Below are positions 1-64,000 of a DNA stretch of 64,000 bases, one piece after another. The translations under genes and the position numbers were made by a program. The stretch comes from Phytohabitans maris (GTDB taxonomy: Bacteria > Actinomycetota > Actinomycetes > Mycobacteriales > Micromonosporaceae): positions 124,001 through 188,000 of the forward strand of contig NZ_JAVHUY010000003.1 of assembly GCF_031085175.1 (NCBI RefSeq), read 5' to 3'. Below the pieces are notes generated by a model that ran no database searches, was not told the DNA's origin, and saw only the letters and a program-made list of their open reading frames with translations. Positions within the stretch are counted from its first letter, which is position 1. The number at the start of each line of letters is the position of its first letter.

Positions 1-1080
1 CAGCTCCCAGGCGTAGACGCCGCTGGGCAGGTCCGGCGGGAGCAGCGCCTCGCCCTGGAACCGCCAGCCGCAGTCGGTCATGTCGTCGCGGTGGAAGTGC
101 AGCGCGGCGTACTGCTCCGGGGCGAAGCGGAAGTCGGTGACGTCGCCGGTCCAGCCCGAGGAGCGGACCGCGCGCTGCGGATGGTGCACCGCCGTCCCGT
201 GCAGCCCGCCCGGGCCCACGTCGCGGACCAGAGCGGTGTCGCCGATCCCGGCCCGGCCGATCGCCGCCGCCAGGTCCCAGTGGGCCAGCAGCGCGCGATG
301 GCGGGCCAGCTCGGCCCGTGACCCGGTGGCGGTCGCGTCGGCGACCAGGACCGGGCTCTCGATCCGCCCGTCGTACGGCCGGATCGCGGCGCCGCCGGTG
401 CCGGCGCGGGCGCCGTTCTCGATGCCGGCGCGGGCCCAGAACAGCGGCCCGCTCGCGGGTACCGGTGCGGCCGCCAGGGTCGAGCGGGAGGTGCGGGGCG
501 GCTCCGGGCGGCGCACCGCGTGGTTGGACTCGAAGGTGCCGGCCGGCGCGACGGTCAGGGCCACGTCGCCGCCGGCCCGGCCGCCGACGGTCGCGGTCAG
601 CTCGTACCAGCAGCCGGCCTGGGCCACCGGCCCGGCGGTGACCTCGACCGGCCCCGCGGTGGTCGCGACCCGCAGCGTGAACCGCCCGCCGCCGTCGAGC
701 CCCACCGCCCAGCCCGAGCCCCGCTCCGGACGGCCGTGCGCGAGCAGGTCCTGGTCGCCGGCCCCGGGGCGGGTCGGCATCGCGGCGAGCGCCACCACCA
801 GCCCGTCCGGGCCCGCGCCGGGCAGGTCGTCGACCCGCACGTACGAGCCGACCGCCGTCTGCTGCTCGATCCCGTCGCCGCCGATCGGTGCGACGGCGCC
901 GACCCGCTCCTGGCGCCGCTCCACACCGGCCGCCGGGATGGCCAGCGCCCGCAGGCGGACCAGCTCGGCGCGCCATCGGGCGGCCGTGGTGCTGACCGCC
1001 AGGCGGACGGTGTCACCGGGGCGGTAGGAGACCCGGTCGCAGTAGCCCAGGACCCCGGGCGGGACCAGGCGCCCGGTCAC
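1..1080 (-). CDS. N,N-dimethylformamidase-like large (beta) subunit, partial
   Basis: This is the N-terminal 360 residues of a protein that continues beyond the left edge. The reverse strand is open from a GTG at 1080. Its start (LVPPGVLGYCDRVSYRPGDTV) matches the opening of N,N-dimethylformamidase beta subunits, which typically read GYAD..S..PGETV. The beta-rich middle (for example ENGARAGTGGAAIRPYDGRI) fits the lectin-like part of that family. The family hydrolyses N-substituted formamides to formate and an amine, and large subunits are about 750 residues, so roughly half is missing. The GTG start overlaps the stop of the small-subunit gene by 4 nt (GTGA), implying translational coupling. 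The exact substrate cannot be read from sequence, and a relative acting on another N-alkyl amide is possible. Confidence 0.8.
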   Translation of the reverse strand, partial: MTGRLVPPGVLGYCDRVSYRPGDTVRLAVSTTAARWRAELVRLRALAIPAAGVERRQERVGAVAPIGGDGIEQQTAVGSYVRVDDLPGAGPDGLVVALAAMPTRPGAGDQDLLAHGRPERGSGWAVGLDGGGRFTLRVATTAGPVEVTAGPVAQAGCWYELTATVGGRAGGDVALTVAPAGTFESNHAVRRPEPPRTSRSTLAAAPVPASGPLFWARAGIENGARAGTGGAAIRPYDGRIESPVLVADATATGSRAELARHRALLAHWDLAAAIGRAGIGDTALVRDVGPGGLHGTAVHHPQRAVRSSGWTGDVTDFRFAPEQYAALHFHRDDMTDCGWRFQGEALLPPDLPSGVYAWEL

Positions 1081-1412
1081 CAGGTCACGCCGTAGTCGCG
1101 CAGCCGGTGGACCAGCACGGCGTGCTCGGCCGCGTCGCGGGTGGCGTGGCGCGCGCCGTCGAGCAGGCGCGGGGCCCCGCCGCGGACCGGCGGCCGGACG
1201 CCGACCGCGAACCCGCCGGGCGTGCGGACGATGAGATAGCGCGGCTTGTCCGGGTCGGGGTTGCGGCGCACGAAGTCCATGACCTCGACCAGGTCCCGCG
1301 AGTACGGGCCGGTGGGGCGGGCCGCCGCCTCCGCCATCAGCGCCGCCGTCACCAGCGGCCGGACCCGGTTCTCCAGGATCCATTCGTCCTGTGTGGACAG
1401 TACCACGGTCAC
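1077..1412 (-). CDS. N,N-dimethylformamidase-like small (alpha) subunit
   Basis: A protein of 111 residues. I chose the GTG at 1412 because a strong ribosome site (GGAGGAGAGGC) lies just upstream; an upstream ATG at 1469 would add residues that look non-coding. Size and position match the small alpha subunit of dimethylformamidase, which is about 130 residues and is encoded directly before the large subunit. Visible features are an N-terminal amphipathic helix (DEWILENRVRPLVTAALMAE), a central YLIVRTPGGFAVGV strand pair and a C-terminal helix. No catalytic motif is expected in this subunit. It lies 81 nt downstream of the glutamine-synthetase-like gene. That gap contains two copies of GCGCACCGGAAGGC in the transcribed strand. 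Confidence 0.7.
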   Translation of the reverse strand: MTVVLSTQDEWILENRVRPLVTAALMAEAAARPTGPYSRDLVEVMDFVRRNPDPDKPRYLIVRTPGGFAVGVRPPVRGGAPRLLDGARHATRDAAEHAVLVHRLRDYGVTW

Positions 1413-1493
1413 GCCTCTCCTCCCGATCCCGGCGCCGCGGCCTTCCGGTGCGCCGCCGCTTTCCCGCACCGCGCCGCCTTCCGGTGCGCGGCC

Positions 1494-3020
1494 TCAGAAC
1501 ATGCCGAAGTACTCGCGCTGCTCCCAGTCCGAGACGTGCAGCAGGTAGCGCTCGAACTCGGCCCGCTTCAGGTGCGCGTACCAGTCGACCACGACGTCGC
1601 CGAGCGCCTCGCGGAAGGTCGCGTCGGACTCCAGCGCCGCCACGGACTCGCCGAGCGAGCGGGGCAGCCGGGGCGCCGACGCCTCGTACGGCGCGGTCGT
1701 CGGCGGGCGCAGGGTCAGCCGCCGGGTGATGCCGTCGAGGCCGCTGACCGCCTGCGCGGCGATGTACAGGTACGGGTTGGCCGCCGGCTCGCCGGAGCGG
1801 TTCTCCAGCCGGGTGGCCGGGTCGCCGGGACCGCCGACCACGCGCACCATGGCGCCCTTGTTGTCCACGCCCCAGGCGATCCGGTCCGGGGCCAGCGAGT
1901 ACGGCTGGTACCGCTTGTACCCGTTGACGGTCGGCGTCGTGAACGCGGCCGCGGCGGTGGCGTGCCGCAGGAGCCCCTCCAGGTACGAGCGGCCGGTGAC
2001 CGACAGCGGCTCGGTGTCCGCGACGCCGGGCACGAACGCGGCGCGGCCGGTGCGCAGGTCGGTCAGCGACTGGTGCAGGTGCCACCCGGTGGACGCCGTC
2101 TCGGCTCCCTGCGGCCGGGACATGAACGTCGCGTGGTAGCCGTGCCGGCGGGCGATCTGCCGGACCGCGCTGCGCCCCACCAGCACCGCGTCCGCGGTCA
2201 CCGCCGCGTCGGCCGCCGCCATGGTCAGTTCGAGCTGGCTGGGTCCGAACTCCAGCTCGATCGAGCGCAGCGGCAGGTCGAGCGAGGTCAGCCCGGTGTA
2301 GAGCGCCTGCACCAGCTCGTCCAGGCCGTCCAGCGTCTCCTCGTGCAGCAGCTGGGACCCGGCCGTGGTCGGGCCGGCGACCGGAGCCACACCGGGCGCG
2401 CCGGGGCGGCCGACCCGGTCGCCGGCGAGCCCCTCGCCGGTGGCGCGGAAGACGTGGAACTCCAGCTCCGCGCCGACGGTCATCCGGTACCCCCGCTGGG
2501 CGAGCGCGCCCAGCTGCTTGCGCAGCAGGCCGCGGGTGCAGAACGGCACCGGCGAGCCGTCCGGGAAGCGCACGTCGCACAGCACCCACCCGGTGCGCCG
2601 GGCCCACGGCACGACCCGGAAGGAGGTCGGGTCCGGGACGAGCACGATGTCGCCGGCCCCGGAGAAACCCGCCACGCCCACCTTCGGGTCGGCCGCGAAC
2701 ACCGGGTACACCGACTTGCCGGAGGTGTCCTTGAGCAGCAGCGAGCTCGGCGCGGTGAGGCCGGAGCGCATGGCCGCGGCGACCGCCGACCGGGCGATGG
2801 TCTTGCCGCGGAGGATGCCGTGCTGGTCGGCGAAGCCGAAGCGGACCATCTCGATCCCCAGCTCGTCGATCACCCGGCGCATCTGGGCCGCGGCGGCGTA
2901 CTGCGGGTCGCTCCACAGGTCGTGCCGGTCGACGAAGCCGCCCCGGTCCTTGTCCAGCATCGGGCGGGCGCTGGCCCCGCCGCCGCCCTCGGCGACGTCG
3001 CGCTCGTCGACGTTACGCAT
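1494..3020 (-). CDS. Glutamine synthetase family protein (probable gamma-glutamyl ligase)
   Basis: A protein of 508 residues of the glutamine synthetase superfamily. It carries the GAELEFH metal/glutamate motif, a GWHLHQSL motif matching the ATP/metal site of GlnA, and an ENR-containing C-terminal signature followed by ANPYLYIAA. It is longer and more divergent than housekeeping GlnA and sits in a catabolic operon. It resembles GlnA-like enzymes that gamma-glutamylate amines (ethanolamine, polyamines, isopropylamine, aniline) rather than ammonia. The ATG overlaps the end of the Rieske gene by 8 nt, so the two are translationally coupled. Inference: it ligates glutamate to an amine that is then oxidised or deamidated by neighbours. 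FluG-like or nitrogen-sensing roles are less likely. Confidence 0.85.
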   Translation of the reverse strand: MRNVDERDVAEGGGGASARPMLDKDRGGFVDRHDLWSDPQYAAAAQMRRVIDELGIEMVRFGFADQHGILRGKTIARSAVAAAMRSGLTAPSSLLLKDTSGKSVYPVFAADPKVGVAGFSGAGDIVLVPDPTSFRVVPWARRTGWVLCDVRFPDGSPVPFCTRGLLRKQLGALAQRGYRMTVGAELEFHVFRATGEGLAGDRVGRPGAPGVAPVAGPTTAGSQLLHEETLDGLDELVQALYTGLTSLDLPLRSIELEFGPSQLELTMAAADAAVTADAVLVGRSAVRQIARRHGYHATFMSRPQGAETASTGWHLHQSLTDLRTGRAAFVPGVADTEPLSVTGRSYLEGLLRHATAAAAFTTPTVNGYKRYQPYSLAPDRIAWGVDNKGAMVRVVGGPGDPATRLENRSGEPAANPYLYIAAQAVSGLDGITRRLTLRPPTTAPYEASAPRLPRSLGESVAALESDATFREALGDVVVDWYAHLKRAEFERYLLHVSDWEQREYFGMF

Positions 3021-4341
3021 CGGCCGGCTCCGGCCGGGTCCGATGCCAGGGCGAGGCGCGCCGCCGCTCGGCCTCCTTCTCCCGCCAGCGCTCCTGCCAC
3101 CCGTCGCTGGCGGCGACCAGGTCGACGGCGTGCGGACCGACGAACCGGGCCGCCTCGGCCTCGTCCGCCGGGTGCGCGGGGAGTGTGCCGCCGGAGTGGA
3201 ACGCGTCGATCGCGCGCAGCAGCAGCCGGCGGTTGGCGGTGATGGCGCGGTCGGAGACGCCGAGCCGCTCCACCGTCCGGTCCTGGATCGGGCCCATGCT
3301 CTCCACCGCCCACTGGTCGTGGACGTTGATGTCCAACCCCATCCCGGTGTACGTGAGGTCGCGCTGCTCGACCGGGTCGAACCCCCAGTCGTTGGAGCGG
3401 TTGCGCAGCGGCCGGTAGTCGGGCAGGGAGACGCCTTCGAGCCGCTGGCGCAGCAGCGTCTCCTTGTCGGTCTTCTCGGCGAAGTCGTAGAAGATCATGT
3501 ACCAGTAGTGGTTTTCGTCGTCGATCGGGACGTGCCACTGGGTGAAGACCTTGGTGTTGCCGAACGGCACCACGAACGCGTTCGGAAACAGCAGGTTGGT
3601 CACCCGCACGTGCTTGATCTCCTCGGTGAGCTGGCGGACGGCGAAGACCCGCAGCCCGTGCTCGGCGCTCTCCACCTCGATGTCGGGCCGGTAGTGGTCG
3701 CCGACGAGCTTCGACAGCTTGGTGCCGGTGCCCTCCACCTCCTCGCTGAACTGCTGGCCGTACACGTCGCGGGGGTCCTCGCCGACGAACCGGTGCAGGA
3801 ACGAGACGTGGCTCGGGTCGATGCCGCCCTCCAGGCCCTGCAGCCAGTTGCACTCCCAGAGCCCCTTGAAGGCGAACGTGTACTCCTCCGGCGCGGTGAA
3901 GCAGTCGTACGCCGGGAAGGGTGGCGGGTCGCCGGCGCCCATGTAGGTGAAGACGATGCCGTTGCGCTCCACGCACGGGTAGCTGGCGATGCGGATCTTG
4001 TCCAGGAACCGGCTGTGCGGCGGCTCGGCCGGCTGCTCCACGCAGCGCCCCTCGGCGTTGTAGAGCCAGCCGTGGTAGAGGCAGCGCAGCCCGCCGTCCT
4101 CCAGCCGGCCGTAGGCGAGGTCGACGCCGCGGTGCGCGCAGAAGCGGCTGATCAGCCCCCACCCGCCGGCCCGGGCGAAGAGGACCAGATCCTCGCCGAG
4201 CAGCCGGATCGCCTTGACCGGGCGGTCGGTGGGCATCTCCGAGACCAGCGCGGCCGGCTGCCAGTAGGCGCGCATCAGCCCGCCCAGCGCGGTGCCGGGC
4301 CCGGTCCGGGTGAGCTTGTCGTTGTCGGCTCGTCGCAGCAC
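3013..4341 (-). CDS. Rieske non-heme iron oxygenase, alpha subunit
   Basis: A protein of 442 residues. The N-terminal Rieske domain shows C68-A-H70 and C87-L-Y-H90 (FCAHRG and CLYHGW), which ligate a [2Fe-2S] cluster. The catalytic domain contains D175-P-S-H178-x4-H183, typical of the mononuclear iron site and electron-transfer Asp of phthalate-dioxygenase-type enzymes. Such oxygenases hydroxylate aromatics or demethylate O- and N-methyl groups. No ferredoxin or reductase gene is adjacent, so electrons must come from elsewhere. The GTG start at 4341 has a CCGGAGG ribosome site 6 nt away. It is first in a leftward operon with the glutamine-synthetase-like ligase and the dimethylformamidase genes. 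Confidence 0.92.
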   Translation of the reverse strand: MLRRADNDKLTRTGPGTALGGLMRAYWQPAALVSEMPTDRPVKAIRLLGEDLVLFARAGGWGLISRFCAHRGVDLAYGRLEDGGLRCLYHGWLYNAEGRCVEQPAEPPHSRFLDKIRIASYPCVERNGIVFTYMGAGDPPPFPAYDCFTAPEEYTFAFKGLWECNWLQGLEGGIDPSHVSFLHRFVGEDPRDVYGQQFSEEVEGTGTKLSKLVGDHYRPDIEVESAEHGLRVFAVRQLTEEIKHVRVTNLLFPNAFVVPFGNTKVFTQWHVPIDDENHYWYMIFYDFAEKTDKETLLRQRLEGVSLPDYRPLRNRSNDWGFDPVEQRDLTYTGMGLDINVHDQWAVESMGPIQDRTVERLGVSDRAITANRRLLLRAIDAFHSGGTLPAHPADEAEAARFVGPHAVDLVAASDGWQERWREKEAERRRASPWHRTRPEPADA

Positions 4342-4363
4342 TGCCGCCTCCGGGGTCGCTTTG

Positions 4364-4434
4364 TGGATCCAATCTTAAGCATTACGGATCCCGCATGGAA
4401 GCGAACATACCCACACCAGGCTCAAGTGGGTCCA
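4364..4434. promoter_or_regulatory. GATC-core octamer array between the Rieske and gntR genes
   Basis: The divergent intergenic region holds TGGATCCA at 4364-4371, CGGATCCC at 4385-4392 and TGGGTCCA at 4427-4434. The spacing is 21 and 42 bp, or two and four helical turns. The same octamer family with the same spacing recurs upstream of three other leftward units in this island. The natural inference is an operator array for the adjacent FCD-GntR regulator, controlling both its own gene and the Rieske operon. Confidence 0.6.
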
Positions 4435-4519
4435 CATGGCCCGTACTCTGCTATCGTTGGGTGGCTATGCCGTCGTGTGGCTATACGGCTGTGCGGGGCG
4501 ACACGAGGAGAGTGGCGGC

Positions 4520-5248
4520 TTGACGATCGAGTCCGACGAGTTGGCGCCGGCGCGCAAGACGGGTGCGGCCCTCGTCGACGACCTGGCCGACCGGATTCGC
4601 AACCGCATCATGACCGGCGAGATCCCCATCGGGGCCCAGCTGCGCCAGGCGGAGCTGGCCAGCGACTTCGGCGTCTCCCGCACGCCGGTGCGGGAGGCGC
4701 TACGCCAGCTGCAGACCAGCGGCCTGATCGAGGTGCTGCCCAACCGGGGCGCCGTGGTCAGCGTCCCGGCCCCGTGGGACGTCCGCGAGGCGTACGAGGT
4801 GCGCGCCGAGCTGGAGGCGCTGGCCGCCGCGCGCGCGGTGCGCCGGATCACCCGCGACCAGATCGAGCAGCTGCGCGTGGCCAACCGGGAGATGTACGAC
4901 TACTCCCTGGCCCGCAGCACCGGCACCGCCCCCGACGAGCGCGACCACCGGCGCAGCAACGACCTGTTCCACACGCTGATCGCGAGCATCTCCGGCAACG
5001 CCCGGCTGGCCAAGGCGATCAACGACATCAACGAGACCTTTCCCCGCAACGTGTCGGCCCAGCTGATCGTCAACGACAGCCGCCACCGGGACGAAAACTT
5101 CCGGGAGCACGAGCGGATCCTGCAGGCCCTCGCCGACGGCGACGCCGAGCGGGCCGCCGCCGAGATGCGCCAGCACGTCGTCGACGCCGGTGAGCAGCTC
5201 GCCCGCTGGTACGAGCTGCGCTCCTCCACCGTCTTCCGCGGCGAGTAG
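4520..5248 (+). CDS. GntR family (FCD) transcriptional regulator
   Basis: A protein of 242 residues if translation begins at the TTG at 4520, which follows a GAGGAG ribosome site. An ATG at 4436 would add 28 residues encoded by what looks like promoter DNA. The winged helix (LRQAELASDFGVSRTPVREA, then a QTSGLIEVLPNRGAVV wing) is classic FadR/GntR. The all-alpha C-terminal part with spaced R, H and D residues fits the FCD ligand-binding domain. It is followed after 4 nt by an isochorismatase-like gene. Most FCD regulators are repressors released by a pathway metabolite, and repeated TGGATCCA-type octamers in this island are its probable targets. Confidence 0.92.
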   Translation: MTIESDELAPARKTGAALVDDLADRIRNRIMTGEIPIGAQLRQAELASDFGVSRTPVREALRQLQTSGLIEVLPNRGAVVSVPAPWDVREAYEVRAELEALAAARAVRRITRDQIEQLRVANREMYDYSLARSTGTAPDERDHRRSNDLFHTLIASISGNARLAKAINDINETFPRNVSAQLIVNDSRHRDENFREHERILQALADGDAERAAAEMRQHVVDAGEQLARWYELRSSTVFRGE

Positions 5249-5252
5249 CGGG

Positions 5253-5879
5253 ATGGGCACGCCCCTTCTGACGCCGCCCGCCGTGGTGGGCAACGCGGTG
5301 CTCCTCGTGGTCGACATCCAGGGCGGGGAGGTGCCCGACGACGAGTCCCGCTCGGAGATCGCCCAGATGGGCGGTCGCCGGGAGCGCGCCGCCCGGGTGG
5401 AGCGGCTCATCGACGCGTGCCGGGGGCACGGCGTCCCGGTGGTCTTCGTCCAGGAGGTGCACAAGCCCGGGCTGGTCGACATCGGCCGCGAGCTGGACGG
5501 CGCCGAGGGGCCGCACTGCGTCGAGGGCTGGCCGGAGACCGAGCTCGCCCCGTGGGTGCGGCCCCGCCCCGACGAGTTCCTGATCCGCAAGCGGCGCTAC
5601 TCGGCGTTCTTCGGCACCGAGCTGGAGATCGTGCTCAAGGCGTACAAGGCGGAGACGGTCCTGCTCATCGGCGGGCTGACCGACGTCTGCATCCATTACA
5701 CGGCGGTCGACGCGCACCAGCACGACTACCGGGTGCGGGTGCTGACCGACTGCGTGGGTGGCTCCTCCCGCGAGGCACACGACGCCGCGCTGCGGGCCGT
5801 CGAGTACCTGCAGCGCGACGCCCTGGTCACCAGCGCGCAGGTCTTCGACTGGCTCGCCGCGAAGAAGCCGGCCGCCTGA
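5253..5879 (+). CDS. Isochorismatase-family cysteine hydrolase
   Basis: A protein of 208 residues starting at ATG 5253, four bases after the gntR stop. The catalytic triad of the family is visible: D21 (VVDIQGG), K113 (LIRKRRYSAFFGT) and C146 (GGLTDVCIHYTAVDA), with the usual cis-peptide region before the Cys. The family includes N-carbamoylsarcosine amidase, nicotinamidase, biuret and ureidoacrylate amidohydrolases. In this context an amide or carbamoyl hydrolysis step is more plausible than isochorismate cleavage. It converges with the next gene, leaving only 2 nt between the two stop codons and no room for a terminator. Confidence 0.88.
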   Translation: MGTPLLTPPAVVGNAVLLVVDIQGGEVPDDESRSEIAQMGGRRERAARVERLIDACRGHGVPVVFVQEVHKPGLVDIGRELDGAEGPHCVEGWPETELAPWVRPRPDEFLIRKRRYSAFFGTELEIVLKAYKAETVLLIGGLTDVCIHYTAVDAHQHDYRVRVLTDCVGGSSREAHDAALRAVEYLQRDALVTSAQVFDWLAAKKPAA

Positions 5880-5881
5880 TC

Positions 5882-6892
5882 TCACTGGCCGAACATGGCC
5901 CGCCGGGGGTTCTCGGTCGTCATCGTGGCCAGCACGCCGGGGTCGATACCGGCCGCGACGGCGTACTCGGCGAACTCCTCGAACAGGAAGCACATCCCCG
6001 GCCCGCCCAGCTCGGCCTGGTGGGAGCGCTGGCTGACGTCCTGGGCGAGCAGGATCTTGCCGGCGAAGCCGCGGTCGACCAGGTGCTTGAGGTAGTCGAC
6101 CCGCCGCTGTAGCTCGGGCACGACGAGCCGGCCGCCGATCTTGCAGGCCATCATGCAGTCGTACTGGACGTAGACGCCGCGGTTGAGCAGGTCGAGCGAG
6201 TACCGCACGTCCTTGACCGTGTCGGCGTGGCCGATCACGATCCGCTCGGGGTCGACGCCCTCGGCGGTCAGGATGTCGATCTGCGCCTCGCCGGTGGGGA
6301 AGGTGGGCGCGTGGGTGCTGACCAGCACGCCGGTCTCGGCCGCCGCCCGGCCGGTCGCCCGGAAGGAGCGCTCCTCGTTCGGCGTGATCTTCGGCTTGTC
6401 GGAGGCGATCTCGCCCAGGAAGCCGGCGCGGACACCGGTGCCGGGGATCTCGTCCAGCAGGTCGGCCACGAGGTAGTCGGCGATCTGGTTGGTGCTGTTT
6501 CGCTCCCACCAGCCCTGGTCCAGGTACGCCTCGAAGTAGTGGCCGGTGCCGAGGACGACGTTGATCCCGGTCCGCTCGGCCATCTCCTTGGTGGCGAGCA
6601 CGTTGGCGACCGAACGCGAGCCGGTGCGCGGGTTCTGCACCTGGTGTGCCGGGTCCCGGTCGTAGTAGACGGGCGCCGCGTAGTCGCTCAGCTCCCCGTT
6701 GGTGACGTCCCACAGCGTCCTGCCGCCGCGCTCGACGAAGCGCCGGATGTCCCGCTCACGCTCGTCCCACACGGTCAGGTACCCGTCCCGCGGCTCGGTG
6801 GGCGTCATGTTGATGAAGACGTGCTCGTGGGTGAGGGTCAACCCGACGTCCTCGGGGCGAAGCGGCCCGGCGACCGACCACACCTGGTCCAT
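5882..6892 (-). CDS. Phosphotriesterase-family metal-dependent hydrolase (intact)
   Basis: A protein of 336 residues from ATG 6892, preceded by AAGGAGTGTC. The metal-site residues of the family are recognisable: H22-x-H24 (LTHEHVF), a glutamate in FLGEIASDK at the bridging position, His in VSTHAPT, His in IGHADT and Asp in LAQDVSQ. The fold is an amidohydrolase TIM barrel. Characterised relatives are lactonases, phosphotriesterases and amide or ester hydrolases, so the substrate is open. It is the last gene of a leftward operon, and the stop of the copper amine oxidase gene lies 8 nt before its ATG. Confidence 0.88.
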   Translation of the reverse strand: MDQVWSVAGPLRPEDVGLTLTHEHVFINMTPTEPRDGYLTVWDERERDIRRFVERGGRTLWDVTNGELSDYAAPVYYDRDPAHQVQNPRTGSRSVANVLATKEMAERTGINVVLGTGHYFEAYLDQGWWERNSTNQIADYLVADLLDEIPGTGVRAGFLGEIASDKPKITPNEERSFRATGRAAAETGVLVSTHAPTFPTGEAQIDILTAEGVDPERIVIGHADTVKDVRYSLDLLNRGVYVQYDCMMACKIGGRLVVPELQRRVDYLKHLVDRGFAGKILLAQDVSQRSHQAELGGPGMCFLFEEFAEYAVAAGIDPGVLATMTTENPRRAMFGQ

Positions 6893-6900
6893 GACACTCC

Positions 6901-8841
6901 TTAGTGGACGGTCTGTTCGCCATCGTGGCAGCAGGCGCCGACGTGGCCGCCGCCTTTGTGGGCCCGTGGGGCCGGCAGGTCCAGCGCCGGGTTGCGGTCG
7001 AAGAAGCCGTCCGGCTCCAGTCGCATGCCGATCCGGTGCACCGACATGATCGGCCACTCCTCCGGGCGGGGGTGGTGGTGGACGCCGACGACCGGCCACA
7101 GCACCAGTTCGGCCCCGTCCAGCGACCGGTCCGCCTCCTGCCAGGCGGTGACGCCGTCCTCGCCCAGCGGCGCCTGGTTGGGGTACTCGCCGGCGATGAA
7201 GCGCTGCGCCGGGTCGTACGGCGTGGCCCACAGCTGCTTGGCCACGAACGGCGCCTTCCGCGCGGCGACGCTGCCGGGGCGCACGTGCAGCCGCGCGGTG
7301 TTCGGCAGGGTGAGCCGGTAGGCGGTCCGGTCGCCGAACCGGTTGGTCCGGGTGCCGCTCTCGACGAGCCAGTGCACCGACCGCGCCGGGTCGCTGGCCC
7401 GGGCCGCCGTCCGCTCGCTGGCGATCGGGGTACGCACCATCCGGCAGGCGTTGCCGTACGGGTTGGCCGCCTCGTCGCCGTCGACCTCGGCGTGCACCTC
7501 GTAGAGGCGGTTGACCGGACCGTCGACGGCCATGTCGAGCCGCAACCCGAAGTAGTGCTGGTGGTTGGGGGCCTGCACGTTGGGGGCGACCATCCGGCCG
7601 TACGGCGGCTCCTGCCCGTCGGCGATGCCGGAGACCGAGAGGATGCCGGTCAGCTTGATCTCCAGGTCGATCATGCCGTCCTGGTAGAAGGACCAGTAGA
7701 AGCCGTAGTCGTAGTTGGCGACGGTGGCGAAGAAGGAGATCACCAGCCGCCGGCTGCGCCGTACGTCGGCCTCCCCGGTGCGGGTGTTGACGTGCTTCCA
7801 GAGCACGGAGAAGTCCTCCTCGTGCAGGCAGACCGCGTTGCCGATGGTGCGCGGCTCGCCGTGCCCGTCGACCACGGCCGCGTCGAAGTACCGGATCTCG
7901 CCGAGGCAGTCGCAGCCAAGCTCCAGCGAGGCGGTCAGCGGCCCGGCGCCGTACTCGCCCCAGTCGAAGAAGTTCTTGCGGTACGCCGTCGGGTCGCTGT
8001 CCAGGTAGGGGACGTACATCTCGTTGACCGCCGCCCGCCGCACGACCGGGCGCCGCTCGTCGCCGTCGTGGTACGTGACGTCGTGCAGGACCAGCCCCTC
8101 GCGGTGCGTGAAGCCGACCCGGAACGACCAGTTCTGCCAGGTGACCAGGTGCCCGTCGACGGTGAACCCCGGCCCCTCGGGCTGGCTGATCTCCAGCGGC
8201 GCCACGTACCGGTCCGGGCCCCAGGTGCCGGAGCGGTAGTTGCCCGCCTCGGTGGCGACCGGGACGACGCCGTGGTCCTCGATCCGCACGACCGCGAGGG
8301 TCTCCAGGTCGACGATCGGCACCAGTCCCGCCACCGGCCGGGCGTACCCGTTGTCGTCCTCGCTCTCCCGGTGCCAGACGGTGCCCCAGGAAAGGCGGCG
8401 ACCGGCCAGGTCGGCCGGCTCGAAGCCGGTGATCGACTCGGGGTCGACCCAGACCAGGCTGGCGTCGGCGATCCCCCGCGCGGCGAGCGCCTTCTGGAAC
8501 GCGGCGTCCTCCCGGCAGGCCTGCGCGACCAGCCGCGCCTCCTCGCTGGACACCCCCGGCCGGCGGGCGTCGACGGGCGTCCAGGAGACGAGCGAGGCGG
8601 GCCGGTCGGTGCCGGAGGTCCAGGCCGCGACCTCCCAGGCGGCGTGCGCCGCCGGGTTCATCACCACCAGCCGCACCGGCCGGCCCTGTCCCGGCGCGAG
8701 GGCCCGGGCCAGGGCCTCCTCGACCGCGATCCCCCAGAAGCGGGGCCGGTCGCCGATCCGGGGGTCGGCGCGGACCAGGGCGACGACCTCGACGATCTCG
8801 GGTACGGTCAGCGGCTCGGTCCAGTGCGCTGCGGTCGTCAT
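6901..8841 (-). CDS. Copper-containing primary amine oxidase (topaquinone enzyme)
   Basis: A protein of 646 residues from ATG 8841, which overlaps the stop of the flavin oxidase gene by 4 nt. The motif ANYDYG places the topaquinone precursor Tyr at 377. The catalytic base is D293 in NFFDWGEYG, two copper His are H427 and H429 in NHQHYFGLRLD, and a third can come from the HHH cluster near the C-terminus. The enzyme oxidises primary amines to aldehydes with release of ammonia and hydrogen peroxide. No signal peptide is seen. In this operon it could deaminate the amine freed by the amidase or formamidase steps, passing the aldehyde to the aldehyde dehydrogenase nearby. Confidence 0.95.
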   Translation of the reverse strand: MTTAAHWTEPLTVPEIVEVVALVRADPRIGDRPRFWGIAVEEALARALAPGQGRPVRLVVMNPAAHAAWEVAAWTSGTDRPASLVSWTPVDARRPGVSSEEARLVAQACREDAAFQKALAARGIADASLVWVDPESITGFEPADLAGRRLSWGTVWHRESEDDNGYARPVAGLVPIVDLETLAVVRIEDHGVVPVATEAGNYRSGTWGPDRYVAPLEISQPEGPGFTVDGHLVTWQNWSFRVGFTHREGLVLHDVTYHDGDERRPVVRRAAVNEMYVPYLDSDPTAYRKNFFDWGEYGAGPLTASLELGCDCLGEIRYFDAAVVDGHGEPRTIGNAVCLHEEDFSVLWKHVNTRTGEADVRRSRRLVISFFATVANYDYGFYWSFYQDGMIDLEIKLTGILSVSGIADGQEPPYGRMVAPNVQAPNHQHYFGLRLDMAVDGPVNRLYEVHAEVDGDEAANPYGNACRMVRTPIASERTAARASDPARSVHWLVESGTRTNRFGDRTAYRLTLPNTARLHVRPGSVAARKAPFVAKQLWATPYDPAQRFIAGEYPNQAPLGEDGVTAWQEADRSLDGAELVLWPVVGVHHHPRPEEWPIMSVHRIGMRLEPDGFFDRNPALDLPAPRAHKGGGHVGACCHDGEQTVH

Positions 8842-9974
8842 GGCTCTCCTCGCTGCGGTACGCGGTCGTGGCCGGCCAGCCGCCGGTCGACGCCGATGAA
8901 GTCGAGATCGCGCCGCTCCTCGCCGCGGCACAGGTCGGCGACGGCCTCACCGACCGCCGGCCCGAACTTGAAGCCGTGCCCGGAGCAGGCGGCGGCCACC
9001 ACCACCCGTGGCGCCCAGGGCAGCCGGCCGAGCACGAAGCGCCGGTCCGCGGTCATCGTGTACAGGCACGCGGCGGCCTCGACGACGTCGCGCTCCGGGT
9101 CGGTGCGGGCGCCGGGGACGTACCCGGACATGAGCCGGCACAGCTCGGCGACCTCGGCGCGAGTGGGCGGCGCGGGCGGGCGGTCGGGGTCCCAGACCTC
9201 GCCGGCGTCGATGCCGGCCTTGAAGCCGTCCCCGGCGGCGTCCGGGATCCCGAAGACGAGCCCTTCCGGGCGGTCCACGGAGAAGGCGCCGAGCCGGGGC
9301 GGCCGGGCCACCTCCTGGCCGGGTCTCAGGGTGACGGTGACGATGCGCCAGACCTCGAAGAGGGGGGCGAGCCGGGGTACGGCCCGGCCGGCCCAGGCGC
9401 CGGTGGCGAGCACCAGCGACCGGACGCGCAGCCGCCGCTTCGAGGTCTCGACCAGGCAGCCGGTGCCGGTCGCCGACCAGTCCAGCATGGCTTCGCCGAA
9501 GGCCAGCTCGGCACCGGCGGCGCGGGCACCGGCCCGGGCTACCGCCAGCGCCCGCCCGGCCGCCACGACGCCGGCGGAGGGGTCGTACACGGCGCGGTAG
9601 CCCTCCGGTACGGCGAACGCGGGCATGAGCCGGCGCAGCCGGTCCGGGTCGTCGACCGGCGCGCAGCCGGGTCCCTCCAGTGTGGACGCGGTGGCGGTGG
9701 TGTAGAGGCCGCCGGTGCGGTGGACCAGGGCCTGCCCGCTGGCCCGCTCCCACCGTTCCCAGCCGGCGTAGGCGCGGGCGACGAGGTCGTTCCAGGCCGG
9801 GTTGGGGTAGGCCCGCCGGATCATCCGGGTGGTCCCGTGCGACGAGCCGCGGCGGTGGCCCTCCGGAAACTGGTCGATCCCGACGACGGCCGCCCCGCCG
9901 CGGGCCAGCTCGTAGGCGGCGGCCGAGCCGTGGATGCCGAGCCCGACGACCAGGACGTCGGCCTCGGCGCTCAT
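8838..9974 (-). CDS. FAD-dependent oxidase, sarcosine / N-methyl-amino-acid oxidase family
   Basis: A protein of 378 residues. The Rossmann motif VVGLGIHGSAAAYELARGG lies at the N-terminus. C303 in ACLYTMTAD is at the position of the covalent flavin attachment in monomeric sarcosine oxidase. The AACSGHGFKFGPAVGE segment is the family's C-terminal FAD-contact motif. These enzymes oxidise secondary or N-methyl amines, releasing formaldehyde or an amine plus hydrogen peroxide. The ATG at 9974 follows a short repeat element that overlaps it. Substrate could be sarcosine, N-methyltryptophan-like or a larger N-alkyl amino acid. The neighbourhood favours an N-alkyl intermediate. Confidence 0.9.
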   Translation of the reverse strand: MSAEADVLVVGLGIHGSAAAYELARGGAAVVGIDQFPEGHRRGSSHGTTRMIRRAYPNPAWNDLVARAYAGWERWERASGQALVHRTGGLYTTATASTLEGPGCAPVDDPDRLRRLMPAFAVPEGYRAVYDPSAGVVAAGRALAVARAGARAAGAELAFGEAMLDWSATGTGCLVETSKRRLRVRSLVLATGAWAGRAVPRLAPLFEVWRIVTVTLRPGQEVARPPRLGAFSVDRPEGLVFGIPDAAGDGFKAGIDAGEVWDPDRPPAPPTRAEVAELCRLMSGYVPGARTDPERDVVEAAACLYTMTADRRFVLGRLPWAPRVVVAAACSGHGFKFGPAVGEAVADLCRGEERRDLDFIGVDRRLAGHDRVPQRGEP

Positions 9975-10054
9975 GCCCGTCCTCGCTTCGCCGCGGGCGG
10001 GCATGAGGCTCCACGCGCGCTGTGTTTGATGATTCGCTCGCTGCGCTCGCTCAT
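9971..10054 (-). repeat. MSER-type intergenic mini-ORF repeat, copy 1
   Basis: This 84-nt element encodes a 27-residue peptide beginning MSERSERIIKHSARG and ending CPPAAKRGRA. Its ATG overlaps the stop of the upstream aminotransferase-like gene (ATGA), and its own TGA overlaps the ATG of the flavin oxidase gene (ATGA). It therefore fills the gap with coupled translation on both sides. A second copy at 44378-44452 has the same architecture and shares the 16-mer TGCCCGCCCGCGGCGA. It is probably a dispersed repeat rather than a functional protein gene. Confidence 0.7.
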
Positions 10055-11301
10055 GCGCCGGCTCCCCGGGCGATCTCGGCGACCGCGTCCAGCAGCGCGT
10101 CGGCGTCGGTGTCGTCGTTGTAGACGTGCACCGAGGCGCGGACGACCGCCGGCACCCCGCGGGCGCCGAGGTCCCACTGGCCGTGGCTGGCCGGGACCGC
10201 GACGGTCCGCACGCCGCGGGCGGCCAGGCGCTGGCTGACCGCCTCGGCGCCGAGAGCGTCCACCGTGAACGTGACGATGCCGGAGGCGCACGACGGCGGA
10301 TCCTGCACGGTCACCCCGTCGACGGCGGCGAGTCCCCGGCGCAGCAGCGTCGCGGTCCCGCGCAGGTACGCCGCGGTGGCGTCGACGCCGCGGGCCAGCA
10401 GCTCGCGGAGGGCCACACCCAGGCCGAGCCGGCCGGCGACGGAGGACTCCCAGGTCTCGAAGCGGCGGGCGGTCGGCGAGAGGCTCCACTCGCGGGAGCC
10501 CGTCCAGACGGCGCCGCGTACGTCCGGGGCGACCGGGGCGAGCCCGTCGAGCAGGGTGCCGCGGATGTACGCGAAGCCGGTGCCGCGGGGCGCGCGCAGG
10601 AACTTGCGGCCCGTCGTCACCAGCGCGTCGCAGCCGATCTCGTCGACGTCGACCCGCAGGTGGCCGACCGACTGGGTGGCGTCGAGCAGGTAGATCGCGC
10701 CGGAGCGGCGGGTGAGGGCGCCGATGTCGCGTACCGGCTCGACCAGCCCGGACGAGGTCGGCACGTGCGCGACGCAGACGACGTCGCGCGGGCCGCCGGT
10801 CAGCAGCCGCTCCAGCCGTTCGAGGTCGACCGCGCCGTCCGCACCACTGGGCACGACGACGAGCTCGGCGCCGGTGTCCTGGGCCAGGCTGAGCAGGTGC
10901 AGGGCGTGGCTGACGTAGGTGGAGCGGCTGACCAGCAGCCGGGTCGACCGGTCCACCCGGAGCGCGTCGACGATGACCCGCAGCCCGGAGGTCGCGCTGT
11001 CGGCCAGGGCGATCTCCTCGGCCGCCGCGCCGACGACGCGCGCCGCGCCGGCGTACACCTCCTCGATCCGCCCGGAGACCGCGGAGGCGGCCTCGTAGCC
11101 CCCCTCGTTCTCCTCCCGGCGCAGGTGGGCGACGACCTCGTCGACCACGGCGACCGTGGGGAGCGCGGCGCCGGCGGAGTTGAGGTGGTGGGCGTGGCGT
11201 ACGCCGACCGTCCGCGCCCGCTCGCGTGCGACGTCCACGGCCGCGGCCTGAGCGCTGACCGTGCCGGCACCCGCGCGGTCAGCGTTCACCGAGAGATCCA
11301 C
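10051..11301 (-). CDS. Aminotransferase class V-fold PLP enzyme (cysteine-desulfurase/EgtE-like)
   Basis: A protein of 416 residues if the GTG at 11301 is used, which has an AGGGGA ribosome site 9 nt upstream. A TTG at 11337 lies inside an operator-like octamer and is unlikely. The fold-type I markers are D207 (YLLDATQSVGH), which contacts the PLP ring nitrogen, and K233 (TTGRKFLRAPRG), the Schiff-base lysine. The N-terminal HHLNSAGAALP block is typical of class V enzymes such as EgtE-like C-S lyases and isopenicillin N epimerase-like proteins. It leads a leftward operon with the flavin oxidase, amine oxidase and phosphotriesterase-family genes. The reaction type (transamination, lyase or epimerase) cannot be decided. 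Confidence 0.87.
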   Translation of the reverse strand: MDLSVNADRAGAGTVSAQAAAVDVARERARTVGVRHAHHLNSAGAALPTVAVVDEVVAHLRREENEGGYEAASAVSGRIEEVYAGAARVVGAAAEEIALADSATSGLRVIVDALRVDRSTRLLVSRSTYVSHALHLLSLAQDTGAELVVVPSGADGAVDLERLERLLTGGPRDVVCVAHVPTSSGLVEPVRDIGALTRRSGAIYLLDATQSVGHLRVDVDEIGCDALVTTGRKFLRAPRGTGFAYIRGTLLDGLAPVAPDVRGAVWTGSREWSLSPTARRFETWESSVAGRLGLGVALRELLARGVDATAAYLRGTATLLRRGLAAVDGVTVQDPPSCASGIVTFTVDALGAEAVSQRLAARGVRTVAVPASHGQWDLGARGVPAVVRASVHVYNDDTDADALLDAVAEIARGAGA

Positions 11302-11328
11302 CGTCGACCGTTCCCCTGCCCGCGAACA

Positions 11329-11378
11329 TGGATCCAAGATAGCAGGATTGGATCCACAGTTCCCTTAGAATGGATACG
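11329..11378. promoter_or_regulatory. GATC-core octamer array upstream of the class V PLP enzyme operon
   Basis: TGGATCCA occurs at 11329-11336 and again at 11349-11356, with a third variant TGGATACG at 11371-11378. Spacing is 20 and 22 bp. The array fills the short gap between the aldehyde dehydrogenase stop (11381) and the PLP enzyme start, where the promoter of the leftward operon should lie. It is a probable binding site for the island's GntR protein. Confidence 0.6.
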
Positions 11379-11380
11379 TC

Positions 11381-12829
11381 TCACAGGCTGACGACGACCG
11401 CCTTCGGCTCCAGGTAGCCGCGCAGCGCCTCGTCGCCGAGGTCGCGGCCGAGGCCGGAGCCCTTGCGCCCGCCGAAGGAGAGCGCCGGGTCGAACACGTT
11501 GTAGGTGTTGACCCAGACCGTCCCGACCTGCAACTGGGCCGCGACCCGGTGGGCCCGGCTCAGGTCGGCCGTCCAGACGCCGGCGGCCAGGCCGTACGCC
11601 GAGTCGTTGGCGATCCGTACCGCCTCCCGCTCGTCCTCGAAGGCCAGTACGCCGACCACCGGCCCGAAGATCTCCTCCCGGGCGATGACCATGTCGTTGG
11701 TGACGCCGGTGAAGACGGTCGGCTCCACGTAGTAGCCGGGGCCGGGTGGCGTCCGGCCGCCGACGACCAGCTCGGCGCCTTCGGCCCGCCCCTTCTCGAT
11801 GTAGCCGAGGACCTGCGCGCGCTGCTCGGCCGAGATCAGCGGCCCGACCGAGATGCCCCCGGCCAGCCCGTCGCCCACCGGTACCCGCCGCGCCGCCGTC
11901 GCCAGCCGCCCGGCGAACTCGGGCAGCACGGATCGCTGGACCAGCAGCCGGCTGCCGGCGGTACACATCTGTCCGGAGTGGCCGAAGCTGGCGCGGATCG
12001 CGGTGGCGACGGCGGCGTCCAGGTCGGCGTCGGCGAAGACGATGTTGGCGCTCTTGCCGCCCAGCTCGAGGGTGACCCGGGCGAACCGCCGCGCGGCCGC
12101 CTCCCCCACCAGCCGGCCGACCGCCGTGCTCCCGGTGAAGGAGACCTTGTCCACGCCGGGGTGGTCGACCAGGGCGGCGCCGACCCGCCCGTCGCCGGTC
12201 AGGACGTTGAAGACCCCGGCCGGTACGCCCGCTTCGGTGATCAGGTCGGCGAGGCGGAGCATGGTCAGCGGCGTCTGCTCGGCCGGCTTGACCACCACCG
12301 GGCAACCGGCCGCCAGCGCCGGAGCGATCTTGAACGCACCCGTCATGATCGGAAAGTTCCAGGGCAGGACGAGCGCGGCCACCCCGACCGGTTCCAGCGT
12401 CGTGTAGACGTGGTGGGCGCCGGGGTCGATCGGGACGGTCGTGCCCAGCAGCCGGCTCGGCGCGCCGGCGAAGTGCCGGAAGGTGCGGGCGGCGGTGGCC
12501 ACGTCGGCGCGGGAGCGCTCGATCGGCTTGCCGTTGTCGCGGGTCTCCAGGACGGCGAGCCGCTCCAGCTCCGCCTCGATCAGGTCGGCGACCCGGTGCA
12601 GGATCCGGGTCCGCTCCAGCGGTGCCAGCCCCGTCCAGCGCCGGTCGGCCAGGCTCTCCCGGGCCGCCCGCACGGCCGCGTCGACGTCGGCCGGCGTCGC
12701 CTGGACCGCCCGGGTGAGCACCTGCTCGGTGGCGGGATCGACCACCTCGAACAGGTCGCCGCCGGGGCGCCACGCGCCATCGACGAAGAGCGCCTGGCTG
12801 GGAGCGAGGTCGGGCAGGTCGGCACGCAT
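11381..12829 (-). CDS. Aldehyde dehydrogenase, NAD(P)-dependent
   Basis: A protein of 482 residues from ATG 12829, with GGAAGGA upstream. Catalytic residues are all present: N158 (LPWNFP), general base E255 (LELGGKS) and nucleophile C289 (GQMCTAGSR). The NAD-binding FTGSTAVGRLV loop is also present. It resembles betaine-aldehyde and gamma-aminobutyraldehyde dehydrogenases. It is the last gene of the unit that begins with the PotBCA importer, 44 nt after the degenerate phosphotriesterase homologue. Its likely role is to oxidise the aldehyde made by the copper amine oxidase or flavin oxidase. Confidence 0.95.
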   Translation of the reverse strand: MRADLPDLAPSQALFVDGAWRPGGDLFEVVDPATEQVLTRAVQATPADVDAAVRAARESLADRRWTGLAPLERTRILHRVADLIEAELERLAVLETRDNGKPIERSRADVATAARTFRHFAGAPSRLLGTTVPIDPGAHHVYTTLEPVGVAALVLPWNFPIMTGAFKIAPALAAGCPVVVKPAEQTPLTMLRLADLITEAGVPAGVFNVLTGDGRVGAALVDHPGVDKVSFTGSTAVGRLVGEAAARRFARVTLELGGKSANIVFADADLDAAVATAIRASFGHSGQMCTAGSRLLVQRSVLPEFAGRLATAARRVPVGDGLAGGISVGPLISAEQRAQVLGYIEKGRAEGAELVVGGRTPPGPGYYVEPTVFTGVTNDMVIAREEIFGPVVGVLAFEDEREAVRIANDSAYGLAAGVWTADLSRAHRVAAQLQVGTVWVNTYNVFDPALSFGGRKGSGLGRDLGDEALRGYLEPKAVVVSL

Positions 12830-12873
12830 CACGGTCCTTCCTCGACCTTCCTGGTCATCGGGCGGGGGCGCGG

Positions 12874-13875
12874 TCATCGGTCCAGCAGGCGCAGCGGTTC
12901 GCCGGTCACCATGGCCTCCAGCCGCCGCGGGTCGACGCCCCGGCGCAGCAGCTCCGGCAGGACCCGGGTGGTGAGGTGGTCGTAGCCCTCGCCGCCGTAC
13001 CGGCGCAGCTGGGCCTTCATCCACACCGAGCCGCCGAGCACCCACCGGCCGTCGGGACGCGCGGCGAGGAACGACTCGAAGAAGTCCAGCCGCTCAAGGT
13101 CGGACGGGTTTCGCATCCGCCCGGTGTGCCGCAGCTCGGTGCCGAAGCACATCTCCAGGGTCGCCCCGGCGTCGAGCAGGTCGTGCCAGTACGCGGCGTC
13201 CAGGTACTCGTCGGCGTTGGTGAGCAGGATCCGGTCGGCCGGCAGCCCGGCGGCGACCAGCTCGGCCACCACCGCGGTACCGGCGCGCGCCTCGCCGTCG
13301 AGCCGGACGCTGACGCTGGCGCCGGTCTGGGCCGCCGCCGCGGCCGCGGCCCGCAGCCGGGCCCGCTCCACCGCCGGGACCTCGCCGGTGGTACCCATGA
13401 TCCCGAGCAGGGCGGCCCGGTACCCGGTACCGGGGACGCGGTCGGCCAGCGCGCCGAGCAGGTGCGCGTAGGCGGCGTCCTCGTCCAGGTCGCGCGCCCA
13501 GGCGGGCAGGGTCGGCGTCACGTAGAAGCCGTACGCCACCGCGACGTGCACGCCGGCCGCGCGGGCGATCGCGGGCAGGGCCGGGTGGTCCGGTCCCAAC
13601 CCGACGCTGGTGTCCTCGACCACCAGGTCAACCGCGCCGGCGGCCCGGCGCAGCTCCGCGACCGCGAGCTCCGGGTCGTCGAGGCGGAGGTTGTCGGCCA
13701 GGGCCAGGGCGTTCCACCGCAGGAAGCCGAGGTTGGCGGTGGTCACCCAGTCGTCGACGGGGGTCGGCTCGACGCCGGGCCGGGCGAGGCGGCTGGCGTC
13801 GCTGAGCAGGTGCTGGTGCATGTTGACCCGGCCCACGCCGGCCGCCTCGATCGGGCCGAGGACGGTCTCGATCAT
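12874..13875 (-). CDS. Phosphotriesterase-family homologue lacking most metal ligands
   Basis: A protein of 333 residues from ATG 13875, the only in-frame start after the ATPase gene; its ribosome site is weak. The first HxH pair is kept (NMHQHLLSD). At the positions aligned with the intact paralogue at 5882-6892, the bridging Glu becomes Met (LLGIMGTTG), the third His becomes Arg (VSVRLDG), the fourth His becomes Asn (LLTNADE) and the Asp becomes Ser (LGGSVWM). It should therefore not bind a normal binuclear centre. The reading frame is intact and the gene lies inside an importer operon, so it may have a binding or altered catalytic role rather than being dead. Confidence 0.75.
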   Translation of the reverse strand: MIETVLGPIEAAGVGRVNMHQHLLSDASRLARPGVEPTPVDDWVTTANLGFLRWNALALADNLRLDDPELAVAELRRAAGAVDLVVEDTSVGLGPDHPALPAIARAAGVHVAVAYGFYVTPTLPAWARDLDEDAAYAHLLGALADRVPGTGYRAALLGIMGTTGEVPAVERARLRAAAAAAAQTGASVSVRLDGEARAGTAVVAELVAAGLPADRILLTNADEYLDAAYWHDLLDAGATLEMCFGTELRHTGRMRNPSDLERLDFFESFLAARPDGRWVLGGSVWMKAQLRRYGGEGYDHLTTRVLPELLRRGVDPRRLEAMVTGEPLRLLDR

Positions 13876-13903
13876 CGCCGCGGTCCAGGGGATGTGGCGG
13901 CCA

Positions 13904-14965
13904 TCAGGCGGCCACCTCGACCAGCCGGTCCGCGCCGGCCGTCTCGATGATGTGCACGTGCCGCGGTTCCGCGCAGCCGAGCGCCACCTCACTGCCGGGC
14001 AGCAGCGGGCTGACGTCGGTGTGCGGCGGCAGCGAGCAGACCACGGTCTGGCCGCCCTCGGTGGCCAGCTCCAGCCGGAAGCGGCTGCCCTGGAAGCTGA
14101 GCAGGCGGACCACGCCCCGTACGTGCCAGCGGTCGGCGGCCGGACGGGGGTCGAGCACGACCAGGTCCTCGGGGCGGATCACGGCGGTGCCGGTCGCCCG
14201 CCCGGTCGCGCCGGCCGGGAGCGGGCCCTGCCGGTCGGCGGGGAAGAGGTTCGCCTCGCCGAGGAAGCTGGCGACGTACTCGTTCACCGGCCGGCGGTAG
14301 AGCCGCTCCGGGGTGTCCACCTGGATGAGGCGGCCGTGGTGCATGATCGCGACGCGGTCCGACATGGTCATCGCCTCGGCCTGGTCGTGGGTGACCGCGA
14401 GCGTGGTGATGCCGACCCGCTGCTGGATCCGCTTGATCTCGACCTGCATCCGCTCGCGCAGCTGCTTGTCCAGGGCCGCCATCGGCTCGTCCAGCAGCAG
14501 GATGCCCGGGTTGGCAGCGAGCGCCCGGGCCAGGGCCACCCGCTGCTGCTGGCCGCCGGAGAGCGAGTCGGTGGTGCGGTCGGCCATGCCGCCGAGGTCG
14601 ACCAGGTCGAGCATCTCCCGCGCGGCACGGCGCCGCTCGGCCTTGGGCCGGCCGGCCGCGCGCAGCGGGAACGCGACGTTCTCCCCCACGCTCATCCGGG
14701 GAAACAGCGCGTACGACTGGAAGACGACCCCGACCTTGCGCTTGCGCGGCGGCCGCCGCTCGACGCTCTGCCCGTCGAAGAGCACATGCCCGCGGTGCAC
14801 CTGCTGGAGCCCGGCGATGACGTTGAGCAGCGTCGTCTTGCCGCTGCCGCTGGCCCCGAGCAGGGTCACGAACTCGCCCGGCGCCGCGTCCAGGCTCACT
14901 CCCTTGAGGACCTCGTTGTGGCCGAGGGTGACGTGGACGTCCTGGATCGACAACGCGATGGTCAT
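13904..14965 (-). CDS. potA: ABC transporter ATP-binding protein, PotA-like
   Basis: A protein of 353 residues from ATG 14965, overlapping the permease stop by 4 nt. Walker A (GASGSGKTT), Q-loop, ABC signature (LSGGQQQRVALARAL), Walker B (ILLLDEPMAALD) and the switch His (VTHDQAEAM) are all present. The C-terminal third is a TOBE-type regulatory domain, as in PotA and MalK. Together with two permeases it forms the membrane and energising part of a spermidine/putrescine-type importer. The product or a precursor of the amine pathway is the likely cargo. Confidence 0.93.
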   Translation of the reverse strand: MTIALSIQDVHVTLGHNEVLKGVSLDAAPGEFVTLLGASGSGKTTLLNVIAGLQQVHRGHVLFDGQSVERRPPRKRKVGVVFQSYALFPRMSVGENVAFPLRAAGRPKAERRRAAREMLDLVDLGGMADRTTDSLSGGQQQRVALARALAANPGILLLDEPMAALDKQLRERMQVEIKRIQQRVGITTLAVTHDQAEAMTMSDRVAIMHHGRLIQVDTPERLYRRPVNEYVASFLGEANLFPADRQGPLPAGATGRATGTAVIRPEDLVVLDPRPAADRWHVRGVVRLLSFQGSRFRLELATEGGQTVVCSLPPHTDVSPLLPGSEVALGCAEPRHVHIIETAGADRLVEVAA

Positions 14966-15810
14966 GCGGTCGTCGCCTTTCGGGCGCGGCGCCGGGCGCG
15001 GGCGGCCCGGCGGTTGGAGTACAGGCTGAACGCACCCAGCAGCAGCACCGCGAGCATCGAGACGAGCGTCGAGGCGGCGGTCAGCTGGGGTGAGAGGGCT
15101 TCCTGGGACGCGTCGAGCATCTGCAGCGGGAGCGTCTTGACACCCACCGGGGCGAGGAAGACCGAGAGCACCACCTCGTCGAAGATCACGGCGAACGCGA
15201 ACACCGCGCCGGCGAGCATGTGCCCCGCGATCATGGGCAGGTCGATCCGCCAGACGATCAGCGGCCAGGAGGCGCCGAGCGTACTGGCCGCCGGGCGCAG
15301 CGCCGGGTCGGCCTGGCTCAGCCCGGAGGAGACCATGACGAAGACGTACGGCATGGCGAGCAGGGCCTCGCCCAGGATCAGCAGCGCGAGGTTGTCGCCC
15401 AGGGCGGCGACCTCGAGGTTGACCGAGTAGAGGCCGACGGCGTACGCCACCGGCGGGATGGCCATCGGGACGATGAAGAGGGTGCGGATCCACCGGCGCG
15501 CCGTCCGGGAGCGCAGCCGGGTCAGCGCCAGCGCGCCGAGGGTGCCGAGCACCACCGAGATGACGGTGCCGGCCGCCGACACCCGCAGGGAGACCTTGAA
15601 CGCGTCCGTCCACTGCGGGTCCTGGAGCACGTCGGAGTACCAGGTCGGGGAGAAGCCCTGCGGCGGGAAGATGATGAACGACGTCTCGGTCCAGCTGGTC
15701 GCCACGACCACCAGGAACGGTACGTAGAACAGCAGGCTGGTCAGCAGGGCGACGCCCAGCACGGGCAGCCGCCACCACCCGATGCCGCGCCGCAGCGGTG
15801 AGTCCACCAT
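14962..15810 (-). CDS. potC: ABC transporter permease, PotC-like
   Basis: A protein of 282 residues with about six hydrophobic segments, beginning around VLGVALLTSLLFYVPFLVVV. It has the EAA loop typical of binding-protein-dependent permeases (ASTLGASWPLIVWRIDLPM). It starts 1 nt after the stop of the PotB-like gene and overlaps the ATPase gene by 4 nt, so the three form a tight unit. Its C-terminal tail is unusually basic (NRRAARARRRARKATTA). It belongs to the polyamine/opine/iron branch of the family. Confidence 0.92.
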   Translation of the reverse strand: MVDSPLRRGIGWWRLPVLGVALLTSLLFYVPFLVVVATSWTETSFIIFPPQGFSPTWYSDVLQDPQWTDAFKVSLRVSAAGTVISVVLGTLGALALTRLRSRTARRWIRTLFIVPMAIPPVAYAVGLYSVNLEVAALGDNLALLILGEALLAMPYVFVMVSSGLSQADPALRPAASTLGASWPLIVWRIDLPMIAGHMLAGAVFAFAVIFDEVVLSVFLAPVGVKTLPLQMLDASQEALSPQLTAASTLVSMLAVLLLGAFSLYSNRRAARARRRARKATTA

Positions 15811-15811
15811 C

Positions 15812-16687
15812 TCAGCCCCACCGCTCGCTGACCTTGAAGAGCCGGTCGGCGACCAGGTAGATGGCGACCGTACCGCCGACGAGCAGCAGGCTCATGGCCG
15901 CGCCCACGTCGGCCCGGTTGGCGTTGTTGAGCTGGCCGTTGATGATCCCCGAGACGGTCATGTTGGACGGCCCACCCAGCAGCAGCGGGGTCACGTAGAA
16001 GCCCAGGCTCATCACGAAGACCAGGACGCCGGCGCTGATCATCGCCTGGCGGATCGCCGGCAGCACGACCGCGCCGAAGGTGAGCACCGGCCCGGCGCCG
16101 AAGACGGTGGCGGCGTTGAGCTGCTCGCGGTCGAGGCCGAGGATGGCGGCGAGGATGGGCAGTACGGCGAAGGGGAGCATCACCGCGATCATCGCCGGGT
16201 ACAGCGCCCCGGTGGTCTGGTAGATGTCGATCGGCTCGGTGCGCAGGTGCGCCTTCTCCAGCAGCCAGTAGAGCGCGCCGGTCGGCAGCTCCAGGAGCAT
16301 CCAGCCGATGGTCCGTACCATGATCGAAGTCCACAGGGAGATCAGCAGGCCCCCCATGAGCAGGGCCTTCAGCCACGCCGGCCCGATCGCGACGGCCAGC
16401 GCGTAGCAGGTGCCGATCAGCACCGTCGCCGCGGTGGCGACGGCCGCGAGCAGCAGCGTGCGCCCCACCGCGTCGACGAAGACGCTCATCCGGACCGACT
16501 CGGCGAAGGCGTTGCCCTCCCCGGACAGCGCCTGCCGCAGGAGCGCGGCGAGCGGTACGCCCAGCAGCAATGCGAAGAACGCGAGCGGCGGCCACAGCAG
16601 CCAACGCCGTTCGCCGGCGCCGTCCGGCGCACGGCCACGGCGCCCGGTGTCGGGAAGTGCCGCGGCGACGGCTTCCTCTACCGCCAT
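15812..16687 (-). CDS. potB: ABC transporter permease, PotB-like
   Basis: A protein of 291 residues with six predicted membrane segments, beginning near LLWPPLAFFALLLGVPLAALL. The EAA loop reads NAATVFGAGPVLTFGAVVLP. The ATG at 16687 has no clear ribosome site of its own and an in-frame stop lies just upstream. Translation is probably coupled to a short leader ORF (16678-16713) that does have a good site. No periplasmic binding-protein gene accompanies the importer within the window, although PotD-type transporters need one. Confidence 0.92.
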   Translation of the reverse strand: MAVEEAVAAALPDTGRRGRAPDGAGERRWLLWPPLAFFALLLGVPLAALLRQALSGEGNAFAESVRMSVFVDAVGRTLLLAAVATAATVLIGTCYALAVAIGPAWLKALLMGGLLISLWTSIMVRTIGWMLLELPTGALYWLLEKAHLRTEPIDIYQTTGALYPAMIAVMLPFAVLPILAAILGLDREQLNAATVFGAGPVLTFGAVVLPAIRQAMISAGVLVFVMSLGFYVTPLLLGGPSNMTVSGIINGQLNNANRADVGAAMSLLLVGGTVAIYLVADRLFKVSERWG

Positions 16688-16713
16688 CGGGACTCACTGC
16701 GCCGATCGGTCAT
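16678..16713 (-). CDS. Putative 11-codon leader ORF overlapping potB
   Basis: An ATG at 16713 follows a strong GGGAGGACAGG ribosome site and encodes MTDRRSESRWR before a TAG at 16680-16678. That stop is 8-10 nt inside the PotB-like gene, whose own ATG lacks a ribosome site. This is the usual layout for translational coupling. The peptide is arginine-rich and has no known homologue that I recognise. It could equally be a chance ORF that only happens to share the ribosome site. Confidence 0.35.
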   Translation of the reverse strand: MTDRRSESRWR

Positions 16714-16742
16714 CCTGTCCTCCCGCTCACCGAGGCCCTCAT

Positions 16743-16771
16743 TGGATCCAGGCTATTGATCCGTGGATCCC
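16743..16771. promoter_or_regulatory. GATC-core octamer array upstream of the importer operon
   Basis: TGGATCCA lies at 16743-16750 and TGGATCCC at 16764-16771, 21 bp apart, with a half-related TTGATCCG between them. They lie 56-84 nt upstream of the PotB-like start, where the operon promoter is expected. Sequence and spacing match the arrays at 4364, 11329 and 21445. Confidence 0.6.
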
Positions 16772-16824
16772 AAAAGCGTCGCACGGAGGTTGCCGGTGTG
16801 TAAACAGATCACGTTCACCCCTGG

Positions 16825-18243
16825 TCAGAGCGGCGGGCGCCGGCCGGCGTGGCCCAGTGCCCGTTCGATCGCCGCGCCGAGCGAGAGCAGCCGCCGGTCA
16901 CCTCGGTAGCGGCCGACGACCTGCAGCCCGACCGGCAGGCCCGCCGGCGTCCACCCGCCCGGCGTCACCAGCGCCGGGTGCCCGGTCGCCGTGATCCGGT
17001 TGGCCATCCGCTGCCAGCGGAAGTACCGGTCGTAGGCGACCCCGCCGACCGCCTCGACCCACTCCACCTCCACCGGCGGCGGCACCACCGGCGCGGCCGG
17101 CAGGACCAGCGCGTCGTGGTCGGCGAGCAGCCGGGCGGTGTCCCGAAACAGGTCGGTGCGCCGGGCGAGCGCCTCGGCCAGGTCGGCGGCCGTCGTGCGC
17201 CGCCCCTGCTCGACGTTGCGCAGGTAGTCCGGCCGGTAGCCGCCCGGGTCCGCGTCCACGTCGGACCGGCCGCCGGCGAAGAACTCGAACGTCTCGACGG
17301 TCTCCCACAGCCGGTCGGCGTGGGTGAAGTCCGGCTCCGCGTCGACCACGGTCGCGCCCGCGCGCACCAGGGCGGCACGGGCGGCCGCGTGCACCTGGCG
17401 TACCTCGGCGGAGACCTCCAGCCCGCCGGCGTCGGCGCTCCACGCCAGCCGTACCCGGGACAGGTCGACCGGCTCCAGGTCGGCGAGGGCGCCCGGATCC
17501 TCCACCCAGGACAGTGGCCAGCCCGGGTCGAGGCCGCTGATCGCGGAGAGCAGCAGCGCCGCGTCCGCGCAGTCGCGCCCCATCGGCCCGAGTACCGCGT
17601 GCGGGCTCCAGCCGTCGCCGCGCCGGCCGCTCGGCACCGTGCCCGGGGTGGGGCGCAGGCCGGCGACGTTGCAGAATGCCGCCGGGTACCGCAGGCTGCC
17701 GCCGGAGTCGGAGCCGTCGGCGATCGGCAGCATGCCGGCGGCCAAGGCGGCGGCCGCTCCCCCGCTGCTGCCGCCGGCATGCCGGGTCAGGTCCCAGGGC
17801 GTGACGGTGGTGCCGAACAGCGGGTTGAACGTCAGCGTCCCCAGGCCGTGCTCGGGGGTGTTGGTCTTGCCGATGATCAGCGCGCCGGCGGCGCGGAGCC
17901 GGGCGGCCAGCACGCTGTCCACTGTGGCCGGTGGGGCGCCGGCGTGGGCGGCCGAGCCGTGCGTGGTGGGAAAGCCGCGCACGTCCATCAGGTCCTTGAC
18001 CGCGGTCGGCAGGCCGTGCAGCGGCCCGAGCGCGTCGCCGCGGGCGGCGGCCCGGTCTGCCTCGTCGGCCAGGCGCAGCGCCGCGCTCGCCGGCAGCGGC
18101 GAGACCACCGCCCGGATCCGGTCGTTGACCTCCTCGATCCGGTCGAGGTGGGCGCGCATGACCTCCCGGGCGGAGAGCTCACGCCGGCGGATCGCGGCGG
18201 CCAGGTCGCGGGCCGACCACCAGTACAGCGGCTCGGCGGTCAC
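16825..18243 (-). CDS. Amidase signature family hydrolase
   Basis: A protein of 472 residues from GTG 18243, overlapping the previous stop by 4 nt (GTGA). The Ser-cisSer-Lys triad is complete: K83 (TAVKDL), cis-Ser S159 in HAGGSSGG and nucleophile S183 in SGGSLRYPA. The family hydrolyses a wide range of amides. It is the last gene of the gamma-glutamyltransferase / amidohydrolase / amidase unit. In context it may release ammonia or an amine from an amide intermediate, for instance a gamma-glutamylamide, but this is inference. Confidence 0.93.
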   Translation of the reverse strand: MTAEPLYWWSARDLAAAIRRRELSAREVMRAHLDRIEEVNDRIRAVVSPLPASAALRLADEADRAAARGDALGPLHGLPTAVKDLMDVRGFPTTHGSAAHAGAPPATVDSVLAARLRAAGALIIGKTNTPEHGLGTLTFNPLFGTTVTPWDLTRHAGGSSGGAAAALAAGMLPIADGSDSGGSLRYPAAFCNVAGLRPTPGTVPSGRRGDGWSPHAVLGPMGRDCADAALLLSAISGLDPGWPLSWVEDPGALADLEPVDLSRVRLAWSADAGGLEVSAEVRQVHAAARAALVRAGATVVDAEPDFTHADRLWETVETFEFFAGGRSDVDADPGGYRPDYLRNVEQGRRTTAADLAEALARRTDLFRDTARLLADHDALVLPAAPVVPPPVEVEWVEAVGGVAYDRYFRWQRMANRITATGHPALVTPGGWTPAGLPVGLQVVGRYRGDRRLLSLGAAIERALGHAGRRPPL

Positions 18244-19586
18244 GCGCCCGCCTCGTACACCGTACGGCCGCCGACCACCGTGCGGCGCACCCGCAGGGTG
18301 AGCAGCTCGCCGGGGGCGATGTCGAGGGGGTCCCGGTCGAACGCGACCCAGTCCGCGTACCGGCCGGGTGCGAGCGTGCCGCGCCGGTCGCCGGCGAAGG
18401 ACGCCACGGCCGCGGTCGCCGTGTACGCCGTCAGCGCCTCCGCCACCGTGATCGCCTCCCGTTCGTCGAGCGGCTCGGTGCGGCCGCGGACCCGGCGGGT
18501 GACCGCGGACCAGATCAGCTCGCGCGGGTCGAACGGGAAGAACGGACCGTCCGAGCCGAGCACGACCGCGACGCCGGCGTCGAGCCAGGAGCGCAGCGGG
18601 TTCATCGGCAGGGCGCTGGGCCCGAGCAGCTCCACCAGGCCGGCGCCGTTGCGCAGGACGATCGACGGCTGGGCGGCCAGCACGACGCCGAGCCGGGCGG
18701 CCAGCGCCATCGACTCGGGCTCGACCTCCAGGTATCCGTGGATGAGCTGCCACTGCCGCCCGGCGATGCCGTACCGGCGGTCGGCCGCGGCGAAACAGTC
18801 GAGCACCGCGGCGATCCCGGCGCCGCCGACCGCGTGCACGCCGACCGACCAGCCTTCGGCGGCGCAGTGGTCGACGAGCCGCTGGAACTCGGCGGTGGGG
18901 ATCCGCTGGTACCCGGTGGACCCGCTGTGCGGCCAGGGGGTGCGGCGCAGCGCCTGGCCCCTCATCGCCTCGCCGTCGAAGTAGACCTTGATTCCGCCGA
19001 CGCGCAGCAGGTCGTCGCCGAAGCCGGTGCGTGCGCCGATCCCGTTCAGCCGCTCGATCGCGCCATCGACGTCCGGGTGCGCGAGGTCGCCGACGTCCGG
19101 GTACGGCATCGCGACCACGCGCATGGTCAGCTCGCCGCGGGCCCGGCTCTCCTGGTACCCGCGCAGCTCGTCGGCGGTGGTCGCCGGGTCGATGATCCCG
19201 GTGAAGCCGAGCTGGTGCATCAGCGGCTGGACCAACCGCAGCGCGGCGGCCCGGTCGGCCAGGGTCGGCGGCTCCGGCCCCCAGCCCGGTTCGAAGCCCC
19301 GGTCCCGCATGGTCGCGATCACCAGGTCGAGGTCGTGCCGGCCGTACCCGAGGTCGTGAATGATCTTGAGGCCACCGCGCTGCATGTGCAGGTGGGTGTC
19401 GATGAGACCGGGCAGGATCGCCGCGTCGCCGAGATCCTCGACCGGCGTCCCGGGCGGTACGGCGGCGAGCACCTCGGCCCGGGACCCGACGGCGAGGATC
19501 CGGCCGGCTTCCACGGCCATCGCCTCGGCGAGCGGGCGGGCCGGGTCCATCGTGCGGATCCGCCCGGCGATCACGTGCGCGCTCAT
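18240..19586 (-). CDS. Amidohydrolase family protein (YtcJ-like)
   Basis: A protein of 448 residues from ATG 19586, overlapping the previous gene by 4 nt. It has the composite beta-sandwich / TIM-barrel layout of amidohydrolases: the N-terminal IAGRIRTMDP strands, then LPGLIDTHLHM with the metal HxH, HAVGGAG and IHGYLEV as further His ligands, and LGSDGPFFPFDP with the catalytic Asp. The closing RYADWVAFDRDPLDI is the usual C-terminal signature. Relatives act on cyclic amides, N-acyl compounds and imides. It sits between gamma-glutamyltransferase-like and amidase genes. Confidence 0.9.
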   Translation of the reverse strand: MSAHVIAGRIRTMDPARPLAEAMAVEAGRILAVGSRAEVLAAVPPGTPVEDLGDAAILPGLIDTHLHMQRGGLKIIHDLGYGRHDLDLVIATMRDRGFEPGWGPEPPTLADRAAALRLVQPLMHQLGFTGIIDPATTADELRGYQESRARGELTMRVVAMPYPDVGDLAHPDVDGAIERLNGIGARTGFGDDLLRVGGIKVYFDGEAMRGQALRRTPWPHSGSTGYQRIPTAEFQRLVDHCAAEGWSVGVHAVGGAGIAAVLDCFAAADRRYGIAGRQWQLIHGYLEVEPESMALAARLGVVLAAQPSIVLRNGAGLVELLGPSALPMNPLRSWLDAGVAVVLGSDGPFFPFDPRELIWSAVTRRVRGRTEPLDEREAITVAEALTAYTATAAVASFAGDRRGTLAPGRYADWVAFDRDPLDIAPGELLTLRVRRTVVGGRTVYEAGA

Positions 19587-21292
19587 GACACGTACGCCGC
19601 GGCCGGCTGGCGCGGGTCGGCGGCCGCCTCCAGGAAGCCGGTGCCGGCGTTGCGGTAGATCGCCTCGACGGCCGCGGCGTCGCGGGTGAAGGGCGGCCAG
19701 GCGCGCACGTCGTGGCCCTTGGCGCGCAGCGCGTCGGCGGTGCCGGCCGGAAACCGGTCCTCCAGGAAGACCCGGGACGGCAGGTAGTCGAACGGGGCGA
19801 ACGAGTTGGGGAAGCTCCACGTGGAGAAGCGGGGCGCGTTGACCGCCTCCTGCAGCGGCAGTCCGAAGTGGAAGGTGTTCAGGAAGACCTGGAGCATCGC
19901 CTGCACCTGCATGTCGCCGCCGGGGCAGCCGAACGGCAGCACCGACCCGTCGTCGCGGACCGCGATCGCCGGGTTGGGGGTCAGCCGGGGCCGCTTGCCG
20001 GGCGCGACGCCGGAGGGGTGGGCCGGGTCGGGCCGGGACTGCATGCCGCGCAGCGAGGGCACGAACCCGGTCCCGGGAATGACCGGGGAGGAGGAGGCGC
20101 CGTCCGACGGCGTCGCGGAGAACGCGTTGCCCCAGGCGTCGACGACGCAGACGTACGAGGTCGCGCCCTCGCCCACGACCGGCAGCTCGTCGTAGTCCTT
20201 CGGCTCGGGCAGCGGCTGCGGTACGCCGAAGACGAGGTCCGGCAGCCCGGGGTGGGCGCGCTCGGCGTCGATCCGGCCGGCCCGCGCCGCCGCGTGCGCG
20301 TCCGAGACGAGCCGGGCCACGTCGACGTCGACGAAGGCCGGGTCGCCGTAAAGGTGTTCGCGGTCGCTGAAGACTCCCTTGAGCGCCTCGACGACCAGGT
20401 GCACGTACGCCGGCGAGTTGTGCGCCAGCCCGTCCAGGCCGTACGCCTCCAGGGTCCGCAGGGCCTGGGCGAGCGCCGGCCCCTGCGACCAGGGACCGCA
20501 GGTCATGACCTCGAAGTCGCGCCAGCGCACGGTCACCACCGGCTCGTACCGGCAGCGGAAGCCGGCCAGGTCCGCGGCGGTCAGGTAGCCGCCGTGCTCC
20601 CGGTGGTAGGCCACGATCCGCTCGGCCAGCTCCCCATCGTAGAAGACCGCCCGCGCCGCCTCCAGCCCCGCCTCGCGGCTGCCGGCGCGGGCGGCCTCGG
20701 CGTCGGCCATGAGCTGGATGCTGCGGGCCAGGTCGGCCTGGACGAACCGCTCCCCCACCCGGGGCGGGCGGCCGCCGGGCAGGTAGATCGCCTCGTTCGC
20801 CGGCCAGTTGCGGTAGCCGCGCTGCCGCGCCGTGATCCCCTCGACCAGCAGCGGGTGCGCCGCGAAGCCGTCCCGGGCGAGCCGGATCGCGGCCGCGGCG
20901 ACCCGGCCGAAGGTCATCGTGCCGTGGTCGCGCAGCGCGGTGATCCACGCGTCGGGAGCCGCCGGTACCACGGTGCGCAGCAGGCCGCTCGGGATGACGC
21001 CGCCGTGCTCGCGCAGGAACAGGTCGGCCGGGATCCCCGCCGGCCACACGCCGAGACCGTCGATGCTGACGGTGGTACCGTCCGCCAGCCGGATCATGAT
21101 CGGCGCGACCCCGGCGAAGTTGACCTCGTCCGCGTGGAGCACGGCCAGAGCCATGCCGGCGCAGCAGCCCGCGTCGACCGCGTTTCCGCCCGCCTCCAGG
21201 ATCGCCAGGGCCGCGGAGCTGGCCAGGTAGTGACCCGACGAGACCGCGTGCCGGGTGCCGAGGACGGTCGGGTTGGGGACGTGCCAGCTCAC
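19583..21292 (-). CDS. ggt: Gamma-glutamyltransferase family protein
   Basis: A protein of 569 residues from GTG 21292, with AAGGAG upstream. It has the Ntn-hydrolase organisation of the family: a large N-terminal part, then the autocleavage threonine at T378 in GEGATSYVCVVD, where the usual TTHYSVVD reads TSYVCVVD. The downstream GNAFSATPSDG and FGCPGGDMQVQAMLQV blocks are the glutamate-site and oxyanion regions. No signal peptide is visible, so it may act in the cytoplasm. If the glutamine-synthetase-like ligase makes a gamma-glutamylamide, this enzyme could remove or transfer the glutamyl group. Members acting on other acyl amides are also known. Confidence 0.9.
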   Translation of the reverse strand: MSWHVPNPTVLGTRHAVSSGHYLASSAALAILEAGGNAVDAGCCAGMALAVLHADEVNFAGVAPIMIRLADGTTVSIDGLGVWPAGIPADLFLREHGGVIPSGLLRTVVPAAPDAWITALRDHGTMTFGRVAAAAIRLARDGFAAHPLLVEGITARQRGYRNWPANEAIYLPGGRPPRVGERFVQADLARSIQLMADAEAARAGSREAGLEAARAVFYDGELAERIVAYHREHGGYLTAADLAGFRCRYEPVVTVRWRDFEVMTCGPWSQGPALAQALRTLEAYGLDGLAHNSPAYVHLVVEALKGVFSDREHLYGDPAFVDVDVARLVSDAHAAARAGRIDAERAHPGLPDLVFGVPQPLPEPKDYDELPVVGEGATSYVCVVDAWGNAFSATPSDGASSSPVIPGTGFVPSLRGMQSRPDPAHPSGVAPGKRPRLTPNPAIAVRDDGSVLPFGCPGGDMQVQAMLQVFLNTFHFGLPLQEAVNAPRFSTWSFPNSFAPFDYLPSRVFLEDRFPAGTADALRAKGHDVRAWPPFTRDAAAVEAIYRNAGTGFLEAAADPRQPAAAYVS

Positions 21293-21444
21293 GGTGGGCT
21301 CCTTCGTGTCGGGCCGAACATCATCGCCCCCGCATCAGCTCGGTGGCGCGCAGCTGAAGGCCAGGACCCGGGCCGCGTCCGGCGGTGTCCGGTGGCGGAC
21401 CTCGACAGCTCGACCGCCGCTCAGGCCCCTCGCCTCCCCGCACG

Positions 21445-21484
21445 TGGATCAACTATGTATCCACACTATAGAACTTTGTATCCA
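21445..21484. promoter_or_regulatory. GATC-core octamer array upstream of ggt
   Basis: TGGATCAA at 21445-21452, TGTATCCA at 21456-21463 and TGTATCCA at 21477-21484 form an array with 11- and 21-bp steps. The first two together make an imperfect palindrome, GTGGATC then TATCCAC. The region is locally AT-rich (ACACTATAGAACTTTG), as expected for a promoter. Nothing else was recognised between the ggt start at 21292 and 21668. Confidence 0.55.
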
Positions 21485-21668
21485 AGTTTTGTCCAGCCTC
21501 CATTCGCACCGGCTGGTAGGTAGCGAGGCGCCGGCGGTGAGTGCGCCCGGGCCGCCCTTGACAGCCCTGACCGGTCATCGACGAGGACGTAGAAGCGGTG
21601 GGGTCGTTCAGGATCGGGCGGGTGCGCCGCGCAGGAAGCGGCCGAAGAAGGCGGAGGTGAGCCGGATC

Positions 21669-21809
21669 ATGATTTCCTGGCTCATCGTCACATCGGAACT
21701 GGGCCAGGGACAGGTGGTCATGATCGGCTTCAGGCTCCAGCACCGGGCCCAATCACACGGAACATACCGGTTCCTGTTCAACGCCATCTACCTCGGCGGC
21801 CAAGGCTAG
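21669..21809 (+). CDS. Putative small protein of 46 residues
   Basis: An ATG at 21669 is preceded by GGCGGAGGTGAG and begins MISWLIVTSELGQGQVVM; the ORF ends IYLGGQG. I do not recognise the family. The codon use is less GC-biased at third positions than in neighbours, which weakens the case. However, a perfect 12-bp hairpin follows 13 nt after the stop, as a terminator would. It stands alone between the amine island and a decayed regulator gene. Confidence 0.3.
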   Translation: MISWLIVTSELGQGQVVMIGFRLQHRAQSHGTYRFLFNAIYLGGQG

Positions 21810-21822
21810 AGCCAACCCCGGT

Positions 21823-21850
21823 GGCCGGCCGGCGGAAACGCCGGCCGGCC
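21823..21850. terminator. Perfect GC hairpin with GAAA loop
   Basis: GGCCGGCCGGCG at 21823-21834 pairs perfectly with CGCCGGCCGGCC at 21839-21850 across a GAAA tetraloop. There is no U tract, as is common for actinomycete terminators. It lies between the small rightward ORF ending at 21809 and the leftward regulator remnant ending at 21952, so it can serve both strands. Confidence 0.65.
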
Positions 21851-21951
21851 GTTGCCCTCCGCGTCCCCACCGGCCGCCTCGCCGACGGCACCAGCGGGTC
21901 CCGTCGTAGCTTCGGCCCCAACCCGCTCGACGGCGCCACATCGAGAGACTC

Positions 21952-22893
21952 TCAGCCGTCGTTGTCGCGGCCGGCGTCGAACGTGGTCATCCGCAAGGTC
22001 AGGGCGACGCGCGACTGGACTCCGAGTTTCGCGAAGGTACGGGAAATGTGGGCCTCGACCGTCTTTCGGCTGAGGTGGAGCCGCTCGGCGATCTGCTGGT
22101 TGGTCAGTCCGCCGGCCACGAGGTCAGCGATCTGCCGCTCCCGGCCGGTGAGCGCGGCGACCGGGTCGCCGTGCCGCCGGCCGCCCCGGGGTGCCAGGGC
22201 GGCCAGCCGTCGTTCGTCCCGGGCCAGCTCCGCCGAGAGCCAGGTGGCGCCGGCGGCCGCGTACAACGTCTTGGCTCGGCCGATCTCCACCTGGACCTGG
22301 CTGACCGCGCCGAGCCGGGCGTACAGCGCGGCGGCGCACTGCCGGGTCAGCGCTTCCTCGACGGGTGCGCCGGCGTCCGCGAAGTGGTGGGCGCCCTCCG
22401 CCGCGTGTGCCGCGGCCTCGCTGATGTTTTCGGAGAGCGACAGCACCTTCGCCCGCGCGCGGTGCGCGTGGCCGAGCTGGTGGGACAGGCCGGACCCGCG
22501 GGCCGCGGCGAGGGCTTCAGCGGCCAGTTGGTCCGCCCTGGACACAGCGCCGGTCGTGGCCGTGGCCGCAGCCTGCAGGGCGAGCCGATAGGGCGTGATC
22601 AGACTGTCGTGGCCGTCCTGTCCGGCCAGCTCCGCCAGGCCGCGTTCGGTGTGACCGGTGTCGGCGAAGACGTACCCCAGGTCGAGCCGGGCGAGCCCGG
22701 ACCACCAGCCGGACCGGGGTCGGGCCGCGGCGGTGATCTGCTCGGCGAGTGCGAGCGCGGGCTCCCGTCCCTGGCGCCACAGCCGCGGCCGCAGCAGCAG
22801 GATGCTGGACATGGCCAGGGTCCGGCACTGTGGATCAGCCGGGACGCCTCCCGCGCCTCTTCGGCGGTGGTCGCCGCTTCCTGTAGCCGGACA
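21952..22893 (-). pseudogene. Decayed LuxR/LAL-type regulator (C-terminal remnant)
   Basis: The reading frame from about 22812 to 21952 encodes an alpha-helical repeat region and then a complete LuxR-type helix-turn-helix (ALTGRERQIADLVAGGLTNQ, then QIAERLHLSRKTVEAHI). Upstream, homologous-looking sequence (LQEAATTAEEAREASRLI) continues in a different frame at about 22893-22822, so a frameshift separates the two parts. The roughly 500-residue AAA+ ATPase region expected at the N-terminus of a LAL regulator is absent. The ATG at 22812 has no ribosome site. I read this as a 5'-truncated, frameshifted relic. A short stand-alone LuxR protein is the alternative. Confidence 0.65.
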
Positions 22894-22986
22894 CCGTCCG
22901 GTCGTAACAAAGCGGCCACCGTCCATTCTCGACAATGCGGGCGACCGCTAGGCTTCACGTGGCGGGTTTCGCAGCGTGGGCGGACT

Positions 22987-23505
22987 TCAACCTTTGACGG
23001 CCTGTGCGATCTGTAGTGCGGCCCGGGCGGGGGTGAGGTGAGTGGTGTCGACGACCTCGGCCTCGCTGTGTAGCCACGTGCGGGCCGCCTCGGCGTAAGG
23101 CTCAAGGTACTTGAGGCGGAACGGTGAGGGGATGCGGTGTTCCGCCTCGATGCGCCTACGGAGGGTGTCTTGGTCGGCGTGGAGGACGAAGTGCCTGATC
23201 GGGATGGCATGCTGGGCGAGGCCGGTGCTGATCTCGCGCCAGTACCGCTCGACAAGGACCGTCATGGGCATCACCAGGGTGCCGCCGGTGTACTCGAGGA
23301 CGCGGCGGGCGGTCTCGACGACGAGTTGCCGCCATGGCGGCAACTGTTGGAAGTTGTCCGTCTCGGGCAGGCCCGGCGTGATGTCCATGAGTGTCTCGCC
23401 GACCTTCTCGGCGTCGAACACCCGGGAGTCCGGGATCAATTGCCGCACGAGCGCACTGGTCGTTGTCTTGCCGGCGCCATGGGTGCCATTGATCCATACG
23501 ATCAC
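22987..23505 (-). CDS. TmrB-like P-loop ATPase / kinase
   Basis: A protein of 172 residues from GTG 23505. It opens VIVWINGTHGAGKTTT, with Walker A at residues 7-14. This is the characteristic start of TmrB (tunicamycin-resistance) and related small AAA or shikimate-kinase-like proteins. A DADQ/DTLRRRIEAE segment fits the lid arginines. The ligand is unknown. It lies 50 nt downstream of an unknown gene and on the same strand as the STAND/WD40 genes, so it may be the last member of that unit or an independent gene. Confidence 0.8.
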   Translation of the reverse strand: MIVWINGTHGAGKTTTSALVRQLIPDSRVFDAEKVGETLMDITPGLPETDNFQQLPPWRQLVVETARRVLEYTGGTLVMPMTVLVERYWREISTGLAQHAIPIRHFVLHADQDTLRRRIEAEHRIPSPFRLKYLEPYAEAARTWLHSEAEVVDTTHLTPARAALQIAQAVKG

Positions 23506-23555
23506 GGGATCCGATGCTAGCGCGGTGCGTGGTGGGGCGGCGGATGCCCGCCGCG

Positions 23556-24332
23556 CTACGTCGTGCGCACTCGACTGAGCCGGGCCCGGCCGAGCAGGCC
23601 GGTGGCTGTGTAGCGGATCAGCCGGTCGAGCAGGAACCACACCCCGTCCGGGCCGCCTTCCCGACCGGCGCGGTCGCACACGGTCGCCCAGCTCGTGACG
23701 GCCGACGGTACGGATCGAAGGTCATCGGGGGTCTGGCCCCACTGCGCCAGCCTGGTCGCCGTCGATGCGCTGTGCTCCGGCCACGAGGCGGGGTCCAGGC
23801 GGCGCTGGCGGTCGAACTGGAACCGGTGCTTGGATTTGAGGTCCTGGATCACCTGCCAGTACGGGCGCTGGCCGGCCCAGGCCAGGTGCGCCGCCGCGTC
23901 TGTCATGTTGGCGGCCGGGTTGGAGTAGCCGCCCATCCGGGCCAGCTCGACCGACTCCGAGGCGTAGAGGAGCCGCAACACGCCCGTGGCGTCCGGGTCG
24001 GCGCCGGGCGCGGTCTGCTCGAAGATCCGTCCCAGCAGCGCGGCGAGGTGCTCGATCGGCGGGCGCGGCAACGTGTCGTCGCTGGCGAACCGGCGTAGCG
24101 CCCGCACCGACGACTCGTACGCGGCTCGCCGCTGGTCCGGCCGCCCGGCCAGTGCCTCCAGGACCCGCCGATGCTTGGCGACCAGCCCGTCGAAGAGCGC
24201 GGCCCGCGTACCCGGCGCCTGGAGGTGCTGACGCGGGTCCAGGCCGCCGGGCAGGATGGACGGATGGGCCCGGGCGAGCCGGACCGATTCGTAGGCGTAG
24301 AAACACTCCACGCCGCCCCGCTCACCGTCCAT
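23556..24332 (-). CDS. Conserved-looking protein of unknown function in the STAND/WD40 operon
   Basis: A protein of 258 residues from ATG 24332, overlapping the end of the WD40 gene by 11 nt. I do not recognise a named family. It contains two related segments, CFYAYESVRLARAHPSI near the N-terminus and LLYASESVELARMGGYSN in the middle, suggesting an internal duplication of an all-alpha unit. There is no signal peptide and no membrane segment. The strong overlap implies that it is made together with the WD40 and ATPase proteins and may be a subunit or effector of the same system. Confidence 0.75.
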   Translation of the reverse strand: MDGERGGVECFYAYESVRLARAHPSILPGGLDPRQHLQAPGTRAALFDGLVAKHRRVLEALAGRPDQRRAAYESSVRALRRFASDDTLPRPPIEHLAALLGRIFEQTAPGADPDATGVLRLLYASESVELARMGGYSNPAANMTDAAAHLAWAGQRPYWQVIQDLKSKHRFQFDRQRRLDPASWPEHSASTATRLAQWGQTPDDLRSVPSAVTSWATVCDRAGREGGPDGVWFLLDRLIRYTATGLLGRARLSRVRTT

Positions 24333-26511
24333 TGTGGTCGGCCCCCGCGACACGCAGGACGTGTACCCGGCCGCGGCCGTTGCCGGCGATCAGCGTGCGC
24401 CCGTCAGGGGTGAGCACGCTCGCGGTCATCGGTGCCTCGTCGGTGAAGGCGGCCAGGCACCGGCGGGCGGGCAGGTCCCAGAGCCGGACCGCGCCGTCCC
24501 CGCAGGCCGACGAGGCCAGGCGGCCGTCCCGGGACGCCGAGATGCCGTGCACCCAGCCGCGATGCCCGGACCAGGTCCCCACGAGCTCGCCGGTGCGCAG
24601 ATCCCAGGTGATCATCGCGGCCTCGGCTACGTCGGACGACGAGATCGCGTACCGGCCGTCGGCGGTGACGATGATCGAGTTGACCCAGTCACCATGGTCG
24701 GCGCGGACCCACCGCTCCCGCCCGCTGTGCAGGTCCCAACAGCGGACTGTGCCGTCCACCGAGGCCGACACGAGCGTGGCACCGTCTGGCGTGATCGCCA
24801 CCCCGCGTACTCCGCTGCCGTGCCCGACCAGCACACGCACCGGTCGCTGGCGTGGTACGTCCCATACCCGCAGGGTGGCGTCCTCGGCGGCGGTGACCGC
24901 GAACCGGCCGTCAGCCGTCAGGGCGATCGCGTTGATCCATCCGTCGTGGGCGCGGAACCCGGCCCGCCACGACGGGTCGGCCAGCCGCCACAGCCGGACC
25001 ATCCCGTCGCTGCCCACCGACGCGGCCAGGTCTCCGCCGCCGTCGACCGCCACCGACGTCGCCTTGCCGTCGTGCTCGCCCACCACCCCGGCGGGCCGGC
25101 CGGTACGCGTGTCCCACCGGCGGATCGTGCCGTCGTGCGCGGCCGACAGCACCTGCGCGCCGTCCGGCAGCGCGACCAGGCCGCCGATCCAGTCGGTGTG
25201 CCCCCGCCCGACCTCGGCGGGCTCAGCGGTGACGTCGCTGACCACGATGCGCCCGTCGTCGGTCCCGGCCAGACAGTCGTCCGCCGCCGTGAGCAGCACC
25301 GCGTTGACCCATGAGCCGCTGGCCCCGAGCAGGCGACTCGACTGCCCCGTGGCCGGGTGCCACAGCATCACCCGGTGGTCGCCGCCGCCGGAGGCGAGCC
25401 GCCGGCCGTCGGGGCTGAACGCGACGCACCCGACCCAGTCCTCGTGGCCGGTCAACACGCTCACCCCGGCGAGCCGGTCGAGGTCCCACAGCCGGACCGT
25501 CCGGTCGTCCGACGCCGTCGCGGCCAGGTCGCCGCGGGGCGCGACGGCCACCGCGTTGACGGTGCTGCGGTGCCCGGCCAGCACGCTGACTGCGGTGGCG
25601 GCACGCAGGTCCCAGACCCGGACGGTGGTGTCCGCGCCGGCCGTGACGGCGCGGTCGCCCTCGGACGTGACGGCCACGTCGTTGACCCAGCCGGCGTGCC
25701 CGGCGAGCGCCGCGGCCGGCCGCAGCGAGGACAGGGACCAGACCTTGACCAGCCCGTCCGAGCCCGCTGACACGCAGATGTCCGCGCCGGAGTGCGCCGC
25801 GACCGCGCGTACCTCCCAGTCGTGGGCGCGCGCGACCCGCCGCAGCTCGCGCCCGGCGGCGATGTCCCAGACGACGAGGCCGCCGTCGCGCAACCCGAGT
25901 ACGCAGCACGAACTGCCGGGCACGGCGGCGACCGCGCAGACCGGGGCGCCCTGCGGGCTGAAGGTGTGGGTGTTCTCGCCGTCGCGCAGGTCCCAGATCC
26001 GCACCACCCCGCTGCCGGAGACCGACACCGCACCGGCGTCGCCATAGGCACACAGCGCGCTGATCGAGGCGTCGTCGGCCGCGAGGGTCCGCACGGTCGA
26101 CACCAGCGACTGGGTGCGTGGGCACAGCCACACCTGACCGTCGGACCACCGCCGGGCCCGCGCCACCAGCCGGGCGACCCGCGGCGAGTCGACCTCGGCC
26201 AGCCGCCCCACCAGCTGCCCGGCCAGCTGCGACCGGTCCCGGGCGACGACCGCCTCGGCCAGCCGCAACGCCCGGCCGATCTGCCGGAGATCGGCCGCAT
26301 CGTCCGGATCGAGGTCCAGCCGGTACGCCGACGGCAGCTCGAGGTCCAGCAGCGCCGCCCAGGGGCCGACCATCGCCACCTTGTCGGCCAGGAAGGCGAA
26401 ATCGGTCAGCACCGACATCAGCCGCTGCGGTTGCGCTGACCGCGCCAACGTCCTGGGCAGGTGCAGCAGCGCGCCCCGGTCGATCTCCGCGGCCGTTTCA
26501 CCGTCGGTCAT
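24322..26511 (-). CDS. WD40-repeat protein with 14 blades
   Basis: A protein of 729 residues from ATG 26511, overlapping the ATPase gene by 4 nt. After an N-terminal helical region of about 130 residues it has 14 WD40 units, each ending in forms such as VRIWDL, VKVWSL, VRLWDL or VRCWDL. That count is enough for two seven-bladed beta-propellers. No P-loop is present in this polypeptide. In many bacteria the same domains are fused behind a STAND NTPase; here they are split into two coupled genes. The propellers probably recognise a ligand or partner and control the ATPase. Confidence 0.9.
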   Translation of the reverse strand: MTDGETAAEIDRGALLHLPRTLARSAQPQRLMSVLTDFAFLADKVAMVGPWAALLDLELPSAYRLDLDPDDAADLRQIGRALRLAEAVVARDRSQLAGQLVGRLAEVDSPRVARLVARARRWSDGQVWLCPRTQSLVSTVRTLAADDASISALCAYGDAGAVSVSGSGVVRIWDLRDGENTHTFSPQGAPVCAVAAVPGSSCCVLGLRDGGLVVWDIAAGRELRRVARAHDWEVRAVAAHSGADICVSAGSDGLVKVWSLSSLRPAAALAGHAGWVNDVAVTSEGDRAVTAGADTTVRVWDLRAATAVSVLAGHRSTVNAVAVAPRGDLAATASDDRTVRLWDLDRLAGVSVLTGHEDWVGCVAFSPDGRRLASGGGDHRVMLWHPATGQSSRLLGASGSWVNAVLLTAADDCLAGTDDGRIVVSDVTAEPAEVGRGHTDWIGGLVALPDGAQVLSAAHDGTIRRWDTRTGRPAGVVGEHDGKATSVAVDGGGDLAASVGSDGMVRLWRLADPSWRAGFRAHDGWINAIALTADGRFAVTAAEDATLRVWDVPRQRPVRVLVGHGSGVRGVAITPDGATLVSASVDGTVRCWDLHSGRERWVRADHGDWVNSIIVTADGRYAISSSDVAEAAMITWDLRTGELVGTWSGHRGWVHGISASRDGRLASSACGDGAVRLWDLPARRCLAAFTDEAPMTASVLTPDGRTLIAGNGRGRVHVLRVAGADHNGR

Positions 26512-28319
26512 CGCTCGGCGTAGCGCTGCTCGTACAGGCAGAGGGCGATCATGCCGTTGATCTCCGCAAGGTCGATCCGGGACGCGCTGACCACATCTGC
26601 CTGCCGGAGAAAGTCCGCGAAGCTCTCGTGATAGATCGCGTACCGGGTGGTGCCGTCGACCACCCCCGCGTGCAGGAACTGCCGCCAGTCGGCCAGCACC
26701 GCCTGCACCGCGACCGCGGGCTCCCGCAGGATCTTCGCGATCAGCGGTACCGAGATCGGCTCGGCGTACTCCAGCAACACGTACAGCACCTTGAGCTGGA
26801 GATCCACACCGGCTGCCCGCGCCATCCCCATCAGGTGCCAATGGGTGAGGTAGTAGCCCTGCAGCGTCTCCGGAATGGCATCGAGATCCTGCCCGGCGTA
26901 GCGGCCGTCCGCGATGTCCCGCGTGACGTGCCGCAGGTACATGAAGTTGCCGCCGCTGTTGTGCACCAGCCGCTCGACGTACCCGTCGACCGTCAGCCGA
27001 CGCTGCTCGATCCACTGCCGTACCCCAGGGTTCCCCGCGGTACGGCGGACGTAGGCGGCGACGTCGTGGCGCACGTCGTCGGCGAACCGCGGGTCACCCA
27101 GGCTGAGCGTGTGCAGCGGGGAGTCCGTCCGCAGCGGCACCGTCGCCTCGCGCCGGGAGACCAGCAGGTGAACGCCGGCCGGCAGCTGCGCCGGCAGGTA
27201 GAGCACGTTCGAGGCCGCGCCCTGCGCACTCAGGTCGACCTCGTCCAGCGCGTCGACGACGATCGTCATCGGCAGCAGGGCATCGTGCTCGGCCAGCTCG
27301 TCGAGCAGCTCCGCGAGGACCTCGCCGCTGGACAGCGCCTGCTCTTCGAACGCCCGCGGCGGCGCCCCAAGCCGGTCCCGCAGCTGGACGATCATGCTGC
27401 GCAGAAACTGGTCAGCCCGGTTCGTCGCGTTGGCCCGCTGGTTGAAGTACGCCGGGCAGCCCGTCCGCCGCACGTACTCGGCCAGGATCGCGCTCTTGCC
27501 CGCGCCCGGATCCGCCCGGATCACCGCGTAACCGCTGCGGTGGCTCGACATCCACTCGTCGATCTCCCGGAAGACGTACTCGCGACCGACGAAGCCCTCG
27601 GTCTTGTCCGCGATCAGCGACCGGAACCGGGCCGGCACGGGCAACTCGCCGATCTGCTCGACCCGCCAACGCCCGATCAGCTCGTCGGTCATCGCCCGCA
27701 CCTGCGCGACCTCCTCGGCCAGGCGCGCGACGTCTTCGTGTACCTCCAGCGCGGCCGCGTCGACCCGCGCGAGCAGCGCCGACAGTTGCGACTGGACCCC
27801 CACCGACCCGGCCGCCACGCGCTGGACGTCCCGGCCGGTCGCGACCGCCAGATCCACCATCAGCTGGCGGAACAGCCCATCGTCGTCGCTGACCTTCCGG
27901 GCGAAATGCGCCACCAGCGACGGCAGCAGCAGCTCGCGGGCGTGTGCCACCAGGTAGTCCGGAGCACCCCCCAACCACTCCTCCCGGCCAAGAAGCCGGT
28001 CGATCAGCAGGTCGCCAACCTCGCGTTCGGAGAACGTGCGCAGCACGCCCGGGTAGCCGCCGGCGAGCCCGAGCACCACCGGCGCGTCCGAGCCCGCCCG
28101 GTCGACACGCGCCTTGACCTGGTTCGCGTCGCGCTTCCAGGACTCTTCGGACCGGCACCTGCGCAGCACCGCCCGCAGCGCGTACAAATAGGACTCCACG
28201 AGCGCCCGCTCGACATCGGGCGCGCAGCGACGCGATCGTTTCCTGGCTTGCGAGAACGCGGCCTGCGCCGGCGGTCCCAGGAGGGCACCGCCCAACATGG
28301 TCAGAAGCTCAACTACCAT
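26508..28319 (-). CDS. STAND-type P-loop NTPase (NACHT/AAA-like)
   Basis: A protein of 603 residues from ATG 28319 (GGGAGCGGGGC upstream). The first 220 residues are helical, with a possible coiled coil at about 180-215 (SALLARVDAAALEVHEDVAR). This leads to a FVGRE motif at 243-247, Walker A DPGAGKS at 270-276 and Walker B IVVDALDE at 353-360. These are followed by winged-helix-like sequence ending in RYAIYHESFADFLRQ. This layout is that of signal-transducing ATPases with numerous domains, used in bacterial signalling and antiphage defence. No known effector domain (nuclease, protease, TIR) is recognisable in the N-terminal part. It leads a leftward operon. Confidence 0.87.
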   Translation of the reverse strand: MVVELLTMLGGALLGPPAQAAFSQARKRSRRCAPDVERALVESYLYALRAVLRRCRSEESWKRDANQVKARVDRAGSDAPVVLGLAGGYPGVLRTFSEREVGDLLIDRLLGREEWLGGAPDYLVAHARELLLPSLVAHFARKVSDDDGLFRQLMVDLAVATGRDVQRVAAGSVGVQSQLSALLARVDAAALEVHEDVARLAEEVAQVRAMTDELIGRWRVEQIGELPVPARFRSLIADKTEGFVGREYVFREIDEWMSSHRSGYAVIRADPGAGKSAILAEYVRRTGCPAYFNQRANATNRADQFLRSMIVQLRDRLGAPPRAFEEQALSSGEVLAELLDELAEHDALLPMTIVVDALDEVDLSAQGAASNVLYLPAQLPAGVHLLVSRREATVPLRTDSPLHTLSLGDPRFADDVRHDVAAYVRRTAGNPGVRQWIEQRRLTVDGYVERLVHNSGGNFMYLRHVTRDIADGRYAGQDLDAIPETLQGYYLTHWHLMGMARAAGVDLQLKVLYVLLEYAEPISVPLIAKILREPAVAVQAVLADWRQFLHAGVVDGTTRYAIYHESFADFLRQADVVSASRIDLAEINGMIALCLYEQRYAER

Positions 28320-28654
28320 GCCCCGCTCCCACCCCAAGACGGCGCCGCTCGAACGAGAACGTCAGCATACAGCGAGCCGTTGCACCGTCTGGCAGTCGCG
28401 CACCACGCCCGGTGGTGGACGGCTGAAACAGGGCGGGTCGCAGGCGAAGCGCAACGGAGCGTTCCCTGGAGCTGCTTTCCCCTTGGCCTCACCCTCCGCG
28501 GTTGGCGATCCCGCCCACTCGGCCCGCGCCGCCGGCGCGGTCACCGCACGGCAGCAGCGATGGGCCAACGGGGTCGTCGGGGTCGCTGCCGGTTTGGCTC
28601 GGGTCGGGGTCGCGGTAGTGGCCGGGCGATCGACGTCGTCGGCTGAGCCGGCCG

Positions 28655-28823
28655 CGTACCGGTTCGCAGGCGTCGCCGGCGACCAGGTACCGGCGGTACG
28701 CCCCGCCAGCTCGGCGATCCGCGCGTCGTCCCGTTCCACAATGGTCAGTTCGTAGCCGTTGCCGGTGAGCGCGTCGGCGATCTGGACGCCCAGCCGGCCG
28801 GCGCCGGCGACCAGCGCTCTCAT
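28655..28823 (-). pseudogene. Truncated TrkA-type NAD-binding domain
   Basis: The ATG at 28823 starts MRALVAGAGRLGVQIADAL, the dinucleotide-binding motif of TrkA potassium-uptake regulators. Homology continues to IAELAGR. A shift to another frame then gives YLVAGDACEP, which is the expected next segment, and after that nothing TrkA-like follows. About 150 residues are missing. The ATG overlaps the stop of the trkA fragment upstream, as in intact trkA pairs. It is a relic, or an assembly-damaged copy. From about 28320 to 28655 I see no gene on either strand. Confidence 0.6.
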
Positions 28824-29089
28824 CGCGACCACTCCTTCTCCAGCAGCGCGCGCATCCGGCGCGGTCCGGCCGCCGACACGACGAGGCTGACCCGGTCGCC
28901 GGGCTTCGCCGCCACGGCGGCGGTGGGGATGAACGACCGGCCCTCCCGGGTGACCTCGACGAGGCGGACCTCGGTGTCGACCTCCAGGTCGGTCAGCGGC
29001 CGCCCGGCGAACCAGGCCGGCAGCTCGGAGCGGACCAGCATCGTCTCCCCGTAGCCGAAGGTGAGCTCCGGGCTCAGGTGCCGCCGCAC
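28820..29089 (-). pseudogene. C-terminal remnant of a TrkA protein
   Basis: An 89-residue frame contains a TrkA-C domain (RSELPAWFAGRPLTDLEVD, then REGRSFIPTAAVAAKPGD). The NAD-binding half that should precede it is absent. Upstream of about 29090 the DNA instead encodes the end of a TetR protein, and the two coding sequences overlap by 16 nt. This marks a recombination junction: the trkA 5' end was lost when the tetR segment was joined. TrkA-C-only proteins exist, so residual function is possible but unlikely given that the partner gene is broken as well. Confidence 0.6.
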
Positions 29090-29736
29090 ACCGTCTCGGG
29101 CAGCAGCTCACGACAGACCGCGTCAACGAGCCAGGTCCGGTAGCGTTCCGAGGCCCAACCCCGGTGGCGGCGCAGCAGTTGATGCATGTGCGGCGAGCAC
29201 AAGGCGTACAGGATGTCCGCAGCGGCCATCGGGTCCAAACCCGCCCGCAAGGCGCCGCGCTGGTGCAGCGCCGCCGCGAACGTCCGCATGACCTCATGAT
29301 GGGCCCGCGAACCGGCGTCCGCCGCCACCCGCATGTCCGGATCCGCTCCGGCCGCCTCCACACTCACCATGATCAGATCTCCAGCGCGGTCCAGCAGATC
29401 GACCACGTACCCGACCAGCCGCGTGACCGCCTCACGCGGATCGGCCGCGTGCCGCGCGGCGCCGATCTCGGGCCGGTCGGCGACCCGCACCGGCTGTTCA
29501 TCCCCGACAGTCGCCACCGCGAGCGTGTGACCAAACAGGCCGGCCTTGGTCGGGAAAGCGTCGTATACCGTGCGCTCACCGACCCCCGCGGCAGCCGCGA
29601 CCTGCCGCATCGTCGTAGCCACGAAACCCTGCCGGACGAACAACTCCTGGGCCGCCTCACGGATGCGTGCACGGGTAGCGGCCGCCGCGGCGGCGCGGGC
29701 CGGGGACCGGTACTGCCGCTTGACGGGGTCGGCCAT
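29074..29736 (-). CDS. TetR family transcriptional regulator
   Basis: A protein of 220 residues from ATG 29736; an ATG three codons upstream is also possible. The N-terminal helix-turn-helix reads IREAAQELFVRQGFVATTMR, followed by QVAAAAGVGERTVYDAFPTK, the standard TetR signature. The C-terminal ligand domain is not assignable. It is divergent from a VOC-family gene with 59 nt between starts, and a perfect palindrome in that gap is the likely operator. The 3' end lies on top of a truncated trkA gene. Confidence 0.93.
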   Translation of the reverse strand: MADPVKRQYRSPARAAAAAATRARIREAAQELFVRQGFVATTMRQVAAAAGVGERTVYDAFPTKAGLFGHTLAVATVGDEQPVRVADRPEIGAARHAADPREAVTRLVGYVVDLLDRAGDLIMVSVEAAGADPDMRVAADAGSRAHHEVMRTFAAALHQRGALRAGLDPMAAADILYALCSPHMHQLLRRHRGWASERYRTWLVDAVCRELLPETVCGGT

Positions 29737-29760
29737 GAGGAGCATCCTACAACCATTAAC

Positions 29761-29775
29761 CGCAGTGCTACTGCG
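29761..29775. promoter_or_regulatory. Palindrome between tetR and the VOC gene
   Basis: CGCAGT-GCT-ACTGCG is a perfect inverted repeat with 6-bp arms and a 3-bp centre. It lies midway between two divergent start codons. It is a plausible operator for the TetR protein, allowing repression of both genes. Confidence 0.45.
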
Positions 29776-29795
29776 CCGAATTGTGGGGGGTCACG

Positions 29796-30251
29796 ATGAC
29801 ACATCCGACGCTGGCCGGCATCCACCACATCAAGATCCCGGTCACCGACCTGGCCCGCTCGGTCAAGTGGTACAGCCACGTCCTCGGATTCCAACCCACC
29901 ATCGAATTCCCCGACGCCGACGGCATCGTGCGCGGCATCGCCGGCGCCGCACCCGGCCTCGGCGACACACTCATCGCCTTCCGCGTCAACCCGCAAGCGG
30001 CCAACGGCTGCCGCGGCTTCGACCCGGTCAGCTTCGCCGTCAACGACCAAGCCGACATCCAAGCCTGGGCCACCCACCTGGACACCCTCGGCGTACACCA
30101 CTCCCCGCTGATCGAGGCATCGATCGGCTGGCTACTGATCTTCGACGACCCGGACGGTCTGACCCTGCACCTGTACACCTGGGCCAAACACGGCAACGAC
30201 CACTCCAGCCGCCCCGGCTACGGCCACCCCATCACCGCCACCACCACCTGA
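29796..30251 (+). CDS. VOC-family (glyoxalase/bleomycin-resistance fold) protein
   Basis: A protein of 151 residues from ATG 29796, with a GGGGGG ribosome site. It opens AGIHHIKIPVTDLARSVKWY, followed by a VLGFQPTIEFP strand, the typical first beta-alpha-beta-beta-beta module. A second module ends with DPDGLTLHLYTW, where the last metal ligand Glu of true glyoxalases is replaced. This favours a binding protein or a divergent enzyme. It is probably controlled by the divergent TetR regulator. After it, 30252-30427 holds no gene that I can see. Confidence 0.88.
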   Translation: MTHPTLAGIHHIKIPVTDLARSVKWYSHVLGFQPTIEFPDADGIVRGIAGAAPGLGDTLIAFRVNPQAANGCRGFDPVSFAVNDQADIQAWATHLDTLGVHHSPLIEASIGWLLIFDDPDGLTLHLYTWAKHGNDHSSRPGYGHPITATTT

Positions 30252-30427
30252 CACCCCGAAACGCGACATCACACGCGGTACTGCCGGGCGTGGGCTGGCG
30301 GCTCGCGGCGGGTCATCGAGTGCAGCCCCTCCTGGCCGGCCTGGTCCGCCATGATCTGCCCCGCCTCTTGCGGGTTCTCAGACGGATACCGGCAGCGCAC
30401 TCGAGCAGCAGCGAGGATCTGTGCCCC

Positions 30428-31672
30428 TCAAGCGGTGGTGAGGGCCTGGTACGGGTCGTTGAGCAGGCGGGTCCTGAGCAGGTGGATGCCGCCGTGTAGG
30501 GCGCGGGTGTCGCCGAGCTTGGAGACCAGCAGGGTGGTCTCCGGCCGGGCGGGCCGCAGGGTCTGGGTGGTGAACGCCTTGTAGGCGGCGGGCATGACCC
30601 ATCGGCTCAGGTGGGCAAGGTAGCCGCCGATGATGATGCGGTCGGGGTCGAGCATGTTGGCGATGTTGGCGGCGCCGAGGCCGAGCCAGGTGCCGGCGTG
30701 TTCGAGGGCGGCGAGGGTGGCTTCGTCGCCGGTGTCGGCGGCGGCGGCGAGCGCGCTCTGGCCGGCGGCCTCGTAGCCGCGGATGCGTTCGAGCTCGGCG
30801 GCGGTGCCGGGGAGGGCTTCGCGCAGGACGGTACGCAGGCCGATGAGGGCGGACCAGCAACCCTGGCGGCCGCAGACGCAGGCGGGCCCGTCGGGGTCGA
30901 GGAGCATGTGGCCGAGCTCGGCGGCGTACCCGTGGCTGCCGCGGTAGATCTTGCCGGCAATGACGATGCCGGCGCCGATACCCAGGTCGCTGGAGATGCT
31001 GACGAGGTTTTCGGTGGTGGTGTTGCGCTGGTGGGCGGTCTCGGCGACCGCGGCGAGGTTGGCGTCGTGGTCGACGATGACCGGGATGGCGTCGGGCAGC
31101 TGGCTGGTGACGGCGGCGTGCAGGTCGAGGTTGTCCCAGTCGAGGCGGGGGGCGAACAGGATCCGCCCGGTGTGCGGGTCGACCGCGCCGTGGACGGCCA
31201 GCGCGATGCCGAGCAGCGGCTTGCCGGCCGCGACGGCGTGCTGGTGGGCGGCGTGGGCGTGGGCGATGACGAGGTCGAGCGGGGCCTGGTCGCTGGGGAG
31301 GCGGATCGGGTCCTGCCGGTGGGTGAGCGGGTTGCCGTTGAGGTCGGTGACGATCGACTCGATCGCGGAGCCGCGGATCTCGATGCAGGCGCCGGTGAAG
31401 TGGTGGCCGGCGAACCGCAGGGGTGGGCTGGGGCGCCCGACCCGGCCGGCGATGGCCGCGTCCTCTTCGAGGAGCCCGTACTGGATCAGCTGTGCGGCCA
31501 GGCCGCCGACGGCGGTCTTGGTCAGTCCGGTGGACTCGGCGATCCGCACCCGGGTGGCGGAGCCGGCCGCGTAGACGACCTTGAGGACCTGGGACAGGTT
31601 GTGCCGGCGCAGGTCGGTGTTTCCCACGCCGGTCGGCTGGGTGGCGTGGGAGAGCGGGTCGTGCACCTGCAT
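30428..31672 (-). CDS. ROK family transcriptional regulator
   Basis: A protein of 414 residues. An N-terminal winged helix (TRVRIAESTGLTKTAVGGLA) is joined to a ROK sugar-kinase-like domain with the structural-zinc motif CVCGRQGCW and a phosphate-loop-like DLGIGAGIVIAG segment. Proteins of this type repress sugar-uptake operons and respond to a sugar or sugar phosphate. The ATG follows 3 nt after the stop of the fused ATPase gene. The regulator is thus the last gene of the importer operon and probably governs it. Confidence 0.92.
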   Translation of the reverse strand: MQVHDPLSHATQPTGVGNTDLRRHNLSQVLKVVYAAGSATRVRIAESTGLTKTAVGGLAAQLIQYGLLEEDAAIAGRVGRPSPPLRFAGHHFTGACIEIRGSAIESIVTDLNGNPLTHRQDPIRLPSDQAPLDLVIAHAHAAHQHAVAAGKPLLGIALAVHGAVDPHTGRILFAPRLDWDNLDLHAAVTSQLPDAIPVIVDHDANLAAVAETAHQRNTTTENLVSISSDLGIGAGIVIAGKIYRGSHGYAAELGHMLLDPDGPACVCGRQGCWSALIGLRTVLREALPGTAAELERIRGYEAAGQSALAAAADTGDEATLAALEHAGTWLGLGAANIANMLDPDRIIIGGYLAHLSRWVMPAAYKAFTTQTLRPARPETTLLVSKLGDTRALHGGIHLLRTRLLNDPYQALTTA

Positions 31673-31675
31673 ACT

Positions 31676-33706
31676 CTACCGATCGTCCCGCTCGGCGAAG
31701 TGGCAAGCGGCGTGGTGGCGGGGGCCGACCGCGTCGAGCGCGGGGTCCCGCTCGGCGCAGACGGTCCGTTGCGGGTTGGCGGCGGGGCCGACCGGGCAGC
31801 GGTCGCGGAAGCGGCAGCCGCCGGTGGGTCGGGTGCCGCTGGCCGGCTTGAGCCCGGTGTCCTTGGTGAGGCCGGAGCCGGGCGCGGAGGCGAGCAGGGT
31901 TCGCGTGTAGGGGTGGGACGGGTTGGCGAAGATCGCCGAAGCGGGTCCACTTTCGACGATCCGGCCGGCGTACATGACGAGGATGTCGTCGCACATGTGC
32001 CGGGCCACGGCCAGGTCGTGGGTGATGAAGACGTAGCCGACGCCGGTACGGTCGCGCAGGTCGTCGAAGAGGTTGATGACCTGCGCCTGGACCGAGACGT
32101 CGAGGGCGGAGACGGGCTCGTCCGCGACGATGAGCTTGGGGCTGACCGCGAGGGCGCGGGCGATGCCGACGCGCTGGCGCTGCCCGCCGGAGAGCTGGTA
32201 CGGGTAGGAGTCGGCGTACCGGGCGGGCAGGCCGACCTGGTCCAGCAGTTCCCGTACCGCGCCGGCGAGCTGTGACCGGCCGGCGAGGTGGTAGTTGCGC
32301 AGGGGCTCGGCGATGCTGTCGCCGACCGTCATGCGCGGGTTGAGCGAGGCGTACGGGTCCTGGAAGACCATCTGCACGGTACGGCGCAGCGCGGCGCGCT
32401 GGTGGCTGTCGGCGCCGCTCCACTCCCGTCCGGCGACGGTGAGCCGGCCGCTCGTGACCGGTTGCAGGCCGAGGATGGCCTTGGCGAGCGTGGACTTGCC
32501 GCACCCGGACTCGCCGACCAGGCCGACCGCGGTGCCCTGCCGCGCCTGGAAGGTGACCCCGTCGACGGCGGGTACCACCTCGGTCGACCAGGGCCAGCGG
32601 CGGCTGGTGTACCAGACGCGCACGTCCTCGACGGAGAGGATGACCTCGGTCTCCGGGCGGCCGGTCCGGCGTTCGCCGCCGGCGGGCGCGGCGATCTGGA
32701 CCGGGGTGTCGGGGGCGACCCAGCAGGCGACGCTGTGGCCGGGGTCGGCGTCGACGCGTTCCAGCGGGGGCATTTCGCGGGTGCAGCGGTCCCGCACGTC
32801 GGGGCAGCGGTCGTGGAAGGGGCAGCCGGCCGGCCGGTTCCGCGGGTCGGGTGGCTGGCCGGGGATGGCCGGCAGCCGGTCGAGCAGCGGGGTGTTCAGG
32901 TGTGGTACCGAGCGGAGCAGCTCGCGGGTGTACGGGTGGCGCGGGCTCTTGAGCAGGGTGCCGGTGCCGGCCTGTTCGGCGATGCGCCCGGCGTACATGA
33001 CCAGGACGCGGTCGCAGGTGTCCTCGACGACGCCGATGTCGTGGGTGATGAGCATGACGGCGGTCCCGAGCTCGTCGCGGAGGCGGACCAGGACGCGGAG
33101 GATCTCGGCCTGGATGGTGACGTCGAGGGCGGTGGTGGGCTCGTCGGCGATCAGCAGGGACGGGTTGTGGGCGACGGCCATCGCGATCATGACGCGTTGC
33201 CGCATGCCGCCGGAGAACTGGTGCGGGTAGTCGTCGATCCGCTGTTCGGCGTCGGGGATGCCGACGAGCTTGAGCAGTTCGAGGGCGCGGGTGGCGGCCT
33301 GGGCGCGGGTGGCCGCGTGCACGGTGAGCGACTCGCGTAGCTGCGCGCCGACGCGTTTGAGCGGGTGCAGGTAGGCCAGCGGGTCCTGGAAGACGATGCC
33401 GAGGTGCCGGCCGCGCAGCCGCCGCATGTCCTTTTCGGACTTGGTGAGCAGGTCTTCGCCGTGCAGCAGGATCTGGCCGGCGGTGACCCGGGCGGCGTCC
33501 GGGAGCATCCGCATGACGGCCAGTGAGGTCAGGGACTTGCCGGAGCCGGACTCGCCGACGACGCCGAGGATCTCGCCGGCGCCGATGTCGAAGTCGAGCT
33601 CGTGCAGGGCGGTCGCCGGGCCGGTGGGGAGGTCGAGCACGGCGGTGAGGCCGCGTACCCGCAGCACGGGTTCACCGTCGGGGGTGTTGTGCACGGTGGT
33701 GATCAC
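31676..33706 (-). CDS. Oligopeptide/dipeptide-type ABC transporter ATPase, two fused domains (OppDF)
   Basis: A protein of 676 residues containing two complete nucleotide-binding domains. The first has Walker A GESGSGKS, signature FSGGMRQRV and Walker [13 protein letters not shown]. The second has [17 protein letters not shown] and [12 protein letters not shown]. Each is followed by the Cys-containing oligopeptide-transporter C-terminal motif ([14 protein letters not shown] and [10 protein letters not shown]), which can bind an iron-sulfur cluster in this family. GTG 33706 overlaps the permease stop by 4 nt. It energises the adjacent OppB/OppC-type channel. Confidence 0.95.
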
Positions 33707-34563
33707 TTCCTGAGGACGGCGGCGTTGAGGGCGTCGGCGAGCAGGGTGTAGCCGAGCACCAGCAGCACCACCACGGTGACCGGGACGAGGGCGTACTGCG
33801 GCTGGTCGAACAGGTACGGGGAGCCGTCCCTGATCATGCTGCCGAGGGAGGGCTGGGGTGGGACCACGCCGAGGCCCATGACGCTGAGGCCGCCTTCGAT
33901 GGTGACGGCGGTGGCCATGGAGACGGCGGCGAGCGCGACCATCCCGTCGACCACGTTCGGCAGCACGTGCCGGCTGAGGATCTTGCGGCGTGGCGTGCCG
34001 ATGACGACGGCGGCGGTGACGTACTCGCGGCCGAGCTGGCTGTTGACCGCGGAGTGCGCCTGCCGGCCGAAGGTGGGCAGCGTGGCGAGGACGACGGCGA
34101 CGATGATGGCCCGCACGCCGGCGCCGGCGGCCAGCGCCAGCCCGACCCCCAGGATGATCACGGGTACGCCGAGCAGGACGTCGAAGAGCCGCTGGACGGC
34201 GGCGGCGAGCAGCCGGCTGAGCACGCCGACCAGGCCGAGCGCGGTGCCGAGCACGGCGGCGATGGGTACGGCGACGAGCGTGATGACCAGGTCGGTGCGG
34301 ATACCGTGCAGGACCCGGGCCAGGATGTCCCGGCCGACCTCGTCGGTGCCGAGCGGGTGGCCGCCGCCGGGCGCGGTGAGCGCGGAGCCGCTCTGCTGCT
34401 CGGGGCCGTACGACAGCAGCAGCGGCCCGAGGACGCCGATCGCGACCATGAGCAGGACGAGGGTGAGCCCGAACCGGGCCTTGGCGGTGGTCAGCGCCTG
34501 GAGGTACCGGTTGCGCGGCGGCCGGTCCAGCGGCGGCGCGGTGGTGGTGGCCGGTGCGGTCAT
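33703..34563 (-). CDS. ABC transporter permease, OppC/DppC-like
   Basis: A protein of 286 residues with a cytoplasmic N-terminus (PPLDRPPRNRYLQALTTAKA) and about six membrane segments, the first at LTLVLLMVAIGVLGPLLLSY. The extracytoplasmic HPLGTDEVGRDILARVLHG block is diagnostic for OppC. The EAA loop is TAAVVIGTPRRKILSRHVLP. It overlaps the OppB-like gene by 4 nt upstream and the ATPase gene by 4 nt downstream. Confidence 0.95.
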   Translation of the reverse strand: MTAPATTTAPPLDRPPRNRYLQALTTAKARFGLTLVLLMVAIGVLGPLLLSYGPEQQSGSALTAPGGGHPLGTDEVGRDILARVLHGIRTDLVITLVAVPIAAVLGTALGLVGVLSRLLAAAVQRLFDVLLGVPVIILGVGLALAAGAGVRAIIVAVVLATLPTFGRQAHSAVNSQLGREYVTAAVVIGTPRRKILSRHVLPNVVDGMVALAAVSMATAVTIEGGLSVMGLGVVPPQPSLGSMIRDGSPYLFDQPQYALVPVTVVVLLVLGYTLLADALNAAVLRK

Positions 34564-35510
34564 CGGGCCGCCCGCGCCTTCACCCGCGGGTCCACCCGGG
34601 CGATCACCATCTCGGAGACCATCTGGGCCAGGATCGCCGCGGCTACGGTCAGCAGCAGTACCGCCTGCGCGGTCGGGTAGTCGCGGGTGGTGACCGCGTC
34701 GACCAGCAGGCCGCCGATGCCGGCGCGGGCGAAGATGGCCTCCACGACGAGGGCGCCGCCGATGAGGTTTCCGAAGTTGATGCCGAGCTGGACGATGTAG
34801 AGGTTGAGGCTGGCCGGCAGCGCGTGCCGCCAGACGATCCGCCGCCGTGAGGCGCCCTTGGCGCGGGCAGTCAGCACGTACTCCTCCTGCAGGCTGCGCC
34901 GCATGTCGGTGGCGAGCAGCCGGGCCAGGACGGCCGCGTTCGGCAGGGCGAGGGCCAGGGCCGGAAGGACGAGGAACCGCAGGGCGCCGCCCGGATCCGC
35001 GGTGATGCTCGCCTCGCCGCCGCTGGGCAGCACCTGCCAGATCACCGCGAACGCGAAGATCAGGATGATGCTGCTGACGAACGGCGGCACGGAGAGCGCC
35101 AGCGTGGTCAGGTAGTCGACCGCGGCGCGCACGGCGCCGTTGCGGCCGGTGGCCAGGACCACCCCGGCGGCGGCGCTGAGGACGCCCATCAGCAGCATCG
35201 CGGCGATTACGAGCTGCAGGGTGCTGCCCAGCCGCTGGCCGATCAGGTCGGTGACCGGCTGGCCGAGCGTGTACGAGGTGCCGAGGTCCCCGCGCAGCGC
35301 GTCGCCGAGCCAGCCGCCGTACCGGGACAGGAACGGCGCGTCGAGGCCGAGGTTTGCCCGGACCGCGGCGATCTGCTCGGGCGTGGCGTCGGGGCCGGCG
35401 ACGACCGTCGCCGGGTCCCCGGGCGCCAGCTGCAGCAGGCTGAACACGAGCAGGGACACCACGAGCAGGGTGGCCAGCACGCCGAGCAGCCGGCGGAGGT
35501 AGTACGCCAT
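34560..35510 (-). CDS. ABC transporter permease, OppB/DppB-like
   Basis: A protein of 316 residues starting at ATG 35510, which shares one base with the TGA of the binding-protein gene. It opens MAYYLRRLLGVLATLLVV and continues with VFSLLQLAPGDPATVVAG, the OppB signature. It has six membrane segments and an EAA loop reading TARAKGASRRRIVWRHALP. It forms the channel with the OppC-like protein. Confidence 0.95.
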   Translation of the reverse strand: MAYYLRRLLGVLATLLVVSLLVFSLLQLAPGDPATVVAGPDATPEQIAAVRANLGLDAPFLSRYGGWLGDALRGDLGTSYTLGQPVTDLIGQRLGSTLQLVIAAMLLMGVLSAAAGVVLATGRNGAVRAAVDYLTTLALSVPPFVSSIILIFAFAVIWQVLPSGGEASITADPGGALRFLVLPALALALPNAAVLARLLATDMRRSLQEEYVLTARAKGASRRRIVWRHALPASLNLYIVQLGINFGNLIGGALVVEAIFARAGIGGLLVDAVTTRDYPTAQAVLLLTVAAAILAQMVSEMVIARVDPRVKARAAR

Positions 35511-37054
35511 CAGGCCACCGTTGCGGCCGCGAGGTCCAGGTAGCCGTTGGTGTCCAGGCGCACCTGCCCCACCCCCGACTTGACCACGAGCGGGTTCTTG
35601 GTGCGTACCACGGTCAGGTGCCACGCCTCGTCGACCACGTACTTGGCCAGCGCCTGGTTCGCCTCCGCGGTGCCGGCCTCGGCGGCGGCGGCGAGCTGGG
35701 CGTACGCCGGGTCGGTGACGTTCGAGGCGTTCTTGCTCGGCCGGTACGGCAGCAGCGTGGCCGCCATGCTGGCCGGGCTGAGCGAGCCGGAGGAGACCCG
35801 GTTGATCCAGAGCCCGCCGGTGGTGCCGCTGCCCAGCGCCTTCGGCACCTGCGCGGCGTCCCAGGAGACGGGTTTGACGGTCAGGCCGATCTCGGTGAGG
35901 TTGAACTGCACGATGTCCCGGACCGCCACCAGGATCGGGTCGGTGGACAGCGCGGCGATGGTGACGGTGGCCCCGGCGCCGCCCGCCTCGGCCAGCAGCG
36001 TCTTGGCGCGCTGGACGTCGTAGCGGTACTGCTCGGACTGCTCGGCCAGGCCGGGAACGCTGGTGGGGAACGGGAAGTCGGTCGCCTCGGCGTACCCGGC
36101 GAAGACCTGCTGGGCGATCCGGTCCCGGTCCAGCGCCCAGGCGAGGGCCTGGCGGGCCCGCTTGTCGGTGAACGGTTTGACGGTCACGTCCACGCCCAGG
36201 TACGTCTCGGCGAACGGGTCGAAGACGTCGACCCGCAGGCTCTTGTCCGAGGCGACGGTCTGCACGTCCCGGGGGACCATCCGGTGGGCCACGTCGATCT
36301 GGCCGGAGCGCAGGGCGGCGAGCATCGCCTGGGACTGGCCGATCACCCGGAGCGTCACCTTGTCGACGGTCGGCTTGCCGGCCTGCCAGTACGCGGTGTT
36401 CTTGTCCAGCTCCACCGAGCTGCCCGGTGTCCACTTCGTCCAGACGTACGGCCCGGTGCCGACGACCTTCTTGCCGCTCTTGAGGTCCGCGAACGACGGC
36501 TCGTCGACGATCCGCGTCCACACCAGAGCGTCCAGAAAGGACTCGCCGACCGGCTTGTCGAAGGTGAACGTCACCCGGGTGTCGCCGTCGGCGCTCACGT
36601 TGGTGGCCAGCGCCAGCAGCGAGCCGGCCTGGGCGCCGGAGTCGGGAGCCTTGGCGGCCTGGACGCTGTAGACGACGTCCTTGGCGGTGAACTTGCGGCC
36701 GCCGTGGAAGGTGACGTCGTCGCGCAGGTCGAGGGTGAGGCTGCGCTGGTCGGCGCCGAAGCTCCACTTCGTCGCCAGCCACGGCACGTGCTTGCCCTGG
36801 GCGGCGTCGTAGTCCACCAGCCCTTCCAGCACCAGCCGGCCGACCGGCTCGTTGGCGCTCAGCACACCCAGCAGGTTGGCCGGGTTGACGTCGGTCGGGA
36901 TGCCGACCCGCAGCGTCCTGGTGCCGCCGCTGGACGAGTCGCCGTCACCGCACGCGGCCAGCACGAGCGCCGAAGCCGCCAGACCCGCCGTGCCGCGCAG
37001 GAACCGGCGACGCCCCAAGCTCAAAGACGCGTATCTATGGACGTTGTCGTGCAT
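35510..37054 (-). CDS. Extracellular solute-binding lipoprotein, family 5 (OppA/DppA-like)
   Basis: A protein of 514 residues from ATG 37054 with GGAGG upstream. The signal region contains a twin-arginine motif (GRRRFLRGTAGLAASALVLA) ending at a lipobox cysteine, AAC, so it is a lipoprotein probably exported by Tat. The SBP family 5 body is evident from LRVGIPTDVNPANLLG, LTLDLRDDVTFHGGRKF and VGTGPYVWTKW. It supplies substrate to the OppBC-OppDF importer. Although the family is named for peptides, many members bind oligosaccharides, which fits the surrounding glycosidase and sulfatase genes. Confidence 0.95.
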   Translation of the reverse strand: MHDNVHRYASLSLGRRRFLRGTAGLAASALVLAACGDGDSSSGGTRTLRVGIPTDVNPANLLGVLSANEPVGRLVLEGLVDYDAAQGKHVPWLATKWSFGADQRSLTLDLRDDVTFHGGRKFTAKDVVYSVQAAKAPDSGAQAGSLLALATNVSADGDTRVTFTFDKPVGESFLDALVWTRIVDEPSFADLKSGKKVVGTGPYVWTKWTPGSSVELDKNTAYWQAGKPTVDKVTLRVIGQSQAMLAALRSGQIDVAHRMVPRDVQTVASDKSLRVDVFDPFAETYLGVDVTVKPFTDKRARQALAWALDRDRIAQQVFAGYAEATDFPFPTSVPGLAEQSEQYRYDVQRAKTLLAEAGGAGATVTIAALSTDPILVAVRDIVQFNLTEIGLTVKPVSWDAAQVPKALGSGTTGGLWINRVSSGSLSPASMAATLLPYRPSKNASNVTDPAYAQLAAAAEAGTAEANQALAKYVVDEAWHLTVVRTKNPLVVKSGVGQVRLDTNGYLDLAAATVA

Positions 37055-37290
37055 ATCGGGTGCCTCCAAAACAGGTGCAACGCGGGGCCGCGATGTTCGT
37101 GGGGTTGTCCGGTCCGGGAGAACCGTCGAGCGGGAAGGTCGGTCGGCCGCGGTGTGGGACCCGGCGCTTCGGCGGAGCGTACCCCCGGGCTCCCCATTCA
37201 GCAATGGCCTGATCAAAACCTGCAACACGAGGCCACACCGTGGTCATACGAGCCTTCACGCCAGCAACCTATCCGACATGGCAGCGCTGG

Positions 37291-37312
37291 TGAAGATGCA
37301 TCCCGATCTTCA
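37291..37312. promoter_or_regulatory. Inverted repeat in the divergent importer/hydrolase promoter region
   Basis: TGAAGAT (37291-37297) and ATCTTCA (37306-37312) form a perfect 7-bp inverted repeat with an 8-bp spacer. They lie in the 387-bp gap between the divergent binding-protein gene and the DUF3604 gene. A TTGACT hexamer at 37335-37340 resembles a rightward -35 box, but no good -10 follows. The repeat is a candidate operator for the ROK regulator at 30428. Nothing else was recognised in this gap. Confidence 0.45.
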
Positions 37313-37441
37313 TAGCAACAATTTAGACACGCCCTTGACTTATCCGGTTCCGAGGCTCAGGCTCCTGATCAATCGGCACGTGCCACCGCCGTGGTGGGCG
37401 GGATCGGCCAGGCCGACGACGAGGATTGAGGAGCCCCATCG

Positions 37442-39298
37442 GTGACGCTCAGCGACGCCCACCGCCGGCACGTCGTGTCCGGCCTGGACCGGTTGTTGTC
37501 GACGCTGCCCCGCGGCCGGAAGCTGCCCGCGCGGCGGCTGGCCGAGCTGGCCGCCCAGCACGCCGGCATCGACGTCGTCGCCGGGGTGGCGGCGTTCACC
37601 CCGGACAGCGGCGGCCGCGACCTGCCCGCCGGCTCGTGGCGGAGGTCGGGCTCCCAGGTCACCCGCGGACGGCTGCTGCGGCTCACCGGCCCGGGCGGGA
37701 TACGGTGGCACACCGCGCCGGTACCGGCCGAACCGTCGCCGCTGGTCGCGTTCGTGTTCAGCCTGTCGCTGGGCAACGGCGCCGCGTTCCCGCAGCCGAC
37801 CGGCACGTTCGCCGTCGAGGTCGAGGGGCGGCCGGTCGCCCGGTTCTGCGTCACCAAGACCGCCCGCACCTGGGACGGAGCCGGCGGGCTGTTCGGCTTC
37901 CAACCCCTGCGGGTGGACGCCACGGCGTTCGGCAACGCGTTCGTCGTCGACGACGTGGTCACCAGCGAGTCGCTGTACGCCGACGGCTACGGGGTGCTCG
38001 TGCTCCCCCGCGAGTCGCTGCGCGCCGGTCAGCCGGCCACCGTCCGGATCCACGCCGTGGACGGGGAGCAGCCCAGCCGGCACTGGTGCCGGGTCAGCGC
38101 CGGCCAGCCCGCCCTCTACGCCGACGACCACCTGCGGGCCGTCCGCGCCACCCTGGCCCCCCGCGAGCCGCTGTCGATCGGCGGCCACACCCTGCTCTTC
38201 GGCGACCTGCACAGCCACTCCGGCGAGAGCCACCTGCTCGACGGGCTACCCGACGGCGAGGGCGCCGAGGAGCCGTGCGGCGTCGGCGACCGCACCAGCC
38301 TGTTCCAGTACGCCCGCGACGTCGCCGGCCTGGACTTCTACTGCCTGTCCGAGCACGACTGGCAGATGAACGACCGGGACTGGAAGGAGCTGCAGGAGAC
38401 CAACGACGCCTACCTGCGCGGCGACTTCGTCACCATCCACGGCTACGAGTGGACGTCGGCCACGTACGGGCACCGCAACGTCTACTTCGCCGACCGCCCC
38501 GGCCCGCTGCTCTACTCGCAGGACCCGCGGGACGAGCAGAACGCCCTGCCGGACGACGCGCCCACACCGCGCGACCTCTGGAGCCACCTGCGCGAGGCCG
38601 GCGTACCGGCGATCACCGTGCCGCACCACATGTCCAGCGCGTTCTTCCCGCTCGACACGGCCGCGTTTCACGACGACGAGTTCGACCGCGTGGCGGAGAT
38701 CTACTCCACCTGGGGCGACTCGCTGGAACACGGCCAGCCGGTCACCATCGGCGCCGCCCGGCTGCCCGAGCTCGCGTTCATCGAGGCGGTCCGCCGCGGC
38801 GTGCGCTCCGGGTTCATCGGCTCCTCCGACAGCCACGACGCCCACCCCGGCAACGCGCAGGGCACCCCCACCCGCAACCACCTGTTCCACCACCTCGGCA
38901 GCGGCTTCGCCGCCGTCCTGCTCGACCAGCCCGGCGACGCCGGCCGCGCCGGCATCTTCCAGGCCCTGCGGCGGCGCCGCTGCTACGCCGCCACCGACAC
39001 CGGTACCGCCGTCTGGCTCACCGTCGACGGCCACCCCATGGGCGCCGACGCCACCACCCGTGACACCGTCCACGAGCTCGAACTCGAGGTACGCGCGTCC
39101 AGCCCGCTCGCCGCCGTCCACATCTACCGCGACGGTCACCCGGTCGAACGCCTCGACCTGACCGGCCGCACCCGGTGCCAGCTCACCTGGCGCGACGAAG
39201 CACCGACCACGCGAACCGCCACGAGCTACTTCGTCAAGGTCGTGCGCCAGGACTTCGAGACGGCGTGGACCTCCCCCACCTGGCTGCGTCCCGCCTGA
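37442..39298 (+). CDS. DUF3604-like PHP-superfamily metal-dependent hydrolase
   Basis: A protein of 618 residues from GTG 37442, with GAGGAG 8 nt upstream. The central LFGDLHSHSGESHLLDG carries the HxH metal pair of PHP phosphoesterase-like hydrolases. Further candidate ligands are in LSEHDWQ, TIHGYEWTS, VPHHMSSAF and GSSDSHDAHPG. The first 250 residues are beta-rich and probably a binding domain. No signal peptide is seen, so it likely acts in the cytoplasm on an imported product. The exact reaction of DUF3604 proteins is not settled. It is divergent from the Opp-type importer and begins the rightward glycosidase/sulfatase operon. Confidence 0.82.
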   Translation: MTLSDAHRRHVVSGLDRLLSTLPRGRKLPARRLAELAAQHAGIDVVAGVAAFTPDSGGRDLPAGSWRRSGSQVTRGRLLRLTGPGGIRWHTAPVPAEPSPLVAFVFSLSLGNGAAFPQPTGTFAVEVEGRPVARFCVTKTARTWDGAGGLFGFQPLRVDATAFGNAFVVDDVVTSESLYADGYGVLVLPRESLRAGQPATVRIHAVDGEQPSRHWCRVSAGQPALYADDHLRAVRATLAPREPLSIGGHTLLFGDLHSHSGESHLLDGLPDGEGAEEPCGVGDRTSLFQYARDVAGLDFYCLSEHDWQMNDRDWKELQETNDAYLRGDFVTIHGYEWTSATYGHRNVYFADRPGPLLYSQDPRDEQNALPDDAPTPRDLWSHLREAGVPAITVPHHMSSAFFPLDTAAFHDDEFDRVAEIYSTWGDSLEHGQPVTIGAARLPELAFIEAVRRGVRSGFIGSSDSHDAHPGNAQGTPTRNHLFHHLGSGFAAVLLDQPGDAGRAGIFQALRRRRCYAATDTGTAVWLTVDGHPMGADATTRDTVHELELEVRASSPLAAVHIYRDGHPVERLDLTGRTRCQLTWRDEAPTTRTATSYFVKVVRQDFETAWTSPTWLRPA

Positions 39299-39342
39299 TC
39301 CGGCCGATCACCTTCATCCCACGTCACGAAGGAGTACCCCCT

Positions 39343-41967
39343 ATGGCCCTGTCCAGACGGCGCGGAAGACGCGTCCTGGCAAGCCTCGTCGTCGCGGCGG
39401 TCGGTGTACCGCTCGCGCTGCAGTTCGCCTCCCCCGGCAGCGCGGCCGTCGACCCCGCCTGCCCGTGGGTCGGCTCGGCGTCCTCGCCGGACGTCAAGGC
39501 GGCCCAGGTGCTGGCCCGCATGACCCAGGACGAGAAGTTCCAGGTCATCACCGCCAGCCGGCCGCCGACCGGCATCCCGCGGCTCTGCATCCCCGGCGTG
39601 TACCAGCAGGGCGGGCCCGGCGGCGTCAACCAGACCGTCAAGGGCGTCACCCAGCTGCCCGCCCCGCTCGGCCTGGCCGCCACCTTCGACACCGGCCTGG
39701 CCGAACAGTACGGCGCGGTCATCGGCGCCGAGGAGCGCGCCAAGGGCGTCAGCATGGTCGGCGCGCCCACCCTCAACATCGACCGCACCCCGCTGCACGG
39801 TCGCAACTACGAGACCTACGGCGAGGACCCGGCCCTGGCCGGCGCGCTCGGCGCCAGCACCATCCAGGGCATCCAGTCCCAGGACATCATCGCGATGGTC
39901 AAGCACTACGCCGTCTACAACCAGCAGACCAACCGGTTCACCCTCAACGCCACAGTGGACGAACGGGTGATCCGCGAGATCTACCTGCCCGCCTTCGAGG
40001 ACGCCATCAAGAACGGCGGAGCCAACGCCGTCATGTGCTCGTACACCAGCATCAACGGCGAGGCCGCCTGCGGCAACGACTGGCTGCTCAACGACGTGCT
40101 CAAGGGCGACTGGTCGTTCCCCGGCGTGGTCGCCCCGGACTGGGGCGCGCACACCCGCCACAACCTGACCGCGGAGCAGGTCGCCAACGGCGGCCTGGAC
40201 TACGAGATCCCGTCCGCGAACGTCTTCAACACCCCGCTGCGCAACGCGGTCGCGAACGGGCAGGTCTCCCAGGCCCGCCTCGACGAGATGGCCTTCCGCG
40301 CCCTGCGCGCCATCTTCGCCGCCGGGCTCGTCGACAACCCGGTCGGCACCGCCCAGCCGGTCGCGACCACCCCGGAAAACCAGGCCGTCGGCCGCGCCAC
40401 CGCCGAACAGGGCACGGTCCTGCTCAAGAACGACAAGGACGTCCTGCCGCTGCGCAACCAGACCCGGAACATCGCGGTCTTCGGCCCCGGCGCCAGCACG
40501 TACCCGATCACCACCGGCGGCCCCAGCGCGGGCGTCGCCGCCGACTCCATCGTCACCCCGCTGGACGGGATCAAGAGCCGCGCCGGCTCCTCCGCCTCCG
40601 TCCGGTACCTGGAAGGCGTCGAGCCGGTCACCCCGCACAACGCGCTCCTGCCCGGCCTGCCGAACGTCCCGCAGAGCACGCTCACCACCCCGGACGGCAA
40701 GCCCGGCCTGCAGGGCGCCTACTTCAACGGCGACGCCACCACCCCGGTCGCCACCCGCGTCGACCGGTCGGTCAACTTCGACTGGGCCCAGGGCCGCGCG
40801 CTCGGCCTCTACCCCAACGGCCAGAACCCGCCGCCCGCCGGCACCAACCGGCAGGAGTGGACCGGCACGTTCACCGCACCCGGCAACGGCAACTACACCT
40901 TCGACATCACCGCCACCGGCGCCACCCAGGTGACCGTCGACGGCGTCCAGGTCGCCTCGGTCACGCCCACCGGCGGCGCCGCCCAGACCCAGTCGTGGAC
41001 CGCCAAGCTCAAGGCCGGATCGACCCACACCGTCAAGATCAGCTCCCGGATCGCGAACTCCGGGCAGATCAAGTTCGGCTGGCAACCCCCGAAGGGCGTG
41101 GTCGACCCCGAGGTCGCCAGCGCCGCGCGGGCCGCGAAGGACGCCGACGTGGCCATCGTCTTCGCCACCGACTGGGGCACCGAATGGAACGACCGCCCCG
41201 CGCTCAACCTGCCCGGCAACCAGGACGCGCTCATCGCGGCGGTCGCCAAGGCCAACAAGAACACGATCGTGGTGCTCAACACCGGCGGCCCGGTGCTCAT
41301 GCCCTGGGTCGACGACGCCCGCGCGATCCTCGAAGGCTGGTACGCCGGCCAGTCCGCCGGCACCGCCATCGCCTCCGTGCTGTGGGGCGACACCGACCCG
41401 GCCGGCCGGCTGCCGATCACCTTCCCGGCCCGCGCCGACAAGACACCGACCTCCGACCCGGCCCGCTTCCCCGGCATCGGCGACGAGGTCTCCTACGGCG
41501 AAGGGCTGCAGGTCGGCTACCGCTGGTACGACGCGCAGCAGGTCAAGCCGCTGTTCCCGTTCGGCCACGGCCTGTCGTACACCGACTTCAAGCTCCGCGA
41601 CCTACAGGTGACGAACCTGCCCGGCGAGGGCAACGTCGCCGTCAACGTCGACGTCACCAACACCGGCAAACGCACCGGTACCCAGGTCGTCCAGCTCTAC
41701 CTCACGACACCGGCCAGCGCCGGGGAACCGCCACGGCAGCTGCGCGCGTTCGCCAAGGTGACCCTCGGCCCCGGCAAGACCGAGCAGGTCGCGATGACCC
41801 TCGACCCGCGCGACTTCGCCTACTGGAACAGCGACGCCGACACCTGGCAGGTCGACCCCGGCCGCTACACCGTCAAGGTCGGCACCTCCTCCCGCGACCT
41901 GCCGCTCAGCGCCCAGGTCACCGTCAAGTCCCGGCTCACCCTGCCAGCCTCCAGCCCGGTCAACTGA
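39343..41967 (+). CDS. Secreted glycoside hydrolase family 3 enzyme (beta-glucosidase-like), module 1
   Basis: A protein of 874 residues from ATG 39343 (AAGGAG upstream). It has a signal peptide with a basic start and a hydrophobic core (RRVLASLVVAAVGVPLALQF). The GH3 N-terminal barrel contains KHYAVYNQQTNR and the nucleophile D266 in GVVAPDWGAH, where the more usual SDW is PDW. A PA14-like carbohydrate-binding insert (QGAYFNGDATTPVATRVDRS onward) splits the GH3 C-terminal domain, and a fibronectin-III-like domain closes the protein. It should cleave beta-linked sugars outside the cell. It is paralogous to the enzyme at 45637-48252. Confidence 0.94.
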   Translation: MALSRRRGRRVLASLVVAAVGVPLALQFASPGSAAVDPACPWVGSASSPDVKAAQVLARMTQDEKFQVITASRPPTGIPRLCIPGVYQQGGPGGVNQTVKGVTQLPAPLGLAATFDTGLAEQYGAVIGAEERAKGVSMVGAPTLNIDRTPLHGRNYETYGEDPALAGALGASTIQGIQSQDIIAMVKHYAVYNQQTNRFTLNATVDERVIREIYLPAFEDAIKNGGANAVMCSYTSINGEAACGNDWLLNDVLKGDWSFPGVVAPDWGAHTRHNLTAEQVANGGLDYEIPSANVFNTPLRNAVANGQVSQARLDEMAFRALRAIFAAGLVDNPVGTAQPVATTPENQAVGRATAEQGTVLLKNDKDVLPLRNQTRNIAVFGPGASTYPITTGGPSAGVAADSIVTPLDGIKSRAGSSASVRYLEGVEPVTPHNALLPGLPNVPQSTLTTPDGKPGLQGAYFNGDATTPVATRVDRSVNFDWAQGRALGLYPNGQNPPPAGTNRQEWTGTFTAPGNGNYTFDITATGATQVTVDGVQVASVTPTGGAAQTQSWTAKLKAGSTHTVKISSRIANSGQIKFGWQPPKGVVDPEVASAARAAKDADVAIVFATDWGTEWNDRPALNLPGNQDALIAAVAKANKNTIVVLNTGGPVLMPWVDDARAILEGWYAGQSAGTAIASVLWGDTDPAGRLPITFPARADKTPTSDPARFPGIGDEVSYGEGLQVGYRWYDAQQVKPLFPFGHGLSYTDFKLRDLQVTNLPGEGNVAVNVDVTNTGKRTGTQVVQLYLTTPASAGEPPRQLRAFAKVTLGPGKTEQVAMTLDPRDFAYWNSDADTWQVDPGRYTVKVGTSSRDLPLSAQVTVKSRLTLPASSPVN

Positions 41968-41978
41968 AGCCCTGGCCG

Positions 41979-42130
<152 letters not shown>

Positions 42131-42144
42131 CGACAGGAGCTCCC

Positions 42145-44028
42145 GTGACCAACCCCGACCTCTCCCGGCGCGCCCTGCTGGCCGCCGGCGCCGGCGGCGT
42201 CGTCGCCGCGACCCTGCCCGGCCTCACCACCGCCGCCGAAGCGCACGAACCCGCGCAGCGGCCGAACTTCCTGTGGTTCCTCACCGAGGACAACGGCCCC
42301 TACAACGGCGCCTACGGCGACCGGGTCGCCCGGACACCCCACATCGACGCGCTCGCCCAAGGCGGCATCCGCTTCGACGTCGCCTACAGCGCCGCCCCGA
42401 TCTGCGCGCCGTCCCGCTTCGCCTACCTCACCGGCCTCTACCCGGAGACCGCCGGCCCGGCCCAGCACATGCGCGCCACCGCGAAGATCCCCGACACCGT
42501 ACGCGGCTTCCCCGAGTACCTGCGCCAGGCCGGCTACTACACCACCAACAACTCCAAGACCGACTACAACGCCCCGATCGACCTCGCCGCCACCTGGAAC
42601 GCCTCCAGCGGCAGCGCGCACTGGCGCAACCGGCCGGCCGGCACGCCGTTCTTCGCGCAGTTCACCACGATGACCAACCACGAGTCGCAGATGTTCGCCG
42701 TCACCGACGGCATCACCGACCCCGCCGACGTCCACGTCCCCGCCTTCCTGCCGGACACACCCGAGGTACGGCGCGGGATCGCGCACTTCTACAACCGCCA
42801 GGCCGTCGCCGACGCCGAACTCGGCAAGCGCCTGGCCGAGCTCGACGCCGACGGACTCGCCGACGACACGATCGTCTTCTACTTCGGCGACAACGGCGGC
42901 GTCATGCCGTGGAGCAAGCGCTACGCCAACGACCGCGGCCTGCACATCCCGCTCGTCATCCGGATCCCGCCCAAGTGGCGGCACCTGGCACCCGAACCGC
43001 CCGGCGGGCACGTCAGCTCACCCGTGCACGGCGTCGACTTCGCCCCGACCGTGCTGCACCTGGCCGGCCTGCGGCCACCGGAGCACATGCAGGGCCAGCC
43101 GATCCTCGGCCGCCGGCCGCGCCGGCAACAGGTCACCGTCGGCGGGCGCAGCCGCATGGGCGAACGCTACGACCTGCAACGCGCCGCCCGCGACAGCCGC
43201 TACCTCTACATCCGCAACTACCTGCCGCACCGGCCGTACGGGCAGAACGCCGGCTACATGTGGCAGCTGCCGATCTACCAGATCTGGGAACAGGCCCACC
43301 TGGACGGCACACTGAACCCGACCCAGGAACGGTTCTGGGACGAGAAGCCGTTCGAGGAGCTGTACGACCTACACGACGACCCCGACCAGGTCACCAACCT
43401 CGCCGGCAGCCGCCGCCACTCCTCCACATTGGAACGCCTGCGCCGGTCCCTGGACGCGCACATGGTCGCCATCAACGACAACAGCTTCATCCCCGAAAGC
43501 CACCCCGTCGAGGGCTACCAGCAGAGCCGCGCCCCCGGCGCGTACCCGCTGGCACTGGTCATGAAGGTCGCCGAGCTCGCCGCCCGCCGCGACCCCGGCA
43601 AGCTCGACCAACTCCTGCGGTACCTGGACCACGGCAACGACATCGTCCGCTTCTGGGCCGCGCAAGGGCTGCTCGGGCTCGGCACCCACGCCGGCGCCGT
43701 GGCACAGGCGATGACCGCGACGTTCCACGCCGAACCCTCGGTGTACGTACGGATCCCGCTCGCCGAGGCGCTGGCCCGGCTCGGCCACACCCAGCACTCC
43801 GTCAAGTTCCTCGCCGAGACCCTCGACACCCACCCCAACACCTGGGTACGGCTACAGGCGTTGAACGCGCTCACCTTCGTCGGCGTCGCGGCCATGCCGT
43901 ACAAGGCCGTCGTCGAGCGGGCCGCGGCGCTGCCCGACGAGTACCTCGGCAACGCCGGCCGCTACCTCAACCACGTCCTCGCCGGCACCTACACCCCCAC
44001 CACGAAGATCTACGGCGGCATGGGCTGA
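42145..44028 (+). CDS. Tat-exported Cys-type sulfatase with C-terminal helical repeats, module 1
   Basis: A protein of 627 residues from GTG 42145 (AGGAG upstream). A short Tat-like leader (SRRALLAAGAGGVVA) precedes the alkaline-phosphatase-fold sulfatase domain. The formylglycine motif is C87-A-P-S-R followed by FAYLTG, so C87 needs conversion by the formylglycine-generating enzyme encoded at 57654. Metal ligands come from TEDN near residue 48-50 and FYFGDNGG. The last 130 residues form HEAT-like helical repeats (VRFWAAQGLLGLG, VYVRIPLAEALARLG). A paralogue with the same layout lies at 48305-50197. The likely substrate is a sulfated sugar, with the specific ester unknown. Confidence 0.94.
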   Translation: MTNPDLSRRALLAAGAGGVVAATLPGLTTAAEAHEPAQRPNFLWFLTEDNGPYNGAYGDRVARTPHIDALAQGGIRFDVAYSAAPICAPSRFAYLTGLYPETAGPAQHMRATAKIPDTVRGFPEYLRQAGYYTTNNSKTDYNAPIDLAATWNASSGSAHWRNRPAGTPFFAQFTTMTNHESQMFAVTDGITDPADVHVPAFLPDTPEVRRGIAHFYNRQAVADAELGKRLAELDADGLADDTIVFYFGDNGGVMPWSKRYANDRGLHIPLVIRIPPKWRHLAPEPPGGHVSSPVHGVDFAPTVLHLAGLRPPEHMQGQPILGRRPRRQQVTVGGRSRMGERYDLQRAARDSRYLYIRNYLPHRPYGQNAGYMWQLPIYQIWEQAHLDGTLNPTQERFWDEKPFEELYDLHDDPDQVTNLAGSRRHSSTLERLRRSLDAHMVAINDNSFIPESHPVEGYQQSRAPGAYPLALVMKVAELAARRDPGKLDQLLRYLDHGNDIVRFWAAQGLLGLGTHAGAVAQAMTATFHAEPSVYVRIPLAEALARLGHTQHSVKFLAETLDTHPNTWVRLQALNALTFVGVAAMPYKAVVERAAALPDEYLGNAGRYLNHVLAGTYTPTTKIYGGMG

Positions 44029-44381
44029 TGCGTCAGCCCCGTTGGCACCAGGAGGGAGAAGAACCGGACTACCGCTTCTCCCTCGCCAACGAACGCACCT
44101 TCCTCGCCTGGATCCGTACCGCGCTCGCCCTGCTCGCCGGCGCCATCGCCGTCATCCAGTTCCTGCCCGCCTCCGCGCTCGCCGGCACCCGTACCGTCCT
44201 CGCCGCCCTCCTCGCCCTCGCCGGCAGCGCGCTGCCCGTGGCCGCGTACCGGCGCTGGGCCCGCGTCCAGCGCGCGATGCGGCTCGGGCACGGCATCCCG
44301 TTCACCTATCTCATGGCCGCCGTCTCCACCGCCCTCGCCGCCCTCGGCGCCGGCATGATCGTCCTCGCCTTCGTCGCATGA
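44028..44381 (+). CDS. YidH-like DUF202 membrane protein, module 1
   Basis: A protein of 117 residues whose ATG shares one base with the sulfatase stop (TGATG). It has the DUF202 signature YRFSLANERTFLAWIRTALA and three membrane segments, at LLAGAIAVIQFLP, TVLAALLALAGSALPV and TYLMAAVSTALAALGAGMIV. The function of DUF202 proteins is unknown. Coupling to a sulfatase, repeated in the mirror module at 50608-50949, suggests a role in export, anchoring or uptake linked to the sulfatase system. Confidence 0.85.
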   Translation: MRQPRWHQEGEEPDYRFSLANERTFLAWIRTALALLAGAIAVIQFLPASALAGTRTVLAALLALAGSALPVAAYRRWARVQRAMRLGHGIPFTYLMAAVSTALAALGAGMIVLAFVA

Positions 44382-44452
44382 GCGAGCGGGTCACCCGGCT
44401 CGGTGCGGGTCGAGCCCTGTGCCCGCCCGCGGCGAGACGAGCACGGGCATGA
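44378..44452 (+). repeat. MSER-type intergenic mini-ORF repeat, copy 2
   Basis: A 75-nt element encodes 24 residues starting MSERVTRLGAGRAL and ending CPPAARRARA. Its ATG overlaps the upstream stop (ATGA), and its TGA overlaps the ATG of the next DUF202 gene. DNA and layout match copy 1 at 9971-10054, including the shared TGCCCGCCCGCGGCGA and the terminal ACGGGCATGAGC. The middle of the element is shorter and diverged. Confidence 0.7.
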
Positions 44453-44769
44453 GCGGTTCCGACCGCGGCCTGCAGGTCGAGCGGACGGCCCTCGCCTGGA
44501 CCAGGACCGCGGCGGTCGCCGCGGCCGACGCCGTCCTGCTCGCCCGGCTCGGCGTCCACATCGGCGACCCCTTGCTCCTGCTCGCCGCCGCCACGGCCAC
44601 CGTCCTCGCCCTCGCCGCCGTCCGCGCCCGCCGTTCCCGCCTCGAACCGGCGGCCCGCTCCTCGACCCCCACCGCCGCACCCGCTCGACTGCTGACCGTC
44701 GCCGGCCTCGTCGCCGTCTGCGGCCTCCTGGCCCTGGCCACCCTGCTGATCGCCCCACCCGGACCTTGA
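44449..44769 (+). CDS. Short DUF202 membrane protein, module 1
   Basis: A protein of 106 residues from ATG 44449, which overlaps the end of the MSER repeat. The DUF202-type start LQVERTALAWTRTAAVAAAD is followed by three hydrophobic segments, the last being LLTVAGLVAVCGLLALATLL. It is distinct from the longer YidH-like partner just upstream. The same long/short pair occurs at 50294-50949. Function unknown. Confidence 0.82.
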   Translation: MSGSDRGLQVERTALAWTRTAAVAAADAVLLARLGVHIGDPLLLLAAATATVLALAAVRARRSRLEPAARSSTPTAAPARLLTVAGLVAVCGLLALATLLIAPPGP

Positions 44770-44870
44770 CCCGGACGGCGGCCGCCGTCTCCGGCCGCCC
44801 GGCACCGCACCCCACCCCACGGGCACCGCGCTGCCACCCGGCAGCCCACGCCATAGAACAGGAGTGCACC

Positions 44871-45578
44871 ATGCGAACGCCCCCACGAACCACTCCGCCA
44901 CCGGTCCGCGCCTCCCGGCGCCAGATCCTGGGCGGTGGCGCCGCCACGGCGGCCGTCCTCGTCACCGGCTCACTCGCCACCGGCGGCCCGGCCGCGGCCA
45001 CGCCTGCGGTACCCGTCCCGCTCGACGCCACGCTCTTCGTCCAGGTCGAACCGGTCGGGGCGCGGGTCACCACGGTCGTCGTCGAGTACTCCCGCCCGAT
45101 CGTCCTCCGGCACGGGACGGCGATCGACCCGGCCGCGTTCGAGGTCGTCGCCACGCTCGCCGGCAACGGCCCGACCTCGGTGGCGCCCCGGACCGTCACC
45201 CGCGCCTACACCGCGGGCGAGGCCGGCCCCTCGGCCCGGCCGCGCCCAGGCAGGTTCCTCGTCCTCAAGCTGGACATCGCCGACGCGAACTCGGCGTACG
45301 CGTACTCCTCCGGCGACCGCGCCTACCCCCTGGACGGGGCGTACCAGATCACCCAGACCGGCCCGATCGCGGCTGGCCGGGGCCACGCGCCGGTCAGCAC
45401 CGCCTCTGCGCAGGCCGCCGCGCTGTGGCGGCAGGCGGTCCGCGGCGGCGGCGACCACCTGTTCACCACCTACCCGGCGGGCACCACACCGGTCAGCGGG
45501 CACCACTCCTGGATCCCCACCTACTCCAACCCGGTCGTCCTCGACTGGCTCTTCAGCCAGCGCCGCAGCCACCGGTAG
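44871..45578 (+). CDS. Tat-signal secreted protein resembling an esterase/peptidase with its catalytic core deleted
   Basis: A protein of 235 residues from ATG 44871 (AGGAG upstream) with a twin-arginine leader (SRRQILGGGAATAAVLVTG). The first domain (VEPVGARVTTVVVEYSRPI) resembles the N-terminal immunoglobulin-like domain of secreted prolyl-oligopeptidase / PHB-depolymerase-like hydrolases. The last 50 residues, with HHSWIPTYSNPVVLDWLFSQ, match the extreme C-terminus of those enzymes, where the catalytic His sits. The roughly 200 residues that should carry the nucleophile Ser and the Asp are missing. It is probably an in-frame internally deleted, inactive relic. A small binding protein is the alternative. 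Confidence 0.6.
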   Translation: MRTPPRTTPPPVRASRRQILGGGAATAAVLVTGSLATGGPAAATPAVPVPLDATLFVQVEPVGARVTTVVVEYSRPIVLRHGTAIDPAAFEVVATLAGNGPTSVAPRTVTRAYTAGEAGPSARPRPGRFLVLKLDIADANSAYAYSSGDRAYPLDGAYQITQTGPIAAGRGHAPVSTASAQAAALWRQAVRGGGDHLFTTYPAGTTPVSGHHSWIPTYSNPVVLDWLFSQRRSHR

Positions 45579-45590
45579 CCCGAACGTGGG

Positions 45591-45620
45591 GGGCCGCGCC
45601 GCGGGGGGGCGGCGCGGCCC
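45591..45620. terminator. Bidirectional GC hairpin terminator between converging operons
   Basis: GGGCCGCGCCGC (45591-45602) pairs perfectly with GCGGCGCGGCCC (45609-45620) around a G6 loop. It lies in the 58-nt gap between two converging coding regions and so can end transcripts from both sides. Confidence 0.75.
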
Positions 45621-45636
45621 ACGGGGCGTGGAACGG

Positions 45637-48252
45637 CTACCGGGTTACCTTGACCGTGGTGGAGAGCCGGTAGTCGGTGGAGGAGTCGCCGACGTGGAGT
45701 TTGTAGTTGCCGGTCGGCACCGTCCAGGTGTCCGCCTGGCCGTCGTAGACGGAGAAGGCGCGCTGGTCGAGGGGGATGGTGACGGTTTTGCTCTCGCCCG
45801 GTGCCAGCTCCACCTTCTCGAACCCCTTGAGCAGCGGCGCGGGTTCGCCGGCGGCCTTCGGGTACTCGACGTAGATTTGCGGTACGACGGACCCGGCCAC
45901 CTTGCCGGTGTTCTTGACCTTGAAGGTGGCGGTCAGGCCGTACTGTCCGCGCAGCGTCCCGTCGGCGCCGGCGGTGCCGGCCTGGAACGCCGTGCGGTCG
46001 ATCTTGAGGTTGGCGTAGTTGAACTTGGTGTACGACAGCCCGTAGCCGAACGGGTAGAGGGCGTCCGGTGTCTTCGGGGCGTTGTAGTAGCGGTAGCCGG
46101 TGCTCAGCCCTTCGCTGTACGTTGCCACGAGGTTGACGCCGGGGAACTGCTCCACTGTGTAGGTTGGCAGGTGGCTCTCCTTCTTGGGGAAGGAGACGGG
46201 CAGCCGGCCGGAGGGGTTGACGTCGCCGAAGAGGAGCCGGGCGATCGCGGCCCCGCCCCGGGTGCCGCCGTACCAGGCCTGCAGGATCGCGCCCACGTCG
46301 CCGTTCCACGGCATGGTGATGGCCGCGCCGGTGTTGACGACGACCACGGTCCGCGGGTTGGCGGCAGTGACGGCGGCGATCAGCCGGTCCTGGTCGTTGG
46401 GCAGGGTCAGGCTGGGCCGGTCCGAGCCCTCGGACTCCACGTCGCGCACTGAGACGACGGCGACGTCGGCCTTGCGGGCGGCCTCGACGGCGGCCGCGAT
46501 GTTCGCGTCCTGGGCGCCGGCCGGGGCCTTCCAGCCCACCTTGAGCTGGGCGGACGCGCTGGAGGGGGTGAACTCGACCTTGATGTCGTGCGCGCCCTTG
46601 CGCAGGTGCAGCGACGCGGCCTTGGGCGCGGCCGTGGTGTTGGTCGCGTCGATGACCAGCTTGCCGTCCAGGTACAGCTTGGCGGTGCCGGCGGCGGCCA
46701 CGTCGAAGCCGTACGTGCCGGCCTTGTCGGCGGTGAGGCGGGAGGTCCAGACCGCGCCGGCGGTGCCGCTCGGCATCGCCTGCTGGCCCAGGATCGTGCC
46801 GAGGAAGCTGCTGGCCGGTGCCGAGCAGAGGCAGGCGTCGGTACGGGTGGCGATCTGGCTGCCGTCGGCCCGGGTGTAGGTGGCGGTGGCGCCGCGGGCG
46901 CCGTCGGCGGCGGCCAGCGCGCCGGACGGGATCTGCGGGTAGCCGCTCAGCATCGCGATGCTGTAGACCGGGTCGACGCCGGGCTGGTAGTCGACGGTCG
47001 CGCCGGGGACCCGGTCCTTGACGGCCTGCAGGATGGTGTCCTTGCCCTGCGGGGCCGGGTTCGAGGGGCCGCCGCCGGTGAGCGTGTCGTCGACGTTCGT
47101 GCCGATGACCGCGATCCGGTCGGTCGTGGCCGCGTCGAACGGCAGCGTCTTGCGCTCGTTGCGCAGCAGCACCGCCGAGCTCTCCGCGAGCTGCTGCGCC
47201 TTCTGCGCGCTGGTGGGCAGGTCGGCGCCGGTGCGCTGGGGCGGGTTGTCGAAGATGCCGTACTCGATCATGGTGCGGAAGATACGGCGGACGGTGTCGT
47301 CGACCGCCGACTCCGCGATGGTGCCGGCCCGGACCGCGTCGATGAGCTTCTGCCCGAACTGGGAGACCGAGCGGAACTCCTGGTCCAGCCCGATCAGCAG
47401 CGACTCCATCTGGTGCGCGGCGCCGGCGTCGGTGCGGACGATGCCGTCGAAGCCCCAGCGGTCCCGCAGCACGTCCTGCATGAGGTACTCGTTGTCGCAG
47501 GCGTACACGGTGTTGATCTTGTTGTAGGCGCACATGATCATGCCGATGTCGCCGTCCTGCACGACGTTCTGGAACGGCGCCAGGTACAGCTCGTGCAGCG
47601 TCCGCTTGTCGATGTTCACGTCGACCGTCTGCCGGTTGGTCTCCTGGGTGTTGACCGCGTAGTGCTTGGCGTCGGCGATGATGTCGTTGCTCTGCGCGCC
47701 CTTGACGTACTCGGTGGCGAGCGCGCCGGTCAGGTACGGGTCCTCGCCGTAGGTCTCGAAGGCGCGGCCGTGGCGCGGGTCGCGCTGCACGTCGACGTTG
47801 GGGCCGTGCAGGACGCCGTACCCGGTGGCGCGGAACTCGGCGCCGAGCACGTCGCCGTAGGTGTAGGCGTCCGTGCGGGAGAAGGTGGCGCCGAGGGCGA
47901 CCGACGCGGGCATCTGGGTCGCGGCGTTGGTGCCCTGGTAGATGCCGACCGGCGAGTCGCCCTGGACCATGTCGGGTACGCCGAGCCGCTCGATGCCCTT
48001 GACGTACACCTGCCAGGTCTGGTCGCCGACCACCCGGGTGCCGTAGCCGTAGAGCACCCCGGACTTCTCCTCCAGGGTCATCTGGTTGACGAGCAGGTAG
48101 GCGCGGATCTCCGGGGAGAGCGAGGTGTCCAGCCAGGGCCGGTCGTCCTCGGCTGCCGCCGGCGTTCCGGTCAGCAGGGCCGCGCCCACGGCGGTGGCCG
48201 CGGCCGCCGCGAGGGTGCGCCGCAGTCGCGGTCTGAGTAGGGATCTGAACAT
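45637..48252 (-). CDS. Secreted glycoside hydrolase family 3 enzyme, module 2
   Basis: A protein of 871 residues from ATG 48252 (AAGGAGG upstream), with a signal peptide (RRTLAAAAATAVGAALL). The GH3 barrel has DAKHYAVNTQETNR and nucleophile D275 in GFDGIVRTDAGA. A PA14-like insert (GATATYTRADGSQIATRT onward) and a C-terminal fibronectin-III-like domain follow, the same order as in the GH3 at 39343-41967. It is the last gene of the leftward ROK-led operon, 52 nt after the second sulfatase. Likely extracellular beta-glycosidase. Confidence 0.94.
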   Translation of the reverse strand: MFRSLLRPRLRRTLAAAAATAVGAALLTGTPAAAEDDRPWLDTSLSPEIRAYLLVNQMTLEEKSGVLYGYGTRVVGDQTWQVYVKGIERLGVPDMVQGDSPVGIYQGTNAATQMPASVALGATFSRTDAYTYGDVLGAEFRATGYGVLHGPNVDVQRDPRHGRAFETYGEDPYLTGALATEYVKGAQSNDIIADAKHYAVNTQETNRQTVDVNIDKRTLHELYLAPFQNVVQDGDIGMIMCAYNKINTVYACDNEYLMQDVLRDRWGFDGIVRTDAGAAHQMESLLIGLDQEFRSVSQFGQKLIDAVRAGTIAESAVDDTVRRIFRTMIEYGIFDNPPQRTGADLPTSAQKAQQLAESSAVLLRNERKTLPFDAATTDRIAVIGTNVDDTLTGGGPSNPAPQGKDTILQAVKDRVPGATVDYQPGVDPVYSIAMLSGYPQIPSGALAAADGARGATATYTRADGSQIATRTDACLCSAPASSFLGTILGQQAMPSGTAGAVWTSRLTADKAGTYGFDVAAAGTAKLYLDGKLVIDATNTTAAPKAASLHLRKGAHDIKVEFTPSSASAQLKVGWKAPAGAQDANIAAAVEAARKADVAVVSVRDVESEGSDRPSLTLPNDQDRLIAAVTAANPRTVVVVNTGAAITMPWNGDVGAILQAWYGGTRGGAAIARLLFGDVNPSGRLPVSFPKKESHLPTYTVEQFPGVNLVATYSEGLSTGYRYYNAPKTPDALYPFGYGLSYTKFNYANLKIDRTAFQAGTAGADGTLRGQYGLTATFKVKNTGKVAGSVVPQIYVEYPKAAGEPAPLLKGFEKVELAPGESKTVTIPLDQRAFSVYDGQADTWTVPTGNYKLHVGDSSTDYRLSTTVKVTR

Positions 48253-48304
48253 CAGGTTGGCCTCCTTGCGCGCACGCCAGGGCCGGCGTGCGTGGAACGG
48301 TGGG

Positions 48305-50197
48305 TCAGATGAAGAGCCGGGTCTGTGGGGTGTACTCGCCGCGCAGGACGAGGCCGAGGTAGCGGCCGCAGTTGCGCAGGAACTGGTCGGAGCCGGCGAC
48401 GGCGCGGTCCAGCGCCGGTAGCGCGGGCAGGGCGGCGGCGCCGACGTAGGTGAGGGCGTTGACCGCCTGCAGCCGTACGCGGGCGTTCTCGTGGTTGTCC
48501 AGCGTGTCGGTCAGCCAGGTGACGGCCGGGCGCTGCGAGCCGAGCTTGACCAGGATCTCGCTGAGCACCACCTTGACGTGCGGGGACTGTTCGGTGTCCC
48601 AGCGCCGCTCGATCTCGCGCCGGTGTGCCGCGCAGTCGCGGGACGCGAGCATCAGCAGGCCCTGGGCCGCCCAATACCGCAGGATGTAGTTGTCCGCGCC
48701 CAGCTCCTTGAGGAAGTGGCGGGCGTTGGCCGCCTTCCGTTCGATCGCCTTGTCGGCCAGGGCCTTGACCTGCCGCAGCGGGTAGGCGCCGGGGACCCGG
48801 GAGTTCGCGTAGCCCTCGACCGGCGATCCCTCCGGGATGAAGCCGTTGTCGTTGACCTCGAAGATGTGCTCGTCGAGGGCGCGGCGCAGCCGGTTGAGGT
48901 CGGCGCGGTGGCGGGGGCTGCCGGCCAGGTTGTGCAGCCCGTCCGGGTCGGCGTGCGTGTCGTACAGCTCCTCGGCCGGACGCTCGCGCCAGAACCGCTC
49001 CTGGACCTCGTCGAGTGTGCCGTCCAGGTGCGCCTGCTCCCAGTCCTGATAGGACCTGAGCTGCCAGGCGTAGGCGTTGACCTGACCGTACGGGCGGTGC
49101 GGGGCGTAGTTGCGGATGTACCGCAGCCGGCCGTCCGAGACGGTCCGGACGAAGTCGTAGCGCTCGTCCATCCGGGTCCGGCCGCCGAACGCGTACGCCG
49201 CCGGGCGGGAGCGCCGCAGGCCGGCGAGCACCTGACCGTCCACATAGTCCGGTACCGGGACGCCGGCCAGGGCCAGCACGGTCGGGCCGAGGTCCATCAG
49301 CGTGACCGGCGCGTCGAGCACCGAGCCGGCCCGCGCGGGGGCGAGGTGCGCCCACTTGCGCGGGAAGCGGACGACCAGCGGTACGCGCAGGCCGTTGTCC
49401 TTGGCGTGCCGCTTGCTCCACGGCATCACACCGCCGTTGTCGCCGTAGTAGAACACGATGGTGTCCTCGGTGAGCCCGTCGGCGTCGAGCTCGGCCAGCC
49501 GGGCAGCCAGCTGCGCGTCCATCTGGGCCATGCGGTCGTACTGGTGGGCGCGGTCGTTGCGCACGTTCGGGGTGTCCGGCAGGAACGCCGGTACCCGCAC
49601 CGCCGCCGGGTCGGTGGCGCCGGTGGGGGCGTTGAACAGCTGCGACTCGTGCGTGGTCAGGTAGTTGAAGACGGCGAAGAACGGGGCGCCGTCGGGGCGG
49701 TCGCGCCAGTGCGCCGTGCCGCTGCTGGCGTCCCAGGTGGCGGCCATGTCGATCGTCGTGTTGTAGTCGGTCTTGCTGTTGTTGGTGCAGTAGTAGCCGG
49801 CCTGCCGCAGGTACTCGGGAAAGCCCTTCATGAACCCCGGCAGGGTGCTGTCGGCCCGCATGTTCTCCGCCGGGCCGACCGACTCGGGGCAAACGCCGGT
49901 GACGATGGCGAACCGGGACGGGGCGCAGACCGGGGCGACGCTGAACGCGTTGCGGTAGCGCACGCCGTCGCGGGCGAGCCCGTCGATGGTGGGTGTCCGG
50001 GCCAGGCGGTCGCCGTACGCCCCGACGTAAGGGTTGTTGTCCTCACTGACCAGCCAGAGGATGTTGGGGCGCCCGTGCGGCCTCGGGTCGCCCGGCCGGG
50101 GCGCGCCGGCCCAGGCGGTACCGGGAATCGCGGCCGCGGTGGCGGCGGCGCCGGTGGTCGCCAGGATGCTTCGTCGGGAGATGCGCGGTCGTTGCAT
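48305..50197 (-). CDS. Tat-exported Cys-type sulfatase with C-terminal helical repeats, module 2
   Basis: A protein of 630 residues from ATG 50197 (CGGAGGG upstream). The twin-arginine leader is ISRRSILATTGAAATAAAI. The formylglycine site is C91-A-P-S-R followed by FAIVTG. Blocks shared with the sulfatase at 42145 include FPEYLRQAGYY, TNNSKTDYN, DNGGVMPWSKR and RNYAPHRPYGQ. HEAT-like repeats end the protein. The two proteins are clearly paralogues, so the pair may act on two linked sulfate positions of one glycan. Confidence 0.94.
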   Translation of the reverse strand: MQRPRISRRSILATTGAAATAAAIPGTAWAGAPRPGDPRPHGRPNILWLVSEDNNPYVGAYGDRLARTPTIDGLARDGVRYRNAFSVAPVCAPSRFAIVTGVCPESVGPAENMRADSTLPGFMKGFPEYLRQAGYYCTNNSKTDYNTTIDMAATWDASSGTAHWRDRPDGAPFFAVFNYLTTHESQLFNAPTGATDPAAVRVPAFLPDTPNVRNDRAHQYDRMAQMDAQLAARLAELDADGLTEDTIVFYYGDNGGVMPWSKRHAKDNGLRVPLVVRFPRKWAHLAPARAGSVLDAPVTLMDLGPTVLALAGVPVPDYVDGQVLAGLRRSRPAAYAFGGRTRMDERYDFVRTVSDGRLRYIRNYAPHRPYGQVNAYAWQLRSYQDWEQAHLDGTLDEVQERFWRERPAEELYDTHADPDGLHNLAGSPRHRADLNRLRRALDEHIFEVNDNGFIPEGSPVEGYANSRVPGAYPLRQVKALADKAIERKAANARHFLKELGADNYILRYWAAQGLLMLASRDCAAHRREIERRWDTEQSPHVKVVLSEILVKLGSQRPAVTWLTDTLDNHENARVRLQAVNALTYVGAAALPALPALDRAVAGSDQFLRNCGRYLGLVLRGEYTPQTRLFI

Positions 50198-50293
50198 TCG
50201 GTGCCCTCCGAACGTGGGGTGGGGGTTCGCCGGGCGCACGGCACCCAAGGGGTGCCCGGCCGGGCGGCGACGGTGTGGGGATCGGTGGGGTGG

Positions 50294-50611
50294 TTAGGCC
50301 AGCAGGACGAGCGCCGCAGCCGAGGCACCCGCGGTGACGGTGGCGGCGGTGAGGCCGAGGACGAGTCGTGGGGGTGGCGCGCCGAGCCGGCCGGCCCGGT
50401 GGTCCGCCGCCCGTGAGCGGGCGCAGAGCAGGGTGGCCAGCGCCGCGGCAGCGAGCGCGCCGGCCGCCGCGACGGTTGGGGCGGTGTGCGGTGTGGCGTA
50501 CCGGAGCAGGACGGCGCCGCCGGCGGTCACCGCGAGGGCGGTGCGCCACCAGGACAGCAGGGTCCGCTCCGGTTGCAGCCCCGGGTCGCGCTGACTGCCG
50601 CTGCCGGTCAC
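50294..50611 (-). CDS. Short DUF202 membrane protein, module 2
   Basis: A protein of 105 residues from GTG 50611, overlapping the YidH-like gene by 4 nt. It begins GLQPERTLLSWWRTALAVTA, the DUF202 start, and has three hydrophobic segments. It is the counterpart of the protein at 44449-44769. Gene order relative to the sulfatase is reversed compared with module 1. Confidence 0.83.
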   Translation of the reverse strand: MTGSGSQRDPGLQPERTLLSWWRTALAVTAGGAVLLRYATPHTAPTVAAAGALAAAALATLLCARSRAADHRAGRLGAPPPRLVLGLTAATVTAGASAAALVLLA

Positions 50612-50949
50612 GGCTGCCACAACCGTCCGATGAGGACGGCGGCGGCGACCGCCACGAGGACCACCGCGGCCGCCGCCGGCACCCGGCTGAACGGCAGCGG
50701 TTCGTCCCGGCGCAGGGCCTCCTCCACGCGCCGCCAGCGGCGGTAGCTGTTGGCGGCTACCGCGACGCCGGCGCCGACGAGCACCGCGCCGGCCGCGGTG
50801 TCCAACGGATGGTCGAACACCTGCAGGAGGGCGACGCCGGCGGCGATCAGCGCCAGGGCGGTGCGCAGGTAGGCGAGCATGGTGCGTTCGTTGGCCAGGG
50901 AGAACCGGTAGTCCGGCTCGCTCCCGACCGCGCGCAGCTCGTCCGGCAC
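50608..50949 (-). CDS. YidH-like DUF202 membrane protein, module 2
   Basis: A protein of 113 residues from GTG 50949. YRFSLANERTMLAYLRTALA is nearly identical to the equivalent segment of the protein at 44028-44381. It has three membrane segments, with the basic loop NSYRRWRRVEEALRRDE between the second and third. It lies 57 nt downstream of the importer's binding-protein gene. Confidence 0.86.
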   Translation of the reverse strand: MPDELRAVGSEPDYRFSLANERTMLAYLRTALALIAAGVALLQVFDHPLDTAAGAVLVGAGVAVAANSYRRWRRVEEALRRDEPLPFSRVPAAAAVVLVAVAAAVLIGRLWQP

Positions 50950-51006
50950 CGTGCCCCTCCCATCCAGACCGGGCCGCCGGCCGGATCTCCGGCGGCCCGT
51001 AGCGGC

Positions 51007-52008
51007 TTACTTGGCGGACGTGTAGACGTCGCCGAGGTAGTAGGTGGCCGGGTCGGTCGCCGTCTGCAGCTTGCCGAACGAGACGAACAGCTCGTTGAGG
51101 CCCGTGAACCACTTGACGACCGAGCCGTCGGCGGTGGCCGCGTCGATCTCGGCGCTGGTCAGCAGGCGGACGTTCTCCGCCTCGGCCTTGAAGTTGGCCT
51201 CCGGTCCCTGGGTGAGTTTCACGGTGGCGGCGATGGCCTGGTCGAGGTTGGCGGCCCGGTAGTCGGTGGCCTCGCGGATCAGCCCGGCCATCTTGGCGGT
51301 CAGGTCCTTCTTGGTGTCGGCCACCTCGTTGCGGGCCACGAAGACGGTCGGGAAGCTGGTCTGCGGGAAGTCCTCGTTCTTGGCCAGCTCCACCAGGTCG
51401 GGCACCTGCTTCTTGATGGTGCCGACCAGCGGGTACCAGATGCCGGCCGCGTCGATCTGCCCGGAGCCGAACGCGGTGACGACGGTGCTGGCGTCCATCG
51501 CGACCTTCTTGACGTCGTCCATGGTCAGCCCGGCCTGGGCGAGCGCGAGCCGCAGGATCATGTCGCCCGAGGTACCCTCCGGTACGCCGACGGTCTTGCC
51601 CTTGAGGGCGGCGACCGAGGTGATGCCGGGCTTGGCGATCACCCGGTCGGCCAGGCCGAGCGAGTTGACCGCGATCACCTTGGCCTGCCCGGAGGCGGGC
51701 AGCCAGAGCGCGCCCGGCCCGAGGTACCCGAAGTCGAGGTCGCCGGCGTTGAGCGCCTGCACCTGCAGCGGCCCGTTGGTGAACACCTTGAGGTTGGCCT
51801 TGAGCCCGTGCTTGGCCCACAGGCCCTGCTCCTGGGCGACGGCGACCAGGCTGGCGCCGTTGAAGTCGGCGATGTACCCGACGTTCACCGTCTGCGGGTC
51901 GCCGCCGCTCCCCTCGTCGCCGTTGTCGTCGCCACATGCCGCGGTGCCCACCACCACGCCGGCCGCGATCAGGCCGGTCAGGAACGCTCGTCTATCGATG
52001 TGCCTCAT
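51007..52008 (-). CDS. TauA/SsuA-like solute-binding lipoprotein
   Basis: A protein of 333 residues from ATG 52008, overlapping the ATPase stop by 4 nt. The leader RRAFLTGLIAAGVVVGTAAC has a twin-arginine start and a lipobox cysteine. The NMT1/TauA-like body (VNVGYIADFNGASLVAVAQE, then GADL-type hinge LNAGDLDFGYLG) belongs to the nitrate/sulfonate/taurine group. With the ATPase and permease it makes a complete importer. In this locus the cargo could be a sulfated or sulfonated organic compound released by the sulfatase/glycosidase system. Confidence 0.9.
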   Translation of the reverse strand: MRHIDRRAFLTGLIAAGVVVGTAACGDDNGDEGSGGDPQTVNVGYIADFNGASLVAVAQEQGLWAKHGLKANLKVFTNGPLQVQALNAGDLDFGYLGPGALWLPASGQAKVIAVNSLGLADRVIAKPGITSVAALKGKTVGVPEGTSGDMILRLALAQAGLTMDDVKKVAMDASTVVTAFGSGQIDAAGIWYPLVGTIKKQVPDLVELAKNEDFPQTSFPTVFVARNEVADTKKDLTAKMAGLIREATDYRAANLDQAIAATVKLTQGPEANFKAEAENVRLLTSAEIDAATADGSVVKWFTGLNELFVSFGKLQTATDPATYYLGDVYTSAK

Positions 52009-52790
52009 GTCGCTCGGTCCTCCTCCAGCGCCTGGTGGTACACGGCATGCCAGACGCGATTGCGGATCTCGGTGAACTCCGGGGAGAGGCGGTGCGCCTC
52101 GGTCCGGGGGTACGGCAGCTCGACCGGGATGATCTCCTTGATGCGGCCGGGGCGAGCGGCCATGACGACGACCCGGTTGGCCAGGTACACGGCCTCGTCC
52201 ACGTCGTGGGTGATGAACATGATGGTGCGTTGCTCGGCGCTCCAGGCCCGCAACAGTTGGTCCTGCATCTGCACCCGGGTGAGCGCGTCCAGCGCACCGA
52301 ACGGCTCGTCCATGAGCAGGATGCTGGGGTTCACCGCGTAGGCGCGCGCGATCGCGCAGCGCTGTCGCATGCCGCCGGAGAGCGTCTTGGGTAACGCGTC
52401 GGCGAAGTCGGTCAGCCCGACCAGGTCGATGAAGTGCTGCGCGCGGCGGCGCCGCTCGGCCCGGCTCACGCCGCGCTGGAGCGTGAGGCCGAACTCCACA
52501 TTGGACCGCACGGTCAGCCACGGGAACAGCGCGTACTGCTGGAAGATCACGCCGCGCTCGGGGCCCGGCTCGCGCACCGGTACGCCGTCCACGTACACCT
52601 GCCCGCCGGTCGGGTTGACCAGGCCGGCGGCCATGTTGAGCAGGGTGGACTTGCCGCATCCGGAGGGGCCGACGACGGTGACCACCTCGCGGTCGGCGAT
52701 GTCGAGGTCGACCCGGTCCACCGCGAGGAAGTCCGCGCCGTTGACCAGGAAGGCGCAGCTGGTCTGCTGAAAGGAGATCTTCGTGGTCAT
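52005..52790 (-). CDS. TauB/SsuB-like ABC transporter ATPase
   Basis: A protein of 261 residues from ATG 52790. Walker A is GPSGCGKST, the Q-loop [12 protein letters not shown], the signature [15 protein letters not shown], Walker [13 protein letters not shown] and the switch His FITHDVDEA. These are typical of the nitrate/sulfonate/taurine ATPases. It overlaps its neighbours by 4 nt on both sides. Confidence 0.95.
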
Positions 52791-53620
52791 CGGCGCTCCT
52801 GCCAGCGGGTCAGCCGCCGCTCGACGAGCAGCAGGATCCGGTCCATGATCAGTCCGAGGACGCCGATGGTGATCAGTCCGACGAAGATGGTGGGCAGGTC
52901 GTAGTAGAGCTGCGCCTGCTGCATCCGGTAACCGACGCCCTGCTGCGCGGCGATGAGCTCGGCGGCCACCAGCGTCGCCCACGCCGAGCCGAGCCCGATC
53001 CGCATCCCGACGAGGATGAACGGCGAGGAGGCCGGCACGACCACCCGGCGGAACGTCACCCCGTCGCCGGCGCCGAGCACCCGCGCGGCGTTGATCAGCG
53101 TCTTGTCGACGCTCACCACGCCCTGGAACGTGCTGATGACGCTGGACAGGAACGCGGCGAGGGTGATGACGAAGATCTTCGGTGTCTCGCCGATGCCGAG
53201 CAGCACGATCGCGAGCGGGATGATCGCCAGTGGCGGGATGGTGCGGAAGAACTGCACGTACGGCTCGATGAGCCCGCGCGCGGTGACGTACCAGCCCATC
53301 AGGAAGCCGACCGGTACGGCCAGCAGGCTACCCAGTAGGAACCCGATGAACACCCGGCGCAGGCTCGCGGCGGTGTCCTCGAGCAGGGTGCCACTCTCGA
53401 TCAGGTCCCAGCCCCGGTCGGCGACCGCGAGCGGACCGGGCAGCCCTTCGACGCCGGCCCGGGCCAGGCCGGCCCAGACCGCGAGGCCGATGGCGACGGC
53501 GACCGCGTTGAGCCCGAGCATGCGCAGCGAGGTGCGGTTGGGCCGGCGGCCAGCCCTGGACCGGCCGGGCGGCGCGGTGGCGCCGGGCGGGGCGCCGCGC
53601 ACCGGGATCGTGGAGGTCAT
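52787..53620 (-). CDS. TauC/SsuC-like ABC transporter permease
   Basis: A protein of 277 residues with a basic, proline-rich N-terminus and about six membrane segments. [20 protein letters not shown] and the EAA loop [20 protein letters not shown] are the marks of the SsuC/TauC family. The ATG at 53620 follows GGGAGCAAGGCG and lies 11 nt after the stop of the GH43-like gene. Confidence 0.94.
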
Positions 53621-53631
53621 CGCCTTGCTCC

Positions 53632-54591
53632 CTAAGCCGCCGGGATGCGGATCAGCCGCAGTTCGTGGGCCAGGTCGGCGCGGGTCATCTCGTAGTAGAG
53701 CCACCACTGGCCGTCGATCAGGTGCGCGTCGACGTACCGCACCGAGCCGCTGGCCTGGCCGGACGTGACCCACGGTCGGTCGTCGGAGAGCCGGTGCCAG
53801 GTGAACAGGTCCGCGGAGACCGCGATCCCGCACCGCTCCTCGTAGTTCTCCTCGTGCGAGGCGGATCCGTCGTAGAAGCCGACGTAGCCGCCGTTCGGCA
53901 TCGGCACCACGCTGTTGAGCCGGGCCTGGTACCGGTTCCACCCCTCCCCCACGCCGAGCACCTGGCCGTGCCAGTCGAAGCTCTCCCCGTCCAGGCTGGT
54001 GGCCAGGCCGGTCGGGTGGGTGGTCGCGCCGACGTTGTAGATGTCGCCGGTGGCGTGGGCGGCGGCGCCGACCCCGTCCAGCGCGGCGGCGTAGCTGACG
54101 AACATGTAGGTCACCGGGCCGACCTGGACGACGTACGGGTCCTTGACGCCCTCGGTGCCGGTCGAGGCGGCGCTGAGCACCGGCCGGCCGGTGGCGATGT
54201 CGAACTTGGCCGGGTCGGCCGCGTTCAGCACGTCGATCCGCCACCGGTTGTCCACTGGGTCCACATAGGACAGATAGAGCCGGAAGCCGCTGCCGCCGTC
54301 GGGCAGCAGGCAGAAGCGTTCCATGGACGACGAACGCAGCTCGTCCTTGTGGACCGACCAGACGTCGGTGAAGTCGACGCCGTCGTCGCTGGCCGCCACC
54401 GCGCACCGCCAGCCGCGCTCGGCCTGCGCCCCGCGGGGGCGGCGCTGGCGGTACGTGAGCCAGAACCGGCCGCCGTCGTAGAGGACGCCGGCGCAGCCGA
54501 CCCAGTAGCCGGCCTCGTGCTTCTCTGGGCTCAGGATCACGTCACCGGCCATCGGGTCGAACGTCGGCAGCGGAGCGTACACACGGTTCAT
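53632..54591 (-). CDS. Five-bladed propeller glycosidase-like protein (GH43/GH32/GH130 type)
   Basis: A protein of 319 residues from ATG 54591, with AGGAATGCTCG upstream. Repeated blade-like units such as [60 protein letters not shown] and [12 protein letters not shown] fit the GH43/GH32/GH130 superfamily. No signal peptide is seen, suggesting a cytoplasmic enzyme acting on an imported oligosaccharide. The subfamily and bond specificity are uncertain. It lies directly downstream of the ROK regulator gene with a 9-nt gap. Confidence 0.75.
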
Positions 54592-54600
54592 CGAGCATTC

Positions 54601-55776
54601 CTAGGGGTTGTAGAAGAAGCGGTCGAGTGCGACGGCGGCGCTGCCGACCACACCGGCGTTGATCCCGAACGTGGGGCGATCCACCCGGACCACGTCGCGC
54701 AGGATCGGAAACGCCTTGTCATGCAGGACCGAACGGACCTTGTCGAACACGCTGTCCGGCGCGGCGTCGAAGATCCCGCCGAGCACGATCAGCTCGGGGT
54801 TGAGCAGGTTGACGGCGCTGGCCAGGCCGGTCGTGAGGTAGTCGACCAGATCGTCCAGGATGGACACCGCGCGCTCGTCCCCGCCCTCGGCGAGGCGGGC
54901 GAGGTCCCGCATCGGGCGGGACGACTCGTGGCCCAGCACCGTGGCGAGCTGCTCCACCACGTACGGCTCGGACACCACGGTCTCCAGGCAGCCGATCGCA
55001 CCGCAGGCACACCGGCGGCCCTTCTCCACGACCCGCAGGTGGCCCAGCTCCGTGACGCCGTAGGGGCCGGAGCGGAACGGCTTGCCGCCGATGACCACGC
55101 CAGCGCCGAGACCGAACCGCACGTGGACGTACAACAGCGGGTCCACGCCGGCGGCCTGCCCGTATCGCGCCTCGGCCAGTGCCATGGAACGCACGTTGTG
55201 GTCGACGACCGTGGCGGCGCCGAGCTCCCGCTCGAGGATGTCGCTGAACGGCACGTCGCGCCAGCCGAGGTTGACCGAGAGCACGTTGACCCGGTGGGCC
55301 GGGTCAACCGGCCCCGGTGCGGCCACACCGATGCCCAGGAGCCGGCCGCGCGGCAGACCGGCACGGGCCAGCAGGTCAACCGCCGCGTCCACGACCCGGG
55401 CCGCCACCCGCTCCGGCCGCTCGGCCAGGTCGTACGTGAACGCGCCGGTGTGCCCCACGCGGGCGGTCAGATCGCAGAGTCCGAGCTGGACCGCACCGGC
55501 ACCGACATGGATGCCAATCACCTGGCGGGCGTCCGGCTTGAGACGGACGTCCACCGACGGGCGCCCGACGCGACCGCCCACGCCTTCCGACTCCCCTTCC
55601 ACGACGACGCCCTCGTCGAGCAGCTGCCCGACGACCTTGGTCATCGTGGTGGCCGAGAGCCCCAGCCGGCGGGCGAGCTCGACACGGGGCTGGGCGCCCT
55701 CGTCCCGCAGGCTCTGCAGGACCATCCCGCGGTGCAGCCGCCGGACGTCCTGAACCGGTGTGCGTCGCTCGCTCAT
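54601..55776 (-). CDS. ROK family transcriptional regulator
   Basis: A protein of 391 residues. I chose ATG 55776 (GAGGGTGGCG upstream), since a start at 55806 adds residues without similarity. The winged helix is QPRVELARRLGLSATTMTKV. The ROK domain follows, with zinc motif CACGAIGCLE and the HVRFGLGAGVVIGG loop. It heads the leftward operon of propeller protein, TauABC-type importer, DUF202 pair, sulfatase and GH3. It is probably the autoregulated repressor of that operon, responding to a sugar. It is not closely similar to the ROK protein at 30428. Confidence 0.93.
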   Translation of the reverse strand: MSERRTPVQDVRRLHRGMVLQSLRDEGAQPRVELARRLGLSATTMTKVVGQLLDEGVVVEGESEGVGGRVGRPSVDVRLKPDARQVIGIHVGAGAVQLGLCDLTARVGHTGAFTYDLAERPERVAARVVDAAVDLLARAGLPRGRLLGIGVAAPGPVDPAHRVNVLSVNLGWRDVPFSDILERELGAATVVDHNVRSMALAEARYGQAAGVDPLLYVHVRFGLGAGVVIGGKPFRSGPYGVTELGHLRVVEKGRRCACGAIGCLETVVSEPYVVEQLATVLGHESSRPMRDLARLAEGGDERAVSILDDLVDYLTTGLASAVNLLNPELIVLGGIFDAAPDSVFDKVRSVLHDKAFPILRDVVRVDRPTFGINAGVVGSAAVALDRFFYNP

Positions 55777-55996
55777 CGCCACCCTCGTGATCCGCCTCGC
55801 GACCAACGCCGCGACCAGGCGAAGTAATTGCTAACTGGTAGTGAAGAAGTAGACGCCCGGCACCCCTCAAGGTCAACCCCCGAAACCTTATCGTTACATG
55901 ATCTTGGTGGCACACAAGGAACGAGGAAGCAAAGACTCGCGAACAGCCTGTTCAGCACTGATGTCCCCATCAAAAGTAACGGTTTAATCACAGCCA

Positions 55997-56026
55997 TTGA
56001 CCCCGATGTAGCCCGAGCCCTAATTT
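55997..56026 (+). promoter_or_regulatory. Possible promoter of the sulfatase/FGE operon
   Basis: TTGACC at 55997-56002 and TAATTT at 56021-56026 are separated by 18 bp and could be -35 and -10 boxes for the sulfatase gene starting at 56140. They lie in a locally AT-rich stretch of the 363-bp gap between the divergent ROK and sulfatase genes. No clear inverted repeat for the ROK protein was found in this gap. Confidence 0.4.
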
Positions 56027-56139
56027 TTCACTCCTAGTTATTAAGACGGCGCGGCCGCCCCGCAGCCCACCCCACCGCGTCCCTTTCTGGACGCTTCCCG
56101 CCTGTCCCCATGGCCACTCCCATCCCACGAGGGGGCACC

Positions 56140-57624
56140 ATGAGCACACCCCTGTCCCGGCGTACCCTGCTGTCCACCGCGGCCGCCGTCGCCGCCGCCC
56201 CGGTCGCCGCCACCGCGGACGCCGGACCCGCCCAGGCCCACGGCACCGGCGGGCACCGGCCGCCGAACATCCTGCTGTTCACCGTCGACGACATGGACTT
56301 CGCCACGCCCGGCTGCTTCGGCGGCCACCGCGACGTCACCCCCGCGCTCGACCGGTTCGCCCGGCAGAGCATGTCCTTCCACCGCGCCCACGTCCCGCTC
56401 GCCGTCTGCCAGCCGAGCCGGTCGGCGCTGCTGACCGGCCGCTACCCGCACCGCAACGGCGCCGAGGGCTTCGGACCGGTCCGCGACGACGTGCCGATCC
56501 TCAACGAGTCATTGCGCGAGCGCGACTACCTCACCGGCATCCTGGGAAAGGTCACCCATCTCGCGCCGATCGAGCGCTACGCCTGGGACTACGCCATCGA
56601 CCAGGAGGGCCTGGGCATGGGGCGGGACCCCGCCGTCTACGCCGCCGGCGCCGCGGACGTGTTTCGCCTGGCCAAGCGGGAGCGGCGGCCGTTCTTCATG
56701 ATGGCGAACGCCCACGACCCGCACCGGCCATACCACGGCAGCCTCCAGGAGCGGCAGATGTTCACCCCGGAGCAACTGGCCACCGTGCCGCCCCCGGCCA
56801 AGGTCTTCGGCCCCGGCGACGCCGACGTGCCCGGCTTCCTGCCCGACCTCCCCGACGTCCGCACCGAGCAGGCGCAGTACCTGTCCAGCAGCCGCCGCGC
56901 CGACCAGGTCTTCGCCGCCGTCCTCGCCGAGCTCGCCCGCGCCGGCCTGGCCGACGACACCATCGTCGTCTTCATCTCCGACAACGGCACCGCGATGCCG
57001 TTCGCCAAGGCCAACGCGTACCCGCACAGCACGCACACCCCGCTGGTCGTACGCTGGCCCGGCAAGACCCGCCCCGGCAGCACCGACCGCGCACACATGG
57101 TCTCCACGATGGACCTGTTCCCGCTGTTCTGCCGCGCCGCCGGGGTCCGGCCCCCGGACGGGATCGACGGCCGCGACCCCACTTCCCTGCTGGAGGGGCG
57201 CCACCAGACCGGGCGTACCCGCGTGCACACCGTCTTCCACGAGACCAGCGCGCGGCAGCGGTTCGAGATGCGCGCCACCCACGACGGCCGCTGGGCGTAC
57301 GTCTGGAACGCCTGGTCGAACGGCACCACGAACTACCGCGCGGAGAACATGCAGGGGCTGACCTGGCCGGCGATGACCGCCGCGGCGGCGACCGACCCCG
57401 CCCTCGCCGCACGCGTCGACTTCTACCTGCGCCGCGCGCCAGAGGAGCTGTACGACCTCGGGCGCGACCCGTACTGCCTGCACAACCTCGCCGGCAAGCA
57501 CACGCCGCCGGCCAGGGCTGCCCTGCGCCGGCAACGTGACCTCACCGCCGACTGGATGACCCGGACCGGCGACCCGCTGCGCGACACTTACCTGACGTAC
57601 CAGCAGATGCTCGACGCCGCCTGA
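56140..57624 (+). CDS. Tat-exported Cys-type sulfatase (heparan N-sulfatase-like)
   Basis: A protein of 494 residues from ATG 56140 (AGGGGG upstream). The twin-arginine leader is LSRRTLLSTAAAVAAAPVAA. The metal pair D50-D51 lies in LFTVDDMD. The formylglycine motif is C90-Q-P-S-R followed by SALLTGRYP. It is shorter than the other two sulfatases and lacks their helical repeats; its layout resembles sulfamidase/iduronate-sulfatase-type enzymes. It is co-transcribed with the formylglycine-generating enzyme gene 29 nt downstream. Confidence 0.94.
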   Translation: MSTPLSRRTLLSTAAAVAAAPVAATADAGPAQAHGTGGHRPPNILLFTVDDMDFATPGCFGGHRDVTPALDRFARQSMSFHRAHVPLAVCQPSRSALLTGRYPHRNGAEGFGPVRDDVPILNESLRERDYLTGILGKVTHLAPIERYAWDYAIDQEGLGMGRDPAVYAAGAADVFRLAKRERRPFFMMANAHDPHRPYHGSLQERQMFTPEQLATVPPPAKVFGPGDADVPGFLPDLPDVRTEQAQYLSSSRRADQVFAAVLAELARAGLADDTIVVFISDNGTAMPFAKANAYPHSTHTPLVVRWPGKTRPGSTDRAHMVSTMDLFPLFCRAAGVRPPDGIDGRDPTSLLEGRHQTGRTRVHTVFHETSARQRFEMRATHDGRWAYVWNAWSNGTTNYRAENMQGLTWPAMTAAAATDPALAARVDFYLRRAPEELYDLGRDPYCLHNLAGKHTPPARAALRRQRDLTADWMTRTGDPLRDTYLTYQQMLDAA

Positions 57625-57653
57625 GCGGCGCCAGCGACCCTCCGGAGACGCCC

Positions 57654-58634
57654 ATGCACGAACCGCAGGCGACACCGGCGTGCTGCGGCCCCGCCCCGCG
57701 GACCGCCACGCCGGTCACCCTCGCCACCCCGGCCGCCCCCGGCGCAACCGCCGACCCGGCCGCCCCCGGCGCGACCGCCGACCCGGCGACCCGCACCCGG
57801 CTGCGCCGGCGGCTGGTCGGGCTGCCGGGCGGCACGTTCGCCATGGGCAGCAACGACCCCGACGCGCACGAGGCGGACGGCGAAGGCCCGGTACGGCCGG
57901 TCACGGTCACGCCCTTCGCCATCTCCCCGACCGCCGTCACCAACGCCCAGTTCGCCACGTTCGTCAAACAGACCGGGTACCGCACGACCGCCGAGCTCTT
58001 CGGCTGGAGCTACGTCTTCCACACCTTCCTCACCCCCGGCGCGCACCAGGCCCGACGCGGCACCGCCGGCGGCACGCCCTGGTGGATCGCCGTCGACGGC
58101 GCGTACTGGCGCAACCCCGAAGGCCCCGGCTCCGCCATCACCGACCGGCAGAACCACCCCGTCGTACACGTCTCCCACCACGACGCCCTGGCCTACTGCC
58201 GGTGGTCCGGCACCCGACTGCCCACCGAGGCCGAATGGGAGTACGCCGCCCGCGGCGGGCTCGACGGGGCCCGCTACCCGTGGGGCGACGACCTCAACCC
58301 GGGCGGCCGGCACATGTGCAACATCTGGCAGGGCACCTTCCCCACCCGGGACACGGCGGAGGACGGGTACGCCGGCACCTGCCCGGTCACCGCCTATCCA
58401 CCCAACGGCTACGGCCTGCACAACATGGTCGGCAACGTCTGGGAGTGGACCGCCTCCCCCTGGACCACCCGGCCGGCCGCCTCCGGCGACTGGACCGTCC
58501 GGGGCGGCTCCTACCTGTGCCACGACTCCTACTGCAACCGCTACCGGGTCGCCGCCCGAACCCACAACACCGCCGACGCCAGCACCGGCAACCTCAGCTT
58601 CCGGTGCGCCGGCGCTCCGCCCGGTGGTCGGTAG
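57654..58634 (+). CDS. Formylglycine-generating enzyme (sulfatase maturation, SUMF1 family)
   Basis: A protein of 326 residues from ATG 57654. After a Pro/Ala-rich N-terminus that contains a tandem PAAPGATAD duplication, the FGE-sulfatase domain begins at LVGLPGGTFAMGSNDPDAHE. It includes PTEAEWEYAARGG and NVWEWTASPW. The two copper-binding catalytic cysteines are C289 and C294 in GGSYLCHDSYCNRYR, with the usual RVAART segment after them. It uses copper and oxygen to convert the Cys of the CxPSR motif into formylglycine and can therefore activate all three sulfatases here. It acts in the cytoplasm before Tat export. Confidence 0.96.
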   Translation: MHEPQATPACCGPAPRTATPVTLATPAAPGATADPAAPGATADPATRTRLRRRLVGLPGGTFAMGSNDPDAHEADGEGPVRPVTVTPFAISPTAVTNAQFATFVKQTGYRTTAELFGWSYVFHTFLTPGAHQARRGTAGGTPWWIAVDGAYWRNPEGPGSAITDRQNHPVVHVSHHDALAYCRWSGTRLPTEAEWEYAARGGLDGARYPWGDDLNPGGRHMCNIWQGTFPTRDTAEDGYAGTCPVTAYPPNGYGLHNMVGNVWEWTASPWTTRPAASGDWTVRGGSYLCHDSYCNRYRVAARTHNTADASTGNLSFRCAGAPPGGR

Positions 58635-58638
58635 GACG

Positions 58639-59526
58639 CTATTCCGGCCGTGCGGTGTAGGCGGGGTGGCGGGCCGCCCGGGCGTGCCGGCGGCGCAGGT
58701 GGAGGCCGGCCGCGGTGGTCGCGGCCACCGCGGCGGCGGCCGCGAGGACCACGAGGGCGGTGGGGCGAAGGCCCGCGGGGAGCTGCTGGGCCAGCACGAA
58801 GAGACCCATCACGAGCACGAACCAGCCGAACGACGTACGCAGCGCCCGCTCGGGGACGCGTCCGGCGAGCCGGCCACCGGCGAGGCTGCCCACCACGGCG
58901 GCGGCGGTGACGGCGGCGGCGAGTCCCCATTGGACGTGCACTGTGGACAGGTACCCGGCGAAGCCGGCGAAGGACTTCATCGCGATGACGACCAGCGAGG
59001 TGCCGACCGCGACCGGCATGGGCAGCCCGCCGAGCAGCGCCAGGGCGGGTACCACGAGGAAGCCGCCGCCGGCCCCGACCAGGCCGGTGACCAGGCCGAC
59101 CGCGACGCCGTCGGCGACGACCCGGGGCAGCGGCAGCTCGTGCGGCACTGGCTTGTCCGGCCCCGCCCGGCGGCCACGGATCATGGCGACCGCGGTGGCG
59201 AGCATCATCACCGCGAACCCGGTCAGCAGGATCGCGCCCGGGACGTAGGCGGCGAGCCGCCCGCCGGCGTACGCCCCGGCCATGCCGGCCAGCCCGAACA
59301 CCAGCCCGGTGCGCCACCGGACCCGGCCGGCGCGGGCGTGCGGGAGCACCGCGGCGGCGCTGGTGACGCCGACGACCAGCAGCGAGGTGGCGATGGCCTC
59401 CTTGGCGGGCAGGCCGGCGACGTAGACGAGCAGGGGTACGGCGAGGATGGAACCGCCGCCGCCGAGCAGGCCGAGGCTCAGCCCGACAACCCCGGCGAGC
59501 GCCACGGTCAGCACCACCGCCGTCAC
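58639..59526 (-). CDS. TauE/SafE (TSUP) family membrane transporter
   Basis: A protein of 295 residues from GTG 59526, overlapping the rhodanese gene by 4 nt. There are eight or so hydrophobic segments in two related halves, each opening with a glycine-rich helix (GLSLGLLGGGGSILAVPLL and GLVTGLVGAGGGFLVVPALA). This is diagnostic for the family, which exports sulfite, sulfoacetate or similar anions. It converges with the FGE gene, with only 4 nt between stops. It could remove sulfite or sulfate produced by sulfur metabolism in this region. Confidence 0.92.
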   Translation of the reverse strand: MTAVVLTVALAGVVGLSLGLLGGGGSILAVPLLVYVAGLPAKEAIATSLLVVGVTSAAAVLPHARAGRVRWRTGLVFGLAGMAGAYAGGRLAAYVPGAILLTGFAVMMLATAVAMIRGRRAGPDKPVPHELPLPRVVADGVAVGLVTGLVGAGGGFLVVPALALLGGLPMPVAVGTSLVVIAMKSFAGFAGYLSTVHVQWGLAAAVTAAAVVGSLAGGRLAGRVPERALRTSFGWFVLVMGLFVLAQQLPAGLRPTALVVLAAAAAVAATTAAGLHLRRRHARAARHPAYTARPE

Positions 59527-60107
59527 CGGGTACCGCCGGCCGGCGCGCCGCGGAGTTGGCCGACGATGCCGTCGAGGTCGCAGCGGCCGCCCCGGTTGTA
59601 CGGGAGCTTGGCCAGCAGCATGCCCATCGCGCAGGTGTTGGTGAGTGCGGCGGTGGCCAGCCCGGTGCCGATCAGCCCGGCGACCCACTTCGCGCCCGGT
59701 ACCACGACGGAGGCGAGGACGCTGGCCAGCACGATGGTGCCGGCGACGAGGCGTACCTGGCGTTCCAGGTCCCACCGCGGCCGCCCGCGCTTGACCGGCG
59801 CGCCGGTCGCCTGCCAGGCCAGCATGCCGCCGTCGAGCACGCGCAGGTTGGGCAGCCCGGCCTCGGCGAGGGCCCGCTCGGCCTGGCTGGCGCGGGCGCC
59901 GGAGCGGCAGACCAGCACCACCTCCTCGTCCAGGTGCTCGAGAAGCTCGGCGCGGTGCTCGCGGAGCAGGTCGAGCGGGACGTTGTACGCGCCCGGGATG
60001 TGACTGGTCTCGAACTCGGACGGCGTGCGCACGTCGAGGATCCGCGGCTGGTGGCCGGAGCCCATCAGCTCGCGCAGGGTGGCACTGTCGACGGTGGCGT
60101 CGCTCAT
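59523..60107 (-). CDS. Rhodanese-domain protein with C-terminal DUF2892-like membrane part
   Basis: A protein of 194 residues from ATG 60107 (GAGGAGAGAC upstream). The rhodanese domain covers about residues 8-105, with catalytic C67 in VLVCRSGARA. Two membrane segments follow (VRLVAGTIVLASVLASVVV and KWVAGLIGTGLATAALTN), then TCAMGMLLAKLPYNR, as in DUF2892 proteins. It should transfer sulfane sulfur at the membrane. It is coupled to the TSUP transporter gene, a pairing common in CstR-type sulfide-detoxification operons. Confidence 0.92.
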   Translation of the reverse strand: MSDATVDSATLRELMGSGHQPRILDVRTPSEFETSHIPGAYNVPLDLLREHRAELLEHLDEEVVLVCRSGARASQAERALAEAGLPNLRVLDGGMLAWQATGAPVKRGRPRWDLERQVRLVAGTIVLASVLASVVVPGAKWVAGLIGTGLATAALTNTCAMGMLLAKLPYNRGGRCDLDGIVGQLRGAPAGGTR

Positions 60108-60120
60108 GTCTCTCCTCTTT

Positions 60121-60160
60121 CGGGGCTTCAGGGGCGGCTTTCCGGGGCTTCAGGGGCGGC
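60121..60160. repeat. Tandem 18-bp direct repeat
   Basis: CGGGGCTTCAGGGGCGGC occurs at 60121-60138 and again at 60143-60160, with a 22-bp period. It lies immediately upstream of the rhodanese gene start, in its leader. No function is evident. Confidence 0.7.
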
Positions 60161-60199
60161 ACGCGGGCCGGCGGCGACACGCGCGGGTGAGCGGCGTGC

Positions 60200-60262
60200 G
60201 GGCCGGCGGGGGCCGGGCCGGGGGGGGGGGCCGGCGGGGGGGGGGGGCCCGCCCCCGCCCGG
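60200..60262. repeat. G-rich low-complexity tract, probable distorted terminator hairpin
   Basis: G runs of 11 (60220-60230) and 12 (60236-60247) lie between imperfectly complementary arms, GGCGGGGGCCGGGCC before and GGCCCGCCCCCGCC after. It lies 16 nt beyond the stop of the metallo-beta-lactamase gene, where a terminator is expected. As with the C tract near 42 kb, the homopolymers may be sequencing artefacts at a stable GC hairpin. Confidence 0.6.
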
Positions 60263-60277
60263 CGGTTCCGGAACGGG

Positions 60278-61639
60278 TCAGGCCGCGGCGACGACCGGGA
60301 GGCCGGCGCGGCCGGCGTTGTCGAACTCGTCGTCGACCGCGACGACGCGTCGGCCGGCCGCGGCCAGGATCGAGGCGCCGATCGAGGCGCGGTAGCCGGA
60401 CTGGCAGTGGATCCACACCTCGCCGTCGGGCACCTCGTGCCGCCGGGCGGGCAGGTCGTGCAGCGGGACGTGCACGGCGCCCTCGATGTGGGCCGCGGAC
60501 CATTCGAGGTCGCGGCGGTTGTCCAGCACCACCACGGGGCGGTGGTGGCGGACCTGGGCCAGCTCGGCGAAGGTCGCGCGGGGGAAGCTGACCAGGCCGT
60601 CCGGGCCGGCCCACTCGGCCGGGTCGCCGGCGGCCTGCGCGGCGGGCCGGTCGATGCCGATCCGCACCAGCTCGCGCTGGGCCTCGGCGACCTGCTCGGG
60701 GGTCTCGCCGAGCAGGGTGAGCGGGGTACCCCAGGGGATCAGCCAGCCGAGGTAGGTGGCGAAGCTGCCGTCGATGCCGACGTTGAGCGTGCCGGCCACG
60801 TGTCCGGCCGCGAACGCGACGCGGTTGCGCAGGTCGACCACCCACTCGCCGGCCGCGACCCGCTTGCGGATCTGCTCGGCGTCGGCCCGCTCCGGTGTGG
60901 ACAGATCGGCTCCGTCCGGTCCGGCGCTGTTGGCCGGAGCCATGTGCGCGTAGTAGGCGGGCCAGGCGTCCAGGCCGGCGAGCAGGTCGGCGACGAACTG
61001 GTCTACCGGTTTGGTCAGCGCCGGGTTGGTTCCCTTCTCCCGCCCGATGGTGGAGGCGGCGCCCTCGCTCTGGGTGGCGGAACAGAAGCTGCCGAACCCG
61101 TGCGTCGGGTACAGCCCGACGGCGTCCGGAAGCTCGGCCGCGAGGAGGTTGGCCGAGGCGTGCTGGTGGTGCACCAGCGCGTCGGTGTGGGCCGGGCCGA
61201 GCAGGTCGGGGCGGCCGACCGAGCCGTACAGCAGGGAGCCGCCGGTGAACGCGGCCACCTCCCGCCCGCCGTCCCGCAGCAGGTACGCCAGGTGGGTGAA
61301 CGTATGCCCGGGCGTGGCGCGCACGCGGACCCGCATCGAGTCGCCGACCTCGACCACGTCGCCGTCGCGCACCGCGACCCGGTCGAAGGAGACGGGGTCG
61401 TCGGCGTTCACGTGGTACGCGGCGCCGGTCTCCCGGGCCAGGGCGTACCCGCCGGTGACGTAGTCGTTGTGGACGTGTGTCTCGAACACGTGCGTGATCC
61501 GCACGCCCTCGGCGGCGGCGAGCGCCAGCACGCGGTCGATGTCGCGCTGCGGGTCGACGACGAACGCGACCCGCCCGTCGTGGACGAGGTAGCTGCGGTC
61601 GCCGAGGGTCGGCGTGTCGATGGCGAGGATGCGCGGCAC
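60278..61639 (-). CDS. Metallo-beta-lactamase-fold / rhodanese protein (persulfide dioxygenase-like)
   Basis: A protein of 453 residues from GTG 61639 (AAGGAG upstream). The N-terminal metallo-beta-lactamase domain has H55-V-H57-N-D59 (ETHVHNDYVTGG) and H112 (TPGHTFTH), the pattern of ETHE1-type persulfide dioxygenases. A first rhodanese domain without Cys (DLRNRVAFAAGHVAGTLNV) is followed by a second with the catalytic Cys in IHCQSGYRAS. It probably oxidises glutathione- or mycothiol-type persulfide and moves sulfane sulfur. It is divergent from cstR and shares its palindromic operators. Confidence 0.93.
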   Translation of the reverse strand: MPRILAIDTPTLGDRSYLVHDGRVAFVVDPQRDIDRVLALAAAEGVRITHVFETHVHNDYVTGGYALARETGAAYHVNADDPVSFDRVAVRDGDVVEVGDSMRVRVRATPGHTFTHLAYLLRDGGREVAAFTGGSLLYGSVGRPDLLGPAHTDALVHHQHASANLLAAELPDAVGLYPTHGFGSFCSATQSEGAASTIGREKGTNPALTKPVDQFVADLLAGLDAWPAYYAHMAPANSAGPDGADLSTPERADAEQIRKRVAAGEWVVDLRNRVAFAAGHVAGTLNVGIDGSFATYLGWLIPWGTPLTLLGETPEQVAEAQRELVRIGIDRPAAQAAGDPAEWAGPDGLVSFPRATFAELAQVRHHRPVVVLDNRRDLEWSAAHIEGAVHVPLHDLPARRHEVPDGEVWIHCQSGYRASIGASILAAAGRRVVAVDDEFDNAGRAGLPVVAAA

Positions 61640-61684
61640 GAGGGGGACTCCTTCTCGGGATCGGACTTGCGGGACGCGATACTG

Positions 61685-61748
61685 GATACCCCCGGGGGTA
61701 TCTGCACGGCCACCATAACACGGACGGCGCGATACCCCCCGGCGTATG
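61685..61748. promoter_or_regulatory. Palindromic CstR/CsoR operators between the persulfide dioxygenase and cstR genes
   Basis: GATACCCCCGGGGGTATC at 61685-61702 is a perfect 18-bp palindrome. A second, imperfect copy, GATACCCCCCGGCGTATG, lies at 61731-61748 and overlaps a TATGAT hexamer (61745-61750) that could be a -10 box. The ATACCCC...GGGGTAT pattern is the known binding site of CsoR/CstR-family repressors. The two sites are positioned to control both divergent genes. Confidence 0.85.
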
Positions 61749-61784
61749 ATGTGAAGCCGGCACCACGATGATCAGGAGAGAGCG

Positions 61785-62054
61785 ATGCGGGTGGACCAGA
61801 ACGCGACCGGCGACGTCATCAAGCGGCTGCGCCGCGCCGAGGGGCAGATCCGCGGCGTGATCGCGATGCTCGAGGAGGGGCGCGACTGCGCCGACGTGGT
61901 CACCCAGCTGGCCGCCGTCTCCCGGGCGCTCGACCGCGCGGGCTTCAAGATCATCGCGAGCGGGTTGCAGCAGTGCATCACGGCAGGCGAGGACGGCGAG
62001 GACCAGACCTTCAACCTGGAGCGGATGGAGAAGCTGTTCCTCTCCCTGGCCTGA
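61785..62054 (+). CDS. cstR: CsoR-family repressor, CstR-like persulfide sensor
   Basis: A protein of 89 residues from ATG 61785 (GGAGAGAGCG upstream), all-alpha. The DUF156 signature is IKRLRRAEGQIRGVIAMLEE. Two cysteines are present, C35 and C64, but the copper-ligand His found in CsoR before the second Cys (HxxxC) is replaced (SGLQQC). The Cys pair without His is the pattern of CstR, which senses persulfides by cross-linking. This fits the flanking rhodanese, persulfide-dioxygenase and sulfide:quinone-oxidoreductase sequences. Confidence 0.9.
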   Translation: MRVDQNATGDVIKRLRRAEGQIRGVIAMLEEGRDCADVVTQLAAVSRALDRAGFKIIASGLQQCITAGEDGEDQTFNLERMEKLFLSLA

Positions 62055-62128
62055 CCGGGCCGCCCGGAGGGTGACCGCCGGCCCAGCCGGGCGGGACCTC
62101 CGTCCCTGTGGGCGACATCCTGGCCCCC

Positions 62129-62144
62129 ATACCCTCGGGGGTAT
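62129..62144. promoter_or_regulatory. Third CstR-type operator
   Basis: ATACCCTCGGGGGTAT at 62129-62144 is a near-perfect palindrome of the same class as those at 61685 and 61731. It lies just upstream of the sulfide:quinone-oxidoreductase-like remnant. It shows that this remnant once belonged, or still belongs, to the CstR regulon. Confidence 0.75.
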
Positions 62145-62157
62145 AGGAGCCCGTCAT

Positions 62158-62874
62158 ATGCTCGACGGCGGGCAGTGGCGGCGGAGCGTCTTCGACTTCG
62201 ACACCTTCGACGGGGCGGTCGCGCTGGCCGGCGCGCTCGCGGCGTTCCAGGGCGGGCGGCTGGTCGAACGGCTCGACGGCCGGAGGCTCGTCTCGTACGA
62301 CGAGCGGGAGATCCCCTTCGACCTGCTGGTCACCGTGCCGCTCAACATGGGCGCCGACTACGTGGCCCGCTCCGGGCTCGGCGACGAGCTCAACCTGGTC
62401 CCGGTCGACCGGCACACGATGCTGTCCAAGGCGTACCCGAACGTCTTCGCCCTCGGCGACGCCAACGACATCCCCACCTCCAAGGCCGGCTCGGTCGCGC
62501 ACTTCTCGGTCGAGGTCTTCGCCGACAACTTCCTGCGGCACGCGCGCGGCCAGCCGATGACCGGGAGCTTCGACGGGCACGCCAACTGCTTCGTCGAGAC
62601 CGGCGCAGCTCGCCGCCCAGATCGGCATCGACCTGACGGCCGCGCACTGGGACGCCATCCGGTTCCTGCGCGAGGACTACGCCGCCCAGGGCGAGACCGC
62701 CACCCTGCGCCGCGTCACCACCCGCGCCGGCATACCCACCAAGAGCCTCTTCGCCCTGTTTCCCAAGAAGCCGGCCAAGAAGATGGCCTACACCTCTACG
62801 AGGAGGTCGAGGGCATCATCAACGCCGCCGACTTCATCGAGAAGACCGAGGGTGCCCAGCTGCTGTTCATCTGA
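62158..62874 (+). pseudogene. Mosaic remnant: sulfide:quinone oxidoreductase + TusE/DsrC + DsrE-like fragments
   Basis: From 62158 one frame gives an internal piece of a sulfide:quinone oxidoreductase (FDTFDGAVALAGALAAFQGG). It is joined directly to the protein's C-terminal part (YDEREIPFDLLVTVPLNMGA, then NVFALGDANDIPTSKAGSVA). At about 62609 homology moves to another frame with a TusE/DsrC C-terminal region (LTAAHWDAIRFLREDYAAQG, then KSLFALFPKKPAKKMAY). At about 62794 it moves again to a DsrE-like tail (EVEGIINAADFIEKTEGAQL). At least three genes have been collapsed by deletions. None should be functional, unless the breaks are assembly errors. Confidence 0.7.
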
Positions 62875-62888
62875 CCCACCCGGCCCGG

Positions 62889-63650
62889 TCAGACGCCGTA
62901 GCCGCCGTCGACGTCGAGCTTCTGGCCGCTGACGAACTTCGCCCGGTCGGAGGCGAGGAAGCAGACCGCCTCGGCGATGTCGGTCGCGGTGCCGAAGCGG
63001 CGCAGCGGCGTGTTGCGGCGGGCCGCCTCCAGCGCCGCCTCGTCGATCTCCTTCGACGCGATCAGCCGTACGGCCATGCCGTCGGTGAGCATGCCGGGAC
63101 CGACGCAGTTGGCCCGCACCCCGTACCGGCCCTCCTCGACGGCGATCCCCCGCACCAGCGCCTCCACCGCTCCCTTCGGCACCGCGGAGAGCCCGTCCCG
63201 CACCGGGTACCGGGTGGTGGCGGCCGTGGTCACCGCGACGATGTTGCCGCCCGAGCCGCGCAGCCAGGGCAGCGCGGCCCGGGTCAGGTGGAAGAAGGCG
63301 AGCACGTCGTTGCCGATCTGGTCGGCGAACTGCTCGGCCTCGACCCGGCTCAGGTGGGTCATCGGCACGTGCGGCCCGGAGGCGTACACCACCGTGTGGA
63401 TGCCGCCCTCCTCCCGCCCCACCTCGTCGAGCAGGCTCCGGGTGGCCGCCGCGTCGGTGAGGTCGAGCCGCCGGGGCAGCGCGTCCGGGCCGGCGGTGGC
63501 GGCGATCTCGCGCGCGGCGGCCTCGTTCGAGCGGTAGGTGAACATCACCCGCGAGCCGCGCTCGACCAGCGTCCGCACCACCGCCTCGCCGAGCCCGCCG
63601 CTGCCGCCGGTGACCACCGCGACGCCGGCGCGGTCCGCGAAGTCCTTCAT
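62889..63650 (-). CDS. Short-chain dehydrogenase/reductase with altered active site
   Basis: A protein of 253 residues from ATG 63650 (GGAGGCAAGGG upstream), overlapping the SnoaL-like gene by 4 nt. The NAD(P)-binding TGGSGGLGEAVV motif is intact, and FLASDRAKFVSGQKLDVDGG is the usual C-terminus. In the catalytic region the YxxxK motif reads SAVPK (in GLSAVPKGAVEAL), so the Tyr is replaced while the Lys is kept, and the Ser position appears as Thr (VTTAATTR). This suggests an atypical SDR, perhaps enoyl-reductase-like or binding only. Confidence 0.82.
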   Translation of the reverse strand: MKDFADRAGVAVVTGGSGGLGEAVVRTLVERGSRVMFTYRSNEAAAREIAATAGPDALPRRLDLTDAAATRSLLDEVGREEGGIHTVVYASGPHVPMTHLSRVEAEQFADQIGNDVLAFFHLTRAALPWLRGSGGNIVAVTTAATTRYPVRDGLSAVPKGAVEALVRGIAVEEGRYGVRANCVGPGMLTDGMAVRLIASKEIDEAALEAARRNTPLRRFGTATDIAEAVCFLASDRAKFVSGQKLDVDGGYGV

Positions 63651-64000
63651 TCCCTTGCCTCCTGTGCCTGCGGGGACGCTCCGGCCGCCGAAGACGGCCC
63701 GGCTTTCCAGAATGACTGCCAGCTCTGCCACCGGTACGGCACGGTGCCGGCGCCGGTGTCGCGTTCGGGCCAGTCCGCGGCCGGAAGGCCGTTGGGGCGC
63801 CGGCCCTGCTCGACGCCGTAGAAGAGCTCGTGGCGCCGGCCGGCGAAGTACCAGCGGCCGCCGCGGCGCACGTACCGGTCGCCGTAGTGCACCGCCTGCG
63901 ACACCCAGCGGCCCGGGCCCACCTCCAGCTCGGCGCGGGCGTACACGGTGCCGCGCGCGTCGTCCGGGCCGGTCAGGTCGACGACGTGCGTGCCCACGTG
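63647..64000 (-). CDS. SnoaL-like (NTF2-fold) protein, partial
   Basis: At least 116 residues of a protein entering from beyond the right edge. ARAELEVGPGRWVSQAVHYG and DRYVRRGGRWYFAGRRHELF are the strands of a SnoaL/NTF2-type cone fold used by small cyclases, isomerases and dehydratases. The true start lies outside the window; the GTG near 63997 is probably internal. It is coupled to the SDR gene by a 4-nt overlap, a pairing common in polyketide or xenobiotic pathways. Confidence 0.75.
   Translation of the reverse strand, partial: HVGTHVVDLTGPDDARGTVYARAELEVGPGRWVSQAVHYGDRYVRRGGRWYFAGRRHELFYGVEQGRRPNGLPAADWPERDTGAGTVPYRWQSWQSFWKAGPSSAAGASPQAQEARE

What the first reader, a model, noticed from the sequence alone, without database searches (positions are those of the whole stretch)
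1..21292. Unusual amine/amide catabolic island combining a formamidase, Rieske oxygenase, GS-like ligase and three oxidase routes
One regulon joins a dimethylformamidase-like enzyme, Rieske oxygenase, glutamine-synthetase-like ligase, isochorismatase-fold hydrolase, copper amine oxidase and sarcosine-oxidase-like flavoenzyme. It also includes a class V PLP enzyme, aldehyde dehydrogenase, gamma-glutamyltransferase-like protein, amidase, amidohydrolase and a polyamine-type importer. Each family is known, but I do not know of a described pathway with this set. The logic suggests uptake of an N-alkyl amide or polyamine, N-dealkylation, deformylation, oxidation to an aldehyde, then to an acid.
Basis: inference. 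Interest (0 to 1): 0.75.

Follow-up and report, generated by a model that had tools for sequence, protein, structure and literature searches.

The report
Conserved actinobacterial amide-and-amine degradation regulon
A soil actinobacterium carries 22 enzyme, transport and control genes that look like one pathway for eating an unknown nitrogen-containing amide; much the same set, behind the same DNA switch, recurs in distant relatives, so it is probably an undescribed route worth testing.

Summary
Confirmed and enlarged. The island is about 28 kb and 22 genes, running 6.7 kb past the window's left edge. It is not a chance assortment. [quoted passage not shown] the 80th is cut by a contig end. 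Six extended clusters, chosen because their genomes hold the DMFase, keep 20-22 of 22 families although gene order is partly or largely shuffled. The set is one regulon: a palindrome, TTGGATCCAA, lies upstream of its transcription units. Of 29 sites (at most 1 mismatch) in the 9.87-Mb genome, 6 lie in the island, all between genes; in 44 related loci 131 of 134 are intergenic.
The GS-like protein groups with glutamyl-organic-amine synthetases (NpaA1, aniline type), suggesting ATP-driven gamma-glutamylation before Rieske oxygenation. Dimethylformamide is a doubtful substrate: related clusters lack the DMFase. The substrate is unknown. I found no description of this set in the open-access papers searched.

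The parts
1..1080 (-). DMFase large-subunit-like amidohydrolase (758 aa; continues left of the window to -1196)
   Evidence: Pfam DMFA2_C 275.9 bits; best PDB 6lvb DMFase 400 bits; iron ligands Y399, Y440, E521 and H519 kept
1077..1412 (-). small protein (111 aa) like the DMFase alpha subunit
   Evidence: aligns with DmfA1 of pAMI2 and the small protein beside a DMFase in G055; no Pfam or PDB match
1494..3020 (-). GS-like glutamyl-organic-amine synthetase (508 aa)
   Evidence: best PDB 8wwu NpaA1 428 bits, next 183; tree
3013..4341 (-). Rieske oxygenase, single-subunit LigXa/phthalate-dioxygenase type (442 aa)
   Evidence: Pfam Rieske + LigXa_C; C68xH70, C87xxH90, D175xxH178xxxxH183
4363..4372 (.). 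operator, divergent Rieske / GntR promoters
   Evidence: GTGGATCCAA, 1 mismatch
4520..5248 (+). GntR/FCD regulator (242 aa)
   Evidence: Pfam GntR + FCD
5283..5879 (+). isochorismatase-fold hydrolase
   Evidence: Pfam; weak biuret-hydrolase match, 66 bits, cut-off 370
5882..6892 (-). phosphotriesterase-family hydrolase PTE2, metal site complete
   Evidence: Pfam PTE; six ligands kept
6901..8841 (-). copper amine oxidase
   Evidence: NCBIfam primary-amine oxidase above cut-off; best PDB phenylethylamine oxidase 461 bits
8838..9974 (-). monomeric-sarcosine-oxidase-like flavoenzyme
   Evidence: Pfam DAO; PDB 7exs 197 bits
10051..11289 (-). class V PLP enzyme, EgtE-like; fused to the flavoenzyme in some relatives
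   Evidence: 48% identical to the PLP protein of the genome's own egt operon; fusion in 12 of 44 related loci
11328..11357 (.). paired operators upstream of the PLP enzyme
   Evidence: ATGGATCCAA at 11328 and TTGGATCCAC at 11348, 1 mismatch each
11381..12832 (-). aldehyde dehydrogenase
   Evidence: Pfam; nearest NCBIfam phenylacetaldehyde and betaine-aldehyde dehydrogenases, below cut-offs
12874..13875 (-). phosphotriesterase-family protein PTE1 lacking four of six metal ligands
   Evidence: Pfam 88.9 bits; ligand table
13904..14965 (-). ABC ATPase (PotA-like)
   Evidence: Pfam; NCBIfam potA 334 bits, cut-off 355.6
14962..15810 (-). ABC permease (nearest NCBIfam model PotC, far below cut-off)
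   Evidence: Pfam, NCBIfam
15812..16687 (-). second ABC permease
   Evidence: Pfam
16742..16772 (.). paired operators upstream of the permease
   Evidence: TTGGATCCAG (1 mismatch) at 16742 and GTGGATCCCA (2) at 16763
16825..18243 (-). amidase
   Evidence: Pfam 300 bits; GGSSGG motif
18240..19586 (-). Amidohydro_3 hydrolase
   Evidence: Pfam
19583..21292 (-). gamma-glutamyltranspeptidase-family protein
   Evidence: Pfam 330 bits; NCBIfam g_glut_trans 251.8 bits, below cut-off 357.85
21476..21485 (.). operator upstream of the GGT unit
   Evidence: TTGTATCCAA, 1 mismatch

Best explanation
The island is one catabolic regulon for an amide-bonded amine. Shown: 22 linked families, largely conserved together across several actinobacterial families, with a shared operator in front of their transcription units. 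Inferred: an ABC importer of the polyamine-type superfamily brings in a small amide. Cytosolic hydrolases (DMFase-like, amidase, two Amidohydro_3, PTE2, PTE3, isochorismatase-fold) strip acyl, formyl or carbamoyl groups. The freed amine is joined to glutamate by the GS-like synthetase at the cost of ATP. The gamma-glutamyl amide is then oxygenated by the Rieske enzyme, with electrons from a reductase that would have to be encoded elsewhere in this genome but lies in the cluster of many relatives. The GGT-family protein removes the glutamyl group where it is not lost on its own. Copper amine oxidase, the sarcosine-oxidase/PLP pair, GMC oxidoreductase and aldehyde dehydrogenase turn amine and alcohol carbons into acids. 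GntR/FCD represses the set by binding TTGGATCCAA, often in pairs, until a pathway acid is present.
For: Conserved set: GS-like gene directly after Rieske in 79 of 80 loci, the 80th cut by a contig end; all 22 families in S. radicis, J. endophytica and S. shenzhenensis, 20-21 in three others, with only 8-19 of 21 adjacencies kept (clusters chosen for having the DMFase). Regulon: 6 of 29 genome sites (at most 1 mismatch) in the island, 0.083 expected; in 7 relative clusters 44 of 44 sites intergenic, 40 of them inside the cluster span; in 44 loci 131 of 134 intergenic, in 79 kb against 807 kb of genes; a 20-22 bp pair in 18 of 34 GntR upstream regions. Glutamylation: best structure match NpaA1, 428 bits against 183 for the next; tree; Asp50' and flap Glu of true GS absent, as reported for NpaA1 (passages of PMC11335346). 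Proteobacterial relatives pair the same two genes with ferredoxin and FAD reductase. PLP enzyme and flavoenzyme fused in 12 of 44 loci. PTE-fold enzymes can be amide hydrolases: PTER, PMC11374699 (listing and start of abstract).
Against: No substrate, enzyme activity or expression was tested. The island has no reductase for the Rieske enzyme; the nearest homolog (48%) is on contig C34, which has no operator with at most 1 mismatch. No ring-cleavage enzyme is among the 22 genes, so an aromatic product would have to be finished elsewhere. Copper amine oxidase and the GS-like enzyme would compete for the same primary amine unless they act on different amino groups or in series. Nine of the 44 related loci show none of amine oxidase, PLP enzyme, sarcosine-oxidase-like or aldehyde dehydrogenase within the stretch held. 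The flap Glu is also missing in a GS paralog of the same genome (L122), so that loss is not specific. The best NCBIfam model of the GS-like protein is gamma-glutamylputrescine synthetase (237 bits, cut-off 650). The GGT family member could do something else. That this GntR protein binds the operator is inferred from position only.
Confidence: 0.7

Rival explanations
1. An aniline-type pathway: the true substrate is an aromatic amine released from an anilide or aminobenzoate-like amide, and the GS-like/Rieske pair converts it to a diol that feeds ring cleavage. The oxidases only trim side chains.
For: The GS-like protein is 43-45% identical to NpaA1 and the plasmid aniline-dioxygenase type. The Rieske protein matches phthalate-dioxygenase-type structures. 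Two proteobacterial relatives sit beside nitroreductase and DUF4863 genes. Position 201 of NpaA1, a pocket residue, is Leu in 40 of 40 actinobacterial rows.
Against: Aniline systems have a two-subunit Rieske and a glutamine amidotransferase (PMC11335346 passages); neither is in the island. Most actinobacterial loci also hold amine-oxidase and sarcosine-oxidase-type enzymes (32 and 31 of 44) that aniline degradation does not need. In the other Rieske-linked rows the pocket residue is different (Tyr in 13 of 16).
Confidence: 0.2
2. One reading: uptake of an N-alkylformamide or a polyamine, N-dealkylation by the Rieske enzyme, deformylation by the DMFase, then oxidation.
For: The DMFase iron site is intact; the importer's nearest NCBIfam models are spermidine/putrescine types; the best NCBIfam model of the GS-like protein is gamma-glutamylputrescine synthetase (237 bits).
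Against: The DMFase is absent from many genomes that share the core. Importer and synthetase scores all stay below the family cut-offs (355.6, 326, 582 and 650), and by structure match and tree the synthetase lies with NpaA1.
Confidence: 0.07
3. Not one linear pathway but a co-regulated nitrogen-scavenging set: several independent amide and amine hydrolase/oxidase activities switched on together by a common acid signal.
For: Many hydrolases of overlapping type; the hydrolases and importers differ between cluster types while the operator is kept.
Against: Physical linkage of about 20 genes survives rearrangement, the Rieske/GS pair is nearly invariant and the PLP and flavoenzymes are fused in 12 of 44 loci, all of which favour successive steps.
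Confidence: 0.15

Closest known systems
Aniline / 1-naphthylamine dioxygenase systems (AtdA, NpaA; GS-like + amidotransferase + two-subunit Rieske + reductase)
   Same: A GS-like glutamyl-amine synthetase encoded with a Rieske oxygenase; synthetase 43-45% identical and missing the same GS catalytic residues
   Different: Single-subunit LigXa-type Rieske, no amidotransferase, no adjacent reductase in the window, plus hydrolase, oxidase and transport genes under a GntR operator
Proteobacterial Rieske + GS-like + ferredoxin + FAD-reductase clusters (Cupriavidus, Methylobacterium, Polaromonas plasmids)
   Same: Rieske gene directly before a GS-like gene of the neighbouring branch of the tree
   Different: No amine oxidase, sarcosine-oxidase-like, class V PLP or PTE gene among the genes listed beside them (PLSDB tables are incomplete). 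The operator does not occur between genes in the 36 other loci (these plasmids were not scanned). I found no described function for them
Isopropylamine pathway of Pseudomonas KIE171 (recalled, and cited inside PMC11335346; the original paper is not held)
   Same: Logic: glutamylate an amine, oxidise it, remove glutamate, oxidise the product
   Different: Gene content could not be compared; different organism group
N,N-dimethylformamidase (DmfA1A2)
   Same: Large subunit with all iron ligands and a small-subunit-like partner
   Different: 33% identical to DmfA2 of pAMI2; sits in a multi-enzyme regulon
Ergothioneine C-S lyase EgtE
   Same: The PLP enzyme is 48% identical to the PLP protein of the egt operon in the same genome
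   Different: Not in an egt operon; paired or fused with a flavoenzyme; 146.5 bits against a cut-off of 400

Membership tests
Glutamyl-organic-amine synthetase (GoaS) | closer to NpaA1/AtdA1-type enzymes than to glutamine synthetases | tested here: met
   428 against 183 bits; 63-row branch with NpaA1 and the pTB30 enzyme, apart from four GS paralogs and G048's (those outer branches are long and the fork is drawn open)
Glutamyl-organic-amine synthetase (GoaS) | loss of Asp50' and the flap Glu of true GS | tested here: met
   alignment by eye against the genome's own GS (L123) and NpaA1; feature from passages of PMC11335346. The flap Glu is also missing in another GS paralog (L122), so this is weak evidence
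Glutamyl-organic-amine synthetase (GoaS) | ATP-dependent glutamylation of an amine, none of ammonia | not testable with these tools
   needs purified enzyme
Aniline dioxygenase system | two-subunit Rieske oxygenase (alpha and beta) | tested here: not met
   single LigXa_C-type protein; no beta subunit among the 22 genes
Aniline dioxygenase system | glutamine-amidotransferase-like gene in the cluster | tested here: not met
   none among the 22 genes; present in pTB30
Aniline dioxygenase system | reductase component in the cluster | tested here: not met
   absent in the window; present in 15 of 44 related loci; 48% homolog elsewhere in this genome
N,N-dimethylformamidase | iron site of two Tyr and one Glu, plus catalytic His | tested here: met
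   Y399, Y440, E521, H519 kept in 7 of 7 aligned rows; residue roles from PMC7686228 passages
N,N-dimethylformamidase | small alpha subunit | tested here: inconclusive
N,N-dimethylformamidase | hydrolysis of DMF | not testable with these tools
   needs assay
Monomeric sarcosine oxidase | FAD-linking Cys and carboxylate-binding Arg/Lys motifs (motifs recalled) | tested here: met
   ACLYTMT, TRMIRRAYPN and SGHGFKF in the window protein; but 178.8 bits against the soxA_mon cut-off of 479.65
EgtE | NCBIfam equivalog cut-off and place in an egt operon | tested here: not met
   146.5 against 400 bits; no egt genes in the island. The genome's own egt-operon enzyme also scores only 186.5, so the cut-off alone is not decisive
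Phosphotriesterase family hydrolase | binuclear metal site (six ligands) | tested here: not met
   PTE1: at least four of six lost in 9 of 9 rows. PTE2 (7 of 7) and PTE3 (6 of 6) meet it
Spermidine/putrescine importer PotABCD | family score cut-offs | tested here: not met
   potA 334 of 355.6 bits, PotC 107.9 of 326; PotD 19.9 of 582
GntR-controlled regulon | shared operator before its transcription units | tested here: met
   binding itself not tested

The most novel reading that the evidence does not exclude
This is an undescribed, widespread actinobacterial pathway in which a second kind of glutamylation-gated Rieske oxygenase (single-subunit, phthalate-dioxygenase lineage) opens an amide-linked, possibly N-formylated amine from plants or soil. 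Formamide removal is done by interchangeable, unrelated enzymes (iron DMFase in some clusters, creatininase or cyclase-family enzymes in others). A metal-less PTE relative is kept as a non-hydrolytic partner, and one GntR operator holds the whole set together across many families.
Probability: 0.4. Interest if true: 0.78.

Novelty: new variant of a known kind. Interest (0 to 1): 0.62.

Why it matters
It turns a list of familiar enzymes into a testable unit: a defined gene set, its likely switch (TTGGATCCAA) and its likely first step. A conserved set of this size for which I found no described function suggests that a common natural or man-made nitrogen compound is being overlooked. The GS-like/Rieske pair extends the aniline-dioxygenase logic to a different oxygenase lineage, useful for amine bioremediation and for naming many poorly annotated genes.

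Tried and rejected
Chance assortment: rejected. Dimethylformamide as the core substrate: weakened. Kynurenine, melatonin-type or N-methyltryptophan catabolism (prompted by cyclase-family genes, the PLP fold and the N-methyltryptophan oxidase score of 250.5 against a cut-off of 257): considered, no direct evidence, left as speculation. Creatinine/hydantoin route: same. Homarine as a lead: nothing in the listing. An empty site for the island: in the five genus relatives the left-flank gene tested has no match (E 1e-40) and the right-flank gene only a 34% homolog in G005 (E limit 1e-60), so no insertion boundary could be defined. Other genome-wide operator sites: 20 of the 23 outside the island were examined; 12 of the 20 fall between called genes and 8 inside, and none of the nearby called genes matched the cluster (gene calls on 3-kb stretches are poor), so I cannot say whether any is real. 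Structure prediction of the small subunit: not possible. Literature: searches showed no description of this set; these cover open-licence PubMed Central papers only, and the longer listings were capped.

The operator was first seen in a dyad search on the GntR upstream regions, so the 35-of-35 count (at most 2 mismatches; 1.95 expected in shuffles, 1.82 in random stretches of the same loci) is not independent of its discovery. The genome-wide count, the window units and the intergenic/coding contrast are largely independent tests. At up to 2 mismatches the plain count over the window is not above chance (8 found, 5.64 expected). The formamidase exchange was noticed after the fact and rests on few lineages.
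Full report
WHAT IS THERE. The window is G000:C23:124001-188000. A codon-model gene caller that I trained on the region, with Pfam and NCBIfam, gives 22 genes from about -6674 to 21292 in window coordinates. In transcription order on the minus strand: GGT-family protein, Amidohydro_3 (AmhB), amidase, two permeases, PotA-like ATPase, PTE1, aldehyde dehydrogenase, class V PLP enzyme, sarcosine-oxidase-like flavoenzyme, copper amine oxidase, PTE2; then Rieske oxygenase, GS-like protein, a 111-aa protein, DMFase large subunit; then, left of the window, a solute-binding protein, Amidohydro_3 (AmhA), a GMC oxidoreductase and PTE3. A GntR/FCD regulator and an isochorismatase-fold hydrolase lie on the plus strand in the middle.

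THE ORGANISM. G003, same genus as the window's genome, is Phytohabitans suffuscus NBRC 105367: its contig length, 10,148,719, equals that of NZ_AP022871.1. It carries the whole block in the same order at about 87-99% identity. The genes on either side of its block do not match the 104 kb held around the window, apart from one 25% GMC hit. Several of its genes (SoxA-like, aldehyde dehydrogenase, amidase, permease) were called in pieces, which I did not pursue.

CO-OCCURRENCE. In 61 genomes (own plus 60 relatives), Rieske orthologs (588 bits or more; next 263) and GS-like orthologs (67% identity or more; next 45%) occur in exactly the same five: G000, G003, G005, G011, G028 (the G005 Rieske match holds one in-frame stop). 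A scan of named genomes with an alignment of three Rieske proteins gave 296 relatives, of which the best 80 were kept. In 79 of these 80 the next gene on the same strand is the GS-like gene, with a median gap of 1 base and a few long gaps, up to 1,440; in the 80th (L092) a GS-like fragment runs into the contig end. In the 44 loci of the actinobacterial group (Rieske 72-96% identical), with 10-kb flanks of which 10 are cut by contig ends, I count at 40% identity or more: GntR 34, amine oxidase 32, PLP enzyme 32, sarcosine-oxidase-like 31, aldehyde dehydrogenase 30, PTE2 17, PTE3 17, isochorismatase 17, GMC 12, DMFase 5; nine loci show none of amine oxidase, PLP enzyme, SoxA-like or aldehyde dehydrogenase. 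In the 36 other loci (Rieske 51-59%), mostly proteobacterial, only the Rieske/GS pair is regularly shared.

FULL CLUSTERS. I checked 19 of the genomes behind these loci for the DMFase: 9 have a match at E of 1e-30 or less, 8 of them at 60% identity or more. I then extended six clusters that hold it, so this is a selected set; a seventh, Jiangella anatolica, is split over two contigs. Streptomyces radicis, Jiangella endophytica and Streptomyces shenzhenensis hold 22 of 22 families, Micromonospora haikouensis 21, M. endophytica 20, Acrocarpospora pleiomorpha 20 (at least 44% identity). Only 11, 8, 19, 18, 18 and 10 of the 21 window adjacencies are kept, respectively. Linkage that survives such shuffling argues for joint function.

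ONE REGULON. A dyad search upstream of the GntR gene found TTGGATCCAA. All 35 GntR upstream regions (window and 34 loci) have it with at most 2 mismatches (1.95 expected in shuffles, 1.82 in random stretches of the same loci) and 30 with at most 1 (0.10 and 1.22). The later tests are stronger. In the 9.87-Mb genome there are 29 sites with at most 1 mismatch (reversed control pattern: 20) and 6 of them fall in the 28-kb island, where 0.083 are expected (binomial P about 2.5e-10). All 6 are between genes, although only 1,389 bases of the island are intergenic. They stand before GGT, before the permease, before the PLP enzyme (a pair 20 bp apart), between Rieske and GntR, and before the binding protein (position -1246). 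At up to 2 mismatches the plain window count is not above chance (8 against 5.64); the signal is in the 1-mismatch sites and their places. In seven other clusters (P. suffuscus and the six extended ones) 44 of 44 sites are intergenic, 40 of them inside the cluster span, and all seven have one before the binding protein next to the DMFase. In the 44 loci 131 of 134 sites lie in 79 kb of intergenic DNA and 3 in 807 kb of genes; in the 36 other loci 0 lie between genes and 3 inside. Sites of at most 2 mismatches lie 21 bp apart, two helical turns, 17 times, and 18 of 34 GntR regions have a 20-22 bp pair. The second cluster type (G011, G028, G005) has 11 sites, all intergenic, 8 of them exact. Outside the island, 12 of 20 sites examined in the window's genome are also between called genes, so a wider regulon cannot be excluded.

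THE FIRST STEP. The GS-like protein matches NpaA1, the 1-naphthylamine glutamylating enzyme, at 428 bits; the next structure scores 183. Its best NCBIfam model is gamma-glutamylputrescine synthetase, far below cut-off (237 of 650). On plasmids it is 52% identical to proteins encoded beside Rieske genes in Methylobacterium and Cupriavidus, 45% to the aniline-dioxygenase-type enzyme of pTB30 and 43% to NpaA1. A quick tree puts the actinobacterial proteins in one branch (41 rows, SH-aLRT 100), beside the proteobacterial Rieske-linked ones, with the aniline types outside (the outgroup branches are long, so the root is unsure). The flap Glu and Asp50' of true glutamine synthetase are missing, as reported for NpaA1 (passages of PMC11335346); the flap Glu is missing in another GS paralog of this genome too. 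Position 201 of NpaA1, a pocket residue whose change to Leu raised naphthylamine activity in that paper (passage), is Leu in 40 of 40 actinobacterial rows and Tyr in 13 of 16 other Rieske-linked rows. The Rieske protein has its cluster ligands and the D-x2-H-x4-H iron motif and is of the phthalate-dioxygenase type (LigXa_C; 226-256 bits to 9ina, 7fjl and 7fhr; the identity of those PDB entries beyond their printed names is recalled). Proteobacterial relatives supply ferredoxin and FAD reductase beside the pair; actinobacterial relatives often have a one-piece reductase in the cluster (15 of 44). The window has neither; a 48% homolog lies on contig C34.

HYDROLASES. The DMFase-like protein keeps the iron ligands Y399, Y440 and E521 and the catalytic H519 in 7 of 7 aligned rows (roles from PMC7686228 passages). 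Its neighbour aligns with the DMFase alpha subunit. In the second cluster type the DMFase is missing and creatininase-, cyclase- and Amidohydro_2-family genes appear. Among genomes in which both were looked for, ten have the DMFase and no cyclase- or creatininase-family gene in the cluster stretch I hold, and seven (L037, L038, L040, L064, G005, G011, G028) have the cyclase-family gene and no DMFase at E of 1e-30 or less. Against a simple exchange: five of the 19 genomes (L039, L049, L053, L059, L074) show neither, L051 shows only a 34% creatininase-family gene, L056 has only a 39% DMFase, the two Jiangella clusters have both the DMFase and Amidohydro_2, four more loci with the cyclase-family gene (L066, L067, L069, L070) were not checked for the DMFase, and the stretches held differ in length. 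Replacement of one formamide hydrolase by another is therefore a suggestion only. PTE-fold proteins can be amide hydrolases, as PTER is (PMC11374699: listing and start of abstract).

UNEXPECTED DETAIL. PTE1 has lost four of the six metal ligands in 9 of 9 rows (Glu to Ile or Leu, His to Arg, His to Asn, Asp to Ser; two rows lose a fifth), while PTE2 (7 of 7) and PTE3 (6 of 6) from these clusters keep all six. A protein conserved at 45-84% without its metal site suggests a new role, for example a partner subunit.

OXIDASES. The copper amine oxidase is closest to phenylethylamine oxidase among solved structures (461 bits) and the aldehyde dehydrogenase to phenylacetaldehyde and betaine-aldehyde models, below their cut-offs. 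This hints at an arylalkyl amine but does not prove it. The PLP enzyme is 48% identical to the one in the genome's own ergothioneine operon and is fused to the flavoenzyme in 12 of 44 loci and in G005, G011 and G028, so these two probably act in succession.

VERDICT. A real, coherent, apparently undescribed catabolic regulon built from known families. The general mechanism is supported by comparison; the substrate and every enzymatic step remain to be tested.

Noticed in passing
window 12874-13875 and relatives' PTE1: Phosphotriesterase-family protein conserved in the clusters but lacking at least four of six metal ligands in 9 of 9 rows.
   Followed up: partly
window 24322-28199: Two adjoining minus-strand genes: a WD40-repeat protein (729 aa) and an NPHP3/AAA-type NTPase (563 aa), with lower coding scores than the island; resembles a STAND-type signalling pair.
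   Followed up: no
window 30428-36964: ROK-family gene followed by an Opp-type ABC transporter with two ATPase domains in one protein; the last gene of this run (35510-36964) has only a 34% match in the genus.
   Followed up: no
window 41596-41690 and 53813-53893: ARAGORN calls tRNA-Val and tRNA-Ala inside called protein genes; Rfam finds nothing in the window at gathering scores, so both are probably false.
   Followed up: no
L020 and neighbours (Phytohabitans suffuscus cluster): SoxA-like, aldehyde dehydrogenase, amidase and permease genes are called in pieces or short in this one-contig genome; sequencing errors or decay, not examined.
   Followed up: no
L034, L035, L074 (end of the Micromonospora clusters): DUF1989 genes (two shown by Pfam in L034) and an amidase-family gene next to the cluster, of the kind associated with urea or guanidine breakdown (recalled).
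   Followed up: no
L136:1470-3199 and relatives: A YjgF/Rid-type protein and an MFS transporter recur beside several of the clusters; the window genome has a 43% homolog of the Rid-type protein about 20 kb left of the island.
   Followed up: partly
L031 (G048) 4117374-4121742: A DMFase-like gene lies close to a different GS-like gene and an aldehyde dehydrogenase in an otherwise unrelated cluster, with no operator of at most 1 mismatch in the 40 kb held.
   Followed up: no
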